Shown here: piece after piece, positions 1 to 64,000 of the stretch
How the letters are laid out: each line of letters begins with the position of its first letter
Position numbering within the stretch: position 1 is the first letter of the stretch
Assembly (NCBI RefSeq): GCF_030418455.1
Contig: NZ_JAUHPW010000001.1
Location: 248,001-312,000 of the forward strand
Direction: 5' to 3'
DNA: 64,000 bases
Source of the DNA: Demequina litoralis
GTDB lineage: Bacteria > Actinomycetota > Actinomycetes > Actinomycetales > Demequinaceae
Notes under the pieces: model-generated
Database searches by the model: none
Seen by the model: only the letters and a program-made list of their open reading frames with translations
What the model was told of the DNA's origin: nothing
Made by a program: the position numbers and the translations under genes

Positions 1-1688
1 GCCAGGGTCGACGCGGTGGCCTCCTGGCGCGCGCGCGTCGCCTGCTTCGAGGCCTGCTTCTGGAGGCGCCCCAGCCGCTCCCGCAGCGCGGCGTACTCCA
101 TGAAGTCGCCCTTGTCGCACGCGGCCGCTTCGGCGTAGCCCTTGAGCGTCGAGTCGAGCTCGCGGGCCCGGCGGGCCTTGCCCACCACCGACTGGTCGGC
201 CTGGTACTGCGCGAAGGACATCTCGAGCACCTCGCGCGCCCGCCCGGCGCCCAGCTGTGCCACGAGGTTGACCGCCATGTTGTACGACGGCTGGAACGAG
301 CTGATGAGCGGGTACGTGCGCCGCGACGCGAGGCGGCCCAGCTGGGGCGCGTCGAAGCCGGGGTGCTCGACCACGACCGCGTGGCCCTCGACGTCGATGC
401 CGCGCCGTCCCGCGCGCCCGGTGAGCTGCGTGTACTCCCCCGCCGTGAGGTCCTTGTGGGCCTGCCCGTCCCACTTGACGAGCTTCTCGAGCACCACCGA
501 CCGGGCCGGCATGTTGATCCCCAGCGCGAGGGTCTCGGTCGCGTAGACCACCTTGATGAGGCCGGCCGCGAACAGCTCCTCGACCACCTCCTTGAACAGC
601 GGGATCATGCCCGCGTGGTGGGCGGCGATGCCCGCCTCGAGGTGGTCGCGCCAGCGGTGGTAGCCGAGCGCGCCCAGGTCGGCGGAGGGGACGCCCTCGC
701 ATCGTTCCTCGATGATGCGGGCGATCTCGTGCCGCTCGGCCTCGGTGGTGAGCACCATGCCGGAGGCCCGCACCTGGTCGACGGCGTCCTCGCAGCCCGC
801 GCGCGAGAACACGAACACGATCGCGGGCAGCAGGCCCTGCTGGTCGAGCACGTCGACCACCGCGAAGCGCGGCGGGGCGCGCCTGGCGGCGGGGCGCCGT
901 CCGCCCCGGGTGGGGCGTCCGCCGCCGCGGCCGTCGTCATGGCGGGCGCGCTTGGTGATGGCCTCGAGCTCGGGGTTGAGGCGCGGGGTCGGGCCGGGGT
1001 CCTGGGGGTCGACGCCGGGCGCGTAGAGGTCGAAGATGCCCTCGCGGAGCAGGGCGTGGGGCCACAGCGGGACGGGACGATGCTCGGACACCACCACGCG
1101 GGTGTCGCCGCGGACCTCGCCCAGCCAGGCGCCGAACTCCTCGGCGTTCGAGACTGTGGCGGACAGCGACACGATCGAGGTGCGCTCGGAGAGGTGGATG
1201 ATGACCTCCTCCCACACCGAGCCGCGGAAGCGGTCCGCGAGGTAGTGAACCTCGTCGAGGATCACCACACCCAGGCTGTCGAGCGTGTCGGAGCCCGCGT
1301 AGATCATGTTGCGCAGCACCTCGGTGGTCATCACGATGATGTCCGCCTCGTGGTTGAGCGTGGTGTCGCCCGTGAGCAGGCCCACGTTCTCGGGCCCGTA
1401 GACCTTGGCGAGGTCGTGGAACTTCTGGTTCGACAGCGCCTTGATCGGGGTCGTGTAGAACGCCTTCTCGCCCTTGCGGTAGGCGTGCCGCACCGCGTAC
1501 TCGCCCACGAGCGTCTTGCCCGCGCCGGTGGGCGCCGCGACCAGCACGCTATGGCCCTCGGCGACCGCCTCGCAGGCCTCCCGCTGGAACGGGTCGAGCG
1601 GGAAGGACAGCTCGGCCTCGAACTCGGCGAGGTCGGCGTGGCGGGCACGCGCGCGCGAGGCCGTGTACCGCTCGGCGGGGCTGGTCAT
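1..1688 (-). CDS. helY: Ski2/Mtr4-type DEVH-box RNA helicase (partial, 3' end outside window)
   Basis: This is a superfamily 2 helicase of the Ski2/Mtr4 group, called HelY in mycobacteria and presumed to act in RNA processing or decay. The first 562 codons are present and the C-terminus lies beyond the window edge. The Walker A motif APTGAGKT is at residues 52-59 and the Walker B DEVH box at 145-148; the SF2 motif TTPIKALSNQK follows Walker A. The ATG at 1688 is 9 bases after the stop of the lipid-kinase gene, and a possible -10 box (1695-1700) would make the mRNA leaderless. The order pafB-pafC-tatA-tatC-helY is common in Actinobacteria and supports the name. The family is certain; the cellular substrate is not known from sequence. 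Confidence 0.9.
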   Translation of the reverse strand, partial: MTSPAERYTASRARARHADLAEFEAELSFPLDPFQREACEAVAEGHSVLVAAPTGAGKTLVGEYAVRHAYRKGEKAFYTTPIKALSNQKFHDLAKVYGPENVGLLTGDTTLNHEADIIVMTTEVLRNMIYAGSDTLDSLGVVILDEVHYLADRFRGSVWEEVIIHLSERTSIVSLSATVSNAEEFGAWLGEVRGDTRVVVSEHRPVPLWPHALLREGIFDLYAPGVDPQDPGPTPRLNPELEAITKRARHDDGRGGGRPTRGGRRPAARRAPPRFAVVDVLDQQGLLPAIVFVFSRAGCEDAVDQVRASGMVLTTEAERHEIARIIEERCEGVPSADLGALGYHRWRDHLEAGIAAHHAGMIPLFKEVVEELFAAGLIKVVYATETLALGINMPARSVVLEKLVKWDGQAHKDLTAGEYTQLTGRAGRRGIDVEGHAVVVEHPGFDAPQLGRLASRRTYPLISSFQPSYNMAVNLVAQLGAGRAREVLEMSFAQYQADQSVVGKARRARELDSTLKGYAEAAACDKGDFMEYAALRERLGRLQKQASKQATRARQEATASTL

Positions 1689-1697
1689 GCCGCCAGG

Positions 1698-2624
1698 CTA
1701 CTTGCCTCCCAGGACGGTGAGGGCGCGCGGCGCGACGGTGACGGTGAGCGGCGTGGCGCCCACGAGCTCGCCGTCCGCGAAGGCGGGCGGGAGGGCCGCG
1801 CCGAGCGACCCGTCCGGCACGATCGTCACGGACTCGACCTGCTCGATGCGCACGAGCGGGTCCGTGACGTGGCTGCCGTCCCGCAGCTTCGCGAACAGCC
1901 GCACGATGTCCCGCTTCGACATGCCGTCGGCGGTCACCAGCTCGAGCCGGCCGTCGGTGACCGAGGACTCCGGGGAGATCACCAGCCCCCCGCCGAAGAC
2001 CGAGGCGTTCGCGATCGCGACGAGCGTGCAGCGCATCGTCCTCTCGCGGCCATCGGCCGTCACCCGCACCCCGTAGGGCCGGAAGCGGGGCACCTCGCGC
2101 GCGGTGGCGACCTTGTACTTGAGGGGGCCGCGCGGGAACGAGATCGCGCGCGCGTAGGACGCGACGGCGGCGTCCAGGCCAGCCGACAGGACCGCGCCGA
2201 AGTAGCGCGGGCTCGCCGGCTCCTCGATGGACCCGCCCTCGACCTTGCCCACGTCGACGCGCATCGTGTCGCCGCGCAGCCCGGCCTCGATGCGGGTGAC
2301 CGCGGCCGGGATGTCGTGCCGCGGCAGGCCGACGGATGCGGCGATGTCGTCGCCCGAGCCCGCAGCGACGATGCCGAGCGGCAGGTCGGTCTCCGCGCAC
2401 ACCTGGAGGCCCAGGTGGGCCATGCCGTCGCCGCCGACCACCACGAGGGCGTCCAGGGAGGCACGATGCGCGACCGCGGCCTCGTACGACGCCGCCCAGG
2501 AGCCGCGCGACAGGTCGACGAGGTGGTGGCCGCCGGCGGCCAGCGCCGCCTTCGCCTCCGCGCCCCTGCGTGCGCCCCGCCCCGACCCCGATGTCGGATT
2601 GGTGATGATGCCGACGGTCCTCAT
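1698..2624 (-). CDS. Diacylglycerol/sphingosine kinase-like lipid kinase (DAGK catalytic domain)
   Basis: A 308-residue protein of the DagK/YegS lipid kinase family, expected to phosphorylate diacylglycerol or a related lipid at the membrane with ATP. It starts MRTVGIITNPTSGSG, the usual N-terminal nucleotide-site strand and turn. It carries the GGDG signature at residues 64-67 (here GGDGM rather than GGDGT) and GSGDD at 89-93, where most relatives have GTGND. Both substitutions touch the ATP site, so activity or specificity may differ. The ATG overlaps the tatC stop by 4 bases (ATGA), so translation is probably coupled. The TAG stop lies within the putative -10 box of helY. The domain assignment is firm; the substrate is inferred only from the family. 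Confidence 0.8.
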   Translation of the reverse strand: MRTVGIITNPTSGSGRGARRGAEAKAALAAGGHHLVDLSRGSWAASYEAAVAHRASLDALVVVGGDGMAHLGLQVCAETDLPLGIVAAGSGDDIAASVGLPRHDIPAAVTRIEAGLRGDTMRVDVGKVEGGSIEEPASPRYFGAVLSAGLDAAVASYARAISFPRGPLKYKVATAREVPRFRPYGVRVTADGRERTMRCTLVAIANASVFGGGLVISPESSVTDGRLELVTADGMSKRDIVRLFAKLRDGSHVTDPLVRIEQVESVTIVPDGSLGAALPPAFADGELVGATPLTVTVAPRALTVLGGK

Positions 2625-3400
2625 ACCGCGGGGGTCCTCCCCCGGACCGCGCGTTCGCGCAGCACACCGACGCCGCACGCGGCGAAGTACAGCGCGACCA
2701 TGGGGCCGGCCATGAAGAGCATCGTGACCGCGTCCGGCGTGGGCGTGAGCACCGCGGCCGCGAGGAAGATGAGGAAGACCGCCCAGCGCCAGCCGCGCAG
2801 CCACGTGCGGGCCTGCACCAGGCCGGTCCAGGTAAGGGCGATCATCACGACCGGGAACACGAACGCGAGGCCGAAGGCCAGGATGAGGCGCATGGCGAAG
2901 GTCATGAACGTCTGCGCGTCGAGGAAGTTCGCGGCGCCCTCGGGCGTGAAGCCGGTGAGGATCGTGATGGCGCGCGGGAACACCCACCAGCCGAACAGCA
3001 CGCCGGCGGAGAACAGCGGGATCGCGGCGCCCAGGAAGCCGAACGTGTAGCGGCGCTCGCGGCGGTGCAGACCGGGCGCGATGAACGCCCACAGCTGGTA
3101 CAGCCACCACGGCGCGCTCACGATGAGGCCGATCACCAGCGACATCTTGATCTGCATGTCGAGCGCGGTCGCCACGCCCGAGAAGTTGACGGTGACGAGA
3201 GCGTCGTCGCGCTGCGCCGCGTCGAGGACGGGACGCTGGAGTGCCTCGAAGACCGGCGTGTAGAGGAACCAGCCCGCCACCATGCCGACCGCGAGGCCGG
3301 CGACGGCGAGGACGAGTCGCTTGCGGGCCTCCCTCAGATGCTCGGCCAGCGGCATCCGAGCATCGGGATTGCCCCCGCGCGCGCTACTTCTGGCCGTCAC
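2621..3400 (-). CDS. tatC: Sec-independent protein translocase subunit TatC
   Basis: TatC is the receptor of the twin-arginine system, which recognises RR signal peptides and exports folded proteins across the cytoplasmic membrane. The 259-residue protein has about six hydrophobic segments and the typical N-terminal motif MPLAEHLREARKRL, preceded by a short NPDAR-type leader as in other actinobacterial TatC proteins. For that reason I chose the GTG at 3400, which overlaps the tatA end by 17 bases; an ATG at 3355 is the alternative. It sits directly after tatA, and no tatB is visible here. A conserved Pro-rich region follows the first helix, as in the family. Confidence 0.93.
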   Translation of the reverse strand: MTARSSARGGNPDARMPLAEHLREARKRLVLAVAGLAVGMVAGWFLYTPVFEALQRPVLDAAQRDDALVTVNFSGVATALDMQIKMSLVIGLIVSAPWWLYQLWAFIAPGLHRRERRYTFGFLGAAIPLFSAGVLFGWWVFPRAITILTGFTPEGAANFLDAQTFMTFAMRLILAFGLAFVFPVVMIALTWTGLVQARTWLRGWRWAVFLIFLAAAVLTPTPDAVTMLFMAGPMVALYFAACGVGVLRERAVRGRTPAV

Positions 3401-3593
3401 GCGGCTCGTCCGAGGACGACGTCGCGGGCTTGTCGGTGTCGGCGTCGGACTTCTTGTCGTCCGTGAGGGAGCTGGTCTCGTCCTTGAGGATGCGCAGCGA
3501 CTGGCCGAGCGAGCGCGCGAGCTGCGGCAGCTTCGGCGCGCCGAACAGCAGCAGCACGATCAGCAGGATGATGAGGATCTCGCGGGGTCCCAT
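3384..3593 (-). CDS. tatA: Sec-independent protein translocase subunit TatA
   Basis: A 69-residue TatA subunit that forms the pore-like assembly of the twin-arginine translocase. It has the family layout: a short N-terminus (MGPREI), one membrane helix at about residues 5-20, the FGAPKLP hinge, then an amphipathic helix (LARSLGQSLRILKDE) and a charged, disordered Asp/Lys/Ser-rich tail. A good ribosome site (AAGGAG) precedes the ATG by 6 bases. It follows pafC with a 33-base gap and precedes tatC, matching the conserved actinobacterial order. Confidence 0.95.
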   Translation of the reverse strand: MGPREILIILLIVLLLFGAPKLPQLARSLGQSLRILKDETSSLTDDKKSDADTDKPATSSSDEPRDGQK

Positions 3594-3626
3594 GATGCTC
3601 CTTAAGGCGGGGTGCTGGCGGACAGT

Positions 3627-4535
3627 CTAGCCCTGGACGTCGAGCACGGAACGCGCCTGCCGGTGCAGCTCGTCGACCAGGCGGTTCGGCTGCACCTCCC
3701 GCAGGTGCGGCGCGACCGACAGCAGGCGGCCCGCGACGAAGGCGGCGTCCGCGACGTCGAACGTGGCGATCACGTCCTCCTCGGCGTCCTCGATCGCGAC
3801 GCCTGGCATGTCCTCGAGCGCGTACCTGCCCGAGCGGGCGATGCGCACCGTCGCCCGGAAGGCGGGCGTGAGGGTGAAGCCGGCGGAGTCCGTGGGCGGG
3901 TGCTCGACGGCGGCGTCGAGCACCGTGACCGCGGCGATCCGGTCGAGGCGCAGCACGCGGTAGTCCTGCGCGCGGCGGCAGAAGCACTCGAGGTACGCGT
4001 GGCCGTCGATGACGACGAGGCGGTGCGGGTCGACGACGCGGGTGGTGCGGCGGTCCTGCGCGTCGACGTACTCGACCTCCGCGAGGCGGTAGCGGCGCAT
4101 CGCCTCGAGCAGGGGCTCGCGGGTCTCGTCGGGCACGTGGTCGTCGCCCAGCACGGTGACGGGCTCCTGGAGCGCGCCGCGGAGCTTGTCGAGGACCTGG
4201 GTGCCGGCCTCGGGCAGCGCGCCCGCCGCACCCATGGTCGACAGCGCGCCCACGAGCGCCACGGCCTCGCGGGGCGAGAGCCGCACCTGGGAGACGCCGT
4301 CGTTGCGCACGAGCGCCGCGATGTCCGCGTCGTACGCGTCGGCGGAGAAGTCGATGGGGAACCACGAGTCGCCGGGCTCCGACGCGACCCACAGCGCGTT
4401 GAGGTCGGCGCGCACCTGCGCGACCGTCACCCCGAAGTGCTCGGCGAGCTCCGCGAACGGCGTGTCGCCGTGCCTCTCGACGTACGTGAGGATGCCGAGC
4501 ATCCGCACCAGCCTGTCCGTCGCCTGCTCAGCCAC
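3627..4535 (-). CDS. pafC: WYL-domain transcriptional regulator PafC
   Basis: A 302-residue protein with an N-terminal winged helix-turn-helix region (about residues 1-75) and a WYL domain in the middle (about 140-210). PafC forms a complex with PafB that activates many DNA-damage genes in mycobacteria independently of LexA/RecA. The start overlaps the pafB end by 8 bases, so the two are translationally coupled, as expected for partners made in equal amounts. The gene names reflect the usual linkage to the Pup-proteasome accessory gene pafA. No pafA, prcBA or pup gene is in this window. Confidence 0.88.
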   Translation of the reverse strand: MAEQATDRLVRMLGILTYVERHGDTPFAELAEHFGVTVAQVRADLNALWVASEPGDSWFPIDFSADAYDADIAALVRNDGVSQVRLSPREAVALVGALSTMGAAGALPEAGTQVLDKLRGALQEPVTVLGDDHVPDETREPLLEAMRRYRLAEVEYVDAQDRRTTRVVDPHRLVVIDGHAYLECFCRRAQDYRVLRLDRIAAVTVLDAAVEHPPTDSAGFTLTPAFRATVRIARSGRYALEDMPGVAIEDAEEDVIATFDVADAAFVAGRLLSVAPHLREVQPNRLVDELHRQARSVLDVQG

Positions 4536-5502
4536 GCGCCACCTCCAGCGCCGCGGTCGCGGCCCTCGTCACCGCATCGGCTAGCTCCTTGGGCGAGACG
4601 ATGCGGGCTCCCCCGGCGAGCGCGAGCACCTCCGCCACGAGGGCGTCGGCGTGCGCGTACTCGACGTCGTAGAGGTCCCAGCCGCCGTCGACGCCGGCGG
4701 CGGTGCCGCGACGGCGCACGGCGTGGCCCGACTCGGGGCGGACGGCCACGCGGGCGGTGCGCACGTCCTCGCTCTCGCCGAGGGCGCCGAGGGGGATCTC
4801 CTCGGGGATGTCGTAGGCGCCGGGCTCCCCCACGGGGGTGACGGCGCCGCCGATGCGCTGCACACGGAAGGTGCGTGCGGCCTCGCGGTCGCGGTCGAAG
4901 CCGATGACGTACGGGACGCCCGCGCGCAGCACCACGCGCCACGGCTCGATGGTGCGGGTGCCCGCGCCCGAGCTCGACGAGGAGTACTCGAAGCGGACCG
5001 TGCAGCGGTCGGCGACGGCCTCGACCAGGGCGGCCACCGCATCGTTCCCCACGGCGGGCAGCGCCGCGAAGGGCAGCTCGACGCGCGGGCCGTGCTCGGC
5101 GGAGGATGCGAGCTTCATGACGGCCTGGGTCGCATCGGAGCCGAGGACGGCGCCACGCCAGTAGTCCGTCGCGACGCCCAGCACCGCGAGTTCCGCGGCG
5201 GTGAGGTCGAGCGCCGGCATCGCCGCCTCCGCCGGGCGGATGCGGTAGCCGATCTCGTCGCCGTGGACCGGGTCCTCGACCGTCTCGACCGGGACGCCGA
5301 GCTCGCGCAGCTCCTTCTTGTCGCGCTCGAACATGCGCTCGAAGCTCTGCTCCGCCTTGCGGACCTCCTCCTCGGAGGCGCCGTGCGGGAGCGGCTCGTA
5401 GCCCTCGATGGTGTCGCGGATCTGGTCCCGCGTGAGGCGGTGCCGGGTGCTCGAGAGGCCGATGATGAGGTTGAGGAGGCGCTGGTGCTTGGGGACCGCC
5501 AT
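4528..5502 (-). CDS. pafB: WYL-domain transcriptional regulator PafB
   Basis: A 324-residue WYL-domain regulator. The N-terminus (MAVPKHQRLLNLIIGLSSTRH) is a winged-helix DNA-binding region of the type found in PafB, with a linker to a WYL domain around residues 140-220 (IEPWRVVLRAGVPYVIGFDRD). It should act with PafC as an activator of the mycobacterial-type DNA damage response. The ATG shares one base with the hisG stop (TGATG), so it is the fourth gene of a tightly packed run hisE-hisG-pafB-pafC. The two WYL proteins are paralogues of each other. Confidence 0.88.
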   Translation of the reverse strand: MAVPKHQRLLNLIIGLSSTRHRLTRDQIRDTIEGYEPLPHGASEEEVRKAEQSFERMFERDKKELRELGVPVETVEDPVHGDEIGYRIRPAEAAMPALDLTAAELAVLGVATDYWRGAVLGSDATQAVMKLASSAEHGPRVELPFAALPAVGNDAVAALVEAVADRCTVRFEYSSSSSGAGTRTIEPWRVVLRAGVPYVIGFDRDREAARTFRVQRIGGAVTPVGEPGAYDIPEEIPLGALGESEDVRTARVAVRPESGHAVRRRGTAAGVDGGWDLYDVEYAHADALVAEVLALAGGARIVSPKELADAVTRAATAALEVARG

Positions 5503-6344
5503 CAGACGCGGACCGCGAGCAGCTCGGTGGTGAGGATCGCGCGGGCGCCCACCGCGTACAGGGCGTCCATGATGTGGTTCATCTCGGCGCGCGGCACCAT
5601 GACGCGGACGGCGTGCCAGTCCGAGCCGTGCAGCGGCGTCACCGTCGGGGCCTCGAAGCCGGGGCTGACCGCGATGGCCGCGTCGAGGCGGTCGGAGGGC
5701 ACGTCGTAGTCGACGAGCACGAAGCGGCGGGCGGTGAGGACGCCGCGGAGGCGACCCGTGAGGATCGCGATGTCCTCCACCGGCGCGTCCTGCGCGCGGA
5801 TGAGGATCGCCTCGGAGCCCAGGATCGGGTCGCCGAAGATCTCGAGGCCGGCGGCGCGCAGCGTGGTGCCGGTCGACACCACGTCGGCGACCACGTCGGC
5901 GACGCCGAGGCGCACCGACGACTCGACGGCGCCGTCGAGGCGGACCACGTGCGCGGTGACGCCGTGCGAGGCGAGGTGCTGCTCGACCAGGCGCGGGTAG
6001 CTGGTGGCGACGCGCTTGCCGTCGATGTCGAGGATCGACGAGGCTACGCCCGGGGCGGCGGCGTAGCGGAAGGTCGAGCCGCCGAATCCGAGCTCGAGGT
6101 GCTCGACGGCGTCCGCGCCGGAGTCGATGAGCAGGTCGCGGCCGGTGATGCCGGCGTCGACCGTGCCGGCGCCCACGTAGACGGCGACGTCGCGCGGACG
6201 CAGGAAGAAGAACTCGACGTCGTTGCGCTCGTCGACGAGCACCAGCTCGCGCGGGTCGCGGCGCTGCTTGTAGCCGGCCTCCTTGAGGAGCTGCACGGCG
6301 GGGTCGGACAGGGAGCCCTTGTTGGGCACGGCGATGCGGAGCAC
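5502..6344 (-). CDS. hisG: ATP phosphoribosyltransferase (long form)
   Basis: HisG catalyses the first, feedback-controlled step of histidine synthesis, joining ATP and PRPP. The 280-residue protein is the long, self-sufficient form: two periplasmic-binding-like catalytic lobes (about 1-205) and a C-terminal ferredoxin-like regulatory domain (about 206-280) that binds histidine, so no HisZ is needed. The start MLRIAVPNKGSL and the segment DVVSTGTTLRAAGL near residue 155 (PRPP loop) are typical. A GTG at 6344 is preceded by GGGGAGAG. hisE lies immediately upstream (9-base gap), giving enzymes 1 and 2 of the pathway together. Confidence 0.95.
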   Translation of the reverse strand: MLRIAVPNKGSLSDPAVQLLKEAGYKQRRDPRELVLVDERNDVEFFFLRPRDVAVYVGAGTVDAGITGRDLLIDSGADAVEHLELGFGGSTFRYAAAPGVASSILDIDGKRVATSYPRLVEQHLASHGVTAHVVRLDGAVESSVRLGVADVVADVVSTGTTLRAAGLEIFGDPILGSEAILIRAQDAPVEDIAILTGRLRGVLTARRFVLVDYDVPSDRLDAAIAVSPGFEAPTVTPLHGSDWHAVRVMVPRAEMNHIMDALYAVGARAILTTELLAVRV

Positions 6345-6353
6345 TTCTCTCCC

Positions 6354-6617
6354 CTAGAGGTTCTTGTAGACGTCGTCGAGCGTGAGGCCCTTGGCCACCA
6401 TCATCACCTGCGCCCAGTAGAGCAGCTGGGAGATCTCCTCGGCGGCCTCCTCGGGCGTCTGGTACTCGGAGGCCATCCAGGACTCGGCGGCCTCCTCGAC
6501 CAGCTTCTTGCCGATGGCATGGACGCCCTTGTCAAGCATCGCGACGGTGCTCGATCCCTCGGGGCGCTCCACGGCGCGGCGCTGCAGCTCTTCGAACAGG
6601 CTCTCGAACGTCTTCAC
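6354..6617 (-). CDS. hisE: Phosphoribosyl-ATP pyrophosphohydrolase
   Basis: HisE hydrolyses phosphoribosyl-ATP to phosphoribosyl-AMP, the second step of histidine synthesis. The 87-residue protein has the all-alpha MazG-like fold signature, with acidic residues in VEEAAESW and [19 protein letters not shown] that bind magnesium. I chose the GTG at 6617 because the reading frame gives the family start [11 protein letters not shown]. No ribosome-binding sequence is visible in front of it. Instead TAGGCT lies 7 bases upstream, which suggests a leaderless mRNA. It begins a new transcript after the rib genes and is followed closely by hisG. Confidence 0.92.
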
Positions 6618-6630
6618 GCCCGCCAGCCTA
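6615..6630 (-). promoter_or_regulatory. Putative leaderless promoter of hisE (-10 TAGGCT)
   Basis: The hexamer TAGGCT occupies 6625-6630 on the minus strand, 7 bases before the GTG, so transcription would begin at or next to the start codon. No clear -35 hexamer is visible at 16-19 bases. The same box recurs before other genes in this window. Confidence 0.5.
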
Positions 6631-6658
6631 TCGGGGTTGACGATTCCCAATGGAGCAT

Positions 6659-6724
6659 GTGACAGAAGTGAGGGGTGTGGCGCCCGGGGCCGGCGCCGCC
6701 GCGCCCGGCAACCCCACCTGTCAC
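6659..6724 (-). terminator. Imperfect inverted repeat after ribH, possible terminator
   Basis: GTGACAG (6659-6665) pairs with CTGTCAC (6718-6724), and the interior is very GC-rich with GGCGCC repeats that can fold on their own. It lies between ribH and hisE on the minus strand, at the end of the rib operon. There is no clear T-run, so termination here is plausible rather than demonstrated. Confidence 0.35.
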
Positions 6725-6748
6725 CCTTGTCATTGGCAGTCGACAGAG

Positions 6749-7213
6749 CTACAGGCCCTTGAGCACCACCGCGGTCGCCAGCGCGGCCTCGACGGCCTCC
6801 GCGCCCTTGTCCTCGCTGGAGCCGGGCAGGCCCGCGCGGTCGAGGGCCTGCGCATCGTCGTCGGTGGTGAGGATGCCGAAGCCCACCGGGGTCGCGTGGG
6901 TGCGCGCCACGTCCGTGAGGCCGCGGGTGACGGCGTCGCAGACGTACTCGAAGTGCGGGGTGCCGCCGCGGATCACGACGCCGAGGCACGCGATCGCGTC
7001 CGCGCCCTTCCGAGCGAGCGCCTCGGCGACCACCGGCAGCTCGAAGGCGCCCGGAACGCGCGTGACGCGGTACGCGGCGCCGGCCTTCTCGGCGGCGCGG
7101 ATCGCGCCGGCGACGAGGCCGTCCATCACCTCGGTGTGCCACAGGCTCGCGACGATCTCGATGGTGAGGTCGTTCGCGTCGACCTCGACGACGGGTGCTC
7201 CGGCACCGCTCAT
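6749..7213 (-). CDS. ribH: 6,7-dimethyl-8-ribityllumazine synthase
   Basis: RibH condenses the pyrimidine intermediate with 3,4-dihydroxy-2-butanone 4-phosphate to give lumazine, the penultimate step of riboflavin synthesis. At 154 residues it is the normal length. The substrate-binding segment [16 protein letters not shown] (about 52-67) and the phosphate-site segment [15 protein letters not shown] (about 80-94) are intact, with the catalytic His in PHFEYV. The ATG overlaps the ribBA stop by 4 bases (ATGA). It is the last of four contiguous rib genes. Confidence 0.96.
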
Positions 7214-8451
7214 GCGTTGTCTCCCAACAGGTGGCCCATCCGCTCGATCTTGGTGCGGAGGTACTGCTCGTTCTCGGGGTGGGCGCCCACGCGGTGCGGG
7301 ATGCGCTCGATGCAGTCGACGCCCGACGCGCGCAGGCCCTCGACCTTCGCCGGGTTGTTCGTCAGCAGCCGGATGCGGGTGAGGCCCAGGTCGTGCAGGA
7401 TCGAGGCGGCGGCGCCGTACTCGCGGCGGTCGACCGGCAGCCCCAGGTGGGTGTTCGCGTCGACGGTGTCGAGCCCGTCGTCCTGGAGTGCGTAGGCCTG
7501 GATCTTCGCGGCGATGCCGATGCCGCGGCCCTCGTGGCCGCGCAGGTACACCACCGCGCCGCCGTCCTCGACGATGCGCGCGATGGCGGCGTCGAGCTGC
7601 GGGCCGCAGTCGCAGCGCTGCGAGCCGAAGGCGTCGCCCGTGAGGCACTCGGAGTGCACGCGCACCACCGGCACGGTCCCCGCCTTGGGCGGCACCACGA
7701 GCGCGACATGCTCGTCGCCGGTGCGTGCATCCCGGTAGGCATGGATCGTCACCTCGCCGTGCGCGGTCGGCAGGCGCGACTCCCCCACGTGGAGGACGCG
7801 CTCGGGGCGCGCCGCGATGGGCGGCGGCTGGTCGCCCACGGCACGGCGGTAGTCGATGAGATCCGCGATGGTGAGGAACGTGAGGCCGTCACGCTCGGCG
7901 ATCGCGGTCGCGTCGCCCTGCCGCATCATCGTGCCGTCGTCGTTGACCATCTCGCCGATGACGCCCACGGGCGACAGGCCCGCGAGGCGGCACAGGTCGA
8001 CGCATGCCTCGGTGTGGCCGGGACGATGCAGGACGCCGCCGGGCACGGCGCGCAGGGGCAGCACGTGGCCGGGACGGATGAGGTCGTCGGCGGCCGCGTC
8101 CGGGTTGGCCAGCACCTTGAGGGTGGTGGTGCGGTCCGCGGCGGAGATGCCGGTGGTGACGCCGGCCGCCGCGTCGACGGACACCGTGTAGGCGGTGCGG
8201 CGAGGGTCCTGGCTGCTGGGCACCATGAGCGGCAGGTTGAGGGCGTCCGCGCGCTCGGTCGGCATGGGCGCGCACAGGTAGCCGCTCGAGTGGCGGATGC
8301 CCCACGCGATCCAGTCGACCGTCGCGGTCTCCGCGGCCATGATGAAGTCGGCCTCGTCCTCCCGGTCGCGCGAGTCCGACACGAGCACCGGCTTGCCGGC
8401 GCGCATGTCCTCGAGCGCCTGCTCGACGAGGGCGATGACGTCGACGCTCAT
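7210..8451 (-). CDS. ribBA: Bifunctional DHBP synthase / GTP cyclohydrolase II
   Basis: A 413-residue fusion. The N-terminal half (about 1-205) is 3,4-dihydroxy-2-butanone 4-phosphate synthase, with the acidic [17 protein letters not shown] motif at about 25-41. The C-terminal half is GTP cyclohydrolase II, with its zinc Cys set in [18 protein letters not shown] and the RGHEGRGIG loop. Together they supply both branches of riboflavin synthesis, from ribulose 5-phosphate and GTP. The start overlaps the ribE stop by 4 bases. Both domains keep the residues expected for activity. Confidence 0.96.
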
Positions 8452-9038
8452 GCGTGGGCCGCCACGAGCTTCTCGACGTACTTGGCCACCACGTCGACCT
8501 CGACGTTGACGCGGTCGCCCGCGGCGATGGTGCCGAAGGTGGTCTCCGCGAGGGTGGTGGGGATGAGCGAGACGGTCACGCGCGTGCCGTCGATCTCCGC
8601 GACGGTGAGCGAGACGCCGCCCAGGGCGATCGAGCCCTTGCGCACCACGTAGCGCGTGAGGTCCTCGGGGATCTCGAACGTGAGGTCGGTCCACTCGGGC
8701 TGCGAGTCGCGCTCGACGAGGACCGCGACGCCGTCGACGTGGCCCTGCATGATGTGGCCGCCCAGGCGGCCGCCCGCGGGCGTGGCCCGCTCGAGGTTGA
8801 CGCGGTCGCCCGCGCGCAGGTCGCCGAGCGCCGTGGTCTCGAGCGTGACGCGCATGACGTCGGCGGTCCACGTGGAGCCCGCGTGGTCGGCGACGGTGAG
8901 ACACACGCCGTGCACGGCGATGGACTCGCCGTGGACGAGGTCGGTGAGGCCGGGGGCCTCGATGGTGAGCCGCGAGCTCGCCTCGGTACCGGTCACCTCG
9001 GTGACGGTGCCGAGCGACTCGACGATGCCGGTGAACAT
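8448..9038 (-). CDS. ribE: Riboflavin synthase (alpha chain)
   Basis: This enzyme dismutates two lumazine molecules to riboflavin. The 196-residue protein shows the internal duplication of the family: an N-terminal barrel starting MFTGIVESLG and a second barrel with the matching motif near residue 100 (HIMQGHVDGVAVL). The motif VHGVCLTVAD in the first half and LGGVSLTVAEID in the second are the paired substrate-site repeats. The ATG follows ribD directly, with GAGAGGA as ribosome site. Some databases call this gene ribC. Confidence 0.96.
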   Translation of the reverse strand: MFTGIVESLGTVTEVTGTEASSRLTIEAPGLTDLVHGESIAVHGVCLTVADHAGSTWTADVMRVTLETTALGDLRAGDRVNLERATPAGGRLGGHIMQGHVDGVAVLVERDSQPEWTDLTFEIPEDLTRYVVRKGSIALGGVSLTVAEIDGTRVTVSLIPTTLAETTFGTIAAGDRVNVEVDVVAKYVEKLVAAHA

Positions 9039-10043
9039 CTACTGCGGTCCTCTCTGGAAGAAGGCGGTGACCAGCGTATCGACGCCCAGGGCGGTCGCCG
9101 TCACATCCTGGCCCCTCAACGCGCCGCCCATCGTCCCGATTCCCAGGTCTCCCACGGCGTTCGTGCCGGAGCCGAGGATCGCGGGGGCGATGTAGGCGTG
9201 GACCTCGTCGACGAGGCCCGCGCGCAGGAAGGCCGTGGTGACGGTGCCGCCGCCCTCCACCACCACGGTACGCACCTCGCGCGCCTCGAGCGCCGCCAGC
9301 GCCTCGTGGGGGTCGTGGGAGCGGATGGCGATCGCGTTCTCGTCGTGCCAGACCTTGGCGCCGAACGTGTCGGACATCCCCATGACGGCGCGCAGGGGCT
9401 GGTGCGGCTCCGCCACGTGGGGCGGGCGAGCGGACAGGGCCGGGTCGTCGGCGCGGACGGTGCCGGTGCCCACGAGGATCGCGTCCACCTCGGCACGCAC
9501 GCCGTGCGCGTGGGCGCGTGCCTCCTCGCCGGTGACCCAGAAGCTGGTGCCGTCGGCGGCTGCGGTGCGGCCGTCGAGGGTCTGCGCCCACTTCGCGATC
9601 ACCCAGGGGCGGCCGTGCGCGACCGCGCCGAGCCAGCGCCGGTTGACCTCCCACGCGGCCCGCGAGGGCGCGTAGGTCGCGTCGATACCGCGCGAGCGCA
9701 GCACCTCTCCCCCGCCCGCGGCCAGCGGGTTGGGATCCTCGACGGCGTAGCGGACCGCGGCGACGCCGGCGCGCGTGAGGGCGTCGGTGCACGGACCGGT
9801 GCGTCCCGTGTGGGAGCACGGCTCGAGGGTGACGTACGCGGTGGCGCCCGTCACGTCGTGGCCTCTGTCCCGCGCATCGTCCAGCGCGGCGGGCTCGGCG
9901 TGCGGGGTGCCGGCGCCGCGGTGCCAGCCCTCGCCCAGGACGGTGCCGTCGGGCGCGACGAGGACGCAGCCGACGCGCGGGTTGGGGCCGTGCGCGGGGC
10001 CCCGGAGGGCGAGCTCGACGGCGCGCGCGAGATGGTCAGCGAT
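9039..10043 (-). CDS. ribD: Bifunctional diaminohydroxyphosphoribosylaminopyrimidine deaminase / reductase
   Basis: RibD performs the deamination and reduction steps of riboflavin synthesis. The N-terminal cytidine-deaminase-like domain has the zinc set H48-A-E50, C76 and C85 (numbered from the ATC proposed here), and the C-terminal reductase domain follows. The first ATG/GTG/TTG in frame is the GTG at 9854, which would delete the catalytic HAE motif. The real start must therefore lie upstream, around 10043, where an ATC codon follows a GAGG sequence at normal distance inside the end of rpe. Either ATC is the start or one base differs here: removing one C from GTGCACC would create a normal GTG start. 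About 334 residues, normal for the family. Confidence 0.88.
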
Positions 10044-10701
10044 GGTGCACCGCCTCGCCCAGCGCGCGCAGGGCGCCGATCTCCGCGCCGCGGTCCGCGG
10101 CGCCGTAGATCGCGGAGCCGGCGACCAGGACGTCGCCGCCCGCCTCGACGACCGTCTGGATGGTGTCGCGGGCGACGCCGCCGTCGGCCTGCAGCCACAG
10201 GTCGCGGCCGGCGGCCTCGGCGGCGGCGCGCAGCGTGCGGAGCTTGGGCATCATGTCGGCCATGAAGGCCTGGCCGCCGAAGCCGGGCTCGACGGTCATG
10301 ACGAGCACCATGTCGAGGGTGTCGAGCAGCGGCAGCACGTCCTCGACGGGCGTGCCCGGCTTGATGGCGCACGAGGCGCGCGCGCCCATGCTGCGGAGGT
10401 CCGCCGCGATGGTGCGCGGGTCGGCGGCGGCCTCGAGGTGGAACGTCACGGACGTCGCGCCGATCTCCGCGTAGCGCGGCGCCCACCGGTCGGGGTCGTC
10501 GATCATGAGGTGCACGTCGAGGGGCAGCGGCGACACCTGCGCGAGGCGCTCGACGACGGGCAGGCCGAGGGTGAGGTTGGGCACGAAGTGCCCGTCCATG
10601 ACGTCCACGTGGAGCCAGTCCGCGTCGCTCACGGCGAGGATGTCCCGCTCGAGGTTGGCGAAGTCGGCGGACAGGATGCTCGGCGCGATCTGGATGCCCA
10701 T
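10036..10701 (-). CDS. rpe: Ribulose-phosphate 3-epimerase
   Basis: Rpe interconverts ribulose 5-phosphate and xylulose 5-phosphate in the pentose phosphate pathway; its substrate also feeds RibBA next door. The 221-residue TIM barrel starts [15 protein letters not shown]. It has the metal and catalytic motifs [14 protein letters not shown] (about 31-44), [16 protein letters not shown] and QADGGV, with both catalytic Asp residues present. The ATG at 10701 has TAGGCT 7 bases before it and no ribosome site, which suggests a leaderless start. The end overlaps the proposed ribD start by 8 bases. Confidence 0.96.
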
Positions 10702-10714
10702 GGGACCGAGCCTA
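10699..10714 (-). promoter_or_regulatory. Putative leaderless promoter of rpe (-10 TAGGCT)
   Basis: TAGGCT at 10709-10714 lies 7 bases before the rpe ATG. Its TAG is also the stop codon of the upstream isomerase-like gene. No convincing -35 element is seen. Confidence 0.45.
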
Positions 10715-11956
10715 GCGGCGCAGGCCCCCCGCCTTGAGCGCGGTCGCGAAGCTCGGGACCAGCGGCAGCGCGGGCAGCAGGGCCGCCTGATAGGCGTGGT
10801 AGACGTCGGGCTTGCCGGGCCACACCGTGCCGGCCGGACGGTTCTGCGGGTCGAGCTCGTGGTGCCACGAGCCGTGCTCGTGGTCGACGAGGTGGCGGTC
10901 CGCGTAGGCCCACCAGGCGGCGGCGTCCGTCGCGTAGCGGTCCTCGCCCGTGACCTGGCGGAGGGCCTCGGCGGCGTTGACGGCCTCCGCGAGGACCCAG
11001 TGCATGCGCTCGCGGACCACGGGCGCGCCGTCCCAGCCGGTGGTGTAGACGAAGCCCGGGGCGCCGTCCGCGTCCCAGCCGTCCGCGACGGCGCGGTCGT
11101 AGAGCGCCACGGCCGCCTCGCGCAGGTCGGGTGGGGAGTCCTCCCACAGCGTGAGGTCGACGCTGAGCAGGAGCCGTGCCCATTCGAGCCCGTGCCCGAC
11201 GGTCGCGCCGTAGGGCCGGAACGGGTGCGCGGGCTCGTCGCGGTGGTGCTCGAGCATGGGGCGCCACGCGGCGTCGAAGTGCTCGGGGATGCGCCAGTCG
11301 TTGTCGCGCGCCCAGCCGGCCACCCGCGCGGAGATTCGGCCGGCGCGCTCGTGCCACTCGCGCTCGCCGGTGACGTCGCCGGCGGCGAGGTAGGCCTCGA
11401 CCGTGTGCATGTTGGCGTTGACGCCGCGGTAGCGGTCGAGGCGGCGCCAGCCCGCGTCCCACTCCTCGACCGAGAGCCCCTCCTCCTCGTCCCAGAAGTG
11501 GGTGAGGGACACCTCGAGGGCGTCCTCGAGCAGCTGGCGGGCGCCCGTGACGTCGGCGGCGACGGCGGACGATGCGGCGAGCACCACGAACGCGTGGCCG
11601 TACGCCTGCTTGGTGGTCACCGTGGGGACGCCGTCGCGCATCGCGGCGTACCAGCCGTCGTGCTCGCGGTCCCGGAGCCGGCGCCGCAGGGCGCGCACGC
11701 CGTGCGCGGCCATCGCGCCGAGCGCCGCCGCGTCCGGGCCGCCGGGTGCGGGCGGCTCCGCCGCGAGCATCCCGAGCGCGGCCACGTGCGTCATGCGGCA
11801 GGTGATCCACAGCTCGACGGGGCGCTCGCGGTCGAGCCGTCCCGTCTCGGACAGCCAGCCGAAGCCGTCGTCCGTGGCCGCCCCGTGCGCGAAGCGCAGC
11901 AGGTCCGCGCGCTGCGCGGCGAGGTACGCGGGATCCCCGGGGACCGTCTGCGCCAT
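10712..11956 (-). CDS. N-acylglucosamine 2-epimerase / YihS-type sugar isomerase family protein
   Basis: A 414-residue protein of the AGE superfamily, whose members are (alpha/alpha)6 barrels that isomerise or epimerise sugars such as mannose, sulfoquinovose or N-acylglucosamine. Segments shared with the aldose-ketose isomerase branch include [12 protein letters not shown] (about 51-62), [15 protein letters not shown] (about 175), [11 protein letters not shown] (about 245), WHHELD and [11 protein letters not shown] near the C-terminus; the conserved His residues are the expected catalytic bases. The ATG at 11956 has GGAGGAG at good distance, better than an in-frame GTG at 11962. It sits between rsmB and rpe. 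The exact sugar cannot be told from sequence. Confidence 0.8.
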
Positions 11957-11996
11957 CAGCACTCCTCCGTCGCCTGTGGCGAGCGTATCGCGAGGG

Positions 11997-13343
11997 TCAG
12001 ACGCCGGGCTTCTCGAGGAGCGCGAGGAACATCGAGTCCGTGCCGTGGATGTGCGTCCACAGCTGGACGTGCGGCCCCTCGCCCCACATGCGCGGCGTGG
12101 TCCCGGTGACGGCCGCGACCGAGTCGCGCGCGTCGAGCTGGCGCAGCGTGGTGCCGGCGACGACGTCCCGCGTCTCGGCGAGCACGGGCGAGCACGTGAT
12201 GTAGGCGAGCAGGCCGCCGGGGGCCAGCAGCCGCTCCGCGTTGGCCAGGAGCGCCTTCTGGAGCGGCACGAGCTCGTCGAGGTCCTCGGGCTGGCGACGC
12301 CATCGCGACTCGGGGCGGCGGCGCAGCGCGCCCAGGCCCGAGCAGGGCGCGTCGAGGACGATGCGGTCGTACGTGCCGTCGTCGCCCCAGGTGGTGCCGT
12401 CGCCGGTGTGGATGGTGACGACGCCCTCGGGGACCGCGCGGGTGGAGCGGCGCACGAGGTCCGCGCGGTGCTGGTGGAGCTCGACGGCGTCGAGGGTCGC
12501 GGCGCCGTCGGCGGCGAGCGCGCCGAGCAGCGCCGCCTTCCCGCCGGGGCCGGAGCAGAGGTCGAGCCAGCGCTCGCCGGGCTCGACCGGCTGGGCGGCG
12601 GCGAGGGCTGCGGCGACCACCTGGCTGCCCTCGTCCTGGACGGCCGCGGTGCCCTCGGCGACCGCCTCGAGGTCGCCCGGGCGTCCGCCCGGGAGCACGA
12701 CCGCGTACGGCGAGTACTCGCCCGCCTCTCCCCCGGCCTGCTGGATGAGCTCCTCGCGGTCGACCAGGCCCGGGCGGGCGACGAGCGTGACGCGGGCGGG
12801 CGAGTTGTCGGACTCGAGCAGCGCGCTCACCTCGCCGCTGTGGCCGTCGGCGGCGAGCGCGTCCTCGAGCTCGCGCACCACCCACTCGGGATGCGAGTGG
12901 CGGGTGGCGACGGCCTGGCGCGAGTCGCCCGATGCGACGACGGCGAGCCAGGCGTCGGCGTCGCGCTCGGTCACGCGGCGCATCACGGCGTTGGCCAGCT
13001 TCGAGGCGCCCTGGCCGCGCTCGCGGCGCACCTGGGACACGGTCTCGTTGACGGCGGCGTGCGGGGGCACGCGCATCGCGAGGTGCTGGTGGATGCCGAG
13101 CCACAGCGAGACGCGCACCTCGGGGTCGAGGTCGCGCGGGTCCCGGCCGGAGGCCTTCTCCACGATCGCGTCGTACAGGCCGCGCATGCGCAGGGTGCCG
13201 TACGCGAGCTCGGTGGCGAAGCCGGCGTCGCGGCCCTCGAGCCGCATCCGCTCGAGCAGCGACGGCATGAGCAGGTTGGCGTAGGCGCCCTCGGTCGAGA
13301 CCGCCATCACGCAGTCGTAGGCGACGTCCCGTGCGCGGCTCAT
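11997..13343 (-). CDS. rsmB: 16S rRNA m5C967 methyltransferase, NusB-domain type
   Basis: RsmB methylates cytosine 967 of 16S rRNA with SAM. The 448-residue protein has an N-terminal NusB-like RNA-binding domain (about 1-130) and a C-terminal Rossmann methyltransferase domain. The SAM site is LDLCSGPGGKAALL (about 264-277), and the two conserved cysteines of RNA m5C enzymes are in LDAPCSGLG and in YITCSPV. It overlaps the fmt stop by 4 bases (ATGA), the same fmt-rsmB linkage seen in many bacteria. Confidence 0.94.
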   Translation of the reverse strand: MSRARDVAYDCVMAVSTEGAYANLLMPSLLERMRLEGRDAGFATELAYGTLRMRGLYDAIVEKASGRDPRDLDPEVRVSLWLGIHQHLAMRVPPHAAVNETVSQVRRERGQGASKLANAVMRRVTERDADAWLAVVASGDSRQAVATRHSHPEWVVRELEDALAADGHSGEVSALLESDNSPARVTLVARPGLVDREELIQQAGGEAGEYSPYAVVLPGGRPGDLEAVAEGTAAVQDEGSQVVAAALAAAQPVEPGERWLDLCSGPGGKAALLGALAADGAATLDAVELHQHRADLVRRSTRAVPEGVVTIHTGDGTTWGDDGTYDRIVLDAPCSGLGALRRRPESRWRRQPEDLDELVPLQKALLANAERLLAPGGLLAYITCSPVLAETRDVVAGTTLRQLDARDSVAAVTGTTPRMWGEGPHVQLWTHIHGTDSMFLALLEKPGV

Positions 13344-14275
13344 GCCTCCCCCAGCTGGGCGCTCTCGCCCAGGCGTGCGCCGCGCCACCAGGCGGCGGCG
13401 TCCATCGGCTTCTTGCCGGCGGGCGCGATCCAGCCGAGCGCGACCGGGTCGGTGCCCGTGCCGATGAGCACCTCGCCCTCCTCGAACCTCACCTGGCCGG
13501 GCGCGGTCCCGGAGCGCTGCAGGCGCGGCGAGACCGGGCCGAGCTTGGCGACCGAGCCGTCGGGGAGCGTGGTCCAGGCCCCGGGCGCGGGCGTGCAGCC
13601 GCGGATGCGGCGGTCGACCACGTGGGCGGCGAGGTCCCAGCGGACGTAGGCGTCCTCGCGGGTGAGCTTGGCGGCGTAGCTGACGTCCTCCTCGCCCTGT
13701 GCGGCGGGCCGCGCGATGCCGGAGTCGAGCGCCTCGAGCGACTGCACCATGAGCGGGGCGCCGAGGGTCGCGAGCCGCTCGAGCAGGTCCCCGGCCGTGT
13801 CGGTGGCGCGGATCCGCTCGGTGAGCGTGCCGATGACCGGGCCCGTGTCGAGGCCCTTCTCGATGACGAACGTGCTCGCGCCGGTGACGTCGTCGCCGCC
13901 CATGATGGCGCGCTGGACGGGGGCGGCGCCGCGCCAGGCGGGCAGCACGGAGAAGTGGAGGTTGACCCACGCGAGGCGGACGGCCGCGAGCAGCGCGGGG
14001 CGCAGGATCTGGCCGTACGCGACCACCGCCGCGGCGTCGACCTCGAGCTCCTCGATGCGCGCGACCACCTCGGGAGCCGAGGCCTTCTCGGGGGTCCAGA
14101 CGTCGAGCCCGCGCTCGAGCGCGTAGGCCTTCACGGGCGACGGGTGGAGGGTCCGGCCGCGCTTGCCGCGGGCGTCGGGCTGGGTGAGCACGGCCACGAT
14201 CTCGTGGCCCGCGCCCTCGAGGGCGGCCAGCGTCGGGACGGCGATCTCGGGCGTTCCGGCGAAGATCAGGCGCAT
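13340..14275 (-). CDS. fmt: Methionyl-tRNA formyltransferase
   Basis: Fmt formylates initiator Met-tRNA. The 311-residue protein starts MRLIFAGTPEIAVPTL, has the formyl-transfer motif with Asn in LAWVNLHFSVLPAWRGAAPVQ (about 103-123), the conserved His in NLHFSVLP, and Asp in the GLDTGPVI segment. A C-terminal OB-like tRNA-binding domain follows. The ATG at 14275 lacks a ribosome site; TACGAT lies 6 bases upstream, so the mRNA is probably leaderless. It is coupled to rsmB downstream. Confidence 0.95.
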   Translation of the reverse strand: MRLIFAGTPEIAVPTLAALEGAGHEIVAVLTQPDARGKRGRTLHPSPVKAYALERGLDVWTPEKASAPEVVARIEELEVDAAAVVAYGQILRPALLAAVRLAWVNLHFSVLPAWRGAAPVQRAIMGGDDVTGASTFVIEKGLDTGPVIGTLTERIRATDTAGDLLERLATLGAPLMVQSLEALDSGIARPAAQGEEDVSYAAKLTREDAYVRWDLAAHVVDRRIRGCTPAPGAWTTLPDGSVAKLGPVSPRLQRSGTAPGQVRFEEGEVLIGTGTDPVALGWIAPAGKKPMDAAAWWRGARLGESAQLGEA

Positions 14276-14305
14276 CCCACCATCGTAGTGGCGGGGCCCC
14301 GCCAC
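14273..14305 (-). promoter_or_regulatory. fmt leaderless promoter (-10 TACGAT) next to an 18-base perfect palindrome
   Basis: TACGAT (14282-14287, minus strand) ends 6 bases before the fmt ATG. Immediately upstream, 14288-14305 is a perfect 18-base palindrome (GTGGCGGGG and its complement) located 18 bases after the priA stop. It could fold as a weak terminator for priA or cover the -35 region as an operator; no T-run follows it. Confidence 0.45.
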
Positions 14306-14322
14306 CCGGGCCGCCGGACGGG

Positions 14323-16278
14323 TCAGGAGACGGGGTCGAGGGGCGCGTCGACGCGCATGCGCAGCTCGCCGTCGCCCGCCTTCGAGAACTCCTGCTGACG
14401 GCGGCGCAGGGTGTCCACCACGGACTGCGTCGCGCGCCTGGTCACGAGGAGGATGACCCCGCCCTTGGCCTCGACGACGGCCACGTCGCGGTGGCGCTCG
14501 AGGCGCTCCCCCTCGACCGTCTCGGACAGCGCGAGCGTGAGCACGGGCGTCTCGCCCCACAACCGGATCGCGCGCCGGTACGGCGGCAGCGCGAGGTCCG
14601 CGCGCTCGCCGTACGCGTCCCACGCGGCCTCGGCCGCGTTCCAGCCGACGAGCGCCTCGCGCACCACGGGCGGCAGCTCGCCGACCGCGATCACCTCTCC
14701 CCCGGCGCCGCGGGGCCGGGCGAGGGCCGCGATGGACAGCCACCAGCGCATGGCCTGGAGCTCGGCGCCGAGCGCGCCTCCCGCGGGGACCTCGGCGCCC
14801 ACGATGACGATGCGCGCGTAGCCGCCCGTGACGGCCGGCAGCGCGGCGGGGGTCGCGACCACGATGCCCTCCGTGACCTCGCCGTCCGCGACGGTGCCGA
14901 CCGCGCCGGCGGACAGCGTCACGGGCACCGACCCTGCCATCGCGCGGACCTGCTCGGCGATGCGCTCGACGCCCTGGCGCAACTGCTTGGTCGCGGGAGA
15001 CCCGCATTCGGCGCAGTGCCAGTGCGGGTGGTCGGCGCCGCAGTCGGCGCAGTGGAGGGTCGCGACCGCGGACTCCTTGCGCAGCGGCCCGCCGCAGGAG
15101 GTGCACGACGCCCACTCGCCGCATCGTGCGCACGCGGTCGCCCGCACGTACCCCGCGCGGGGCACGACGATGCCCACGGGCCCGTCCTCGAGCGCGGCGC
15201 GGGCGCGGCGCCACACCTGGCCGGGCATCCAATGCCAGCCGGAGGCGCCCTCGGCCTCGCGGCGCTCGTCGTCGATGATCGTCACGAGCGGCGTGGCCAC
15301 GCGGACGTCGGCGCGGGGCACCGCGGCGCGCTCGGCCCAGCCGTGCGCGACGAGCGCCATCGCCTCGACCGAGGGCGCGTAGCCGGCCAGCAGCACGCCG
15401 GCGCCGGCCTCGTCGGCGCGCATCGCGGCGACTGTGCGGGCGTGCGGGTACGGCGCGTGCGGGTCCTCGTAGACGGTCGACGCCTCGTCCCACATGACCA
15501 GCAGGCCCAGGTTCGGCACCGGCTGCATCGCGGCGGGCCGCGTCCCCAGCACGATGCGGGCGTGGCCGTGCATCGCGGCGAGGTACGAGCCGAAGCGCAC
15601 GGCGGGTCCGTCGTCGGCGTGCAGCACCGTGAAGTGGCCACCCGACCGCGACGTCCAGCGCGCCAGCCCGGCACGGGTGAGCGCGTCGGCGGCCGCGGCG
15701 AGGGCGCGCGCGTCGGGCAGGATCACGATCGACGTGAGGCCGCGCGCGGCCACCTCGGCCGCGGGTGCGAGCAGCGCCTCGACGGGCAGCCCGTGACGCA
15801 AGGCCGGGTCGGGCACCGCCTCCCAGACGATGCGGGCGCCGCTCGCGACGGCGGCGGGCAGCGAGACCGCCTCGGCGGCGGGCGCGAGTGTCGCGTACGC
15901 CTCGCGGAAGGCCTGCTCGTCGTGCTCGACCGTGGACCAGTCGCGCTTCTCGACGCCGGCGACGCGCGGGGGCGCCATGAGCCGCAGGACGTCCCACAGC
16001 CCGCCGCCGTAACGGCGCGCGACCTGGCCGGCGAAGGCGATCGCCTCGGCGGTGAAGGACGGCACCGCGGACGACGAGTGGATCGGGCTGAGCCGACCCT
16101 CGAAGTCGCTGCCGCCCGCCGTCGACACGACGACGCCGTTCACCAGCCGGCCCGCGAACCGCACGCGCACGCGCGAGCCGACGTCGACGGTTCCCGCGAG
16201 CTTCTCGGGGACCTCGTAGTCGAACGGCCGGTCGAGGTGGGGAAGCTCGCTGTCGATGCAGACGCGCGCGACGGACAC
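14323..16278 (-). CDS. priA: Primosomal protein N' (PriA), helicase-motif-deficient actinobacterial type
   Basis: PriA helps restart stalled replication forks. This 651-residue protein has the N-terminal 3'-DNA-end-binding domain (CIDSELPHLDRPFDYEVPEKL near residue 6) and the eight zinc cysteines in the pairs CARC/CTSC and CADC/CAEC (about 410-460). The Walker A motif of classical PriA is missing: the matching region reads IVILPDARALAAAADAL, and the DEAH position reads WDEAS. It should therefore not be an active ATPase helicase, as is known for actinobacterial PriA. I chose the GTG at 16278, 2 bases after the metK stop. Confidence 0.9.
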   Translation of the reverse strand: MSVARVCIDSELPHLDRPFDYEVPEKLAGTVDVGSRVRVRFAGRLVNGVVVSTAGGSDFEGRLSPIHSSSAVPSFTAEAIAFAGQVARRYGGGLWDVLRLMAPPRVAGVEKRDWSTVEHDEQAFREAYATLAPAAEAVSLPAAVASGARIVWEAVPDPALRHGLPVEALLAPAAEVAARGLTSIVILPDARALAAAADALTRAGLARWTSRSGGHFTVLHADDGPAVRFGSYLAAMHGHARIVLGTRPAAMQPVPNLGLLVMWDEASTVYEDPHAPYPHARTVAAMRADEAGAGVLLAGYAPSVEAMALVAHGWAERAAVPRADVRVATPLVTIIDDERREAEGASGWHWMPGQVWRRARAALEDGPVGIVVPRAGYVRATACARCGEWASCTSCGGPLRKESAVATLHCADCGADHPHWHCAECGSPATKQLRQGVERIAEQVRAMAGSVPVTLSAGAVGTVADGEVTEGIVVATPAALPAVTGGYARIVIVGAEVPAGGALGAELQAMRWWLSIAALARPRGAGGEVIAVGELPPVVREALVGWNAAEAAWDAYGERADLALPPYRRAIRLWGETPVLTLALSETVEGERLERHRDVAVVEAKGGVILLVTRRATQSVVDTLRRRQQEFSKAGDGELRMRVDAPLDPVS

Positions 16279-16280
16279 GG

Positions 16281-17441
<1,161 letters not shown>

Positions 17442-17444
<3 letters not shown>

Positions 17445-17457
17445 GGGCGCAAGCCTA
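17442..17457 (-). promoter_or_regulatory. Putative leaderless promoter of metK (-10 TAGGCT)
   Basis: TAGGCT at 17452-17457 is 7 bases before the metK ATG. Its TAG is the coaBC stop codon. No -35 hexamer is apparent. Confidence 0.45.
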
Positions 17458-18681
17458 CTGGCGGGCACCGACCACGGCGTCGAGCACCGCATGCGCGACC
17501 GCGAGCTTGGTGCCGGCCGCGCGCGCCACCTCGCCGCCGTCACGGTCGAGGATCGTCACCTCGTTGGGCACGTCGCCGAAGCCCCTCCCGCCGCCCACGG
17601 GGTTGAAGACCAGCAGGTCGGCGCCCTTGCGCCGCGCCTTGGCGCGCGCGTGGTCCACGGCGGACGCCGCATCGTCCCCCGTCTCGGCGGCGAAGCCCAC
17701 GACGGTGCGCCCGGGCACGGCCTCCTCGACGAGGCCGCGGAGGATGTCCTCGGTCTCGACGAGCTCGAGCGTGATGCCGCCCGAGCCGTCCTTCTTCAGC
17801 TTGACGTCGGCGACCTCGGCGGGCCGGTAGTCGGCGACGGCGGCGGCCATGATGACGACGTCGGCGGTGGACGATGCGGTGCGCACCGCATCGGCCAGCT
17901 GCGCGCTGGTCTCGACGTCGACGCGCGCGACGCCCTCCGACAGCGGGAGCGTGACGTTGGCGGCGATGACGGTGACGTCGGCGCCGCGCTCGCGGGCGGC
18001 CTCGGCGAGGGCGAAGCCCTGGTGGCCGGACGAGCGGTTGCCGAGGAAGCGCACGGCGTCGAGCGGTTCGCGGGTGCCGCCGGCGGTGATGACGATGCGC
18101 GTGCCGACGAGGTCGCCCCACTCACCGCCGGGCGACAGGGTCTCGGGCGGCAGCGCGCCCTGGGCGGCCGCGTACGCGGCGGCGACGATGTCGTCGGGCT
18201 CGGGCAGGCGACCGGGGCCGGAGTCGGGGCCGGTGAGGCGGCCGACGGCGGGCTCGATCACGGTGATCCCCCGCGAGCGGAGGGTCTGGACGTTGGCCTG
18301 CGTGGAGGCCTTCTCCCACATCTCGGTGTGCATCGCGGGCGCCACTACGACGGGGGCGCGGGTCGCGAGGAGGGCGTTGCCCAGGAGGTCGCGGGCCTCG
18401 CCGTGGGCGAGCTGCGCGAGGAAGTCGGCGGTCGCGGGGGCGACCAGCACGAGGTCCGCCTGCTGGCCGAGCCTGACGTGCTCGACCGCGGGGACGTTGT
18501 CGAAGGTGTCCGCCGTCGCGGGCAGGCCGGACAGGGCCTCCCACGTCGCGCGCCCCACGAACTGCAGCGCGGCAGGCGTGGGGACGACGCGGACGGTGTG
18601 GCCGTCCTCCTTGAGGCGTCTCAGCACGATGGCGGCCTTGTACGCCGCCACCCCGCCGGTGACGCCCAGGAGGACGCGCAC
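17455..18681 (-). CDS. coaBC: Bifunctional phosphopantothenoylcysteine decarboxylase / phosphopantothenate-cysteine ligase
   Basis: CoaBC carries out two steps of coenzyme A synthesis. The 408-residue protein has an N-terminal FMN-dependent decarboxylase domain (about 1-185; [11 protein letters not shown], and PAMHTEMW where many bacteria have PAMNxxMW) and a C-terminal CTP-dependent ligase domain ([22 protein letters not shown], about 200-222; later KRKGAD-type segment [12 protein letters not shown]). The flap segment reads [13 protein letters not shown] without the CG pair of E. coli Dfp. The GTG at 18681 is 3 bases after the rpoZ stop. Two exact copies of the GGACGATGCG repeat lie in the ligase half. 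Confidence 0.94.
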
Positions 18682-18684
18682 GGG

Positions 18685-18957
18685 CTACTGCTGCTCGGCG
18701 GAGTCGCCCAGCTCGAGCAGGTCGCCCTGGTTGAGCTCGCGGAGCGCGACCGACAGCGGCTTGTCGGTGGTGTCGGCCTCGACGAGCGGGCCCACGTTCT
18801 CGAAGTGGCCCTCGCCGAGCGCCTCGTAGTACGAGTTGATCTGGCGGGCGCGCTTGGACGCGTAGATGACCAGCGCGTACTTCGAGTCGACCTTCTCGAG
18901 CAGCTCGTCGATGGGCGGGTTGGTGATGCCGATGGGGTTCGCGACGGTTCCGGCCAC
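18685..18957 (-). CDS. rpoZ: RNA polymerase omega subunit
   Basis: Omega stabilises RNA polymerase assembly by holding the beta-prime subunit. The 90-residue protein has the conserved core [31 protein letters not shown] at about 14-42. A GTG start at 18957 follows AAGGAGC, with CCTTAAGG around it. A good -10 box lies further upstream. rpoZ sits between gmk and coaBC, the common order in many bacteria. Confidence 0.96.
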
Positions 18958-18991
18958 GGTTGCTCCTTAAGGTTTGAAAAAGACTTCCAGC

Positions 18992-18997
18992 ATTCTA
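18992..18997 (-). promoter_or_regulatory. -10 box (TAGAAT) of the rpoZ promoter
   Basis: TAGAAT is close to consensus and is formed partly by the gmk TAG stop codon. Transcription would begin near 18985, leaving a leader of about 28 bases with an AAGGAG ribosome site. No good -35 hexamer is seen. Confidence 0.5.
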
Positions 18998-19549
18998 CCG
19001 GGTTCCACGGACCACGGACAGGAGCTCCGCGGCGGCGCGCTCGACGGTGTCGTTGACGATCACCTGGTCGAACTCCGCGACCGCCGCCATCTCGTCGCGG
19101 GCGGTGGCGAGGCGACGCTCGCGCTCCTCCTCGTCCTCGGTGCCACGGCCCACGAGCCGGTTGACCAGCTCGTCCCACGACGGGGGCGACAGGAACACGA
19201 AGTGCGCGTCGGGCATCGTCTCCTTGACCTGGCGGGCGCCCTGGAGGTCGATCTCCAGGAGAACCGGCTCACCCTCGGCGAGACGCTCGTCGACGGGGCC
19301 GCGAAGCGTGCCGTACTTGTTCTGGCCGTGCACGGTCGCCCACTCGAGGAACTCGCCGGCGTCGATGCGGCGGTCGAAGTCGTCCCGCTCGATGAAGTGG
19401 TAGTGGACGCCGTCGACCTCGCCGGGCCGCGGGGCCCGCGTGGTCGCGGACACGGAGATGTAGACCTCGGGGGCCATGTCGCGCAGCGCGCGCACGACCG
19501 TGCCCTTGCCGACCGCGGTAGGACCGGCAAGGACGACGAGTCTGCTCAC
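18995..19549 (-). CDS. gmk: Guanylate kinase
   Basis: Gmk phosphorylates GMP to GDP. The 184-residue protein has the P-loop [11 protein letters not shown] at about 9-19, the GMP-binding set [17 protein letters not shown] (about 36-52), and the [13 protein letters not shown] motif (about 96). The GTG start overlaps the mihF stop by 4 bases (GTGA). The mihF-gmk-rpoZ order is characteristic of Actinobacteria. Confidence 0.96.
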
Positions 19550-19860
19550 CTGCGCTCGCGCTCGATGAGGGCCTCCACCTGGTGCTGGCCGAGCCCGCGG
19601 ATGCGGCGGGCGAGGGAGATGCCGATCTCCTCCATCACCAGCTGCGCGCGCTTGGGCCCGATGCCGGGCAGGCACTGCAGCAGGTCGCGGACGCGGATGC
19701 CCGCGAGGGCCTCGTCGGCCTTCGCCTTGCGGATCGCCTCGGCGAGGCTCATCTCGCCGCGCGTCAGCTGCTCCTTGAAGACGCGGCGCGCGGAACGCAC
19801 CGCCGTGGCCTTCACCAGCGCGGCCGCGCGCTGCTCATCGGTAAGTTCCGGGGTGGCCAT
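19546..19860 (-). CDS. mihF: Actinobacterial integration host factor (mIHF/sIHF)
   Basis: A 104-residue nucleoid-associated protein of the mIHF family, unrelated in fold to E. coli IHF. It starts [22 protein letters not shown] and has the long basic helix region, then the helix-two-turn-helix DNA-binding part ([28 protein letters not shown]). In Mycobacterium it was found as a host factor for phage integration, and it bends or compacts [12 protein letters not shown] ribosome site precedes the ATG. Its place before gmk is diagnostic. Confidence 0.94.
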
Positions 19861-19882
19861 GGCCTCTCCCTTTCCCCTGCGC

Positions 19883-20722
19883 CTAGCGCAGGATGCTCCT
19901 GGCCGCGGACGAGGCCTCGATGACGGCCTCGCGCAGCTTCTCGACAGTGGGGCCGGCCTTGAGCACGCCCCTCGACTGATTGACGAGCACGCGACCCCGC
20001 GCGTTCCCGAAGACCAGGGACAATTCCGCTGGTCCAGCCCCCTGAGCACCCACTCCGGGCGACAGGATGGGACCATTGACCCGGTCGAGGTCGATGCCGA
20101 GACGCTGCACCGCGTCCCCCACGGTGGCGCCGACGACGAGGCCGACGTCGCCCATGGGGCTGGCACCGCTGTTGAGCGCGGCCGCCGCGTCGGCGACCAC
20201 GGCCGCGACGGCTCGGCCGTCCGGCGTGATGGCGTGCTGGACCTCGGGCCCCTCGGGGTTCGAGGTGAGGGCCAGCACGAAGATGCCCTTGCCGTGCTCG
20301 CGCGCAAGGTCGAGCGCGGGGGCGAGGGAGCCGAAGCCGAGGTACGGCGACACGGTGAGCGAGTCGCACTCGAGGGGCGCGCCCGGGCGCAGGTACGACT
20401 CGGCGTAGCCCCGCATCGTCGAGCCGATGTCACCGCGCTTCGCGTCGAGCACGGAGAGCAGCCCGAGCTCGCGGGCGCGGCCGAGCACGTGCTCGAGTGC
20501 CGCGACGCCGGCGGAGCCGTGCCGCTCGAAGAATGCCGCGTTGGGCTTGACGGCGGCGCACTCCCCCGCGCTCGCCTCCAGCACGGCGTCGCCGAAGTCG
20601 ACCAGCGACTGCGCCGTGTCCTTCATGCCCCATGCCGCGAGGAGCCCGGGGTGGGGATCGATCCCCACGCAGAGCGGACCGTGCTGGTCCATCGCGGCCG
20701 CGAGACGGGCGCCGAACGCCAT
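19883..20722 (-). CDS. pyrF: Orotidine 5'-phosphate decarboxylase (type 2)
   Basis: PyrF makes UMP from orotidine monophosphate, the last step of de novo pyrimidine synthesis. The 279-residue length and the motif LDAKRGDIGST (about 93-103) mark the mycobacterial-type family, longer than the E. coli form; the Lys and Asp of this motif are catalytic. I chose the ATG at 20722 because GGGAGG lies 6 bases upstream; two earlier in-frame starts lack this. A hairpin and a possible separate promoter divide it from carB. An FMN/orotate gene (pyrD) is not in the window. Confidence 0.94.
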   Translation of the reverse strand: MAFGARLAAAMDQHGPLCVGIDPHPGLLAAWGMKDTAQSLVDFGDAVLEASAGECAAVKPNAAFFERHGSAGVAALEHVLGRARELGLLSVLDAKRGDIGSTMRGYAESYLRPGAPLECDSLTVSPYLGFGSLAPALDLAREHGKGIFVLALTSNPEGPEVQHAITPDGRAVAAVVADAAAALNSGASPMGDVGLVVGATVGDAVQRLGIDLDRVNGPILSPGVGAQGAGPAELSLVFGNARGRVLVNQSRGVLKAGPTVEKLREAVIEASSAARSILR

Positions 20723-20765
20723 CCCTACCTCCCTCATGGGCTGCCCGAAATGTGCAGCCGTTGTC

Positions 20766-20771
20766 ACTCTA
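20766..20771 (-). promoter_or_regulatory. Possible -10 box (TAGAGT) for pyrF
   Basis: TAGAGT lies about 44 bases before the pyrF ATG and just after the carB-pyrF hairpin, so it could restart transcription for pyrF-mihF-gmk. No matching -35 hexamer is visible, so this is tentative. Confidence 0.3.
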
Positions 20772-20806
20772 CCTGCGATGTTGAGAGGGCGCGCGGGCGC
20801 GCCCGG

Positions 20807-20848
20807 GCGGGTCGCACATCGTCCTCCGGGGGACGATGCGCGACCCGC
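20807..20848 (-). terminator. 18-bp hairpin between carB and pyrF built on an inverted pair of the GGACGATGCG repeat
   Basis: The arms 20807-20824 and 20831-20848 pair over 18 bases with one mismatch that becomes a G-U pair in the minus-strand RNA, around a 6-base loop. The inner part of the right arm is an exact GGACGATGCG (20831-20840); the left arm is its one-mismatch complement. It lies 11 bases after the carB stop. No T-run follows, so a terminator role is likely but not certain. Confidence 0.55.
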
Positions 20849-20858
20849 GGTGCCACTT

Positions 20859-24147
<3,289 letters not shown>

Positions 24148-24155
<8 letters not shown>

Positions 24156-25272
24156 GCTGGCCCTTCATGAGGTCGAGGAAGCGGTCGAAGAGGTACGAGG
24201 CGTCGTGCGGACCGGCCGCGGCCTCGGGGTGGTACTGGACCGAGAACGCCGGGATGTCGACGCACTCGAGGCCCTCGACCACGTCGTCGTTGAGGCACAC
24301 GTGGCTGACCTTGACGCGGCCGTAGCCCGCCGGGGAGTCGGACTCCCCCTCGAGCGGCGCGTCGACGGCGAAGCCGTGGTTGTGGGCGGTGACCTCGACC
24401 TTGCCGGTGGTGCGGTCCATCACCGGCTGGTTGATGCCGCGGTGGCCGAACTGCAGCTTGTAGGTGCCGTACCCGAGCGCGCGGCCCAGGATCTGGTTGC
24501 CGAAGCAGATGCCGAAGAACGGCACCTTCGCATCGAGCACCTCGCGCAGGGTCGCGACGGTCGCATCGGCGGCGCCCGGGTCGCCGGGGCCGTTCGAGAA
24601 GAACACGCCGTCCGGGTTCATCCCCAGGATGGACGATGCGGGGGTGGTCGAGGGCACGACCGTCACCTTGATGCCGCGCTGGGCCATCTGCTGGGGGGTC
24701 ATCGCCTTGATGCCGAGGTCGACGGCCACGACGTGCGCGACCTGCTCCCCCTCCGGCTCCACCGTGTAGGGCTCGGTGACCGACACCTCGTCCGCGAGGT
24801 GGGCGCCCTTCATCTGGGCGCCGTTGCGCACCCGCTCGAGCAGCGCATCGTCCCCCGCGAGGGCTTCGCCGGAGAAGATGCCGGCGCGCATCACGCCCGC
24901 GGTGCGGAGGATGCGGGTGAGCTGGCGGGTGTCGATGCCGGAGATCCCGACGACGCCCTGGCTCACGAGGTCCTCGTCGAGGCTGCGCTGCGCGCGCCAG
25001 TTGCTGGGACGGCGTGCGGGGTCGCGGACCACGTAGCCGGCGACCCAGTAGCGGCGCGACTCGTCGTCCTCGTCGTTGACGCCGGTGTTGCCGATGTGCG
25101 GCGCCGTCATCACGACGATCTGCTTGTGGTAGCTCGGGTCGGTGAGCGTCTCCTGGTAGCCGGTCATGCCGGTGTTGAAGACGATCTCGCCGAGCGTCTC
25201 GCCGGTCGCGCCGTACGCGCGGCCTTCGAACGTCTGACCGTCCTCGAGGACGAGGACTGCGCGATCGCTCAT
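24148..25272 (-). CDS. carA: Carbamoyl-phosphate synthase small subunit (glutaminase)
   Basis: CarA releases ammonia from glutamine for CarB. The 374-residue protein has the N-terminal CarA-specific domain and a C-terminal class I glutamine amidotransferase domain. The nucleophile Cys is in [18 protein letters not shown] (about 253-270) and the His-x-Glu pair in [13 protein letters not shown] near the end. It overlaps pyrC by 4 bases and carB by 8, so the trio is translationally coupled. Two exact GGACGATGCG copies lie in the gene. Confidence 0.97.
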
Positions 25273-26576
25273 GCGAAGGCTCCTTCCAGCTGCGGGTCGA
25301 GATGGGTGGGGACGCCGCGCAGCAGGGTCGCGACCGCGCGGCCGGGCAGCTCGGTGCCGCCGTAGGGGGTGTTGCTGGCGCGCGAGGCGAGCTGGGCGCC
25401 GTCGACGGTCCAGGCCGCCTTCGGGTCCACGAGGGTGATGTTGGCGGGCTCACCCTCGGCGAGCGGGCGGCCGTGCTCCGCGTCGACCTTGCCGATGCGG
25501 GCCGGGGTCTCCGACATGAGGCGGGCGACGTCGCGCCAGGTGAGGGCTCCGGTGTCGACGAGCGCCTTCTGGATGACGCCGAGCGCGGTCTCGAGGCCGA
25601 GCATGCCGAACGACGCGGCGGCCCACTCGCAGTCCTTGTCCTCGGCCGCGTGCGGCGCGTGGTCGGTGGCGATGATGTCGATGGTGCCGTCGGCGACGGC
25701 CGCGCGCAGGGCGTCGACGTCCGCCTGGGTGCGCAGCGGCGGGTTGACCTTGAACAGCGGGTCGTAGGTGCGCGCGCTCTCGTCGGTGAGGAGGAGGTGG
25801 TGCGGGGTCGCCTCGGCGGTGACGTTGATGCCGCGGGCCTTGGCCCAGCGGATGATCTCGACCGACCCGGCGGTGCTGAGGTGCTGCACGTGGACGCGCG
25901 AGCCGACGTGCTCAGCGAGCAGCGCGTCGCGGGCGACGATCGACTCCTCGGCGACGGCGGGCCAGCCGGCGAGGCCGAGCTCGGCGCTGACGACGCCCTC
26001 GTGCATCTGCGAGCCCTCGGTGAGGCGCAGGTCCTGCGCGTGCTGGACGACGGCGCCGTCGAAGGTCTTCACGTACTCGAGGGCACGGCGCATGATCACC
26101 GGGTCGTAGACGCAGACGCCGTCGTCGGAGAAGAGGCGGACCTTCGCCTTGGAGTTCGCCATGGCGCCCATCTCCGAGAGGTGCTCGCCCTTGAGGCCGA
26201 CCGTCACCGCGCCGACCGGGAACACGTCCACGAGGCCGATCTCGCGGCCGCGGCTCCACACCTGCTCGACCACGCCGGCGGTGTCGGCCACGGGGTTGGT
26301 GTTGGCCATGGCGAAGACGGCGGTCCAGCCGCCGCGGGCGGCGGCGCGGGAGCCGGTCTCGATGGTCTCGGCGTCCTCGCGGCCGGGCTCGCGCAGGTGG
26401 GTGTGGAGGTCCACGAGGCCCGGGAGGGCGACGAGGCCGGTCGCGTCGACGACCACCGCATCGTCCGGCTTCTCGACGGTCTCCCCCACCGCGCTGATGA
26501 CGCCGTCCTCGATGAGGAGGGTGGCGGTGGTGTCCCCGTACAGGGACGCGTTCTCGATGACGATGGGGCGGCTCAC
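25269..26576 (-). CDS. pyrC: Dihydroorotase
   Basis: PyrC closes carbamoyl aspartate to dihydroorotate. The 435-residue amidohydrolase has the metal motif [15 protein letters not shown] (about 56-70), further metal His residues in [18 protein letters not shown] and VQHLSTAGS, and the Asp in [13 protein letters not shown]. These mark the class I, bacterial PyrC type that may pair with PyrB. It overlaps pyrB and carA by 4 bases each. Confidence 0.97.
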
Positions 26577-27526
26577 TGGGCGCCCTCCTCTCCGGCAAGC
26601 AGCAGGTACAGGGCGGCCATGCGGACGGCGACGCCGTTCGCGACCTGCTCCACGATGACGGAGCGGGACGAGTCGGCGGCCTCGGCCGAGATCTCGAGGC
26701 CCCGGTTCATGGGGCCGGGGTGCATGACGATGGCGTGGTCGGGCAGGCGGCGCAGGCGGTCGCCGTCGAGGCCGAAGAGGCGCGTGTACTCGTTGGGGCT
26801 CGGGAAGAAGCCGCCGCCGGTCATGCGCTCGCGCTGGACGCGGAGCATCATGAGCGCGTCGATGTCGTAGGACTCGATCGCCTCGTCGAGGGTGTGGACC
26901 ACGTCGCAGGGCCAGGGCTCGACGCCCACCGGGACCAGGGTGGCCGGGGCGACGAGGACCACCTTCGCGCCGAGCGTGTGAAGGAGGTGCACGTTGGAGC
27001 GGGCGACGCGGCTGTGGAGCACGTCGCCGACGATCGCGACGGTGAGGCCCGCGAGGTCGTTGCCGGTCGGTTCGGTCACCAGGTGCTTGCGGATAGTGAA
27101 GGCGTCGAGCAGCGACTGGGTCGGGTGCTGGTGGGTGCCGTCGCCCGCGTTGAGGACCGAGCCGTGGAGCCAGCCGCCGTGGGCGAGCTGGTAGGCGGCG
27201 CCGGAGGCCCAGTGACGGACCACGACCGCGTCGGCGCCCATGGCTTGCAGCGTGAGGGCGGTGTCCTTGAGGGACTCGCCCTTGGAGACGCTGGAGCCCT
27301 TCGCGGAGAAGTTGATGACGTCCGCGCTGAGGCGCTTGGCGGCGGCCTCGAAGGAGATGCGGGTGCGGGTCGAGTCCTCGAAGAAGAGGTTGACCACGGT
27401 CTTGCCACGCAGGGTCGGCAGCTTGCGGACTTCGCGCTCCTGGGTGGCCGCCATCTGGGCGGCGGTGTCGAGGATGAGGATCGCGTCGTCCCGGCTCAGG
27501 TCCTTGGTGGAGAGGAGGTGGCGCAT
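26573..27526 (-). CDS. pyrB: Aspartate carbamoyltransferase catalytic subunit
   Basis: PyrB joins carbamoyl phosphate and aspartate, the committed pyrimidine step. The 317-residue protein has the carbamoyl-phosphate motif [13 protein letters not shown] (about 48-60), the [10 protein letters not shown] segment (about 133-142) and the aspartate-site region MLRVQRERM. No PyrI regulatory subunit is present, as usual for this class, so control rests with PyrR. The ATG is 2 bases after the pyrR stop. Confidence 0.97.
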
Positions 27527-27528
27527 CG

Positions 27529-28071
27529 TCACTCCCCCTTCCGCAGGATCACGGCGTCCTCGCCGTCGATCTCCTCGAGGCGCACGTCGACGCGCTCGGA
27601 GCGGGCGGTGGGGATGTTCTTGCCCACGAAGTCGGCGCGGATGGGCAGCTCGCGGTGGCCGCGGTCGACCAGCGCGGCGAGCTGGACGGCGCGGGGGCGT
27701 CCGAGGTCGCGGATGGCGTCGAGGGCGGCGCGGATGGTGCGGCCCGTGTGGAACACGTCGTCGACCAGGACGACGACCGCATCGTCGATGCCGGCGTCGG
27801 GCACCGAGGTGGTGCCGATGGTGCGCGTCGGGTTCTTGAAGAGGTCGTCGCGGTACATCGTGATGTCGAGGGCGCCGGTCGCGACGTCCGCGTCGAAGGC
27901 GGGCTCGATGTCCGCGATGCGGGCGGCGAGGCGGTGCGCGATCGGGAGGCCTCGGGTCGGGATGCCCATGAGGACCACGTCGGCGGCGCCGTCGTTGCGC
28001 TCGACGATCTCGTGCGCGATGCGAGTCAGGGCGCGCGAGATATCCGCCGCCCCCATGATGGTGCCAGTCAC
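27529..28071 (-). CDS. pyrR: Bifunctional pyr operon regulator PyrR / uracil phosphoribosyltransferase
   Basis: PyrR binds pyr mRNA when UMP is abundant and reduces expression of the operon; it can also convert uracil to UMP. The 180-residue protein has the PRPP-binding motif [20 protein letters not shown] at about 99-118. The GTG start at 28071 is 8 bases after AAGGAGG. A matching PyrR RNA-binding loop lies right over this ribosome site, pointing to translational self-control of the whole pyrR-pyrB-pyrC-carA-carB run. Confidence 0.96.
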
Positions 28072-28078
28072 CTGGCGA

Positions 28079-28113
28079 CCTCCTTCCCCGCCTCACTGGA
28101 CGGTCCTTAAAGG
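28079..28113 (-). promoter_or_regulatory. PyrR RNA-binding loop overlapping the pyrR ribosome-binding site
   Basis: The minus-strand RNA reads UCCAGUGAGG at 28091-28100, matching the UCCNGNGAGG core of the PyrR binding loop known from Bacillus and mycobacterial pyr leaders. The flanking CCG and CGG pair, and an outer CCUU (28110-28113) can pair with AAGG (28082-28085), which is the first part of the AAGGAGG ribosome site. PyrR binding would thus hide the ribosome site. Confidence 0.75.
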
Positions 28114-28266
28114 ATGTCTGGGTTGCGGGTCACACACTACCTGACCGCCGCGCCCGCGGCGGCTCCTGGTGCCTACTGCTGTGGCAGCAGCCCCGAGAGT
28201 CTGCGCTTGGACGACGACGCCTCTCGCGCCGCCGCCTACCGTCGGTGGTACCGAGGAGATGAGCAC

Positions 28267-28743
28267 ATGACCAACCCCAGGACGCCTGGCATCGCCACCG
28301 AGACCGACTACCCCGAGCTGTTCGACGGCTACTCGTACGCGGTGGCCACACACGCCATGAACCAGCGTCTCGCCGACAATGGCGGCACCATCTGTGTGTT
28401 CGGCAACGACCCGGCATGGAAGATCGTCCACGTCACCGGGTCGAGGTGCCGCGCGCACAACTGGATCGCCGGTGCCGAGGAAGTCAGCGGTGAGCGCGCC
28501 TACGAGCTGTACCGCCGCGAACGCACCGCATCGCTCGACGGCCAACCGCGCCGCCTGTTGTTCTGCGCGACATGCACGCTGGTCAAGGAGGATAGCCCGC
28601 ACGCTCACGGGGCTGAGGCAGTCGCCACGCCACGCCGGTACATCGGCGGGGCGAGCCGAACGGTGGCCCAACCTTGGCCCTACGTCATGACGAACGAGGA
28701 CGTGGCCGAGCGACGCCGCCTGTTCCGCGAAGGTCGCGCGTAG
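28267..28743 (+). CDS. Hypothetical protein, 158 residues
   Basis: I do not recognise this gene. The 158-residue product is soluble, has no signal peptide or membrane segment, and holds one CxxC pair (LLFCATCTLV, about 101-110). A charged C-terminus ends NEDVAERRRLFREGRA. The ATG at 28267 has GAGGAG 8 bases upstream; the frame stays open upstream to about 28114 but without a ribosome site. It is one of few plus-strand genes in this part and lies next to the HNH gene, in a block that interrupts the nusB-pyrR series. Its codons look more mixed than those of the neighbouring pyr genes. Confidence 0.7.
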   Translation: MTNPRTPGIATETDYPELFDGYSYAVATHAMNQRLADNGGTICVFGNDPAWKIVHVTGSRCRAHNWIAGAEEVSGERAYELYRRERTASLDGQPRRLLFCATCTLVKEDSPHAHGAEAVATPRRYIGGASRTVAQPWPYVMTNEDVAERRRLFREGRA

Positions 28744-28829
28744 CCGGCCGGCATCGCGCGTCGACGCAGAAAGCCGCGCCTCACGACTCATGCATCGCCC
28801 CGCCACCGTCTCTCACCCCGCCTCCCTCC

Positions 28830-30209
28830 TCAGGGTGGTCCGGCGCGGCTCGCCTCGACCATCTCGGCCTGGTCGAGCCTGATGCGTGCCTGATAGCCGG
28901 GGCGGGGCCGCTGGTCGGGGTCGATCGAGGCGGGCGGGATGAACTCGGGGCTGCCCTGGCGGAATCGGATCGCCCATCCATCGCGATGGATCCAGTGGTG
29001 ACAGGTCACGCACAGCATGATGCCGTTGTCGAGGTCCGTCCTGCCGCCGTCGACCCAGTAGCGGATGTGGTGGACGTCGCAGAAGCTCGGCGGCGCTCCG
29101 CACCACGCGCAGCCCCGGTCGCGTTGCGCGATCGCCCTGCGCTGGGCAGCCGTGAACAGGCGTTCCGCGTGCCCGTGGTCGAGGACCTCGCCGCGCGTGC
29201 CCAGCACGGTGGGGATGAGCTCCGCATCCGCCGCATACCAGCCCAGCAGAGCCCCCGGCAGTGGACGCCTGATCCCGTCGATCTCGCCATATCCGTCGCC
29301 GGTCTGGAGATCGGCGAGCGAGATGCGGATGTTGACGGTGGTCTTGACGGCGTCGTGGGGCTTCCGGCAGCCGTTCGCGTGCCGCCCGAGCCAGCCCAGG
29401 GCGTCCGCACGCATCTGACCCGGCGTCGGCGAATCCTCGCCGCCGTCCTCGCGCGCCTCCCGGAACTGCTTCTTCATGTACCCGTCCAACGCAGCGAGCA
29501 GCGGGGCGGCGGTGAGCGGGTCCAGCATCGCGACGAGGCGGACCATGCCGTTGGCCTCCTCACGCAACGTCGCCAGCCGTGCCCGGTACAGCTCCTCGTA
29601 CTGCTCCTCCCCCGTCGGCGGCGGCGTCAGCCCCGCCTCGAGCTGCGCCACCAGCGACCGCACCGTCCTCAGCGGCGAGATCACCGCCTTGTCGACGGCC
29701 ATCCTCTCCACCCGCGCCAACGGCAGCCGCCCCAACGGGGTGGCCCGCACCGCATCGTCCACCGGCAGCCCGTCCATGTCACGCGCGTCCGGATGCCTCA
29801 TCAGCACCTCACGCAGCAGCACGAACTTATCCGCGCTCAGCCGACCCTCCCTGGCCTCGTACGCAAGGTGAGGCAGCACCGACGCACCGCCCGGCGCATC
29901 GTCCGGCGTCCCGTACAGCGCCGTGCCCAGGATCCGCAGCCGCTCGGCCTCAGCCACCGTGCCGCCGGTCTCCGACGCGATCAGCTGATCGACCCCCCGG
30001 AACCCCTGCCGGCTCGCGATCCCCGCACGCCCCGGCCCGGACCGCACCGCGAGCCTCGCGGCCATCTGCGCGACCACCAGATCCGTCTCACGCCGACGAC
30101 CCACCGCCTCACGCATCAGCGCCACCGCATCCCAGTCAGGCAGCCCGCCCGACGCCTCGACACGCACACGCAGCGCCTCGAGGGGATCGGCGACGGTCGA
30201 CTCGGCCAT
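28830..30209 (-). CDS. DUF222 / HNH endonuclease-domain protein
   Basis: A 459-residue protein with an N-terminal DUF222 region (about 20-300, the 13E12-repeat family of Actinobacteria) and a C-terminal HNH nuclease domain. The HNH part shows CAWCGAPPSFCDVHHI, DLDNGIMLCVTCHHWIHRDG near residues 370-420: two CxxC zinc pairs, the HH of the first half and the final H. Such proteins are abundant and repeated in actinobacterial genomes; mobility or restriction roles have been suggested but not proven. The ATG at 30209 has no clear ribosome site. Two exact GGACGATGCG copies lie within it. Confidence 0.88.
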   Translation of the reverse strand: MAESTVADPLEALRVRVEASGGLPDWDAVALMREAVGRRRETDLVVAQMAARLAVRSGPGRAGIASRQGFRGVDQLIASETGGTVAEAERLRILGTALYGTPDDAPGGASVLPHLAYEAREGRLSADKFVLLREVLMRHPDARDMDGLPVDDAVRATPLGRLPLARVERMAVDKAVISPLRTVRSLVAQLEAGLTPPPTGEEQYEELYRARLATLREEANGMVRLVAMLDPLTAAPLLAALDGYMKKQFREAREDGGEDSPTPGQMRADALGWLGRHANGCRKPHDAVKTTVNIRISLADLQTGDGYGEIDGIRRPLPGALLGWYAADAELIPTVLGTRGEVLDHGHAERLFTAAQRRAIAQRDRGCAWCGAPPSFCDVHHIRYWVDGGRTDLDNGIMLCVTCHHWIHRDGWAIRFRQGSPEFIPPASIDPDQRPRPGYQARIRLDQAEMVEASRAGPP

Positions 30210-30259
30210 GCGACAAGTCCACCATCCAGGTCAGACAACGAGCCCGACAAACCGGACAG

Positions 30260-30268
30260 TTGTCCACA
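30260..30268 (+). promoter_or_regulatory. Single DnaA-box-like 9-mer TTGTCCACA
   Basis: TTGTCCACA is an exact match to the DnaA-box consensus used in Streptomyces and Mycobacterium. It stands alone, 51 bases upstream of the HNH gene start, inside the short inverted repeat GGACAGTTGTCC. It might be a DnaA titration or control site, or chance. Confidence 0.3.
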
Positions 30269-30290
30269 GGGGTGGCGCGGGGGCAAAGAA

Positions 30291-30328
30291 GAAGGGCCCG
30301 CGCCTCCCGAAGGAGGCACAGGCCCTTC
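30291..30328 (-). terminator. Rho-independent terminator after nusB
   Basis: GAAGGGCC (30291-30298) pairs with GGCCCTTC (30321-30328), and the inner GCCTCC (30302-30307) pairs with GGAGGC (30312-30317) around a CGAA loop. On the minus strand the stem is followed by TTCTTCTTT. It ends the aroQ-efp-nusB transcript 19 bases after the nusB stop. Confidence 0.85.
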
Positions 30329-30346
30329 CCCAAACCAAGAGTCGAA

Positions 30347-30769
30347 CTACTCCGCGTGCCGCAGCGCCGGCGCCTCGCGTGCGATCGTCCCGAGGATGCC
30401 GTTGACGAAGCCCGGCGAGTCATCGGTCGACAGATCGGCCGCAAGCGACACGGCCTCGTCGATCGCGACGGCGGTCTCGACCTCGTCGTTGCACAAGATC
30501 TCCCACGCGCCGATGCGCAGCAGCGCACGGTCGACCGCGGGCATCCGCGAGAGCTGCCACTCGGGCGACGCCTGCTGGATGATCGAGTTCAGCTCGGGCC
30601 ACCACGCGACGACCCCGCGCACGATCTCGATCGAGTACGTCGGGAGCGGCGTCTCACGCCCCGAGTCGAGGACGCGACGGTCCAGCGCGGCCAGCACGTT
30701 CTCGCCGCGCTGGTCCGCCTCGAAGAGGACGTCGAGGGCGCGCTTGCGCGCCTTGGTGCGGGCGGCCAC
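30347..30769 (-). CDS. nusB: Transcription antitermination factor NusB
   Basis: NusB pairs with NusE (S10) on boxA RNA in rRNA antitermination. The 140-residue all-helical protein starts MAARTKARKRALDVLFEADQRGE, the family Arg-rich helix. It has the later segments LRIGAWEILCNDEV and VAIDEAVSLAADLSTDDSPGFVNGILG typical of the C-terminal half. The GTG shares one base with the efp stop (TAGTG). Confidence 0.96.
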   Translation of the reverse strand: MAARTKARKRALDVLFEADQRGENVLAALDRRVLDSGRETPLPTYSIEIVRGVVAWWPELNSIIQQASPEWQLSRMPAVDRALLRIGAWEILCNDEVETAVAIDEAVSLAADLSTDDSPGFVNGILGTIAREAPALRHAE

Positions 30770-31332
30770 TAGTCGTTGACGCGGGACTGGTACTCGCCGG
30801 TCGAGGTGTTGACCTTGACCTTGGTGCCCGCCTCGAGGAACAGGGGAACCTGGATCTCCTTGCCGGTCTCGAGCGTGGCGGGCTTGGTGCCGCCCGACGA
30901 GCGGTCGCCCTGGAGGCCCGGCTCGGTGTAGGTGACCTCGAGGACCACGGAGCCCGGGAGCTCGAGGAAGATCGGGTTGCCGTTGTGCGAGCCGATGACG
31001 GCCGACTCGTTCTCGAGCAGGTAGTCCGTCGCGTCGCCCATGACCGCCTCGGAGACGGGGATCTGGTCGAACGACGACGGGTCCATGAACACGTACGAGG
31101 TGCCGTCGAAGTACAGGTACTGCATGTCGCGGCGGTCGACGGTCTCGAACTCGACCTTGGCGCCCGCGTTGAACGTCTTGTCGACGACCTTGCCCGTGAG
31201 CACGTTCTTCAGCTTGGTACGGACGAAGGCGCCGCCCTTGCCGGGCTTCACGTGCTGGAACTCGATGACGGACCAGAGGTTGCCGTCTAGGTTGAGCACG
31301 GAGCCGTTCTTGATGTCGTTCGAAGTCGCCAC
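30769..31332 (-). CDS. efp: Translation elongation factor P
   Basis: EF-P relieves ribosome stalling at proline runs. The 187-residue protein has three beta-barrel domains. The tip loop is VKPGKGGAF with Lys32, in a PGKG context like actinobacterial EF-Ps that work without lysyl or rhamnosyl modification. It starts with a GTG preceded by AAGGA. The proline-rich PilT N-terminus in this window is a natural client. It lies in the aroQ-efp-nusB run found widely in Actinobacteria. Confidence 0.97.
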
Positions 31333-31377
31333 AGGGGTGTCCTTACAGAGATAACTGGGAATAGTCCGCAGACGATT

Positions 31378-31818
31378 CTAGCCGACGCGCCGCGCGACGG
31401 CCTCGAGAGCGAGCCGGTAGCCCTCGACCCCGAAGCCCGCGATCGTGCCGGTCGCGACGCCGCTGATGACGCTGGTGTGGCGGAAGGTCTCGCGCGCGTG
31501 CGGGTTGGTGAGGTGCACCTCGACCAGGGACAGGTTCGCCGCGGAGACGAGCGCGCACGCGTCCCGGAGGGCGTACGAGTAGTGCGTGAAGGCCGCCGGG
31601 TTGAGCACGACGTGCCAGCCCGCGTCGACGGCCTCGTGCATCCAGTGGACCAGGTCGGCCTCGTCGTCGGACTGGCGCACCTCGACGTCGAGGTGCAGGT
31701 CCGCGCCCCACTGGGTGACAAGAACCGCGAGCTCATCGTGGGTGGTGGTGCCGTACTTCTCGGGCTCGCGGGTGCCGAGCCTGCGCAGGTTGGGACCGTT
31801 GACGACCAGGACGTTCAT
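31378..31818 (-). CDS. aroQ: 3-dehydroquinate dehydratase (type II)
   Basis: AroQ removes water from 3-dehydroquinate, the third shikimate step. The 146-residue protein has the type II motifs VVNGPNLRRLGTREPEKYG (about 5-23, with the catalytic Tyr and lid Arg) and LNPAAFTHYSYALRDA (about 72-87), then HLTNPHARETFRH with the catalytic His. The ATG has TACGCT 7 bases before it and no ribosome site. It is separated from aroB by an inserted plus-strand membrane protein. Confidence 0.96.
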   Translation of the reverse strand: MNVLVVNGPNLRRLGTREPEKYGTTTHDELAVLVTQWGADLHLDVEVRQSDDEADLVHWMHEAVDAGWHVVLNPAAFTHYSYALRDACALVSAANLSLVEVHLTNPHARETFRHTSVISGVATGTIAGFGVEGYRLALEAVARRVG

Positions 31819-31831
31819 GGTGGCCAGCGTA
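31816..31831 (-). promoter_or_regulatory. Putative leaderless promoter of aroQ (-10 TACGCT)
   Basis: TACGCT at 31826-31831 is 7 bases before the aroQ ATG. A GGACGATGCG repeat (31837-31846) lies just upstream in the spacer region. No TTGACA-like element is present. Confidence 0.5.
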
Positions 31832-31836
31832 TCGGG

Positions 31837-31880
31837 GGACGATGCGCTCGATCGGTTTGGGCGCGCGGTCGGACGATGCG
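31837..31880 (+). repeat. Two direct copies of GGACGATGCG in the aroQ / membrane-protein intergenic region
   Basis: Exact copies at 31837-31846 and 31871-31880, same orientation, 24 bases apart, in the 123-base divergent gap. Being non-coding, they show that the repeat is not simply a protein motif. Confidence 0.8.
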
Positions 31881-31929
31881 GGGTGTGAGTTTGGCGGCGT
31901 GGGCGCGCTCGAGCGTGAGCGCGGGCCGC

Positions 31930-31944
31930 TAGGTTCTCGGCATG
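31930..31944 (+). promoter_or_regulatory. Putative leaderless promoter (-10 TAGGTT) of the membrane-protein gene
   Basis: TAGGTT (31930-31935) ends 6 bases before the ATG at 31942. No ribosome-binding sequence or clear -35 is seen. Confidence 0.45.
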
Positions 31945-33867
31945 GCCACCACGAGCACCAGCGTCGCGCGCCCGGACGTTTCGTCACATCAGTCGCAGGG
32001 GTCCAGCGCTTGGGGCAGCCGCACGCGCCTGTACCTGCTTGTCGGAGTTCTCGTCTTGGGCTCTGCAACGCTCGCCGGCCTGCCGATGTGGGTGCTCGCC
32101 GTCACAACGCTGCTGGCGTGGACCGCTCGCTTGACGCCCCGGTTTGGAGCCGGCGCCGCGCTCGCGATCGCGTACATCGCCGGCGCGTCGCTGGACTTCG
32201 TGGTGCTGGCGCTTGCACCTGTACAGCCGCTGCGGTTCCAACACCTCGTGCTCGGGCTGCACCTGGTCCTGCTGCTGGCCGCGGTCCTCCGCGCGCGACC
32301 CGACGCCCCGGCGGCTCGATTCCACGTCAATCGGCCGGGCGTCATCCTCGGCAGCGCGCTCGGGTCTATCGCGTGGTTCGTCGGCCTCGGCATCGCCGCG
32401 CTGGTGCCCGGCGGGTCCGCGCGCTCGTGGGCTGTGCTCGACGACTCAACCGTGGACCTCTACAACACCGGCCGCTTCGCGTGGAACAACGGGGTCGAGA
32501 CGTTCCCGGCCACCAATCCTCGGCCGTTCGAGCACGCGCTCACCTTGACGTTCGTGAGTCCGACGCAGCCGATCGACGACTCCGGTGCGGAGTTCGTGGC
32601 GGAACTCGACGCGCACATCGCCCACTGGGCGATCGTCGTGGCCGTCTGCGCCTTCCTCGCTGGGTGGGTAGCCGCCTCGCTCCTGCCGCGCCATTCGCCA
32701 CGCTGGGGAGCTCCGGTTGCAGGAGCCATCGCTTCAACCCTCGTCCTCGCAGGGCCCGCAACGGGCTTCTTCCTACTACGGGGTCAGATCAACGCCACGA
32801 TCACCGTAGCGATACTTCTCGGCTCCTTCGCCGTCGCGCTGCGCTCGCGCGTCCTGCCCACCACCGCAGTCGCCACCCTGATCCTGGCGATGACGGTTCT
32901 CATGTTGACCTGGACGCCGTTCGCTGCGGTGCCCGGCCTGCTTGCCGCGGTCTCCGCCTGGACCTGGCGCACACAGATCCGCGCCACGCTGCGCGAGTCT
33001 GGCTGGCAAATCGCTGTTTCACTTGCTGCGTTCGCGACCGCTGCACTTCTCTACGCGGCGTCGACGTTCACGTCGCTCGCGCAGAAGGACTCCACAGCGC
33101 TCGAGTCGAGCGTCACCGTAGCGACCACGCTCCCCGCACCATTCAGCTATTCGATGACTGTCGCGGTCGTGCTCGCCGTCGCCGTAATCGCGGTAATCGT
33201 CCGACCTGAGGTTCGCGCCTGCCGCGCCGTCGGGGCCACCCTGCTCGGACTGGCCGTGGGCGCAGTGCCGATCTTCGCAGCTCGCGGAGGGTTCGGCGGA
33301 GACCTTGAGTATTACCCCTCCCGCTACGTGCAGATGTCGACCGTGGCGCTCGTGCCGCTCCTCGTAGGCTTGGTTCTGAGCGCTCTGCTGACGCGGCGTC
33401 GTGCTGCCGTCGCGACCGCGGCCGTCGCTGCTGTCGGCGTAGGTGCACTCGCGATCACGGCACCGCTCGATTCCAGGGTCGAGCGCTGGATCCCTGCTCC
33501 GGCTCTGCTCGTCGTAGGTGACTACTACGGTCCCGACGAGTACGTGTACGACCGCATTGCCGACTACGTGCAGTACGACGATCTCGTGGTGCCCTGGTAC
33601 GCGGATATCCCGTGGGACCAGCCCGTGCGCTTCATGATGGCCAATGCCACGCGATCGGATGACCGCGGCCACGAGAACGGCGGGGAGAACTGGGTCCTGC
33701 GCATTCGGATGGACGACCTACCGGACCGGATCTGTTGGCTCGGCGAGGCAAGCAACCGTCAGGTCACGATCGTCACACGCGCTCCCGACCTGCCCTCTGC
33801 GGCGCTCGCAGAATGCTACGACCCGTCACAACTCGACGGTGTGCGATTCGTGCTCGCGGAAGACTAG
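31942..33867 (+). CDS. Polytopic membrane protein of unknown function
   Basis: A 641-residue integral membrane protein with roughly ten to twelve hydrophobic segments between residues 29 and 510. A hydrophilic loop lies at about 160-220, and a C-terminal non-membrane domain of about 120 residues (rich in Asp and Tyr, with two Cys) is probably outside the cell. I see no transporter signature; the layout resembles membrane glycosyltransferases of the GT-C type, but no catalytic motif is clear. It is the only plus-strand gene between rarA and pyrR apart from the orphan at 28267 and the DUF4287 gene. It splits aroQ from aroB, and its GC content and codon choice look lower and more relaxed than its neighbours. 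Its TAG stop overlaps the aroB TAG stop tail to tail in CTAG. Confidence 0.75.
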   Translation: MATTSTSVARPDVSSHQSQGSSAWGSRTRLYLLVGVLVLGSATLAGLPMWVLAVTTLLAWTARLTPRFGAGAALAIAYIAGASLDFVVLALAPVQPLRFQHLVLGLHLVLLLAAVLRARPDAPAARFHVNRPGVILGSALGSIAWFVGLGIAALVPGGSARSWAVLDDSTVDLYNTGRFAWNNGVETFPATNPRPFEHALTLTFVSPTQPIDDSGAEFVAELDAHIAHWAIVVAVCAFLAGWVAASLLPRHSPRWGAPVAGAIASTLVLAGPATGFFLLRGQINATITVAILLGSFAVALRSRVLPTTAVATLILAMTVLMLTWTPFAAVPGLLAAVSAWTWRTQIRATLRESGWQIAVSLAAFATAALLYAASTFTSLAQKDSTALESSVTVATTLPAPFSYSMTVAVVLAVAVIAVIVRPEVRACRAVGATLLGLAVGAVPIFAARGGFGGDLEYYPSRYVQMSTVALVPLLVGLVLSALLTRRRAAVATAAVAAVGVGALAITAPLDSRVERWIPAPALLVVGDYYGPDEYVYDRIADYVQYDDLVVPWYADIPWDQPVRFMMANATRSDDRGHENGGENWVLRIRMDDLPDRICWLGEASNRQVTIVTRAPDLPSAALAECYDPSQLDGVRFVLAED

Positions 33868-34955
33868 GCCGACACTGCCGAGTAGGCGCCCTGGACGAGA
33901 GCCGGGTCCGGCCCCTCGAGGCGAATCGGGTTGCCGATCCCCGCGAGGATGACGAACCGCAGCAGGTCGCCGCGGGTCTTCTTGTCCCGCTTCATGGCGG
34001 TGAGCAGCGCGTCCCAGCGGTGCCCGGGGTAGCTGATCGGCAGGCCAAGACCGGACAGGATGGCGCGGTGACGCTCGACCCCGTCCTCCGAGAGACGTCC
34101 GGCGAGGTGAGCGAGCTCTGCCGCAAAGACCATGCCCACCGACACCGCGGCGCCGTGGCGCCACTGGTAGCGCTCGGTGTACTCGATCGCGTGGGCGAAG
34201 GTGTGGCCGTAGTTGAGGATCTCGCGGAGGAAGGACTCCTTGAGGTCGGCCGCGACGACGTCGGCCTTGACCTGGATCGCGCGGGAGATGAGCTCGACGA
34301 GCACTGGGCGCACCACGTCGAGCTCCGCGTCGCGGAGGCCGTCGAGGTTCGCCTCGACCAACGTCAGGATCTCCTGGTCGCGGATGAAGCCGCACTTCAC
34401 GACCTCGGCCAGCCCCGGCACCAGCTCGTTGTGCGGCAGCGTGTCGAGTGCGCGCACGTCACAGAACACGGCGAGCGGCTCGTGGAAAGCGCCGACGAGG
34501 TTCTTCCCCTCGGCAGTGTTGATCCCCGTCTTGCCGCCCACCGCCGCGTCGACCATCGCGAGCAGCGTCGTGGGGACCTGGATGACGCCGACCCCACGAA
34601 GCCAGGTGGCGGCGACGAAGCCGGCGAGGTCGGTCACCGCTCCCCCGCCGAAGCCGATGACGACGTCGCTACGGGTGAAATCGGACTTGCCGAGCACCTG
34701 CCAGCAGAAGGCGAGGACCTCGGCGGTCTTGCCCTCCTCGGCATCGGGCACCTCGGCGATGACGACGGTGAAGCCGCGCGCGTCGAGCAGCGCCTTGAGG
34801 TTGTCGACGTGGCGACGCAGCGGCGCGGCGGTGACGACCAGCACGCGCGTCGCGGTCTCGGGGACAGCGCCCACCACCTCCGGCAGCAGGTTCTCCCCGA
34901 CCGTCACGTCATAGGGCGCGGCAGTGGCGACGGCGATGGTCCGGTGGACGGTCAT
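33864..34955 (-). CDS. aroB: 3-dehydroquinate synthase
   Basis: AroB converts DAHP to 3-dehydroquinate with NAD and a metal ion. The 363-residue protein has the NAD-site GGGAVTDLAGFVAATWLRG (about 99-117), the phosphate-binding PTTLLAMVDAAVGGKTGIN (about 123-141) and the metal His residues in LNYGHTFAHAIEY and RHGAAVSVGM. The ATG overlaps the aroK stop by 4 bases. Its last bases overlap the convergent membrane-protein gene by 4. Confidence 0.97.
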   Translation of the reverse strand: MTVHRTIAVATAAPYDVTVGENLLPEVVGAVPETATRVLVVTAAPLRRHVDNLKALLDARGFTVVIAEVPDAEEGKTAEVLAFCWQVLGKSDFTRSDVVIGFGGGAVTDLAGFVAATWLRGVGVIQVPTTLLAMVDAAVGGKTGINTAEGKNLVGAFHEPLAVFCDVRALDTLPHNELVPGLAEVVKCGFIRDQEILTLVEANLDGLRDAELDVVRPVLVELISRAIQVKADVVAADLKESFLREILNYGHTFAHAIEYTERYQWRHGAAVSVGMVFAAELAHLAGRLSEDGVERHRAILSGLGLPISYPGHRWDALLTAMKRDKKTRGDLLRFVILAGIGNPIRLEGPDPALVQGAYSAVSA

Positions 34956-35476
34956 GCACGCTCCTTGACGGCGGCGTCGATCCGGGCGGCGACGTCGGTC
35001 GGGCTGGTCTTGTCGGTGAGCACCTGCACGGTCGCGAGGCGTTCGTAGATGGGCCGGCGGGCGTCCATCAGCGCGACCCACTGGGCGCGCGGATTGCCCA
35101 CGAGGAGCGGTCGTGAGGCGTTCAGGCCGACGCGCGGCGCGGCAGCCGCGAGGGAGACGTCGAGGAAGACCACCGCTCCCCCGTCAAGCACGTAGCGCTC
35201 CAGGAGCCCTTGGGTCTCGGGCGCGAGGATCGCGCCGCCGCCTAGGGCGAGGACGCCGTCGTGGGTGCGCAGCGCATCGTCCACCGCCTCGCGCTCGATC
35301 TCGCGGAAGCGCGCCTCGCCGTCTTCGACGAAGATGTCGGGGATGGGCTTGCCGGCCCGCTTCTCGATGTCGGTGTCGGTGTCGCGTCGCGGCACGCCCC
35401 ACAGGCGCGCGAGGGCCTTCGCCACCGTGCTCTTGCCCGATCCGGGCGGGCCGATGAGGACCGCACGGGGCGCCAT
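34952..35476 (-). CDS. aroK: Shikimate kinase
   Basis: AroK phosphorylates shikimate. The 174-residue P-loop kinase has Walker A GPPGSGKS at 9-16, the shikimate Asp in DTDTDIEKRAG (about 32-42), the LID-flanking EARFREIERE and the LGGGAIL motif (about 78-84). The ATG shares one base with the aroC stop (TGATG). Together aroC-aroK-aroB form a tightly coupled block. Confidence 0.96.
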   Translation of the reverse strand: MAPRAVLIGPPGSGKSTVAKALARLWGVPRRDTDTDIEKRAGKPIPDIFVEDGEARFREIEREAVDDALRTHDGVLALGGGAILAPETQGLLERYVLDGGAVVFLDVSLAAAAPRVGLNASRPLLVGNPRAQWVALMDARRPIYERLATVQVLTDKTSPTDVAARIDAAVKERA

Positions 35477-36660
35477 CAGCGCAGGTGCTCCGGGATCTGG
35501 GCGACGTAGGCTTCGATGTTGCGGCGCACCTCGGCGACGGAGTCGCCGCCGAACTTCTCGAGCAGCGAGTCCGCGAGCGTGAGCGCGACCATCGCCTGCG
35601 CGACGACGGCCGCCGGTGCGACCGCGCACACGTCGGATCGCTGGTGGATGGCTTTGGCGGCCTCGCCCGTCGAGGTGTCGATGGTGTCGAGAGCGCGCGG
35701 GACGGTGCTGATGGGTTTCATCGCGGCGCGCACGCGGAGCGGCTCGCCGTTGGTCATGCCGCCCTCGACGCCGCCGGCACGGTTGGTGCGGCGCTGCACG
35801 CCGTCCTCGCCGTACTCGATCTCGTCGTGGGCCTGCGACCCGCGGCGGGCGGCGGTACGGAAGCCGTCGCCGACCTCGACGCCCTTGATCGCCTGGATGC
35901 CCATGAGCGCGGCCGCGAGGCGCGCGTCGAGCCGACGGTCCCAGTGCACGTGGCTGCCGAGGCCGACGGGCACGCCGTAGGCGACGACCTCGACCACTCC
36001 GCCCAGCGTGTCGCCGGCCTTCTGGCAGTCGTCGATCTCGGCGAGCATCGCCCGCGAGGTCTCGGCGTGGAAGCAGCGGATCGGGTCGGCGTCGAGCGCG
36101 GGCGTGGCGTCGGCGGGCGGGAGCGGCGCATCGTCCGGCGTGGCGACGGGGCCCACCTGGACGGTGTGCGCGACGAGGCGGATGCCGGCGGCCTGCTCGA
36201 GGAAGTTCTCGGCGACCTGGCCGAGCGCGACGCGGGCTGCGGTCTCGCGGGCGGAGGCGCGCTCGAGGACGGGTCGGGCGTCCTCGAAGCCGTACTTGGT
36301 CATGCCGACGAGGTCGGCGTGGCCGGGGCGCGGGCGCGTGAGGGCGGCGGCGCGGGCGCCGGTGAGCTCCTCGGCGTCCACCGGGTCCGCGGACATCACC
36401 GTCTCCCACTTGGGCCACTCGGTGTTGCCGACCATGACGGCGACGGGTCCGCCCTGGGAGACGCCGTGACGGACGCCGCCGAGGATGGTGACCTGGTCCT
36501 TCTCGAAGGACATGCGGGCGCCGCGTCCCGCGCCGAGGCGGCGGCGGGCCAGCGCGTCCTGGATCTCGCTGCTAGTGATCTCGACACCGGCCGGGAGGCC
36601 CTCGAGCGTGCCGACCAGCGCGGGGCCGTGCGATTCTCCTGCGGTGAGCCATCGAAGCAT
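35476..36660 (-). CDS. aroC: Chorismate synthase
   Basis: AroC forms chorismate using reduced FMN as catalyst. The 394-residue protein starts [25 protein letters not shown] and has the family motifs [15 protein letters not shown] (about 114-128), [12 protein letters not shown] and the C-terminal [28 protein letters not shown] chose the ATG at 36660 because GGAAGA lies at suitable distance; an in-frame ATG at 36669 is too close to it. It is the first aro gene after the inserted pilus cluster. Confidence 0.96.
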
Positions 36661-36734
36661 GGGCGTCATTCTTCCACGAGTGGACGGTCGGTCCGGATCG
36701 TGAGACAAGACCATCGGTAGGCCGCCCACGCGAA

Positions 36735-36764
36735 GGAGGGCCGCCCCTGCCGGGACGGCCCTCC
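36735..36764 (-). terminator. Terminator hairpin at the end of the pilus operon
   Basis: GGAGGGCCG (36735-36743) pairs perfectly with CGGCCCTCC (36756-36764), with three further C-G pairs inside. It lies 21 bases after the pilO stop, before aroC. The following TTCG is only weakly T-rich. It would separate pilus and aro transcription. Confidence 0.65.
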
Positions 36765-36784
36765 GTGGTGCGCTGCGAAGCGGA

Positions 36785-37660
36785 TCAGGCCGCGTCGGCC
36801 TGCTCGGTGCCCTCGAGCGGCTCGAAGACGTTCTCCACCTTCGAACCGGACTTGTACTCCTTGAGCTCCTTGGTCTCGTCGTCGACGAACGAGCGGGTGT
36901 CGTCGAGCAGGGAGAAGACCATGCCGGTGATCTGCACCGTCCACTGCTCCTCGGTCAGCTCGGGGCGACCGGGGGTCTCCTCGGCCGGCGAGGCCTTGGC
37001 GATGGTGAACCCAGTCACCGTGTAGAACCGCGTGAGCTGCGTCTCGAGCGACTTGACGAAGTCGAGCACGTCGCCGGGGTCACCCTCAGTCGTAATCGTG
37101 ATCGGCATCGCCAGGAGCCCCTCGAAGGGAGCAGCCGGCTCGGCGGCCGGCTGCGTCGTGTCGCCCGCGACGCCTCCGGTGGTGCCGTCTGTGTCGAGGT
37201 CGTCGTCCGTCGCCGCCGACTCCGTCGGTTCCGGCGTCGAGGCCGCATCAGGCTCCTCTGACTCCGTCGCTACCGTCGGCGGCTCGGCACCGGCCTGGCT
37301 GAGAGGATCGATCGGCTCCGGCCTACCGGTGCTGAAGTCGATCAGCGGGAGGTCGGCCTTCTCCAGGCTCGACGCAATGAGCCGCTCGAGTGCGGGCTGC
37401 TCCGTGCGGGGGGGCAGGTCGAGCGAGACCTTCGCGATCTGCTCGCGCCAGTCCGGCACCTCCTGCTCGAGTGCCTTCATCTTCTGAATCTCGAGCTCGG
37501 TCAGGTCGTTCGCATCGCGCGCGATCTGCGCCTCCTCCTTCGCGGCAGAGGCGTTGTCGAGCTCGGGTCCAATCAGCGTGAAGTACGCTGCAGCCGCCAC
37601 GATGATCGCGAGGACGATCGCGGCGAAAACCCAGATCCCGGTCTGCTGCTTGGCCTTCAT
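36785..37660 (-). CDS. pilO: Type IV pilus alignment protein PilO-like
   Basis: A 291-residue bitopic membrane protein in the PilO position of the PilMNO alignment complex, which links the pilus motor to the envelope. It has one N-terminal membrane helix (about 9-30), a coiled-coil segment (about 35-70), and a periplasm-type domain at about 185-260 ([24 protein letters not shown]), where PilO has its ferredoxin-like fold. A long acidic, Thr/Pro/Ala-rich insert (about 115-180) divides them. The ATG shares one base with the pilN stop. Identification rests on position and topology more than identity. Confidence 0.8.
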
Positions 37661-38448
37661 CAGTTCGCCTCCTCATCGGACGTCTCGGTGTCCGTGGCGG
37701 TGTCGGCAGCCTCGAGCTCGTCGAGAAGCGCCTGCGGCACCTTGGTCTGCTCGGTCTCCGTGCGGCCGGACAGCGCGGTGTAGGTGATCCGGGTGGCTCC
37801 CGAGTACTCCCAGTAGACGGTGTCCGTCTCCTCGTTGGAGTTGATCTGCTTCGCCTCGACCCAGGTGTCGCTGAAGCCCGGCAGAGCGTCGAACGCCTCG
37901 ATCAGGTCGGCGGTCAGCTCGGGGCTCTCCGCACGTCCAGTGAAGGCAATCGAACCCATGTCCGCGTTGGCGAAGGCGGTGCCGTCGCCGGCGATCGCGC
38001 CGGCGGGGGTGCCCTGTGCCATGGTCATGTCGGTGAACGTCAGGCCCTCCGGCACGGCGGTGAGCAGCGCGGTGAGATGCGTCGCCCAGTCGATATCCGT
38101 CGACCCCGCCCACTCGCGCGCCTTGATGGAGTTCTCGAACTTTGCCGAGAGCTCGTTGATGTAGCCGTAGCTCGCGAGCTCGGTCTGGAGCTCGAGGCGA
38201 CGATCCTGCTCAGCCTGAAGCTCGTTCTCGGCCGCCGTGCGCATGCCGAGCACCAGGAAGTACACGGCGGCGACCGCAACAAGGAAGAGACCGAAGACGA
38301 TGACGATCAGGGCCTTGATACGACCCTGGCTCCGGCGCGCCGCGATCTCGGGCGGGAGCAGGTTGACCTGCGGAGCCGCAGGCGCGCCGATCGTGCCCGG
38401 GACCGGGTTGATGACCGGCGCGGAGGCCGGTGCGGACACGGGATTCAC
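37660..38448 (-). CDS. pilN: Type IV pilus assembly protein PilN-like
   Basis: A 262-residue protein with the PilN layout: a cytoplasmic N-terminus holding VNLLPPEIAARR (about 28-39, the PilM-binding INLLP motif of the family), one membrane helix (about 44-68), then a coiled-coil and an outer domain. The GTG overlaps the pilM stop by 4 bases (GTGA), so PilM and PilN are made together, as expected for partners. The C-terminal 25 residues are acidic and Thr-rich. Confidence 0.85.
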   Translation of the reverse strand: MNPVSAPASAPVINPVPGTIGAPAAPQVNLLPPEIAARRSQGRIKALIVIVFGLFLVAVAAVYFLVLGMRTAAENELQAEQDRRLELQTELASYGYINELSAKFENSIKAREWAGSTDIDWATHLTALLTAVPEGLTFTDMTMAQGTPAGAIAGDGTAFANADMGSIAFTGRAESPELTADLIEAFDALPGFSDTWVEAKQINSNEETDTVYWEYSGATRITYTALSGRTETEQTKVPQALLDELEAADTATDTETSDEEAN

Positions 38449-39506
38449 GATGCCTCCCCGAATGCGAGACCGATGGGCGTGGCGGCGCGGACCTCGAGCC
38501 CCTGGACCGCCTCTGGCCGAACCTTCTTGCCCAGAGAGACCCGGGCGAAGGAGTTGCCGTATCGCACCGGAAGCCTCGTGGACGAGGCCAGGTACTGACC
38601 CAGTCCGGCGAGCAACGAACCACCACCGGTGATGATGACGTGAGCCGGAGCCTCGCCGGGATTCGACGAGGCGAAGTAGACGAAGGTGTTGCGGATGCCC
38701 TCGACCAGCGCGCGCGCGCTCTGCGAGAGCGGCTCGACCGCCGCCTCCTGGCCCGGCGCCGATCGGCCGCCGAGACCCATCTGGATCTTGACCTCCTCGG
38801 CCTCGACCGCACCGATCTGCAGGGAGCTGGCCACCGCGTCGGTGAGGTCCTGGCCGCCCTGCGGAAGCGTGCGGATGAGACGCGGCAGGCCGTTGCTCGT
38901 GATCACCACCGTGGTGAGCCGTGCGCCGATGTCGACGAACGCCATCACCCCCGTCATGGCGTCTTCCGCAAGCTGGCTTCGCAGCAAGGCGAATCCGCCG
39001 AGGTCGACCATCTTCGGTCGGAGACCAGCGGCTTCGACTGCGAGCAGGTTCTGCGTGACCGTCGCCTTCGGCGCGGCGACCATGATGCCGCGGAGCACCT
39101 TGGCGTTCTCGAGCTCCTTCTCCCCGGTCGGGTAGAAGTCGAGCAGCACCTCGTCGACCGACATCGGCAGCGTCTCCTGCACGTGGAACGGAAGGGAGGA
39201 GCGCAGCTGAGCCATCGGCAGCGACGGCAACTCGATCTCGCGGACGACGACATTGGCAGATCCCACCCCGACGTGCGCCTCCTTGACGGAGACGCCCGCG
39301 GCATGCACCGCCTGCTTGATCGCGCTGCCGACGCCGGAGACGTCGACGACCTCTCCCGCCTGCACGGCGCCGCGCGGAAGCGGCACCTCTCCGTATCCGG
39401 TCAGCGTGCCGCGGCCTCGCGCGGCGGCACCCTTCCCGGAGAACTCGACCTCGGCGACACGCACGTGGGTGTCACCGATGTCGACTCCGACTCTCCTGAT
39501 TGCCAC
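38445..39506 (-). CDS. pilM: Type IV pilus actin-like ATPase PilM
   Basis: PilM is a cytoplasmic actin/FtsA-fold protein that binds the PilN N-terminus and connects to the PilB/PilT motor. The 353-residue product starts with AIRRVGVDIGDTHVRVAEVE (phosphate-1 loop). It has a second phosphate motif in AFVDIGARLTTVVI (about 207-220) and an adenosine motif VIITGGGSLLAGLGQYLA (about 297-314). The GTG at 39506 has GGGGGAG nearby and is preferred over a GTG at 39533. Confidence 0.9.
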   Translation of the reverse strand: MAIRRVGVDIGDTHVRVAEVEFSGKGAAARGRGTLTGYGEVPLPRGAVQAGEVVDVSGVGSAIKQAVHAAGVSVKEAHVGVGSANVVVREIELPSLPMAQLRSSLPFHVQETLPMSVDEVLLDFYPTGEKELENAKVLRGIMVAAPKATVTQNLLAVEAAGLRPKMVDLGGFALLRSQLAEDAMTGVMAFVDIGARLTTVVITSNGLPRLIRTLPQGGQDLTDAVASSLQIGAVEAEEVKIQMGLGGRSAPGQEAAVEPLSQSARALVEGIRNTFVYFASSNPGEAPAHVIITGGGSLLAGLGQYLASSTRLPVRYGNSFARVSLGKKVRPEAVQGLEVRAATPIGLAFGEAS

Positions 39507-39580
39507 TTCTCCCCCTTTGCTCCGGGAATGCACTTGCTATCGGCGCCGGGCGCCTTGAACTCAAACGGAGTGGTGATATC

Positions 39581-40363
39581 TCACACGGCCCACCCCGCTG
39601 CCAAGTCGACGTACCAGGTGGCGATGGCCGGGCCCCAGAGCACGGCGATCCAGAAGGCGCCGATGATGGCGGGCCCGTACGCGAAGCGCACACCCTTGAC
39701 GCCGCCGGCGCGGATCGACGCCACCAGGGCGAGCAGCCCGCCGACGAGAGGACCGCCGATGGCACCCACGGCGAGGGCACCCCAGCCGAGGTAGCCCAGC
39801 ACGGCGCCCACCGGGACCGCGAGCTTGACGTCGCCGAAGCCCAGGCCCTTGGGGTACGCGAACCAGAGCACGAAGTAGAAGCCGCCCAACGCCAACGCGC
39901 CGATGCCGGCTCGAGCCAGCGCGGCCCAGTCGCCGGTGAGCGCCGCATCGGTCACCAGGAGCACCAGCACGGCTCCAGCCATGGCGAAGACCAGCGGGTC
40001 CGGGAGGCGGTGGTGCTCGAAGTCGATCGCGGCGAGCGCTACGGTCAGCAGGGCACTGAAGGCGAGCAGCCAGGCCACCGCGCTCGAGCCGAACTGCCAG
40101 GCCACCAGGCCGAAGAGCACGCCCACCGAGATCTCGACGAGCGGGTAGCGACCCGGGATCGGCTCCTGGCAGTGGCGGCAGCGGCGCCGCAGCCACAGCC
40201 ACGAGAACACCGGGATGTTGTCGTACCAGGCGATGTCGTGGCGGCACTGCGGGCACCTGCTCGAGCCCTTCGCCCAGCCCTCGCCCGCCGGGATGCGGGC
40301 GATGAGCACGTTGGCGAAGGACCCGCAGAGCAGGCCCAGCATCGTGGCGGCGACGATCAGCAC
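39581..40363 (-). CDS. pilD: Prepilin peptidase (type IV leader peptidase/N-methyltransferase)
   Basis: PilD removes the leader peptides of the four prepilins encoded next to it and N-methylates the new N-terminus. The 260-residue membrane protein has the cytoplasmic zinc-type loop CPQC...CRHC (about 37-66). The two catalytic Asp residues are in IDFEHHRLPD (about 113-122) and GFGDVKL (the GxGD motif, about 175-181). It has about seven further membrane segments. The GTG directly follows the stop of the large PilX-like gene. Confidence 0.94.
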   Translation of the reverse strand: MLIVAATMLGLLCGSFANVLIARIPAGEGWAKGSSRCPQCRHDIAWYDNIPVFSWLWLRRRCRHCQEPIPGRYPLVEISVGVLFGLVAWQFGSSAVAWLLAFSALLTVALAAIDFEHHRLPDPLVFAMAGAVLVLLVTDAALTGDWAALARAGIGALALGGFYFVLWFAYPKGLGFGDVKLAVPVGAVLGYLGWGALAVGAIGGPLVGGLLALVASIRAGGVKGVRFAYGPAIIGAFWIAVLWGPAIATWYVDLAAGWAV

Positions 40364-41911
40364 CTAGGACACCTCGTGCTTGTTGACGAGCTCGACGTCG
40401 TAGCCGATGATCGCGCTCGTGCCTTCGGCGAGGTCAACGCCGGGAACGCCCACGAACGTGTAGTCCATCGTGAACTTGTTCTTCGGCGCGACCACACCAC
40501 CGTAGATCTGGCCGCGGAAATCGCCGTGGGGGTTGAGGTCGATCGTGCCCGGTGCGTACACGAACGCCGAGACCGGCGACACGACCTCGAACGACGTCGA
40601 CTGCGAACTGATGCCTCCGCCCGTCGAGTACGGCACGATGATCCACACCTTGTGAGGCACGAGCTCGCCGGTCACCGCATCCACATCCGTCGTGTAGAAC
40701 TTCAGCGTCGTCGTGATGGCGCTGATGCCGTTGACGATGAACGCGGTGTCGCCGTGCAGCTCAAACTCCGCCTTCTTGATGTCGATCGCGCCACACGACG
40801 TGAGGTCGAAGACATTCTCACCAGTCGGAAGTTGGACGGCGGTGTCGCCGTTCTTCATGCTCCACGAGCCGCACGCCTGCGCCGAGCCGCCGCTCCCACC
40901 CCACGAATCCTTCTGGAGGTTGCCCAGTGCGGCTGCATCCTTGATGGTGAAGCCCTCGCTAACCCAGACGTTCCTGGTCGCAGCGTTCCACTCGAGCTGC
41001 GGCAGGCCCACGCTCGAGAGCGTGGGAATCGCGGCCGCTCCCAGGTTCGCCGTGATGCCGCCAACGGCGGTGAGCCCTGAAGGTGCCGCGCCGCCGAGCT
41101 TCGCAGCGCCGGGGATCTCGATCGCCTTCCCCAACGTGAAGGTCCCGCTCCGTACCGTCACGTTGCCGGACGTTCCGGTGATCGGCGCGTCGTACGCGTT
41201 GCCCGTCACGACCAAATTGTTCTGCACCCACACGTCGCCCTGAATCTCGCACGCGGCATCGATCGTCAGGTTGCCTGCGGGGACGAAGACGGAGCCCACC
41301 GTGCGCTTGCCGCCGCCCGAGCCGCTGTTGCCCTTGCACTCCCACGAACCGGTGTCGATCCATACGTCCGCGGACTCACCGGTGATTGCAGGCTCCACCT
41401 CGAAGTTCGACTTCGGGTCGAATCCCGCGGCGGAGAAGATCGCGGCGTTGGCACCCGGGTTCGTGATGGGGGTCAGCAAGACCTCGCTCTGGACCTTTCG
41501 GACGGGCTGCGCGCCAACTTGAGTCTTGTTCGCAGTGGATGTGGCAGTGATGACGGCACGCGTGGGCGTCGACGGTGCGACAGCTCCCGTGCATGTGATG
41601 GCACCCGAATCGTCGTAGTAGTCGATGTCGACGGTCACGGTGGTCTTGGTGACACCCGTGCCGTACGACGCCGGCGAGAAGCTCGGTGCGCACGGCACGC
41701 CGGTCTGGAGCTCCGCCATGGTCGCATCAATCGCGGCCTCGGCCGAGTGCACCTCGACCGTCCTGACGCGATCGCGTCCGGAGTCGTTGGACGCCATCAC
41801 GACGGCGGTGACGACGATAATCGCCACTGTCATGCCGATCAGGGCGATGCCCATCGCCATGACGAGCGCGACACCGGAGTCGCCTCGCATTGCATTCCTC
41901 AGCTTGATCAT
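40364..41911 (-). CDS. Large PilX-like minor pilin / pilus accessory protein
   Basis: A 515-residue protein with a prepilin-like N-terminus: MIKLRNAMRGDSG followed by a hydrophobic helix VALVMAMGIALIGMTVAIIVVTAVVMA (split here at residue 13). This is the PilX type, where the residue after the cleavage Gly is not Phe and position 5 lacks Glu. The rest is a long Gly/Ser/Thr-rich region with beta-helix-like repeats (GNVTVRSGTFTLGKAIEIPG, GNLTIDAACEIQGDVWVQNN) that suggest a stacked-beta or adhesin fold. It is far longer than the usual 150-200 residues of PilX. It lies between the PilW-like gene and pilD. Confidence 0.75.
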   Translation of the reverse strand: MIKLRNAMRGDSGVALVMAMGIALIGMTVAIIVVTAVVMASNDSGRDRVRTVEVHSAEAAIDATMAELQTGVPCAPSFSPASYGTGVTKTTVTVDIDYYDDSGAITCTGAVAPSTPTRAVITATSTANKTQVGAQPVRKVQSEVLLTPITNPGANAAIFSAAGFDPKSNFEVEPAITGESADVWIDTGSWECKGNSGSGGGKRTVGSVFVPAGNLTIDAACEIQGDVWVQNNLVVTGNAYDAPITGTSGNVTVRSGTFTLGKAIEIPGAAKLGGAAPSGLTAVGGITANLGAAAIPTLSSVGLPQLEWNAATRNVWVSEGFTIKDAAALGNLQKDSWGGSGGSAQACGSWSMKNGDTAVQLPTGENVFDLTSCGAIDIKKAEFELHGDTAFIVNGISAITTTLKFYTTDVDAVTGELVPHKVWIIVPYSTGGGISSQSTSFEVVSPVSAFVYAPGTIDLNPHGDFRGQIYGGVVAPKNKFTMDYTFVGVPGVDLAEGTSAIIGYDVELVNKHEVS

Positions 41912-41921
41912 GATTCCCCCA

Positions 41922-42596
41922 TCACGGCGCCGGCACCACGTTGCACGTGTCCGGCGAGTATCCGAAGACTGTGTTGCGTCCCGTGACCACCGACGTCAGC
42001 ACCTGAGACTTCGCATCCGATCGCGCACTCGGGTCACCCATCCGCAGGGTCACGCGGATGTTCTGAGCCTCGGTCCCGGTCGGCAGCGTCGTATCGACCC
42101 AGAAAGGCGGCCACGAGGTCGAATCGGTCGCGGCGAAGGTCGACGAGGGGCGCTCCACGTTCGAGGCCACCCGAGACCAGGCGGTGGCAGTGTTCGTGTC
42201 CGCGGGATCCCACTCGCGGTACTCGAGTTGGCCGAAGCGATCGGTGTCCGAAGGGTAGATCACGCGCCACTGCACGCACTTCGCTGGGCCGTCGCCCTCC
42301 TGGGTGTAGATCCGGAGCGAGTAGTTCGCGGGCACGCCCGCCACCGACGCGTCGTCGAGAGCCGGGTCAAGGATCAGGTTGCCGGAACGGATCTGGCGGT
42401 CGATCTGCGAGAGGCCCAGGCGCGCCTGCTCGACCGCGCGCTGACGGCCGAGCGCATCGTTGGCCTGATAAGTCATCTGGATCATCACACTTACCAGCAG
42501 CGCCATGATGATCGAGAAGATGATCATCGAGACGAGGAGCTCGATGAGCGTGAAGCCCTCATCCGAGGCGCGGCGCCGTTCCATGAGCCTAGGCAT
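41922..42596 (-). CDS. PilW-like minor pilin
   Basis: A 224-residue type IVa prepilin: leader MPRLMERRRASDEG, cleavage after Gly14, then FTLIELLVSMIIFSIIMALL with Glu5 of the mature protein. This is the standard N-methylated class III signal. The C-terminal domain of about 190 residues has one lone Cys pair (one in the middle, one near the end). The length and position after the PilV-like gene match PilW/PilJ-type minor pilins that prime pilus assembly. It overlaps its upstream neighbour by 8 bases. Confidence 0.85.
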   Translation of the reverse strand: MPRLMERRRASDEGFTLIELLVSMIIFSIIMALLVSVMIQMTYQANDALGRQRAVEQARLGLSQIDRQIRSGNLILDPALDDASVAGVPANYSLRIYTQEGDGPAKCVQWRVIYPSDTDRFGQLEYREWDPADTNTATAWSRVASNVERPSSTFAATDSTSWPPFWVDTTLPTGTEAQNIRVTLRMGDPSARSDAKSQVLTSVVTGRNTVFGYSPDTCNVVPAP

Positions 42597-44421
42597 TGGG
42601 TGACTCCTCGAAGCGCGCGCCGGCCCGCGAGCCGTTGAGCGTGGTCTTCACCGTGAGGCTCCAGGAGTCGAGGCTCGCGTCAGTCGGCTCGATGTCGTAC
42701 GTGATCGTGACGGTGATGGTGCCGTTCGTGGCATCGACGATGCAGCCGTCACCGCCCACGCAGTTGGTGGTCGATTCCGTCGACGTCGCCGATCCTGTCA
42801 CCAGGATGTTGCCGCTGGCGGTGACGACGGCATCGCCGGTCGTCCACACCGTGTCGGGAATCAGGTAGGTGTCTGCGGTGAGATCGTTGATGTACTCGGT
42901 GCTGTAGTCGGTGCCGTTCCAGTACTCGATCGTCGCGGAGCGGTAGAAATCGGCCGCGGTCGCCTCGTCACTCTCGCCTCGCTGCACCCGCACCGAGTCC
43001 TCATACCCCGAAATCACGACGAGGCCGCTGGGCGCATCGTCGTCCCACGTGTTCGTCTGCTTCACATCGCCGACGGTGACCCTACCGAATCCCTGCTGCG
43101 CCCCCGCCGAGGTACAGCCCGATCCAGTGCCCGAGACCGACGCGCAACCAACGTCGGAGTTGCCAGCGACGGCTGCGAACCGGCCGGCCCACGCCTCGTC
43201 GTACACGGTGGACATCGACGAGTTCACCTTCGCGAGATCCAACACCTTGCCGTCGATCTCGAACGACATGTACGGCGTCGCGTCGCTAGTGCCACCGATG
43301 AGCGACGACGCGCATGGTGCATTGCCAGGCACTGAGGATCCAAGGCCTGTCGCACACGCCACTCCGGTCTTGGTCGTCACCGTCGCCGAGCGACCATCGT
43401 CGGAACGGCCAGAGAGCATGTAGTCGCCGAGGGTGAAGTCGTAGTAGGAGTTTGCGCCAGAGCCGGTCACGAACGGCGGGTTCGGAGGCTCCGCTCCTGC
43501 AGTCGTGTCATCCGACGCGCGCACGGATTGGCTCGTGTAGCCGCGCGTCCAACCGAGGGCGCTTGGCGCGGTCGTGACCAAGTCGTCGTCCCACGCGGTG
43601 CCGCCGAGCGAGGCGAACGCGCTCGCGTTCGATACCTGCTGGCTGGTCACCTGCACGGAGGCGGTGCTCGAGTTCACCTGGAACGAGTAGTAGTCGAGGC
43701 CCACGTCAGTGTTCAGCAGCGGCTTGGGGTTTGCGCCGTTGAGCGTGCTGGCAGTCACCGAGATGTCGAGGTTCGCGCTCGCAGCTGTCGCGTCGAACTG
43801 CGCCTGGCAGGACGCGAGGAAGGGTGCGTTGTTCAGGTCGCCACAGCCGGCGGAAGGCGCGTAGGCCGTGGAGGTGATGACCGTGTTCTCGAGGGATCCA
43901 TCGGTCCGCTTGCCCCACGTTGCTACAACGAGAAGGCCCACGGTAGAGGACGATGCCACATCGTCCTCGAAGGTGTAGGCGCGGAGCTCGAAGACATCGC
44001 CGTTTCCGGAGCCCGACGTCAGCATCTGCTCATTCGAGCCTGTCGAGTCGAACAGCGGTGGCCAGGGATTGGATAGATCCTGGTCGGACCCCGTCGTGCC
44101 AACACGAAGCGCGTAGGTCTTCCCGTTCACCGTGATGGCGTCGGCGCCCGAGACGAAGGGGTCTGTACCGCCGGCGTTCCACTGGGAGGAAAGCCCCTTG
44201 CGAAGATAGTTCCAGGGCATGGCACGAAGCTGCTCCATTGCCTCGTTTGCTGCCGCGGTTGCAGACTGCCGACCCTGGGAGTCCGCATTGATAGTCATCG
44301 CGCGGGCCTGCAGAAAGAGAATTGCGAGCATCACCACGGCGAGCACGAACATCGCGACAACTACCTCGACCAGGGTGAATCCCTCCGATCGGGCTGGCCG
44401 CGACCAACGCGTGCTCTCCAT
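42589..44421 (-). CDS. Very large PilV-like minor pilin, likely tip adhesin
   Basis: A 610-residue prepilin. The leader ends at Gly14 and the mature N-terminus is FTLVEVVVAMFVLAVVMLAILFL (split after residue 14) with Glu5. The first 130 residues look like an ordinary PilV (NEAMEQLRAMPWNYLRKGL). The remaining about 470 residues are Ser/Thr/Asp/Gly-rich beta-type sequence with several Cys (CATGLGSSVPGNAPC, CASVSGTGSGC) that could form disulfides outside the cell. Ordinary PilV proteins are 150-200 residues, so this is a fusion of minor pilin and a large exposed domain. It lies after a hairpin that follows the major pilin. Confidence 0.85.
   Translation of the reverse strand: MESTRWSRPARSEGFTLVEVVVAMFVLAVVMLAILFLQARAMTINADSQGRQSATAAANEAMEQLRAMPWNYLRKGLSSQWNAGGTDPFVSGADAITVNGKTYALRVGTTGSDQDLSNPWPPLFDSTGSNEQMLTSGSGNGDVFELRAYTFEDDVASSSTVGLLVVATWGKRTDGSLENTVITSTAYAPSAGCGDLNNAPFLASCQAQFDATAASANLDISVTASTLNGANPKPLLNTDVGLDYYSFQVNSSTASVQVTSQQVSNASAFASLGGTAWDDDLVTTAPSALGWTRGYTSQSVRASDDTTAGAEPPNPPFVTGSGANSYYDFTLGDYMLSGRSDDGRSATVTTKTGVACATGLGSSVPGNAPCASSLIGGTSDATPYMSFEIDGKVLDLAKVNSSMSTVYDEAWAGRFAAVAGNSDVGCASVSGTGSGCTSAGAQQGFGRVTVGDVKQTNTWDDDAPSGLVVISGYEDSVRVQRGESDEATAADFYRSATIEYWNGTDYSTEYINDLTADTYLIPDTVWTTGDAVVTASGNILVTGSATSTESTTNCVGGDGCIVDATNGTITVTITYDIEPTDASLDSWSLTVKTTLNGSRAGARFEESPNA
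43946..43968. repeat. Perfect 10-base inverted repeat of near-copies of the GGACGATGCG motif
   Basis: GAGGACGATG (43946-43955) and CATCGTCCTC (43959-43968) are exact complements with a 3-base spacer, inside the PilV-like gene (protein reading EDDVASSS). Both arms match GGACGATG, the first 8 bases of the window's repeat, but the last two positions differ. Confidence 0.6.
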
Positions 44422-44461
44422 GCTTGTTCACTCCCCAAAACTCGAGTTTGGTGCGAAGGTT

Positions 44462-44502
44462 CCCGGGCGGATGGGACAAGGCTGCCGCCCCACCCGCCCG
44501 GG
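44462..44502 (-). terminator. Strong hairpin between major pilin and minor pilin genes
   Basis: Arms 44462-44476 and 44488-44502 pair over 15 bases (two G-U pairs in the minus-strand RNA) around an 11-base loop, 15 bases after the pilin stop. It could act as partial terminator or as an mRNA-protecting stem, keeping pilin mRNA more abundant than the minor pilin mRNA. Confidence 0.65.
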
Positions 44503-44516
44503 GCCTCACGAGGGTT

Positions 44517-44948
44517 TTAGCAGGAGGTAGTCTCCTGCAGACCGCCCGCAGCGGAGTAGGTGTACGACTTGGTGTCGTCAACCGAGTTGGTGCCGCAGAT
44601 GACCCAGTCCGTCGAGTCCGAACCCGCGGTCTCCACGTCGACGGTCACGTGGTTCGACACAACGCCGGCGTCGACGTCGTCGCCGACGGTGAAGCCGATC
44701 GTGTAGCTGCCACCCTGCGGCCCGGTGATGGTGCTAAGCGCGCCGGTACCGTCGACGAAGTAGGTGGCGATCTCCTTGCCGACCTTGGACACGTCCGACT
44801 TGGTCGCCGAGTCCTCCGCCTTGAGGCGCTGGTTGAGGAACAGCGGGATGGCGATCGCGGCGAGGATGCCGATGATGATCATGACGACGAGCAGCTCGAT
44901 GAGGGTGAAGCCCTCGGACTCCTTCGCCTTCTGAATGCGCGAGATCAT
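44517..44948 (-). CDS. pilA: Major type IVa pilin
   Basis: A 143-residue prepilin, the likely main subunit of the fibre. The leader MISRIQKAKESEG is cleaved after Gly13, giving FTLIELLVVMIIIGILAAIA with Glu5, the hallmark of type IVa pilins and pseudopilins. The globular part is short, with a C-terminal disulfide pair Cys118-Cys143 (D-region). AGGAG precedes the ATG at good distance. A 97-base gap to pilC leaves room for a private promoter, though none is clear, and a strong hairpin follows. Confidence 0.93.
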   Translation of the reverse strand: MISRIQKAKESEGFTLIELLVVMIIIGILAAIAIPLFLNQRLKAEDSATKSDVSKVGKEIATYFVDGTGALSTITGPQGGSYTIGFTVGDDVDAGVVSNHVTVDVETAGSDSTDWVICGTNSVDDTKSYTYSAAGGLQETTSC

Positions 44949-45045
44949 TGTTTTCTCCTGATCAGTTGCTATCTCTATGGGTTGATGAGGACCCTCGCGG
45001 GCCCCTCCGCCTCAGCACCCCCTCAGAGGGCGCCGTGGTGAAGCT

Positions 45046-46281
45046 CTATTCGATGAGGTCGAAGACCCCGAAGATGGGCATGTAGAGACCGATCACCATG
45101 AACCCGACGATGCCTCCGAGCACGGCGATCATGATCGGCTCAATCAGGGAGGTGAGAGCCTCAGTAGTCGCCTCGACCTCCTGGTCGTAGAAGTCGGCGA
45201 TCTTGTCGAGCATGTCGTCGAGCGCGCCGGTGTCCTCACCGACCGCCATCATCTGGACGACCATCGGCGGGAAGACCGGGTGTTCCGACAGCGGCTTCGC
45301 AAGCGAGTTGCCGGTTCGCACCGACTCGCGCACGGCTTTCGCTGCCCGTTCGATCACGATGTTGCCACTGGCCTCACCCACGATGTCGAGTGCCTGCAGG
45401 ATGGGCACGCCCGATCGGAGCATGGACGCAAGGTTGCGGGTGAAACGCGCGACGGCAATCTTCTGCGTCAAGCCGCCGAATACCGGAACCTTGAGGTAGA
45501 AAGGCTCCACCCTCTCCCGGAATCCCTCCTTGTAGCGGTTCTTCTTGTACAGCCACGCTCCGACCGCGATCGCCACGACGAGCGGAATAATGCCGATGCG
45601 AAGCGCATCTGACATGTACACCAGGATCTGCGTGAGGAAGGGCAGCTCACCACCGAGATCCGAGAACATCGTCGCGAATACCGGCACGATGAACAGCAGC
45701 ATTCCGGTGACCGCGAGGATCGCGATGACGAAGACCACGATCGGGTAGGTCATCGCCGACTTCACCTTGCCGCGCAGCGCCACTTCGGACTCGAAGTTCT
45801 CCGCGATGGAGAGCAGCACCTGGTCGAGGAAGCCGCCAACCTCACCGGCACGCACCATGTTGACCATGAGCGGAGGGAAGGTGTCGTGCTTGCCGAGCGC
45901 CTGCGAGAACGAGGAACCCGCCTCGACGTCGGTCCGCACCTCGTGCACGATCTTGGCCAGCGCCTTGTTCTCGGTCTGCTCCGCGAGGATTGACAACGCG
46001 CGCAACAGCGACAGGCCAGCGGAAATCATCGTCGCGAGCTGCCGCGACAGGATCGCGATGTCCTTGAGCGAGATCCGGTCGGTGATACCCGGGATGTTGA
46101 TCTCGGCGTTCAGCCCACCGGTGTTGACCTCGTTGATGGAGACGGCGGCAAGCCCCATCTCCTTCAGACGACCGGCAACAGCGGCCTCGGAGGGCGCCTC
46201 GATGGACCCCTTCTGGATCTTGCCCTGGGAGTCGCGGACCTCGTAGTTGTACTTCTTGACCTGAGCGGTCGCGGTAGCCAT
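45046..46281 (-). CDS. pilC: Type IV pilus inner-membrane platform protein PilC
   Basis: PilC is the membrane platform on which PilB and PilT rotate to add or remove pilins. The 411-residue protein has the two GspF-type cytoplasmic domains (about 70-195 and 275-395), each a six-helix bundle followed by membrane segments (about 170-195, 220-245, 375-400). The N-terminal region KKYNYEVRDSQGKIQKGSIEA is typical. The ATG shares one base with the pilT stop. Confidence 0.94.
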   Translation of the reverse strand: MATATAQVKKYNYEVRDSQGKIQKGSIEAPSEAAVAGRLKEMGLAAVSINEVNTGGLNAEINIPGITDRISLKDIAILSRQLATMISAGLSLLRALSILAEQTENKALAKIVHEVRTDVEAGSSFSQALGKHDTFPPLMVNMVRAGEVGGFLDQVLLSIAENFESEVALRGKVKSAMTYPIVVFVIAILAVTGMLLFIVPVFATMFSDLGGELPFLTQILVYMSDALRIGIIPLVVAIAVGAWLYKKNRYKEGFRERVEPFYLKVPVFGGLTQKIAVARFTRNLASMLRSGVPILQALDIVGEASGNIVIERAAKAVRESVRTGNSLAKPLSEHPVFPPMVVQMMAVGEDTGALDDMLDKIADFYDQEVEATTEALTSLIEPIMIAVLGGIVGFMVIGLYMPIFGVFDLIE

Positions 46282-47975
46282 CAGTGCGCCTCCGCCCCGG
46301 CCAGCTGACCACGACCGCACAGGCGGTTGAAGTCCTCGAGGTGGTGGCACATCTCCGCACCCGTGTCGTACGAGATGCGCCCCTGCTTCACCAGCGCCGC
46401 GAGGTGCTGGTCCATCGTCTGCATGCCCTGCTTGGAGCCGGCCTGCAGCATCGAGTAGATCTGGTGGGTCTTGCCCTCACGAATGAGGTTGCGGATGGCC
46501 GGCGTGGCGACCATGACCTCGACCGCGACCGCACGGCCCGGGCCGTCGGACCTCTTGCACAGCGCCTGGCACATCACGCCCTGGATCGCCGTGCCGAGCT
46601 GCGTGCGCACCTGCGCCTGCTGCTCCGCCGGGAACACGTCGATGATGCGGTCGATCGTCTGCGCCGTGTCCTGCGTGTGCAGCGTCGCGAACACGAGGTG
46701 GCCGGTCTCCGCGGCGGTCAGCGCGACCTGGATGGTCTCCAGGTCGCGCATCTCACCGACCAGGATGACGTCCGGGTCCTGACGCAGCACGTGCTTGAGC
46801 GCGTTCTTGAAGGACAGCGTGTCCGCGCCCACCTCGCGCTGGTTGACCAGCGACTTCTTGTGCTTGTGCAGGAACTCGATCGGGTCCTCGACCGTCATGA
46901 TGTGGTCGGAGCGCTGGCGGTTCACCAGGTCGATGAGCGACGCGAGCGTCGTCGACTTGCCCGAGCCCGTCGGACCGGTGACCAGCACCAGGCCACGCGG
47001 CTTCGACGCGAAGCCCGCGACGGCCGGCGGGATGCCCAGCGCCTCGAGCGGCTTGATCTCGTAGGGGATCACACGGAACGCGGCACCCAGCGACGAGCGC
47101 TGCATGTAGAGGTTGACGCGGAAGCGCGCCTCCCCCACCACCGCGTACGAGAAGTCGAGCTCGAGGTGCTCCTCGAACGTCTCGCGCTGCTTCTGCGTGA
47201 GGATCGAGTACAGCGTGCGCTGGAGGCCCTCGGGGTTGAGCTTGCCGAAGCCCTCGAGCGGCGTGAGCTCGCCGTCGAGACGCACCATCGGCGGCGCGCC
47301 CGTCGTGACGTGAAGGTCGGACGCGCCGAGCTTCATCATCTCGCGCAGCGCCACGTTGATGTCGAGGTCGGCCTCGTCGCGCGAGGTCGTCATGCCGACG
47401 CGCTTCCCCACCGGCTGCGCCTTCGGACCAGGAGCCGCCTGCGTCGCGGCCGGCGCGGGCGCCTGCTTCGGCTCCTCCTTCACCGGGGCGGGGTCAGGAG
47501 CCGGCATGAACGCGCCCTGCGTCTGCGCGACCGCGGCGAAGGCCGCGGCGGCGTCGCTCGGCGGCACCGGCGCCTGCATGGCGGTCGGGGCGCCCGCGGG
47601 AGGCGCCACCGGGGACGATGCGGCGGGTACCTGCGGCGCGCCGGCGGCCGGCGTCGCGGGCTGGCCCGTGTACGGACGTCGCTCCTCGAGGAACGGCGCG
47701 CGGCGCATGGCCTGCGACGGGGTCTGGTGGAGCGAGGGCGACACCGGCGACGCGGCGGCGGGCACACCCGGAGCCGGAGTCTGCGGAGCCACCGGCGCAC
47801 CGGCGGCGGGAGCACCCGCACCGGGAGCCGCGGGAGGAGTCACGGGCGCCTGAGGCTGCACAGGGGCGGACGCCTGAGCAGGCGCCTGCGGCTGGGCCGC
47901 GGCGGGCCGCTCGGGCATAACGCCATCCTGGGGCGCGAACCATGCGCCACCATCGGGCTGAAACTCCGAAGTCAT
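46281..47975 (-). CDS. pilT: Type IV pilus retraction ATPase PilT with a Pro/Ala-rich N-terminal extension
   Basis: PilT powers pilus retraction, required for twitching and DNA uptake in known systems. The ATPase core (about residues 205-560) has LGASDLHVTTGAPPMVRLDG, Walker A GPTGSGKST at 334-342, the Asp box MTVEDPIEF, Walker B and the His box, and a C-terminal region near AIRNLIREGKTHQIYSMLQ (the AIRNLIRE motif that is diagnostic for PilT). The first about 190 residues are a low-complexity Pro/Ala/Gln linker, which ordinary PilT (about 345-370 residues) lacks. The ATG at 47975 has GGGAGGA 3 bases upstream. An exact GGACGATGCG copy lies in the linker. Confidence 0.93.
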   Translation of the reverse strand: MTSEFQPDGGAWFAPQDGVMPERPAAAQPQAPAQASAPVQPQAPVTPPAAPGAGAPAAGAPVAPQTPAPGVPAAASPVSPSLHQTPSQAMRRAPFLEERRPYTGQPATPAAGAPQVPAASSPVAPPAGAPTAMQAPVPPSDAAAAFAAVAQTQGAFMPAPDPAPVKEEPKQAPAPAATQAAPGPKAQPVGKRVGMTTSRDEADLDINVALREMMKLGASDLHVTTGAPPMVRLDGELTPLEGFGKLNPEGLQRTLYSILTQKQRETFEEHLELDFSYAVVGEARFRVNLYMQRSSLGAAFRVIPYEIKPLEALGIPPAVAGFASKPRGLVLVTGPTGSGKSTTLASLIDLVNRQRSDHIMTVEDPIEFLHKHKKSLVNQREVGADTLSFKNALKHVLRQDPDVILVGEMRDLETIQVALTAAETGHLVFATLHTQDTAQTIDRIIDVFPAEQQAQVRTQLGTAIQGVMCQALCKRSDGPGRAVAVEVMVATPAIRNLIREGKTHQIYSMLQAGSKQGMQTMDQHLAALVKQGRISYDTGAEMCHHLEDFNRLCGRGQLAGAEAH

Positions 47976-48055
47976 GCGTCCTCCCTCGAAAATGCGCAAT
48001 TTTCTGCGCATTCCCTCCAACTATCGGCGTGAATCTACCATTCTTAAGACTTTTC

Positions 48056-49714
48056 CTATTTCACGACTCGCAGAAGTTCTTCGACGGAAGTCAGACCGTC
48101 GCAGACCTTCGCCCAGCCGTCCTCGATCAGCGTCTCCATGCCCGCGTCTCGAGCCGTCCTGCCGATCTCCGCGGACGACGCCCGCGCCACCGCGAGACGC
48201 TCGAGATCCTCGTTGACCGGCATGATCTCGTGGAGCGCGAGACGCCCCCGGTACCCCGTCTGCGAGCAGCGCGAGCAGCCCGCGGGACGGAACAGCTCCG
48301 GCAGGTGCTGGCCGTCCTCCCACCCGAACCGCTCGAGCTCGTAGCCCGTCGGCGTGTACGCCTCCTTGCAGTGCGAGCACAGGCGTCGGGCGAGTCGCTG
48401 GGCGATCACGCAGTCCACCGCGGATCCCACGAGGAAGGGCTCGATGCCCATCTCGATGAGTCGCGTGATGGCGGACGGCGCGTCGTTGGTGTGCAGCGTC
48501 GAGAGCACGAGGTGACCGGTGAGCGCCGCCTCGATCGCGATCTGCGCGGTCTCGCCGTCACGGATCTCACCGAGGAGCACCACGTCGGGGTCGGAACGCA
48601 GGATCGAGCGCAGCGCGCCGGCGAACGTGAGGCCCGCCTTGACGTTCACCTGGACCTGGTTGATGCCCGGGATCCGGTACTCGACCGGGTCCTCGACGGT
48701 GATGACGTTGATCTCGGGCCGCGACACCTGGTTGAGCGTCGCGTAGAGCGTCGTCGACTTTCCGGAACCCGTCGGGCCGGTCACGAGGATCATGCCGTAC
48801 GGCTTCACGTACGAGGTCTCGTACAGCTCGAGGTTCCGCTCGCGGATGCCCAGGTCCTCGAGGTCCATCGTCGCCGTGGAGTTGTCGAGGATACGCATGA
48901 CGACCTTCTCGCCCCACACCGTGGGCAGCGTCGCGACGCGGAGGTCGATCTTCCTGCCCTGGTGGTTGACGGAGAGGCGGCCGTCCTGCGGCTTGCGGCG
49001 CTCGGCGATGTCGATGTCAGACATGATCTTGATGCGCGAGATCACACCGTTCTGGATCGACTTGGGCGCCGCGTTCATCTCGTGGAGCACGCCGTCGATG
49101 CGGTACCGGACGCGCATGTCCTTCTCGCCCGGCTCGAGGTGGATGTCCGACGCACGGTCCTGGATCGCCTGCGTGATGAGCAGGTTGACGAAGCGCACGA
49201 TGGGCGCGTCGTCCTCGATCACGTCGCCGATCTGCGAGAGGTCGACCTCCTCCTGCTCGTCGAGAGCACCCTGGAGGTCCTTGAGCTCGGCGTCCGAGCG
49301 GCAGTAGCGGTCGATCGCCTGCATGACGTCGTCGTGCGCCGCGACCACGGGGATGACGCTCTTGCGCGTCATCGTCCGGATGTCGTCGACCGCGACCACG
49401 TTGCCCGGGTTCGACATCGCGACCTTGAGGAAGTCGCCGTCGAGCGCGATCGGCAGCGCCGCGTGACGGCGGCACACCGTGTCGGGCACGAGCGAGACGG
49501 CGGCGCGGTCGACCGGGAACTCGGCGAGCTCGACGAACTCCATGCCGACCTGCGAGGCGAGCGCGCGCACCAGCTGACCCTCGGAGATGAAACCCATCTC
49601 GACGAGCGTGCGGCCCAGGGACTGACCCCGTGCCTGCTGCTCGTCGATGCCCTCGGCGAGCATCTCCTCGGTGAGCGCACCATCCTCCAACAGGATGGTC
49701 CCCAGCTGCTTCAT
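48056..49714 (-). CDS. pilB: Type IV pilus extension ATPase PilB
   Basis: PilB powers pilus extension. The 552-residue protein has an N-terminal GspE-N/MshEN domain (about 1-140, LGTILLEDGALTEEMLAEGI), Walker A GPTGSGKST at 313-321, the Asp box ITVEDPVEYRIPGINQVQV, Walker B LLGEIRDGETAQIA, and the four-Cys zinc site CSHC...CSRC near residues 457-495 that is characteristic of PilB. It is the first gene of the pilus operon, with GAGGGGG before the ATG and a -10 box further up. Confidence 0.94.
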   Translation of the reverse strand: MKQLGTILLEDGALTEEMLAEGIDEQQARGQSLGRTLVEMGFISEGQLVRALASQVGMEFVELAEFPVDRAAVSLVPDTVCRRHAALPIALDGDFLKVAMSNPGNVVAVDDIRTMTRKSVIPVVAAHDDVMQAIDRYCRSDAELKDLQGALDEQEEVDLSQIGDVIEDDAPIVRFVNLLITQAIQDRASDIHLEPGEKDMRVRYRIDGVLHEMNAAPKSIQNGVISRIKIMSDIDIAERRKPQDGRLSVNHQGRKIDLRVATLPTVWGEKVVMRILDNSTATMDLEDLGIRERNLELYETSYVKPYGMILVTGPTGSGKSTTLYATLNQVSRPEINVITVEDPVEYRIPGINQVQVNVKAGLTFAGALRSILRSDPDVVLLGEIRDGETAQIAIEAALTGHLVLSTLHTNDAPSAITRLIEMGIEPFLVGSAVDCVIAQRLARRLCSHCKEAYTPTGYELERFGWEDGQHLPELFRPAGCSRCSQTGYRGRLALHEIMPVNEDLERLAVARASSAEIGRTARDAGMETLIEDGWAKVCDGLTSVEELLRVVK

Positions 49715-49750
49715 GTAGGCGCCCCCTCACGCGCTCGATGAACGATCGTG

Positions 49751-49756
49751 AACCTA
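49751..49756 (-). promoter_or_regulatory. Possible -10 box (TAGGTT) of the pilus operon
   Basis: TAGGTT lies about 37 bases before the pilB ATG, giving a leader of about 30 bases with a GAGGGGG ribosome site. The 76-base gap after aroE is AT-richer than most of the window. No good -35 is seen. Confidence 0.4.
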
Positions 49757-49790
49757 CCATCGGCATTGATGGCGCGGGGCTGAAGTGAGA

Positions 49791-50633
49791 CTAATTCAAC
49801 ACATCACGCAGAGAATTTCCCATTTCCGCAATAGGGGCGGTGCGTCCCGTCATGAGTCGTACCTGCTCAGCGGCCTGATGGAGCAGCATCCGCTCACCTC
49901 CGATCGCAATTCCCCCAAAACTAACAAATCGGATACTTAACGGGGTGACAATAGGCTGATAAACGACGTCGAGAAGTGCCGCGCCCTCCCGAATTCCGGA
50001 AAGGGACGATGCGATCCGCTCCCCCGCATCGGCCGGCACGGTGGACACGACGACGTCCGCGAGGGGCATCACGGAGGGGATCTCCTCGAGGGTGACGAAG
50101 CGCGGCGTCACGCCCATCTTGGTGGCGGCGCGCAGCAGCCCGCCGGCGCGCCCACGCGACCGCACGGCCACATACGGCGCCGTCACGCCGAGCGCACCGA
50201 GCGCCGCCATCGCTGAGGTGGCCGTCGCTCCCCCGCCGATGATGAGGCCGGACGATGCGCGGGTCACCCCGGCCTCGCCGAACGCGGCCTGCACGCCCCA
50301 GACGTCGGTGTTGGCGCCCACCAGCTGGCGCGAGCCGCCGATGTCCTGGACCAGCACGGTGTTGACCGCCCCGACCAGCTTCGCCATCGACTCGACGAAG
50401 TCCATGAGCGGGACGGCCTCCACCTTGAGAGGCATCGTCAGCGACAGCCCGGCCCACGCATCGTCCATCCCCTCGAGGAAGGACGCGAGGCCCCCGGACT
50501 CGACGTCGTACGTGTCGTACTCCCAGTCGAGCCCGAGCGCGCGGTACGCCGCCCGGTGCAGCACGGGCGACAGCGAGTGCGCGATCGGGTGCCCGAGCAC
50601 GCCCGCGCGACGCGGGCCGGAGGTCGCCGTCAC
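49791..50633 (-). CDS. aroE: Shikimate dehydrogenase
   Basis: AroE reduces 3-dehydroshikimate to shikimate with NADPH. The 280-residue protein has the substrate motif GHPIAHSLSPVLHRAAY (about 12-28), the catalytic Lys in LSLTMPLKVEA (about 63-73), the Asn-Asp pair region GAVNTVL and GANTDVWG, and the NADP loop IIGGGATATSAMAALGALG (about 125-143). The GTG at 50633 is 1 base after mltG. Its last about 170 bases are clearly AT-richer than the rest of the gene, at the border with the pilus cluster. Confidence 0.94.
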   Translation of the reverse strand: MTATSGPRRAGVLGHPIAHSLSPVLHRAAYRALGLDWEYDTYDVESGGLASFLEGMDDAWAGLSLTMPLKVEAVPLMDFVESMAKLVGAVNTVLVQDIGGSRQLVGANTDVWGVQAAFGEAGVTRASSGLIIGGGATATSAMAALGALGVTAPYVAVRSRGRAGGLLRAATKMGVTPRFVTLEEIPSVMPLADVVVSTVPADAGERIASSLSGIREGAALLDVVYQPIVTPLSIRFVSFGGIAIGGERMLLHQAAEQVRLMTGRTAPIAEMGNSLRDVLN

Positions 50634-50634
50634 G

Positions 50635-51771
50635 TCAGGAGTCGGAGTCGTCGCTCTGGTTGGCGGCGACCCAGTCCTGCAGCTCCTGGACGTTGGCGAG
50701 GTGGTCCGCGTACTCCGACGCGTACTTGGTCTCACCGGTGTCGAGGTTGACGGTCACGAAGAACAGGTAGTCCGTGTCCGCGGGCTTGACGGCCGCCTTG
50801 ATCGACGCCTCGCCGGGACCCGCGATCGGGCCGGGCGGGAGGCCCTGGTACATGTACGTGTTGTACGGCGAGTCGGTGGAGCGCTCGTCGTCCGACGTCC
50901 ACACGCCCTCGGTCTGCGTGAGGTACTTGACCGTCGAGTCGAGCTCGAGCTTCATGTCGATGTCGAGACGGTTGTAGATCACCGACGCGATCTGCGCGCG
51001 ATCCTCGTCGAGCTTCGCCTCGCGCTCGATCAGCGAGGCCACGGTGAGGACCTCCTCGCGATCCTCGACGGCGACGTCGTACTTGTCGAGCACGGTGATG
51101 GTCTGCTGGATCATCTTCGACATCACCTCCTGCGGGGTGACGCCGGGGTTGAACTCGTAGGTCGACGGGAACAGCCAGCCCTCGAGGTTGCCGTTCGCCT
51201 CGTCGGGCAGGCCGAGCGCCTCGGTATTCTCCGCGGCGGCGACGACCTCGTCCTTGGTGGTGCCGGTGAGGTTCGCGATCGACTGGTAGTAGTAGTCGAG
51301 CGACTTGCCCTCGGGGATGGTGATGGAGCGCACGTCGCGGTTCGACGGGTCGAGCAGCGCGGCCAGCGCGTACTCCGCCTTCATCTCCTTGTGCATGAAG
51401 TAGTAGCCGGGCGTGATCGACGCCGAGTCGGGGTTGTCGTTCGCGGCGATGATGAACGACTGCGTCGACGCGACGACGCCCGCGTCGTACAGGGTCGCGG
51501 CGATGTCGGCGCCGGTGGCGCCGCTCTCGATGACCACCTGGACGTTGCCCTGGCCCGGGCCCTCGTAGTCCGCGACCTCGTTGGTCGACGTCTCGAAGCC
51601 CTGGAGGAAGTTCCAGGTCACGGACGCGCCGAGCGCGAACACGACGAGCGCCACCGCGGTCACGACGAGCGTGAGCCGGCGGCGCGCGGCGCGGCGCTTC
51701 TGGCGCTGCAGCCGTCGCAGGTCAAGCGACGTGGTCGTCGTCGCCTCGGCCTCGAAAAGGTCAGTCATCAT
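50635..51771 (-). CDS. mltG: Endolytic transglycosylase MltG (YceG-like)
   Basis: MltG cuts nascent peptidoglycan and so ends glycan strands. The 378-residue protein has a short cytoplasmic N-terminus, one membrane helix (about 33-55), a LysM-like segment, and the YceG catalytic domain with the catalytic Glu249 in VLTVASLIEREAKLDED. YNTYMYQGLPPGPIAGPGEAS near 303-323 is the family substrate-binding signature. The ruvX-mltG-aroE order is the usual actinobacterial one. Tandem ATGs exist at 51771 and 51768; AAGGGG precedes both. Confidence 0.94.
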   Translation of the reverse strand: MMTDLFEAEATTTTSLDLRRLQRQKRRAARRRLTLVVTAVALVVFALGASVTWNFLQGFETSTNEVADYEGPGQGNVQVVIESGATGADIAATLYDAGVVASTQSFIIAANDNPDSASITPGYYFMHKEMKAEYALAALLDPSNRDVRSITIPEGKSLDYYYQSIANLTGTTKDEVVAAAENTEALGLPDEANGNLEGWLFPSTYEFNPGVTPQEVMSKMIQQTITVLDKYDVAVEDREEVLTVASLIEREAKLDEDRAQIASVIYNRLDIDMKLELDSTVKYLTQTEGVWTSDDERSTDSPYNTYMYQGLPPGPIAGPGEASIKAAVKPADTDYLFFVTVNLDTGETKYASEYADHLANVQELQDWVAANQSDDSDS

Positions 51772-52228
51772 TCCCCTTGCGCGGAACCTCGATCGTCACC
51801 GAGTCGAGATTACCGTTCCTGTCAACGTCCAGAGCGTTCTCGAGGATCACCACGGCCGCGGCCTGGTCGATCACCTGCCGCTGCTTCTTGGCATTGCGGC
51901 CCGCGCTGCGCATCGCCTGGGATGCGGTGGCGGTCGAGAAACGCTCGTCGATCAAACGAACCGTGCCGGAGCACAGTTCCGCGAGCCGGGAGGCGAACGC
52001 ACGCGCGTCCTCGGCGCTCGTCCCCTCCTGGCCCGAGAGCTTGCGCGGCAGCCCGACGAACACGGTGATGGCACCGCGCTCCTCGGCGATGGCCGCGATG
52101 GCCGCGGCGTCCCCGTCGCCCCGCTGCACGGTGTCGACGGGGAACGCCATGAGGCCGTCGGGGTCGGACGCGGCCACGCCGATGCGGACCGTGCCGACGT
52201 CGACCCCCAGGCGCGCGCCCCTAGGCAC
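51761..52228 (-). CDS. ruvX: RuvX/YqgF-family putative pre-16S rRNA nuclease
   Basis: A 155-residue RNase H-fold protein of the YqgF family, implicated in maturation of the 16S rRNA 5' end. The first metal Asp is in RLGVDVGTVRIGVAASDPDG (about 6-25), followed by VFVGLPRKLSGQEG and the later acidic residue in LIDERFSTATA. The GTG at 52228 overlaps the alaS stop by 8 bases. The standard alaS-ruvX-mltG linkage supports it. Confidence 0.93.
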   Translation of the reverse strand: MPRGARLGVDVGTVRIGVAASDPDGLMAFPVDTVQRGDGDAAAIAAIAEERGAITVFVGLPRKLSGQEGTSAEDARAFASRLAELCSGTVRLIDERFSTATASQAMRSAGRNAKKQRQVIDQAAAVVILENALDVDRNGNLDSVTIEVPRKGNDD

Positions 52229-54893
52229 GCGCCGCCACGGTGGCGCGCACGGCCTCGAGGGCCGCGCCGATCTGCGCCGGGTCCTGGCCGCCGCCCTGCG
52301 CGAGGTCCGGCTTGCCGCCGCCGCCACCGCCCAGGACGGACGATGCGGCCTTGACGAGGTCGCCGGCGCGCAGGCCCGCGTCGCGCGCGCCCTGGTTCGT
52401 GGCGATCACGATCTGCGGGCGGCCGTTGAAGGCACCGGCGATCGCGACCACGGCGGGCGCGGCGTCGCCGAGGCGGCCGCGCACGTCCGTGACGAGCGTG
52501 CGCAGGTCGTCGCCGTCGGCGGCGTTGGTGGACTCGTGCGTGACGACGCGGACGCCCGCGACGTCGACGGACCTGCCCACGAGCTCGCCGGCAACCTGCT
52601 GCATCGCCTGCTGGCGGTAGCCCGACAGCAGCTTCTCCGTCTCGGCGAGGCGCTCGAGGAGCTTCTCGACGCGGCCCTTGAGCTCGCCCGGCTGCACCTT
52701 GAGCGTGGTGGTGAGCTCGGACACGAGCGCGCGCTCGGCGGCGAGCTTCTGGAACGCCTCGATGCCCACGGTGGCCTCGATGCGGCGCGAGCCCGAGCCG
52801 ACGGACGACTCGCCCGTGAGGGCGACCATGCCGACCTGGCTCGAGTGCTCGACGTGCGTGCCGCCGCACAGCTCGCGCGACCACGGGCCGCCGATCTGGA
52901 TGACGCGCACCGTCTCGTCGTAGGTCTCGCCGAACAGCGCGACGGCGCCCCACTCCTTCGCCTCGGGCAGCGTCATGTACTGCGCGGACACGCCCAGGTC
53001 CTTGCGGATCGCGCGGTTGGTGACCTCCTCGATCTCGGAGCGGGTCTCGGCGGACAGCGCCGAGGGCCACGAGAAGTCGAGGCGCAGGTAGCCGGGCTTG
53101 TTGTACGAGCCGGACTGCAGCGCGTCGGGGCCGAGCACCTCGCGCAGCGCAGCGTGGAGGATGTGCGTGCCCGAGTGCGCCTGGCGGGCGCCGATGCGCC
53201 ACTCGGGGTCGACCTCGGCCGACACGGCGTCGCCCTGGGCGACCTGGCCCTCGACCACGCGCGCGGTGTGCACGATGAGCCCCTTGATGGGGCGCTGCAC
53301 GTCGATGACCTCGAGCGTGCCGTGCGCCGAGCGGATGGTGCCCGAGTCCGCCTCCTGGCCGCCGGATTCCGCGTAGAACGGGGTCTGCGGGAGGATCACC
53401 TCGACGGTCTCGCCCTCGGAGGCGACCGGCACGGTCACGCCGTCCTTGATGAGCGCCGTGATCTCGGTGGCGGTGGTGAGCTCCTCGTACGCACGGAACT
53501 CGGTGGCGCCCTCGTCCTCCTTGATGCCCTGGTAGACGCCGACGTCCGCGTGGCCGCCCTTCTTGGCCTTCGCATCGGCCCGGGCGCGCTCCTTCTGCTC
53601 CTTCATGAGCTCGCGGAACTTCGCCTCGTCGACCTGGACGCCCTGCTCGGCCGCCATCTCGAGCGTGATGTCGATCGGGAAGCCGTACGTGTCGTGGAGC
53701 GTGAAGGCGTCGGCACCGGACAGCGCGGGCGTGCCGGCCTCCTTGGCCTTGCCGACCGCGACGTCGAAGATCGTGGTGCCCTGCGCGAGGGTGCGGCGGA
53801 ACGCGTCCTCCTCGGTGTACGCGACGGCCTCGATCTTCGCGCGGTTGGTCTCGAGCTCGGGGTAGCTGGCCTTCATCGCCTCGAGCGACACGGGCAGCAG
53901 CTCGGGCATGGTGCGCTCGTCGACGCCGAGCAGCTTCATCGCGCGCACCGAGCGCCGGATGAGGCGGCGCAGCACGTAGCCGCGGCCCTCGTTGCCGGGG
54001 GTGACGCCGTCGCCGATGAGCATGAGGGACGAGCGGACGTGGTCCGCGATGACGCGCATGCGGACGTCGTCGGTCGCGTCCGCGCCGTACGTGCGGCCCG
54101 AGAGCTCCTGCGCCTTCGCGATGACGGGGAAGACCTCGTCGATCTCGTACATGTTGGCGACCCCCTGCTTGAGGTACGCCAGGCGCTCCAGGCCCGCGCC
54201 GGTGTCGATCGCCTTCTGGTCGAGCTCGCGGATGAGCGGGTAGTCCTTGCCGGCGCCCTCGCCGCGCAGGAACTGGTCGAACACGAGGTTCCACACCTCG
54301 AGGTAGCGGTCGCCGCCCGGGTCGACGGTGCCGCCCACGGCCTCGGGGCCGAACTCGGGGCCGCGGTCGTAGTGCCACTCGGCGCACGGGCCGGCGGGGC
54401 CGGGCTGCCCGGTGTCCCAGAAGTTCTCCTCGCGCGTCAGCTTGACGATGCGCGACGGGTCGACGCCGACGCTCTTGAGGTGGCTGAACGCGGCCTCGTC
54501 CTCGTTCCAGATGGTCACCCAGAAGCGCTCGGGGTCGAAGCCGAGGTTGCCCTCGGACTCGGGGCCGGTGAGGAACCGGAAGGCGAGGTCGATCGCGCCT
54601 TCCTTGAAGTAGTCGCCGAACGAGAAGTTGCCGAGCATCTGGAAGAACGTGCCGTGGCGGGTGGTCTTGCCGACCTCCTCGATGTCCTTGGTGCGGATGC
54701 ACTTCTGGACCGAGGCGATGCGCGGGTGCGGCGAGGTGTCCGTCCCGATGATGTACGGGATGAACGGCACCATGCCGGCGACCGTGAACAGCAGCGACGG
54801 GTCGGGTGAGACGAGCGAGGCGCTCGGTGCGATGTGGTGGTCGTTCTTCGCGAAGTAGTCCACCCACCGGTTGGCGATCTCAGAGGTCTGCAT
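52221..54893 (-). CDS. alaS: Alanyl-tRNA synthetase
   Basis: AlaS charges tRNA-Ala. The 890-residue protein has the class II catalytic domain (MQTSEIANRWVDYFAKNDHH, RTKDIEEVGKTTRHGTFFQMLGN, later EVWNLVFDQF), the tRNA-recognition domain, the editing domain with zinc motifs HSGTHILH and CGGTHVEHSSQ (about 560-680), and a C-terminal DHHA1/C-Ala domain (LGGGGGGKPDLAQGGG near the end). All expected parts are present. The ATG at 54893 lacks a strong ribosome site. One exact GGACGATGCG copy lies near the 3' end. Confidence 0.97.
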   Translation of the reverse strand: MQTSEIANRWVDYFAKNDHHIAPSASLVSPDPSLLFTVAGMVPFIPYIIGTDTSPHPRIASVQKCIRTKDIEEVGKTTRHGTFFQMLGNFSFGDYFKEGAIDLAFRFLTGPESEGNLGFDPERFWVTIWNEDEAAFSHLKSVGVDPSRIVKLTREENFWDTGQPGPAGPCAEWHYDRGPEFGPEAVGGTVDPGGDRYLEVWNLVFDQFLRGEGAGKDYPLIRELDQKAIDTGAGLERLAYLKQGVANMYEIDEVFPVIAKAQELSGRTYGADATDDVRMRVIADHVRSSLMLIGDGVTPGNEGRGYVLRRLIRRSVRAMKLLGVDERTMPELLPVSLEAMKASYPELETNRAKIEAVAYTEEDAFRRTLAQGTTIFDVAVGKAKEAGTPALSGADAFTLHDTYGFPIDITLEMAAEQGVQVDEAKFRELMKEQKERARADAKAKKGGHADVGVYQGIKEDEGATEFRAYEELTTATEITALIKDGVTVPVASEGETVEVILPQTPFYAESGGQEADSGTIRSAHGTLEVIDVQRPIKGLIVHTARVVEGQVAQGDAVSAEVDPEWRIGARQAHSGTHILHAALREVLGPDALQSGSYNKPGYLRLDFSWPSALSAETRSEIEEVTNRAIRKDLGVSAQYMTLPEAKEWGAVALFGETYDETVRVIQIGGPWSRELCGGTHVEHSSQVGMVALTGESSVGSGSRRIEATVGIEAFQKLAAERALVSELTTTLKVQPGELKGRVEKLLERLAETEKLLSGYRQQAMQQVAGELVGRSVDVAGVRVVTHESTNAADGDDLRTLVTDVRGRLGDAAPAVVAIAGAFNGRPQIVIATNQGARDAGLRAGDLVKAASSVLGGGGGGKPDLAQGGGQDPAQIGAALEAVRATVAARA

Positions 54894-54972
54894 GCTTGGT
54901 TCTAGGTCTTCCTCGTGTTCGGGGGCCGCGCGCATCGTGCACGCACCGCCCACCCTGCCATGGTGCAGAAAA

Positions 54973-55010
54973 GCCGCGGTGCACCACCCCGAGGGGCGGC
55001 GCACCGCGGC
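54973..55010 (-). terminator. Rho-independent terminator after rpsD
   Basis: GCCGCGGTGC (54973-54982) pairs perfectly with GCACCGCGGC (55001-55010), with a CCCC/GGGG pair inside. On the minus strand the stem is followed directly by TTTTCT. It ends the rpsD transcript. Confidence 0.88.
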
Positions 55011-55049
55011 CACTGCGTGTGGGGCCCGTCAGAGCCTCACGGGTGCGCC

Positions 55050-55676
55050 TTAGCGAGCGTAGTACTCGACGACCAGCTGCACGTCGCAGGTCACGGGGAC
55101 CTCGGCGCGCTTCGGGCGGCGGACCAGCGTCGCCGAGAGCTTCTCAAGCGTGACGTTGAGGTACTCGGGCACCTGCGGGAGCACGTCACGGTGCGCGCCG
55201 GCGGCGGCGGCCATGTACGGCTCCAGCGTGACGGCCTTGGGCTTGACCTGGATGGTCTGGCCGGGCTTCACGCGGAACGACGGGCGGTCGACGATCTTGC
55301 CGTCCACGAGGATGTGGCGGTGCAGGACCGACTGACGCGCCTGAAGGATCGTGCGAGCGAAGCCCGCACGAAGCACGAGGGCGTCAAGGCGCATCTCGAG
55401 AAGCTCGACGAAGGCCTCACCGGTCAGACCGGACTCCTTCTTGGCCTCGGCGTAGGTCGAGGTCATCTGCTTCTCGCGAAGGCCGTACTGCGCGCGAAGA
55501 CGCTGCTTCTCGCGCAGGCGGACGGCGTAGTCGCTCTCCTTGCGGCGGGCGGTGCGGCCGTGCTCGCCCGGGGGGTACGGGCGCTTCTCGAAGTGCTTGA
55601 CGGCCTTCGGGGTCAGGGCGATCCCGAGGCTGCGCGACAGGCGGACCTGGCGACGTGCCTTCTGAACAGAGGTCAT
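55050..55676 (-). CDS. rpsD: 30S ribosomal protein S4
   Basis: S4 nucleates 30S assembly by binding the 5' domain of 16S rRNA. The 208-residue protein has the N-terminal arm (RRQVRLSRSLGIALTPKAVKHFEKRPYPPGEHG, the zinc-free C-minus form without the Cys4 site) and the S4 RNA-binding domain around residues 96-160 (MRLDALVLRAGFARTILQARQSVLHRHILVDGKIV). AAGGAAAT precedes the ATG. A TATAGT -10 box and a leader hairpin lie upstream, with a clear terminator downstream, so it is a single-gene transcript. Confidence 0.97.
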   Translation of the reverse strand: MTSVQKARRQVRLSRSLGIALTPKAVKHFEKRPYPPGEHGRTARRKESDYAVRLREKQRLRAQYGLREKQMTSTYAEAKKESGLTGEAFVELLEMRLDALVLRAGFARTILQARQSVLHRHILVDGKIVDRPSFRVKPGQTIQVKPKAVTLEPYMAAAAGAHRDVLPQVPEYLNVTLEKLSATLVRRPKRAEVPVTCDVQLVVEYYAR

Positions 55677-55691
55677 GATTTCCTTCACAGC

Positions 55692-55719
55692 TCTCCGGGC
55701 GCGCGGATGCGTCCGGAGA
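55692..55719 (-). promoter_or_regulatory. Hairpin in the rpsD leader just before the ribosome site
   Basis: TCTCCGG (55692-55698) pairs with CCGGAGA (55713-55719) in the mRNA leader, a few bases before the AAGGAA ribosome site. S4 often binds its own leader RNA; whether this stem serves that purpose is inference. Confidence 0.4.
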
Positions 55720-55780
55720 AATGATCGTTGCTTTGCTGAGTTCGCGGCGACAGCAGCCAACCGTCCGCGAGGGCTCCACA

Positions 55781-55786
55781 ACTATA
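55781..55786 (-). promoter_or_regulatory. rpsD promoter -10 box (TATAGT)
   Basis: TATAGT is near consensus and stands out in GC-rich sequence. Transcription from about 55774 would give a leader of about 98 bases. No TTGACA-like -35 is visible. Confidence 0.6.
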
Positions 55787-55871
55787 CCAGGGCGGCCCCG
55801 GTCCGGCTATGGGGAACACACCGACGGTTTCAGGAGGTCTGCGCCTCCTGCGGGGAAGCCAGCGACGGTCC

Positions 55872-55887
55872 TACGATCGTAGCCATG
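55872..55887 (+). promoter_or_regulatory. Leaderless promoter (-10 TACGAT) inside a 12-base palindrome, DUF4287 gene
   Basis: TACGAT (55872-55877) ends 7 bases before the ATG at 55885. It is part of the perfect palindrome CTACGATCGTAG (55871-55882), which could also be an operator site. Confidence 0.5.
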
Positions 55888-56178
55888 TCCTTCCAGGCGT
55901 ACCTCGACGCGGTCGAGACGAAGACCGGGCTCACGCCGCGCGAGCTGGTGGATCTTGCCGCCGAGCGCGGCTTCGGCCCCGGCACCAAGGCCACGCCCAT
56001 CATCGAGTGGCTCAAGGACGACTACGGCCTGGGCCGCGGGCACGCCATGGCGATGGTCCACGTCATCACCAAGGGCGACCGGATCTCGGACAAGCACGTC
56101 GGCTCGGGCGGCACGCACGCCGACCCGAAGGACCACCTCTGGCTCGACGGCAAGGACTCGCGCCCCGCGGACTGGTGA
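55885..56178 (+). CDS. DUF4287 domain-containing protein
   Basis: A 97-residue soluble protein that starts MSFQAYLDAVETKTGLTPRE, the recognisable DUF4287 beginning, and has the helical region LAAERGFGPGTKATPIIEWLKDDYGLGRGHAMAMVHVI. The family is widespread in Actinobacteria, often fused or linked to DUF5655; its biochemical role is unknown. It stands alone on the plus strand between rpsD and rarA, with a probable leaderless start. Confidence 0.85.
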   Translation: MSFQAYLDAVETKTGLTPRELVDLAAERGFGPGTKATPIIEWLKDDYGLGRGHAMAMVHVITKGDRISDKHVGSGGTHADPKDHLWLDGKDSRPADW

Positions 56179-56190
56179 CCGGCCCGCGCC

Positions 56191-57513
56191 TCACCTTCCC
56201 AGCAGCCGCCGGATGGTGCCGAGCCGCTCTCCCAGCGCACGCTCGTAGCCGTGCTCGGTGGGCTGGTAGTAGCGCGCCCCGCGCAGCGTCTCGGGCAGGT
56301 ACTCCTGCGCGGCCACGCCGTGGGGCGCGTCGTGCGCGTACTGGTAGTCCTTGCCGTGCCCGATCCGCTCGGCGCCCGCATAGTGCGCGTCCCGCAGGTG
56401 CTCGGGCACCACGCCCGCCTTGCCGGCCCGCACGTCCGCGATCGCGGCGTCGATCGCGCGGTACGAGCGGTTCGACTTCGGCGCGCTCGCGAGGTACGTG
56501 GTCGCCTCGGCGAGGACGATCCGCCCCTCGGGCATGCCGATGAAGCTCACCGCGTCCGCGGCGGCCTGCGCGATCACCAGCCCCTGCGGGTCCGCCATGC
56601 CGATGTCCTCGGCCGCGAGGATGACGAGGCGGCGGGCGATGAAGCGCGGGTCCTCCCCCGCCACCACCATCCGCGCGAGGTAGTGCAGCGCGGCATCGAC
56701 GTCGGAGCCGCGCACGGACTTGATGAAGGCGCTGATGACGTCGTAGTGCTGGTCGCCCGACTTGTCGTACGCGACCAGGGCGGCGTCCATCGTCGCCTCG
56801 GCGATCTCCGCGGTGATGACCCCGGACGGCCCCGCGGCACCCGCGATCGACTCGAGCAGCGTGAGCGCCTTGCGCGCGTCCGCCCCGGCGACGCGCAGGA
56901 TGTGGTCGCGCGCCGCATCGTCCAGCGTCACGGAGCCGCCGAGGCCGCGGGTGTCGGCGACGGCCCGCTCGAGCAGCGCCGAGATGTCGGTCGAGGCGAG
57001 CGGCTGCAGCACCAGCAGCAGCGAGCGTGACAGCAGCGGCCCGACGACCGAGAACGACGGGTTCTCGGTGGTCGCGCCGATGAGCGTCACCCACCTGTTC
57101 TCGACCGCGGGCAGCAGCGCGTCCTGCTGCGAGCGGGTGAAGCGGTGGATCTCGTCGATGAAGAGGACCGTCTCGCGCTCGCCGGTGGCGATGCGGCGCT
57201 TCGAGTCGTCGACCACCGCGCGCACGTCCTTGACGCCCGCCGTGACGGCGGACAGCTCGACGAAGCGCCGGTTGCCCGCGACGAGGTACGCGAGCGTGGT
57301 CTTGCCCGTGCCGGGCGGCCCCCACAGCACCACGGACGTCGCGGGAGCGTCCTCCCCGATGAGCCGGCGCAGCGGCGACCCCTCGGTCAGCAGGTGCGTC
57401 TGACCCACGACCTCGTCGAGGCCGCGGGGACGCATGCGCACCGCGAGCGGGGCGTTGCCGAGGGTCTCGGGCACGCCCGACGCGTCGGTGCGCGCCGCGT
57501 CGAACAGATCCAT
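56191..57513 (-). CDS. rarA: Replication-associated recombination AAA ATPase RarA (MgsA)
   Basis: RarA acts at stalled replication forks with SSB. The 440-residue AAA+ protein has Walker A GPPGTGKT at 65-72, Walker B VLFIDEIHRF at about 116-125, sensor 1 LIGATTENPSFSV and the C-terminal tetramerisation region (LARMVVAGEDPRFIARRLVILAAEDIG). All motifs are intact. The ATG at 57513 has TACGCT 6 bases upstream and no ribosome site. It often neighbours rpsD and alaS in Actinobacteria, as here. Confidence 0.95.
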   Translation of the reverse strand: MDLFDAARTDASGVPETLGNAPLAVRMRPRGLDEVVGQTHLLTEGSPLRRLIGEDAPATSVVLWGPPGTGKTTLAYLVAGNRRFVELSAVTAGVKDVRAVVDDSKRRIATGERETVLFIDEIHRFTRSQQDALLPAVENRWVTLIGATTENPSFSVVGPLLSRSLLLVLQPLASTDISALLERAVADTRGLGGSVTLDDAARDHILRVAGADARKALTLLESIAGAAGPSGVITAEIAEATMDAALVAYDKSGDQHYDVISAFIKSVRGSDVDAALHYLARMVVAGEDPRFIARRLVILAAEDIGMADPQGLVIAQAAADAVSFIGMPEGRIVLAEATTYLASAPKSNRSYRAIDAAIADVRAGKAGVVPEHLRDAHYAGAERIGHGKDYQYAHDAPHGVAAQEYLPETLRGARYYQPTEHGYERALGERLGTIRRLLGR

Positions 57514-57525
57514 GGGGCCAGCGTA
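57511..57525 (-). promoter_or_regulatory. Putative leaderless promoter of rarA (-10 TACGCT)
   Basis: TACGCT (57520-57525) ends 6 bases before the rarA ATG. An exact GGACGATGCG repeat lies at 57586-57595, further upstream in the same gap. Confidence 0.5.
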
Positions 57526-57585
57526 GGCGGTCGCTCCGACAGCCAGGGCCGCCCCGCCCGCCCACGCGCGAGACCGGGACGCCGT

Positions 57586-57595
57586 CGCATCGTCC
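57586..57595 (-). repeat. Intergenic copy of the GGACGATGCG repeat
   Basis: An exact copy in the gap between the CHAP-protein gene and rarA, 11 bases from a strong terminator hairpin. Confidence 0.8.
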
Positions 57596-57605
57596 CGACA
57601 CGACA

Positions 57606-57648
57606 CGAGCGCCGGGGCGGGGCATCGCGCACCCCGCCCCGGCGCTCG
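57606..57648. terminator. Perfect 17-bp terminator hairpin after the CHAP-protein gene
   Basis: Arms 57606-57622 and 57632-57648 are perfect complements (CGAGCGCCGGGGCGGGG) with a 9-base loop, 34 bases after the stop of the CHAP gene. There is no T-run; very stable GC stems are common at actinobacterial operon ends. A second small stem (CCCGGGCA-type) lies at about 57657-57672. Confidence 0.75.
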
Positions 57649-57681
57649 GGGTCGGCCCGGGCAGTGCCCGGGAGAGAAGGC

Positions 57682-58782
57682 TCAGCTCACCTTGAGCTCG
57701 CGCCACTTCGCGAAGTCGGACGGGCGGTACGACGCGTGGATGTCGACCATCGCGCGCTTGCGGTAGAAGACGCCGCGCCCGGTCTCGCCGGTGCCGGAGG
57801 TGGTGTTGCCCTCGACCAGGTAGATCGAGTCGCCGGAGACGTGATCGACGATGCCGGTGTGCGTCGGCCCGCGGTACGGGTACCAGTCCACGAGGACGAC
57901 GTCGCCCTTCTTGATCTCGCCCGCGGTCGGGGTCGTGTCGAGGACGCCGGACTTGCGCAGCGCCGTCACGTACGCGTCGAAGTGCTTCTTGTAGGGCACG
58001 CCGTTGGCGTAGTCGGCGCGATCGAAGACCCACTCCACGAAGACGTGGCACCAGGCGTAGTTCCCGTCGATCCAGTCGTTGTAGCGGTTGTTGCGCCACG
58101 ACGGCTCGCGGTAGCCCACCTGGCTGTGGGCGATGTCGAGGATGCGGGCGGTGTCGAACACGCCGCCGACGCTCAGGAAGCGCTCGGGCGTCCACGCGTA
58201 GGTGCCGTTGATCCGGACCTGCCACCAGCCGTTGCGCTCGATGCGCGTGAAGCGGCCCATGGTGCCGAAGGCCGCGGTGGTCTTGACCGCGTAGGAGTTG
58301 CTCGGGCCCGAGCGCAGCTGGAGGTTCGCGCCGAGGGTGCCGACGGGCACCGCGTCCCACTTGGGCTTGTCGGACGTGAAGAACTTGCTCGGCGCCCATG
58401 CCGTGGTGCCGCCGGCCTTGATCTGGACCCAGCGACCCTCGGTCTTGCCGGTGGCCTTCACCTTCGCGCCCTTGTACGCGACCATCTTCACGCGGTTCGA
58501 GTTGGACGGGCCGTTGCGGAGCTTGAGCGCCGTGCCGGTGACCCACAGGTTCTGGCCGACGCTGATCTCGGTTCGGATCGGCGTGACCGCGGACACGCTC
58601 GTGTCGATGGACGATGCGGTCGCGGCGGACGATGCGGCGGTCGCCGGCGTCGCGCTCACGACGGCGGCCGCGACGATCGCGGCGACGATGCCGGTCGCGC
58701 GTACTGCCGTCCGGTTCCTCGTGATGGTCAAGGTCGGTCTCCTCGTCCCGGACGGGACCGTTGGCAGCCCGTCCGTGGTCAT
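57682..58782 (-). CDS. Secreted SH3-CHAP peptidoglycan hydrolase-like protein
   Basis: A 366-residue exported protein. The N-terminus is a signal peptide with a hydrophobic core (ATGIVAAIVAAAVVSATPATA, about 30-50), with cleavage likely after ATA. Two bacterial SH3 domains follow (about 75-145 and 146-215; GTALKLRNGPSNSNRV and GANLQLRSGPSNSYAV), then a CHAP/NlpC-type amidase domain (about 220-340). The Cys is in NYAWCHVFVEWVF, His in GPTHTGIVDHV and Asn in VEGNTT. It probably trims cell-wall peptides. The ATG at 58782 follows GGGAGGGA. Two exact copies of the GGACGATGCG repeat lie in the codons just after the signal peptide (ASSAATASS). Confidence 0.88.
   Translation of the reverse strand: MTTDGLPTVPSGTRRPTLTITRNRTAVRATGIVAAIVAAAVVSATPATAASSAATASSIDTSVSAVTPIRTEISVGQNLWVTGTALKLRNGPSNSNRVKMVAYKGAKVKATGKTEGRWVQIKAGGTTAWAPSKFFTSDKPKWDAVPVGTLGANLQLRSGPSNSYAVKTTAAFGTMGRFTRIERNGWWQVRINGTYAWTPERFLSVGGVFDTARILDIAHSQVGYREPSWRNNRYNDWIDGNYAWCHVFVEWVFDRADYANGVPYKKHFDAYVTALRKSGVLDTTPTAGEIKKGDVVLVDWYPYRGPTHTGIVDHVSGDSIYLVEGNTTSGTGETGRGVFYRKRAMVDIHASYRPSDFAKWRELKVS
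58609..58636 (+). repeat. Tandem pair of GGACGATGCG copies
   Basis: Exact copies at 58609-58618 and 58627-58636, 8 bases apart, in the linker after the signal peptide of the CHAP protein. Both read Ala-Ser-Ser on the coding strand. Confidence 0.8.
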
Positions 58783-58844
58783 GACCGGGGTCCCTCCCCC
58801 ACGGCCTCGCGTACGGCTGTCCTCAACCAGCCCTTGCGCCCGAG

Positions 58845-58873
58845 ACAGTAGCCAGACAAATGGGGCAAGTCCA
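58845..58873 (-). promoter_or_regulatory. Possible promoter of the CHAP-protein gene
   Basis: Minus-strand TGGACT (58868-58873) and TACTGT (58845-58850) are separated by 17 bases. Transcription would start near 58838, leaving a leader of about 56 bases with a GGGAGG ribosome site. Confidence 0.4.
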
Positions 58874-58920
58874 GCCGCCGTGCGGTATGTCACGTCCTTC
58901 CCGCTGTCGGCCCCTCCGCT

Positions 58921-58936
58921 TACGCTGGACGCCATG
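58921..58936 (+). promoter_or_regulatory. Putative leaderless promoter of the MMPL gene (-10 TACGCT)
   Basis: TACGCT (58921-58926) ends 7 bases before the ATG at 58934. No ribosome site is visible. Confidence 0.5.
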
Positions 58937-61225
58937 GGGGGATTCGCCCGAATCGGGCGGCTCATCGCCCGTGCGCCCCGCCTGGTCGTGGTGCTCGCGG
59001 TGATCGGCACGCTCGGGCTCTATGCGCTCGCCACCGTCGGGGTGAACGGCGAGGGTCTCTTCCAGCGCGTCTCGACGGGCCCGCCGCTAGTCGAGGGCTC
59101 GGACTCGTGGGAGGTCTACGAGGCCTTCGAGCGCACGGCCGACGAGTCGATCGGCCCGCCCGTCGCCTCCTACGTCCGCGGTGTCGACCCCGAGGACCCG
59201 GACGTGGCGGTCGCGATCGGCGAGGCCGCGGCGGAGATCGCCGCGCTGGACGGCGTCAACGCCGTGCTGTCGCCGTGGGGCCTGGTCGAGGGTCCCGAGT
59301 TCGACCAGCACGCGTTGCCCTCCACCGGCGAGCTGGGCTCGGGTGCCGACCCCGCATGGGATCCGCTCGGCGAGTACCTCGACACCCTGGTCGACCAGGA
59401 CGGCACGGGCCTCCTGGTCCAGACGATCTTCGGGGATCTCGAGGGCGCGGACCCGCTCCCGATCCACGAGGAGGTGGTCGGGCTCGTCGAGGACGCCGTC
59501 GACGGCCTGCGCTCGGAGTATCCGGATGCCAACGTCCTCAGCTCCTCGAACCCGCTGGTCTTCGACGACTTCACCGTGCAGCTCGAGGAGGACCTCATCA
59601 CGGGCGAGATGATCGCCCTGCCGGCCGCGCTCATCGTCATGGTCTTCGTGTTCGGAGGCTTCCTCGCCGCCGCGACGCCGCTGACCGGCGCGATCGCGTC
59701 GATCGCGGGCGGGCTCGCGGTGCTCTACGGGTTCTCGTACCTGCTGGATCTCGACCAGTCCGCCGTGAACGTGGTGACGGTCCTCGGCATCGGCCTGTCG
59801 ATCGACTACGGGCTGCTCATCGTGTCGCGGTTCCGCGAGGAGCTCCACCGCATCGGCGGGGATCCACGCGAGGCGCGGGCCGAGGCCATCGAGCACACGC
59901 TCGCCACGGCCGGCCGCACGGTGTTCTTCTCCGCGGTGGTCGTGGCCGCGTCGGTCGGCGGGATGCTGCTCTTCCCCGTCGAGATGATGAAGGGCTTCGG
60001 CGGTGCCGCGCTCGGCGTCGTCACCACGGCGATGATCGCGTCGCTCACGATCGTGCCGGCAGTCGCGTACCTGCTCGCGCCGCGCATCGCGGGGCCGAGC
60101 CTGCTCAGCCGGGTGCCCTGCCTCCGGCGGGTCCTCGCCGCCACCTCCAACGTCGACCGCGAGGACGGCGCCTTCGCCCGCCTCGCGGGATGGGGTCAGC
60201 GCCGGCCGTGGCTCGTGGTGATCGCGGCGACGGCGCTCCTGCTCGTGCTCGCCTCGCCCGTCATGGGTCTCGCGCTGCGTAACTCCGACATCGAGGCGCT
60301 TCCGGTCGGCAACGAGCGGCGCGACTACGCGGACGCGTTCGCCGAGGGCTTTCCCGACCTCGCGGACCCGGCGATCATCGTCCACGTCCCCGACCCCGAC
60401 GCCTCCGTCGAGGTGTGGGCCTGGCTCGACCCGGGACTGGACAGCGTCGACGGCGTCGCGGACGTCAGCCACGCCTACACGATCGGCGACGAGCAGTTCG
60501 TCGATGTGACCATCGACGCCGACGACCCCCAGGGCCCCGAGGCACGCGACACGGTGCTCGCCCTGCGCGCGCTCGACGCGCCCTTCGAGTTCCACGTCGG
60601 CGGCGTCGCCGCCACCCAGATCGACTTCGTCGACGCGATCCGCGAGGGCGCGCTGCTCGCCGCGGGGCTCGTCGTCATCGTGGCCTTCGTGCTGCTGTTC
60701 CTCATGACCGGGTCGCTGCTCGTCCCCGCGAAGACGCTCGTGATCAACTCGCTGTCGCTGCTCGCCTCGCTCGGCGTGGTCACGTGGATCTTCGGCGAGG
60801 GCCACCTCGAGGGCACGCTCGGCTTCACCTCGACCGGCGGCGTCGAGACCTACGTAGCGGTCATCATCGTGGCGTTCGGCTTCGGGCTCGCGATGGACTA
60901 CGAGGTGTTCCTGCTGTCCCGCATCAAGGAGTACGTCGACGCCGGCGAGGACAACGATGCGGCGGTGCGCAAGGGCCTGCAGCGGTCGGGCCGCATCATC
61001 ACGTCCGCGGCGACCGTGATCGTGCTCGTCTTCCTCGGCTTCGCGCTGGGCGACCTGCTCATGATCAAGGAGGTGGGCGTCGGCCTCGCCGTCGCCGTGG
61101 TGCTCGACGCGTCCGTGGTCCGTCTCTTTCTCGTGCCCGCCACCATGACGCTGCTCGGCGACTGGAACTGGTGGGCGCCCGGCCCCCTCCGTCGCCTGCA
61201 CCGGCGCCTCAGCCTGCAACACTAG
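58934..61225 (+). CDS. MMPL/RND-family transporter
   Basis: A 763-residue transporter of the MMPL branch of RND exporters, which move lipids, drugs or wall precursors using the proton gradient. It shows the duplicated layout: one helix (about 13-35), an outer domain (about 40-210), five helices (about 215-400), then a repeat with a second outer domain (about 450-570) and five more helices. The proton-relay Asp residues are D291 in LSIDYGLL and D655 in LAMDYEVFLLSR. The MFS gene follows 6 bases later, so the two are probably one transcript. The substrate is unknown. Confidence 0.9.
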   Translation: MGGFARIGRLIARAPRLVVVLAVIGTLGLYALATVGVNGEGLFQRVSTGPPLVEGSDSWEVYEAFERTADESIGPPVASYVRGVDPEDPDVAVAIGEAAAEIAALDGVNAVLSPWGLVEGPEFDQHALPSTGELGSGADPAWDPLGEYLDTLVDQDGTGLLVQTIFGDLEGADPLPIHEEVVGLVEDAVDGLRSEYPDANVLSSSNPLVFDDFTVQLEEDLITGEMIALPAALIVMVFVFGGFLAAATPLTGAIASIAGGLAVLYGFSYLLDLDQSAVNVVTVLGIGLSIDYGLLIVSRFREELHRIGGDPREARAEAIEHTLATAGRTVFFSAVVVAASVGGMLLFPVEMMKGFGGAALGVVTTAMIASLTIVPAVAYLLAPRIAGPSLLSRVPCLRRVLAATSNVDREDGAFARLAGWGQRRPWLVVIAATALLLVLASPVMGLALRNSDIEALPVGNERRDYADAFAEGFPDLADPAIIVHVPDPDASVEVWAWLDPGLDSVDGVADVSHAYTIGDEQFVDVTIDADDPQGPEARDTVLALRALDAPFEFHVGGVAATQIDFVDAIREGALLAAGLVVIVAFVLLFLMTGSLLVPAKTLVINSLSLLASLGVVTWIFGEGHLEGTLGFTSTGGVETYVAVIIVAFGFGLAMDYEVFLLSRIKEYVDAGEDNDAAVRKGLQRSGRIITSAATVIVLVFLGFALGDLLMIKEVGVGLAVAVVLDASVVRLFLVPATMTLLGDWNWWAPGPLRRLHRRLSLQH

Positions 61226-61231
61226 GCGGCG

Positions 61232-62479
61232 ATGTCCGCCACCGCCCCTGCCACGATCGCCTCGATCCGCCGGCGCTTCGTCGCGCTCACTGCGCTGCGG
61301 TGGCTGCCCACGGGCTTCGTGGTCCCGGTGACGGTCCTGCTGCTGCGCGAGCGGGGGCTCGACCTGCCGACCATCGGCCTCATCGTCGCGCTCTACAGCG
61401 CCGCGACGCTGGTGCTCGAGCTGCCCACGGGCGGCCTCGCCGACGTCGTGGGACGCCGCCCCGTGCTCGCGACCGCGGCGCTCGTCGCCGCGGTGTCCAG
61501 CCTCACGCTCGCCTTCGGGAGCGGCGCGCTCGTGCTGGCGCTCGGCTACCTCCTGGGCGGCGTCGCCCGGGCGCTCGACTCGGGACCGCTGCAGGCATGG
61601 TTCGTCGACCGCACCCACGAGGTGGACCCCGACGCCCCGCTGCGCACCGGGCTGTCCCGCGCGGGCGTCGCCGAGTCGGTCGCGCTCGCGGCCGGCGCCC
61701 TCGCCGGCGGCGGGCTCGTCGCGATCTCCCCCCTGCCCACGAGCGGCGACAGGCTGGTGGCGCTGTCGACGCCGTTCCTCGTCGCGGCCGCGCTGTCCGT
61801 GGTGCACGCGGCGCTCGTGCTGGTGTGGGTCCGCGACCCGGCCCGGACCACGGAGACCCCGTCCCCGGGGACGATGCGGGGGGTGGGCACGACCATCGCC
61901 TCCGGCCTGCGCCTCGCGCGGACCCACCCGGCGCTCCGGCGGATCCTGCTGCTGACGGCAGCGGTGGGCGCGGCCCTGTCCGGCCTCGAGCTGCTCGCGC
62001 CGCCGCGGTTCGCCGCGCTGCTCGGCGGCGAGTCCGCCGCGGCGGGCGCGTACGCGGTGCTGGTGACCGCGGGCTTCCTGGGCTCGGCGTCCGGCTCGGC
62101 CCTCGCGCCCGTGGTGGCCCGCCTCACGCGCGGGCCATCGCGTGCGGCGCTCGTGGGGGTCCTCGGCGCGGCCGTCGCCCTCGCGGCGGTGGCGCTGCCG
62201 GCGCCTCTCGCCGCCGCGGTCGCGTTCGTCGCCTTCTACGTCCTGCTGGGCATCGCGGTGCCGCTGGTCGAGGAGCTCACGCATGCCGCCGCAACGTCCG
62301 GGCAGCGCGCCACCGTGCTGTCGCTCAACTCGATGGCGATGCAGGGCACCGCGATCGTCACGACCGCGGGCCTGGGCGTGCTCGCGGGAGCCACGTCGAG
62401 CGCGGCCGCGCTGTGGCTGCCAGCAGCGGTGCTCGCGGTCGGCGCGCTGGCGCGCGCGCGGTGGCCGCGCCTCAGTTGA
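61232..62479 (+). CDS. Major facilitator superfamily transporter
   Basis: A 415-residue MFS protein with about twelve hydrophobic segments and the loop 2-3 signature GGLADVVGRRPVLATAALVAA (about 67-87; the MFS motif A, split over the second and third helices). The size and sequence fit drug/H+ antiporter-like exporters of the DHA1 type; the substrate is unknown. The ATG follows the MMPL stop by 6 bases without a strong ribosome site, so translation is probably coupled. Its end overlaps the convergent LysR gene by 8 bases. Confidence 0.85.
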   Translation: MSATAPATIASIRRRFVALTALRWLPTGFVVPVTVLLLRERGLDLPTIGLIVALYSAATLVLELPTGGLADVVGRRPVLATAALVAAVSSLTLAFGSGALVLALGYLLGGVARALDSGPLQAWFVDRTHEVDPDAPLRTGLSRAGVAESVALAAGALAGGGLVAISPLPTSGDRLVALSTPFLVAAALSVVHAALVLVWVRDPARTTETPSPGTMRGVGTTIASGLRLARTHPALRRILLLTAAVGAALSGLELLAPPRFAALLGGESAAAGAYAVLVTAGFLGSASGSALAPVVARLTRGPSRAALVGVLGAAVALAAVALPAPLAAAVAFVAFYVLLGIAVPLVEELTHAAATSGQRATVLSLNSMAMQGTAIVTTAGLGVLAGATSSAAALWLPAAVLAVGALARARWPRLS

Positions 62480-63365
62480 GCCCCGCACCCACCTCGGCCA
62501 GCGCGTCGAGCACGGCGCTCACCGCCCGCCGCGCGACGCGGTCGTGCCGGCCGATCGCGACGATCGCGCGCGTCGCCCTGACCCCGGTGAGCGGCACGAG
62601 GCGGTAGTCCTCGGACGGCGGCGTGGAGAAGCGCGGCAGCAGCGCGAGCCCGAGCCCGCGTCCCACCAGCGACTCCACGAGTCGGTTGTCGCGGATCTCG
62701 ACGATCCGCTCGAGCGTCGCCCCGGTCGCGGCCTCGACGCCCTCGAGCACCGTCGCGAACGGGAAGCCGCGCGGGACAGCGATCCACGGCTGGCCCACCA
62801 CGTCCTCGGGGACGAGGCTCGCGCGCGCCGCGAGCGGGTGGGACGCGGGCACCGCGACATCGATGGGCTCGCGCGCGACCACGCGCGAGAACAGGCCCTC
62901 CGCACCGGCGGGCACGTCGGCGCTGAGGCTGTGCGCGATGACGAGGTCGTGGTCGAGCGTGCGCGCGGCGTAGTCGGCCTCGGCGAGGTCGAAGTCCTCG
63001 AGCTCCAGGCGCAGACGAGTGCCCGCCAGGCCGCCCATGAGCCCGGGCAGGAGCGCGGCGCCCGCGCTCGGCAGGGTGCCGATGCGCACGGTGCCGCTGG
63101 GCTCCCCCCGGCCCTCGTCCAAGGCGGACTCGACCCGCGCGAGGGCCGCGAGCACGTCCCCCGCGCCGTCGGCGAGGATCTCCCCCGCCCACGTGAGCCT
63201 CAGCCCGCGGGCGGCGGGCTCGACGAGCGCGACGCCCAGCTCGCGCTCGGCGGTCCGCAGCTGCTGGGACAACGCCGAGGGCGTGCGGTACGTCGCCGCG
63301 GCGACCGCGCCGAGCGTGCCGCGCTCGCGCAGGTCCCGCAGGAGCTCGAGATGACGAACCTCCAT
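62472..63365 (-). CDS. LysR-family transcriptional regulator
   Basis: A 297-residue LysR regulator: winged helix-turn-helix at about 1-60 (MEVRHLELLRDLRERGTLGAVAAATYRTPSALSQQL) and a periplasmic-binding-like co-inducer domain (about 90-290; TVRIGTLPSAGAALLPGLM). The recognition helix part SALSQQLRTAERELGVALVEPAARGL is typical. It diverges from the EamA gene with a 71-base gap, the usual sign that it controls that gene. TAGGAT lies 6 bases before its ATG, so it also looks leaderless. Confidence 0.9.
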   Translation of the reverse strand: MEVRHLELLRDLRERGTLGAVAAATYRTPSALSQQLRTAERELGVALVEPAARGLRLTWAGEILADGAGDVLAALARVESALDEGRGEPSGTVRIGTLPSAGAALLPGLMGGLAGTRLRLELEDFDLAEADYAARTLDHDLVIAHSLSADVPAGAEGLFSRVVAREPIDVAVPASHPLAARASLVPEDVVGQPWIAVPRGFPFATVLEGVEAATGATLERIVEIRDNRLVESLVGRGLGLALLPRFSTPPSEDYRLVPLTGVRATRAIVAIGRHDRVARRAVSAVLDALAEVGAGLN

Positions 63366-63377
63366 GAAGGCATCCTA
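63363..63377 (-). promoter_or_regulatory. Putative leaderless promoter of the LysR gene (-10 TAGGAT)
   Basis: TAGGAT (63372-63377) ends 6 bases before the ATG at 63365. It lies in the 71-base divergent gap shared with the EamA gene. Confidence 0.45.
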
Positions 63378-63401
63378 GACATGACCGTCACATCAATGCG
63401 C

Positions 63402-63430
63402 TTGTCCTTCACGTATCCCGGATCGAGACT
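63402..63430 (+). promoter_or_regulatory. Possible promoter of the EamA gene
   Basis: TTGTCC (63402-63407) and GAGACT (63425-63430) are 17 bases apart, and the second box ends 6 bases before the ATG at 63437. The -10 match is weak; a LysR binding site is expected in the same gap. Confidence 0.3.
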
Positions 63431-63436
63431 GGCCGC

Positions 63437-64000
63437 ATGCCCCTCCGCCACTCCGCCCTCGCCGTGCTCGTCGCGGTCCTGTGGGGCCTCAACTTCCTCG
63501 CGATCCACGCGTCGCTCGAGCACTTCCCGCCGCTGTTCCTGGTGGCGTTGCGGTTCGCGCTCATCGCCGTCCCCACGGTGCTGCTCGTGCCGCGCCCGCA
63601 GGTGCGGTGGCGATGGCTCATCGGCTACGGGCTGGGCTTCGGGACCTTCCAGTTCCTGTTCCTCTACCTGGGCATGGCGGCCGGCTTCCCCACCGGGCTG
63701 TCCTCGCTCGTGCTGCAGGCCTCGGCGCCCTTCACCGTGGTGCTCGGCGCTCTGCATCTGCGCGAGCGGATCGGCCTGCGCGCCGCCTTGGGCGTCGCGG
63801 TGGCGGCCGCGGGGCTCGTCCTCGTCGGCCTCTCGTACGGCGCCGACGCCCCCGTATGGCCGTTCCTCCTCGTCGTGCTCGGCGCGCTGGCCTGGGCGTT
63901 CGGCAACCTCGCGAGCCGTCAGGCGCGCGCGGACCGGCCGCTCCACCTGGTGTTGTGGATGTCGGTGGTGCCGCCGCTGCCCATGCTCGCGGTGTCGCTC
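63437..64000 (+). CDS. EamA/DMT-family permease (partial, 3' end outside window)
   Basis: The first 188 residues of a drug/metabolite transporter of the EamA (RhaT) family, with about six membrane helices seen so far. The N-terminal pattern LAVLVAVLWGLNFLAIHASLEHFPPLFLVALRFALIAVP is the EamA signature, and LQASAPFTVVLGALHLRERIG marks the end of the first repeat. Such proteins often export amino acids or their derivatives. The divergent LysR gene is its likely regulator. The end lies beyond the window. Confidence 0.88.
   Translation, partial: MPLRHSALAVLVAVLWGLNFLAIHASLEHFPPLFLVALRFALIAVPTVLLVPRPQVRWRWLIGYGLGFGTFQFLFLYLGMAAGFPTGLSSLVLQASAPFTVVLGALHLRERIGLRAALGVAVAAAGLVLVGLSYGADAPVWPFLLVVLGALAWAFGNLASRQARADRPLHLVLWMSVVPPLPMLAVSL

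Follow-up and report, generated by a model that had tools for sequence, protein, structure and literature searches.

The 64-kb window, the whole stretch of Demequina DNA analysed here, carries exact copies of a single ten-base word, GGACGATGCG, on both strands, which raises the question of why one word should recur so often. Known DNA uptake tags let some Gram-negative bacteria recognise DNA of their own kind, and the original prediction proposed a candidate DNA uptake sequence in a host guessed to be actinobacterial, which Demequina (Actinomycetota) indeed is. All 26 coordinates and strands claimed for the word proved right (Table 1), and 100 dinucleotide shuffles of the window yield a mean of 0.81 copies and a maximum of 3.

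Table 1. Copies of the repeated word and pilus genes in the window
Feature	Position	Strand	Remarks
GGACGATGCG copy	2032..2041	-	exact match
GGACGATGCG copy	9873..9882	-	exact match; intergenic (rough gene call)
GGACGATGCG copy	11567..11576	+	exact match
GGACGATGCG copy	12356..12365	+	exact match
GGACGATGCG copy	17668..17677	-	exact match
GGACGATGCG copy	17869..17878	+	exact match
GGACGATGCG copy	20831..20840	+	exact match
GGACGATGCG copy	24631..24640	+	exact match
GGACGATGCG copy	24844..24853	-	exact match
GGACGATGCG copy	26457..26466	-	exact match
GGACGATGCG copy	29751..29760	-	exact match
GGACGATGCG copy	29895..29904	-	exact match
GGACGATGCG copy	31837..31846	+	intergenic (rough gene call); direct pair with 31871..31880
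GGACGATGCG copy	31871..31880	+	intergenic (rough gene call); direct pair with 31837..31846
GGACGATGCG copy	35273..35282	-	exact match
GGACGATGCG copy	36127..36136	-	exact match
PilO	36785..37660	-	21.9 bits against a cut-off of 22
PilN by position	37660..38448	-	without Pfam match
PilM	38445..39533	-	family scan (on 38445-39506)
Prepilin peptidase PilD	39581..40363	-	Pfam scan
PilX-like by position	40364..41911	-	without family match
Minor pilin, PilW by position	41922..42596	-	N_methyl
PilV-like large minor pilin	42589..44421	-	N_methyl; below PilV cut-off
Type IV pilin	44517..44948	-	N_methyl
PilC platform protein	45046..46350	-	relatives at 58-93% in 46/47 family genomes
Second T2SSE ATPase between pilB and pilC, PilT by position	46281..48020	-	Pfam
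GGACGATGCG copy	47613..47622	+	exact match; within PilT-like gene
PilB-type ATPase, putative uptake pilus motor	48056..49714	-	Pfam T2SSE and MshEN
GGACGATGCG copy	50004..50013	+	exact match
GGACGATGCG copy	50250..50259	+	exact match
GGACGATGCG copy	50457..50466	-	exact match
GGACGATGCG copy	52338..52347	+	exact match
GGACGATGCG copy	56914..56923	-	exact match
GGACGATGCG copy	57586..57595	-	exact match
GGACGATGCG copy	58609..58618	+	exact match; direct pair with 58627..58636
GGACGATGCG copy	58627..58636	+	exact match; direct pair with 58609..58618
GGACGATGCG copy	61869..61878	+	exact match

The excess extends to the whole 3.02-Mb genome from which the window comes, a point on which the prediction had declared itself refutable: GGACGATGCG is found in 1564 copies (793 forward and 771 reverse), compared to 5 (2 and 3) for the reversed word used as a control. 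It is the commonest of all 10-mers in a 416-kb sample of this genome, and 189 copies occur in 400 kb for which Markov models of orders 2 to 4 predict 5.8 to 10.9. Gene placement and codon use were analysed on the 416 kb with rough gene calls. There, coding sequences contain 144 copies, whereas 40 synonymous-codon shuffles produce a mean of 15.0 and a maximum of 22, and the density reaches 1.26 per kb between genes versus 0.39 per kb within them, a 3.2-fold difference, in agreement with the earlier suggestion that the word also lies between genes and is selected at the DNA level. Ten pairs of copies are less than 60 bp apart; six of these are inverted, all of them intergenic. Thus, GGACGATGCG is specifically over-represented at the DNA level, on both strands and in several reading frames, and is densest in intergenic regions.

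The word varies across the genus. Of the 44 Demequina genomes compared, GGACGATGCG is abundant in 15, GGCCGATGC followed by a variable base in 18, GGACGATGC(C) in one and CCCGACGCTG in two; the motif is weak in two and no motif was found in six. All dialects share the core CGATGC except for CCCGACGCTG, which has it only in part. D. rhizosphaerae and D. maris belong to the A-G dialect, D. flava and D. activiva to the C-dialect. All seven dialect samples exceed their own codon shuffles, whereas three motif-free genomes fall within theirs; intergenic enrichment is hardly visible in G022 (D. sediminis). In the genomes called motif-free, the GMCGATGC core is still 1.3- to 2.9-fold over a third-order model. 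Motif models fitted by EM slid towards coding periodicity in a number of groups and were discarded, and the core-anchored excess, taken relative to motif-free genomes, told nothing about G032 and G037. Dialect is clustered on the PilB tree, where the A-dialect requires 4 changes compared to a shuffled mean of 8.1, a value as low being obtained in 2 of 500 shuffles. Among 361 genomes sampled from the order outside the family, none exceeds 102 copies of GGACGATGCG. Two Kineosporia genomes contain a different word, CCCGGACGGC, 1261 and 1229 times.

Near-matches in the window genome are in excess mainly at the outer positions. With the motif masked, one-mismatch copies show a 3.0- to 4.1-fold Markov excess at positions 1, 2 and 10, as opposed to 0.2- to 1.3-fold at positions 5 to 8; with motif-free genomes as the baseline, the pattern is weaker (about 1.7-fold at positions 1, 3 and 7, and 1.3-fold at position 10). 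Individual sites turn over and are not strongly kept, the numbers at orthologous places being too small for a claim. For instance, only 1 of 17 copies of the window genome is exact in D. sediminis, where the flanks predict 1.5, and in three further A-dialect relatives the figures are 4 of 18 (2.6 expected) and, in the reverse direction, 4 of 5 (1.2 expected). Across these four relatives, mismatches at the copies exceed the flank prediction. In D. rhizosphaerae, 5 of 7 copies are exact in either direction, with 3.3 and 2.7 expected from the flanks. None of 45 copies is exact in five C-dialect species, which carry their own word at 4 of these 45 places (2/10 in G031, 1/12 in G005, 1/5 in G016, 0/12 in G025 and 0/6 in G007), a pattern expected if dialects changed in place. 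Finally, a 20-kb island encoding an integrase and Hma/DpdE-like defence genes is devoid of GGACGATGCG, with 10.2 copies expected (Poisson P 4e-5); this single island was picked among 18 loci, and allowing for these, P is about 7e-4.

The type IV pilus noted previously in the window is encoded by an operon recognisable with Pfam, its PilT being assigned by position (Table 1). The window genome also carries genes for ComEA and ComEC, and ComEC, PilC and DprA are each found in 46 of 47 family genomes, PilC being fragmented in G010 and G037. Species that lack the motif are no less equipped with competence genes, so that gene content is no predictor of the motif.

No receptor was singled out by the association between residues and dialect across the proteins scanned. 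A pilin not linked to the pilus operon has a full-length match outside that operon in 32 of 44 genomes of the genus. Such a match is absent from ten motif-bearing genomes (G002, G006, G007, G013, G016, G022, G027, G032, G040 and G042), some of which have partial or shifted matches, and this pilin is present in four motif-free ones (G004, G033, G034 and G043); accordingly, it does not track the motif. In G039, which has no motif, the conserved glutamate is missing from the N-terminal motif of this pilin, and in G011, where the motif is weak, the residue preceding this glutamate is changed. The scan returned one perfect column for the unlinked pilin (Ile/Val; 12 A-dialect versus 12 C-dialect genomes) but three for PilB (11 versus 9 genomes, partly other ones), and for this reason no protein is put forward as the receptor. 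Among solved structures, a profile search retrieved 22 sequences, by name other pilins or pseudopilins, and none named ComP.

What, then, might account for such a word? That it simply follows from protein sequence, codon use or base composition, or else is a dispersed mobile repeat, is scarcely credible. In 337 roughly called genes of the 416 kb, the word is most often read as DDA in sense and as ASS in antisense, as anticipated, and both peptides are about twofold more frequent than composition predicts (127 versus 69.8 and 101 versus 47.2, the motif's own copies counted). An R-I-V reading is used as well, with 28 antisense phase-0 copies where codon shuffles already yield 9.8. The codon-shuffle result, obtained with proteins and codon use fixed, rejects a codon or peptide artefact, the word is denser between genes, and related species lack it. 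A mobile repeat is likewise rejected, as had been argued, by flanks that vary between copies. They are nevertheless less free than originally supposed: in a 400-kb sample, G is favoured at +10, +12 and +13, with the first base of the motif taken as +0, and AGGGACGATGCG is present in 23 copies where Markov models predict 0.2 to 0.3. That the word is a polar motif of the chromosome, like KOPS or Chi, which are similarly short, abundant and spread genome-wide, has next to no chance of being correct. The 14:12 strand balance in the window, from which this was first argued, is matched by the near-equal genome-wide counts, by balance within the 18 copy-bearing segments of the 416-kb sample (chi-square 9.3, 18 df) and by balance in each of the seven dialect samples; replication-linked strand bias was not found, and this reading was rejected.

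More serious, albeit unlikely, is the possibility that a chromosome-organising or nucleoid protein binds GGACGATGCG, the site being maintained by selection on chromosome structure and the protein's specificity drifting between species. Such a site would fit DNA-level selection, occurrence on both strands, whole-genome spread and absence from the island, as well as the failure of competence genes to predict the motif; indeed, any genus-specific DNA-binding protein whose site is under DNA-level selection would reproduce many of these statistics. On the other hand, the spacing is random-looking (coefficient of variation 1.03, 416-kb sample) and without strand bias, several related species lack the word, and its copies far outnumber the sites known for site-specific chromosome proteins. 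Still less probable is that a methyltransferase or restriction-modification system targets the word and that a bias in mutation or repair, linked to methylation, has enriched it. A connection of this kind has been proposed for HIP1 of cyanobacteria, a palindromic short word that is very abundant genome-wide; the Demequina word is similarly abundant but non-palindromic, and has dialects. A contiguous asymmetric ten-base word with weak further flank preference is unlike known restriction sites, which genomes more often avoid than accumulate, and graded tolerance at the outer positions is not expected of an enzyme site.

We consider GGACGATGCG to be probably (about 0.8) the core of a Demequina DNA uptake sequence, for which 'candidate', as in the original prediction, is still the right word; counts, strand balance and dialects support it. 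The decisive finding is the species-level dialects, which were beyond the reach of the original prediction and are a hallmark of Neisseriaceae uptake sequences, as described in parts of PMC3630211; the role in uptake is assigned by analogy. The features that mark known DUS and USS recur here: a short word (9-12 nt) enriched beyond Markov and codon-preserving expectation; equal orientations without replication polarity; spread in and between genes, with intergenic inverted pairs (416 kb of 3.02 Mb, rough gene calls); related species with core-sharing dialects, CCCGACGCTG sharing the core only partly; a type IV pilus with ComEC and DprA, likewise found in motif-free relatives; and scarcity in recently acquired DNA (one island among 18 loci). 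The type IV pilus, via a pilin or another surface protein, would preferentially bind DNA bearing the species' own word, the putative receptor being strict about the CGATGC core and lenient towards the outer bases. Upon pilus retraction, ComEA and ComEC would move one strand into the cell, where DprA and RecA would recombine it. Given that word-bearing DNA would enter cells and recombine at a higher rate, the word would accumulate through biased uptake, and a change in receptor specificity would slowly shift the whole genome to a new dialect. The word might thus serve as a self-tag favouring gene exchange among kin.

If so, natural competence would be indicated in Demequina; searches of the open-licence PMC literature turned up no data on uptake or transformation in this genus. 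Nor did such searches (preprints excluded) list an uptake sequence from Demequina, from other Actinobacteria or from Gram-positive bacteria at large; as far as these searches show, this would be the first in a monoderm phylum. More tentatively, and at somewhat less than even odds, the monoderm Actinomycetota may have evolved self-recognising DNA uptake with species-level dialects on their own, in Demequina and possibly in Kineosporia too. Barriers to gene flow set by uptake sequences would then be a convergent trait of transformation by pili, and not peculiar to two families of proteobacteria. An unrelated Gram-positive case with several dialects in one genus would imply that the trait evolves repeatedly, and would offer a genus in which joint switching of receptor and word can be seen, so that whether dialects cause or follow speciation would become testable.

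Among known systems, Micrococcus luteus, also a member of the Actinomycetota, depends on Flp/Tad pilus genes for natural transformation, according to passages of PMC4322843, the main text of which contains neither 'uptake sequence' nor 'uptake signal' as a term. The USS of Pasteurellaceae, as described in sections of PMC12616744, belong to a phylum and represent words unrelated to those of Demequina, but are likewise strongly enriched 9-12 nt words; they form two dialects, the Hin- and Apl-type, uptake there proceeds via a pilus and ComEC, and the receptor itself is predicted. The closest counterpart is the DUS of Neisseriaceae, with dialects, the minor pilin ComP as reader, and 3269 and 2245 copies in two genomes (excerpts of PMC3630211 and PMC12040237). 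The Demequina word is unrelated, GC-rich and comes from a monoderm actinomycete, for which the searches above brought up no counterpart of ComP. Like the DUS, however, it is a short high-copy word located in and between genes, with intergenic inverted pairs and dialects around a conserved core (CTG in Neisseriaceae, CGATGC in Demequina), and with some relatives lacking it.

All 26 copies of the 10-mer that the original prediction had placed in the window, as a candidate DNA uptake sequence, lie at the coordinates assigned to them, against 0.81 expected and a maximum of three among 100 shuffles. The Demequina litoralis genome comprises 3.02 Mb in 22 contigs at 99.98% completeness, and the window spans positions 248001-312000 of contig 1. 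Genome-wide there are 793 forward and 771 reverse copies; the reversed word, used as a control, occurs two and three times, respectively. In 416 kb of this genome, comprising the window, 17 further stretches and the comEC stretch, the motif is the top-ranking 10-mer overall, with 201 copies. Coding sequence contains 144 copies, split into 72 sense and 72 antisense, versus 15.0 expected and at most 22 in 40 shuffles that held the proteins and total codon use fixed. The abundance of the motif is not explained by composition, codons or proteins. Intergenic DNA carries 1.26 copies per kb and genes 0.39, both values being rough because the genes were called with a simple script. No local strand bias was detected across the 18 segments holding copies (chi-square 9.3, 18 df), and the spacing is random, resembling an exponential distribution (coefficient of variation 1.03). 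Ten pairs in the 416 kb lie less than 60 bp apart, six of them inverted, and all six are intergenic.

Among the 18 loci sampled besides the window, only the 20-kb island L017 is free of the motif, where 10.2 copies would be expected (P = 4e-5, without correction for the 18 loci). It has a GC content of 0.634, presumably starts inside a gene resembling glutamine synthetase, and encodes a phage integrase, an Hma-type helicase, methylase and ATPase set, and a DpdE-like helicase. An Orf5/HEC-06-like protein is also present, alongside the integrase and the Hma-like defence genes.

We compared 43 other Demequina genomes and three more from the same family. The window's word is taxon-restricted: it reaches 711 to 1564 copies in 15 of the 44 Demequina genomes and 10 to 235 in the remaining 29, and none of 361 sampled genomes from the same order outside the family exceeds 102. 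When 8- to 10-mers were counted de novo in other genomes, using stretches of 9 to 351 kb each, a sister word emerged in most species poor in GGACGATGCG. In D. sediminis (G022), the excess of GGACGATGC (28 versus 2.6) and GACGATGCC (30 versus 3.5) indicates that the dialect word is probably GGACGATGCC. The longer word of G037 can be aligned onto GGACGATGCGGTGG, an extended form in the window's genome, and the last base is mixed in several genomes (e.g. G003, G010, G016, G031 and G038).

Dialect words and other features with their locations
Feature	Type	Genome or position
GGCCGATGCG	dialect word	G001, G002, G015, G030, G041
GGCCGATGCC	dialect word	e.g. G007, G025, G029
GGCCGATGCT	dialect word	e.g. 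G005 (D. flava)
GCCGATGCGC	dialect word	G027
CCCGACGCT, inside GCCCGACGCTGTGG	dialect word	G037
L017	motif-free locus	window's genome, contig 1, 450001-470000
L234	unlinked type IV pilin	G000:C19:138414-138812
L285	three adjacent frames	G032:C12:6501-9200

Whole-genome counts are in agreement with these samples: 18 genomes not rich in the window's word (the A dialect) contain between 584 and 2018 copies of GGCCGATGC, with 44 to 110 for the reversed control, and CCCGACGCTG reaches 663 copies in G037 and 209 in G026, compared with 1 to 51 elsewhere in the family (45 genomes). CCCGACGCTG is not among the top words in the 80 kb sampled from G026 (L158-L161), where overlapping GCGAACGGTACGG-type words occur in eight to nine copies each, suggesting a longer repeat distinct from the dialect word. 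G017 is rich in both the A word (927) and a sister word, the C word (664), and the latter also reaches 447 to 488 copies in A-rich G006, G008, G013 and G042. Whole-genome and sample counts combined, 36 of the 44 Demequina genomes carry a dialect and two more, G011 and G012, carry one weakly. No dialect word was found in the 29 to 80 kb sampled from G004, G033, G034, G036 (just 85% complete), G039 and G043, and even these six show a mild excess of the core (1.3- to 2.9-fold). In all seven dialect samples the word is commoner than in the codon shuffles of that sample, with its two strands in balance, and its intergenic density is clearly higher in six, hardly so in G022 (0.31 versus 0.27 per kb); counts in three motif-free genomes fall inside their own shuffle range.

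Against a third-order Markov model of the window's genome with the motif masked, one-mismatch copies are over-represented at positions 1 (3.3-fold), 2 (4.1-fold) and 10 (3.0-fold), and mismatches at positions 5 to 8 stand at 0.2- to 1.3-fold. The sole excess at position 3 is A to C (24 versus 7.2). Positions 3 and 10, which separate the main dialects, are therefore among those that this genome tolerates. A baseline of four motif-free or weak genomes blurs the tolerance, to 1.7-, 3.2- and 1.3-fold at positions 1, 2 and 10, with 1.6 and 1.7 at 3 and 7.

In a tree built from PilB at 24 loci, the A dialect requires four changes versus a shuffled mean of 8.1, a value as low being reached in two of 500 shuffles, and at least three of the four are forced by well-supported branches; the D. 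sediminis row has a very long branch and is uncertain. Hence, either the dialect was inherited yet switched several times, or the pilus genes moved. C-dialect species have their own word at four of 45 places orthologous to motif copies of the window's genome. The nearest named relatives of the window's PilC are D. sediminis and D. rhizosphaerae, both at 93%. Judged by how similar their PilM, PilN, PilO and minor pilins are in identity, Demequina type IV pilus operons (L035-L100) apparently fall into two kinds, each found with A and with C dialects.

The window encodes PilB, a second T2SSE ATPase taken as PilT, PilC, a pilin, minor pilins, PilD, PilM and PilO; ComEA and ComEC are found together on contig 22. 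ComEC, PilC and DprA are each present in 46 of the 47 family genomes. Given that species lacking the word possess these genes as well, the uptake machinery is not specific evidence; pilus and competence genes are the necessary background for an uptake model. In the search for a receptor of the word, no pilus protein was singled out by association with dialect. The unlinked pilin, with a mature form of ~126 residues and two conserved cysteines (alignment A1), is encoded in 32 of the 44 Demequina genomes, among which its presence does not follow that of the motif. Many of its relatives end in WCVxLxHPxG..PGVRFD..GYVExAxC. The L285 frames combine a membrane stretch with a pilin-like headgroup, without the usual prepilin motif.

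Outside the family, 20-kb loci of Kineosporia sp. R_H_3 and A_224 (L105 and L109) contain 12 and 9 copies of CCCGGACGGC, whose genome-wide totals are 1261 and 1229 (G408 and G409), strand-balanced; the reversed word, as control, totals 202 and 210. This control is not strict, since K. babensis yields 377 versus 214 and a Cellulomonas 219 versus 76. Possibly, CCCGGACGGC is another uptake sequence, in Kineosporia.

Searches of open-licence papers turned up no actinobacterial or Gram-positive uptake sequence. The Demequina word displays those sequence properties of uptake sequences that are open to testing here, and we infer, with a probability of roughly 0.8, that it acts in DNA uptake. According to Frye et al. 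(2013; PMC3630211), Neisseriaceae dialects share a conserved CTG core, two genomes have 3269 and 2245 copies of the word, inverted pairs lie at intergenic terminators and five genomes of the family have no obvious word; the Demequina word is a close match in kind to the Neisseriaceae dialects.
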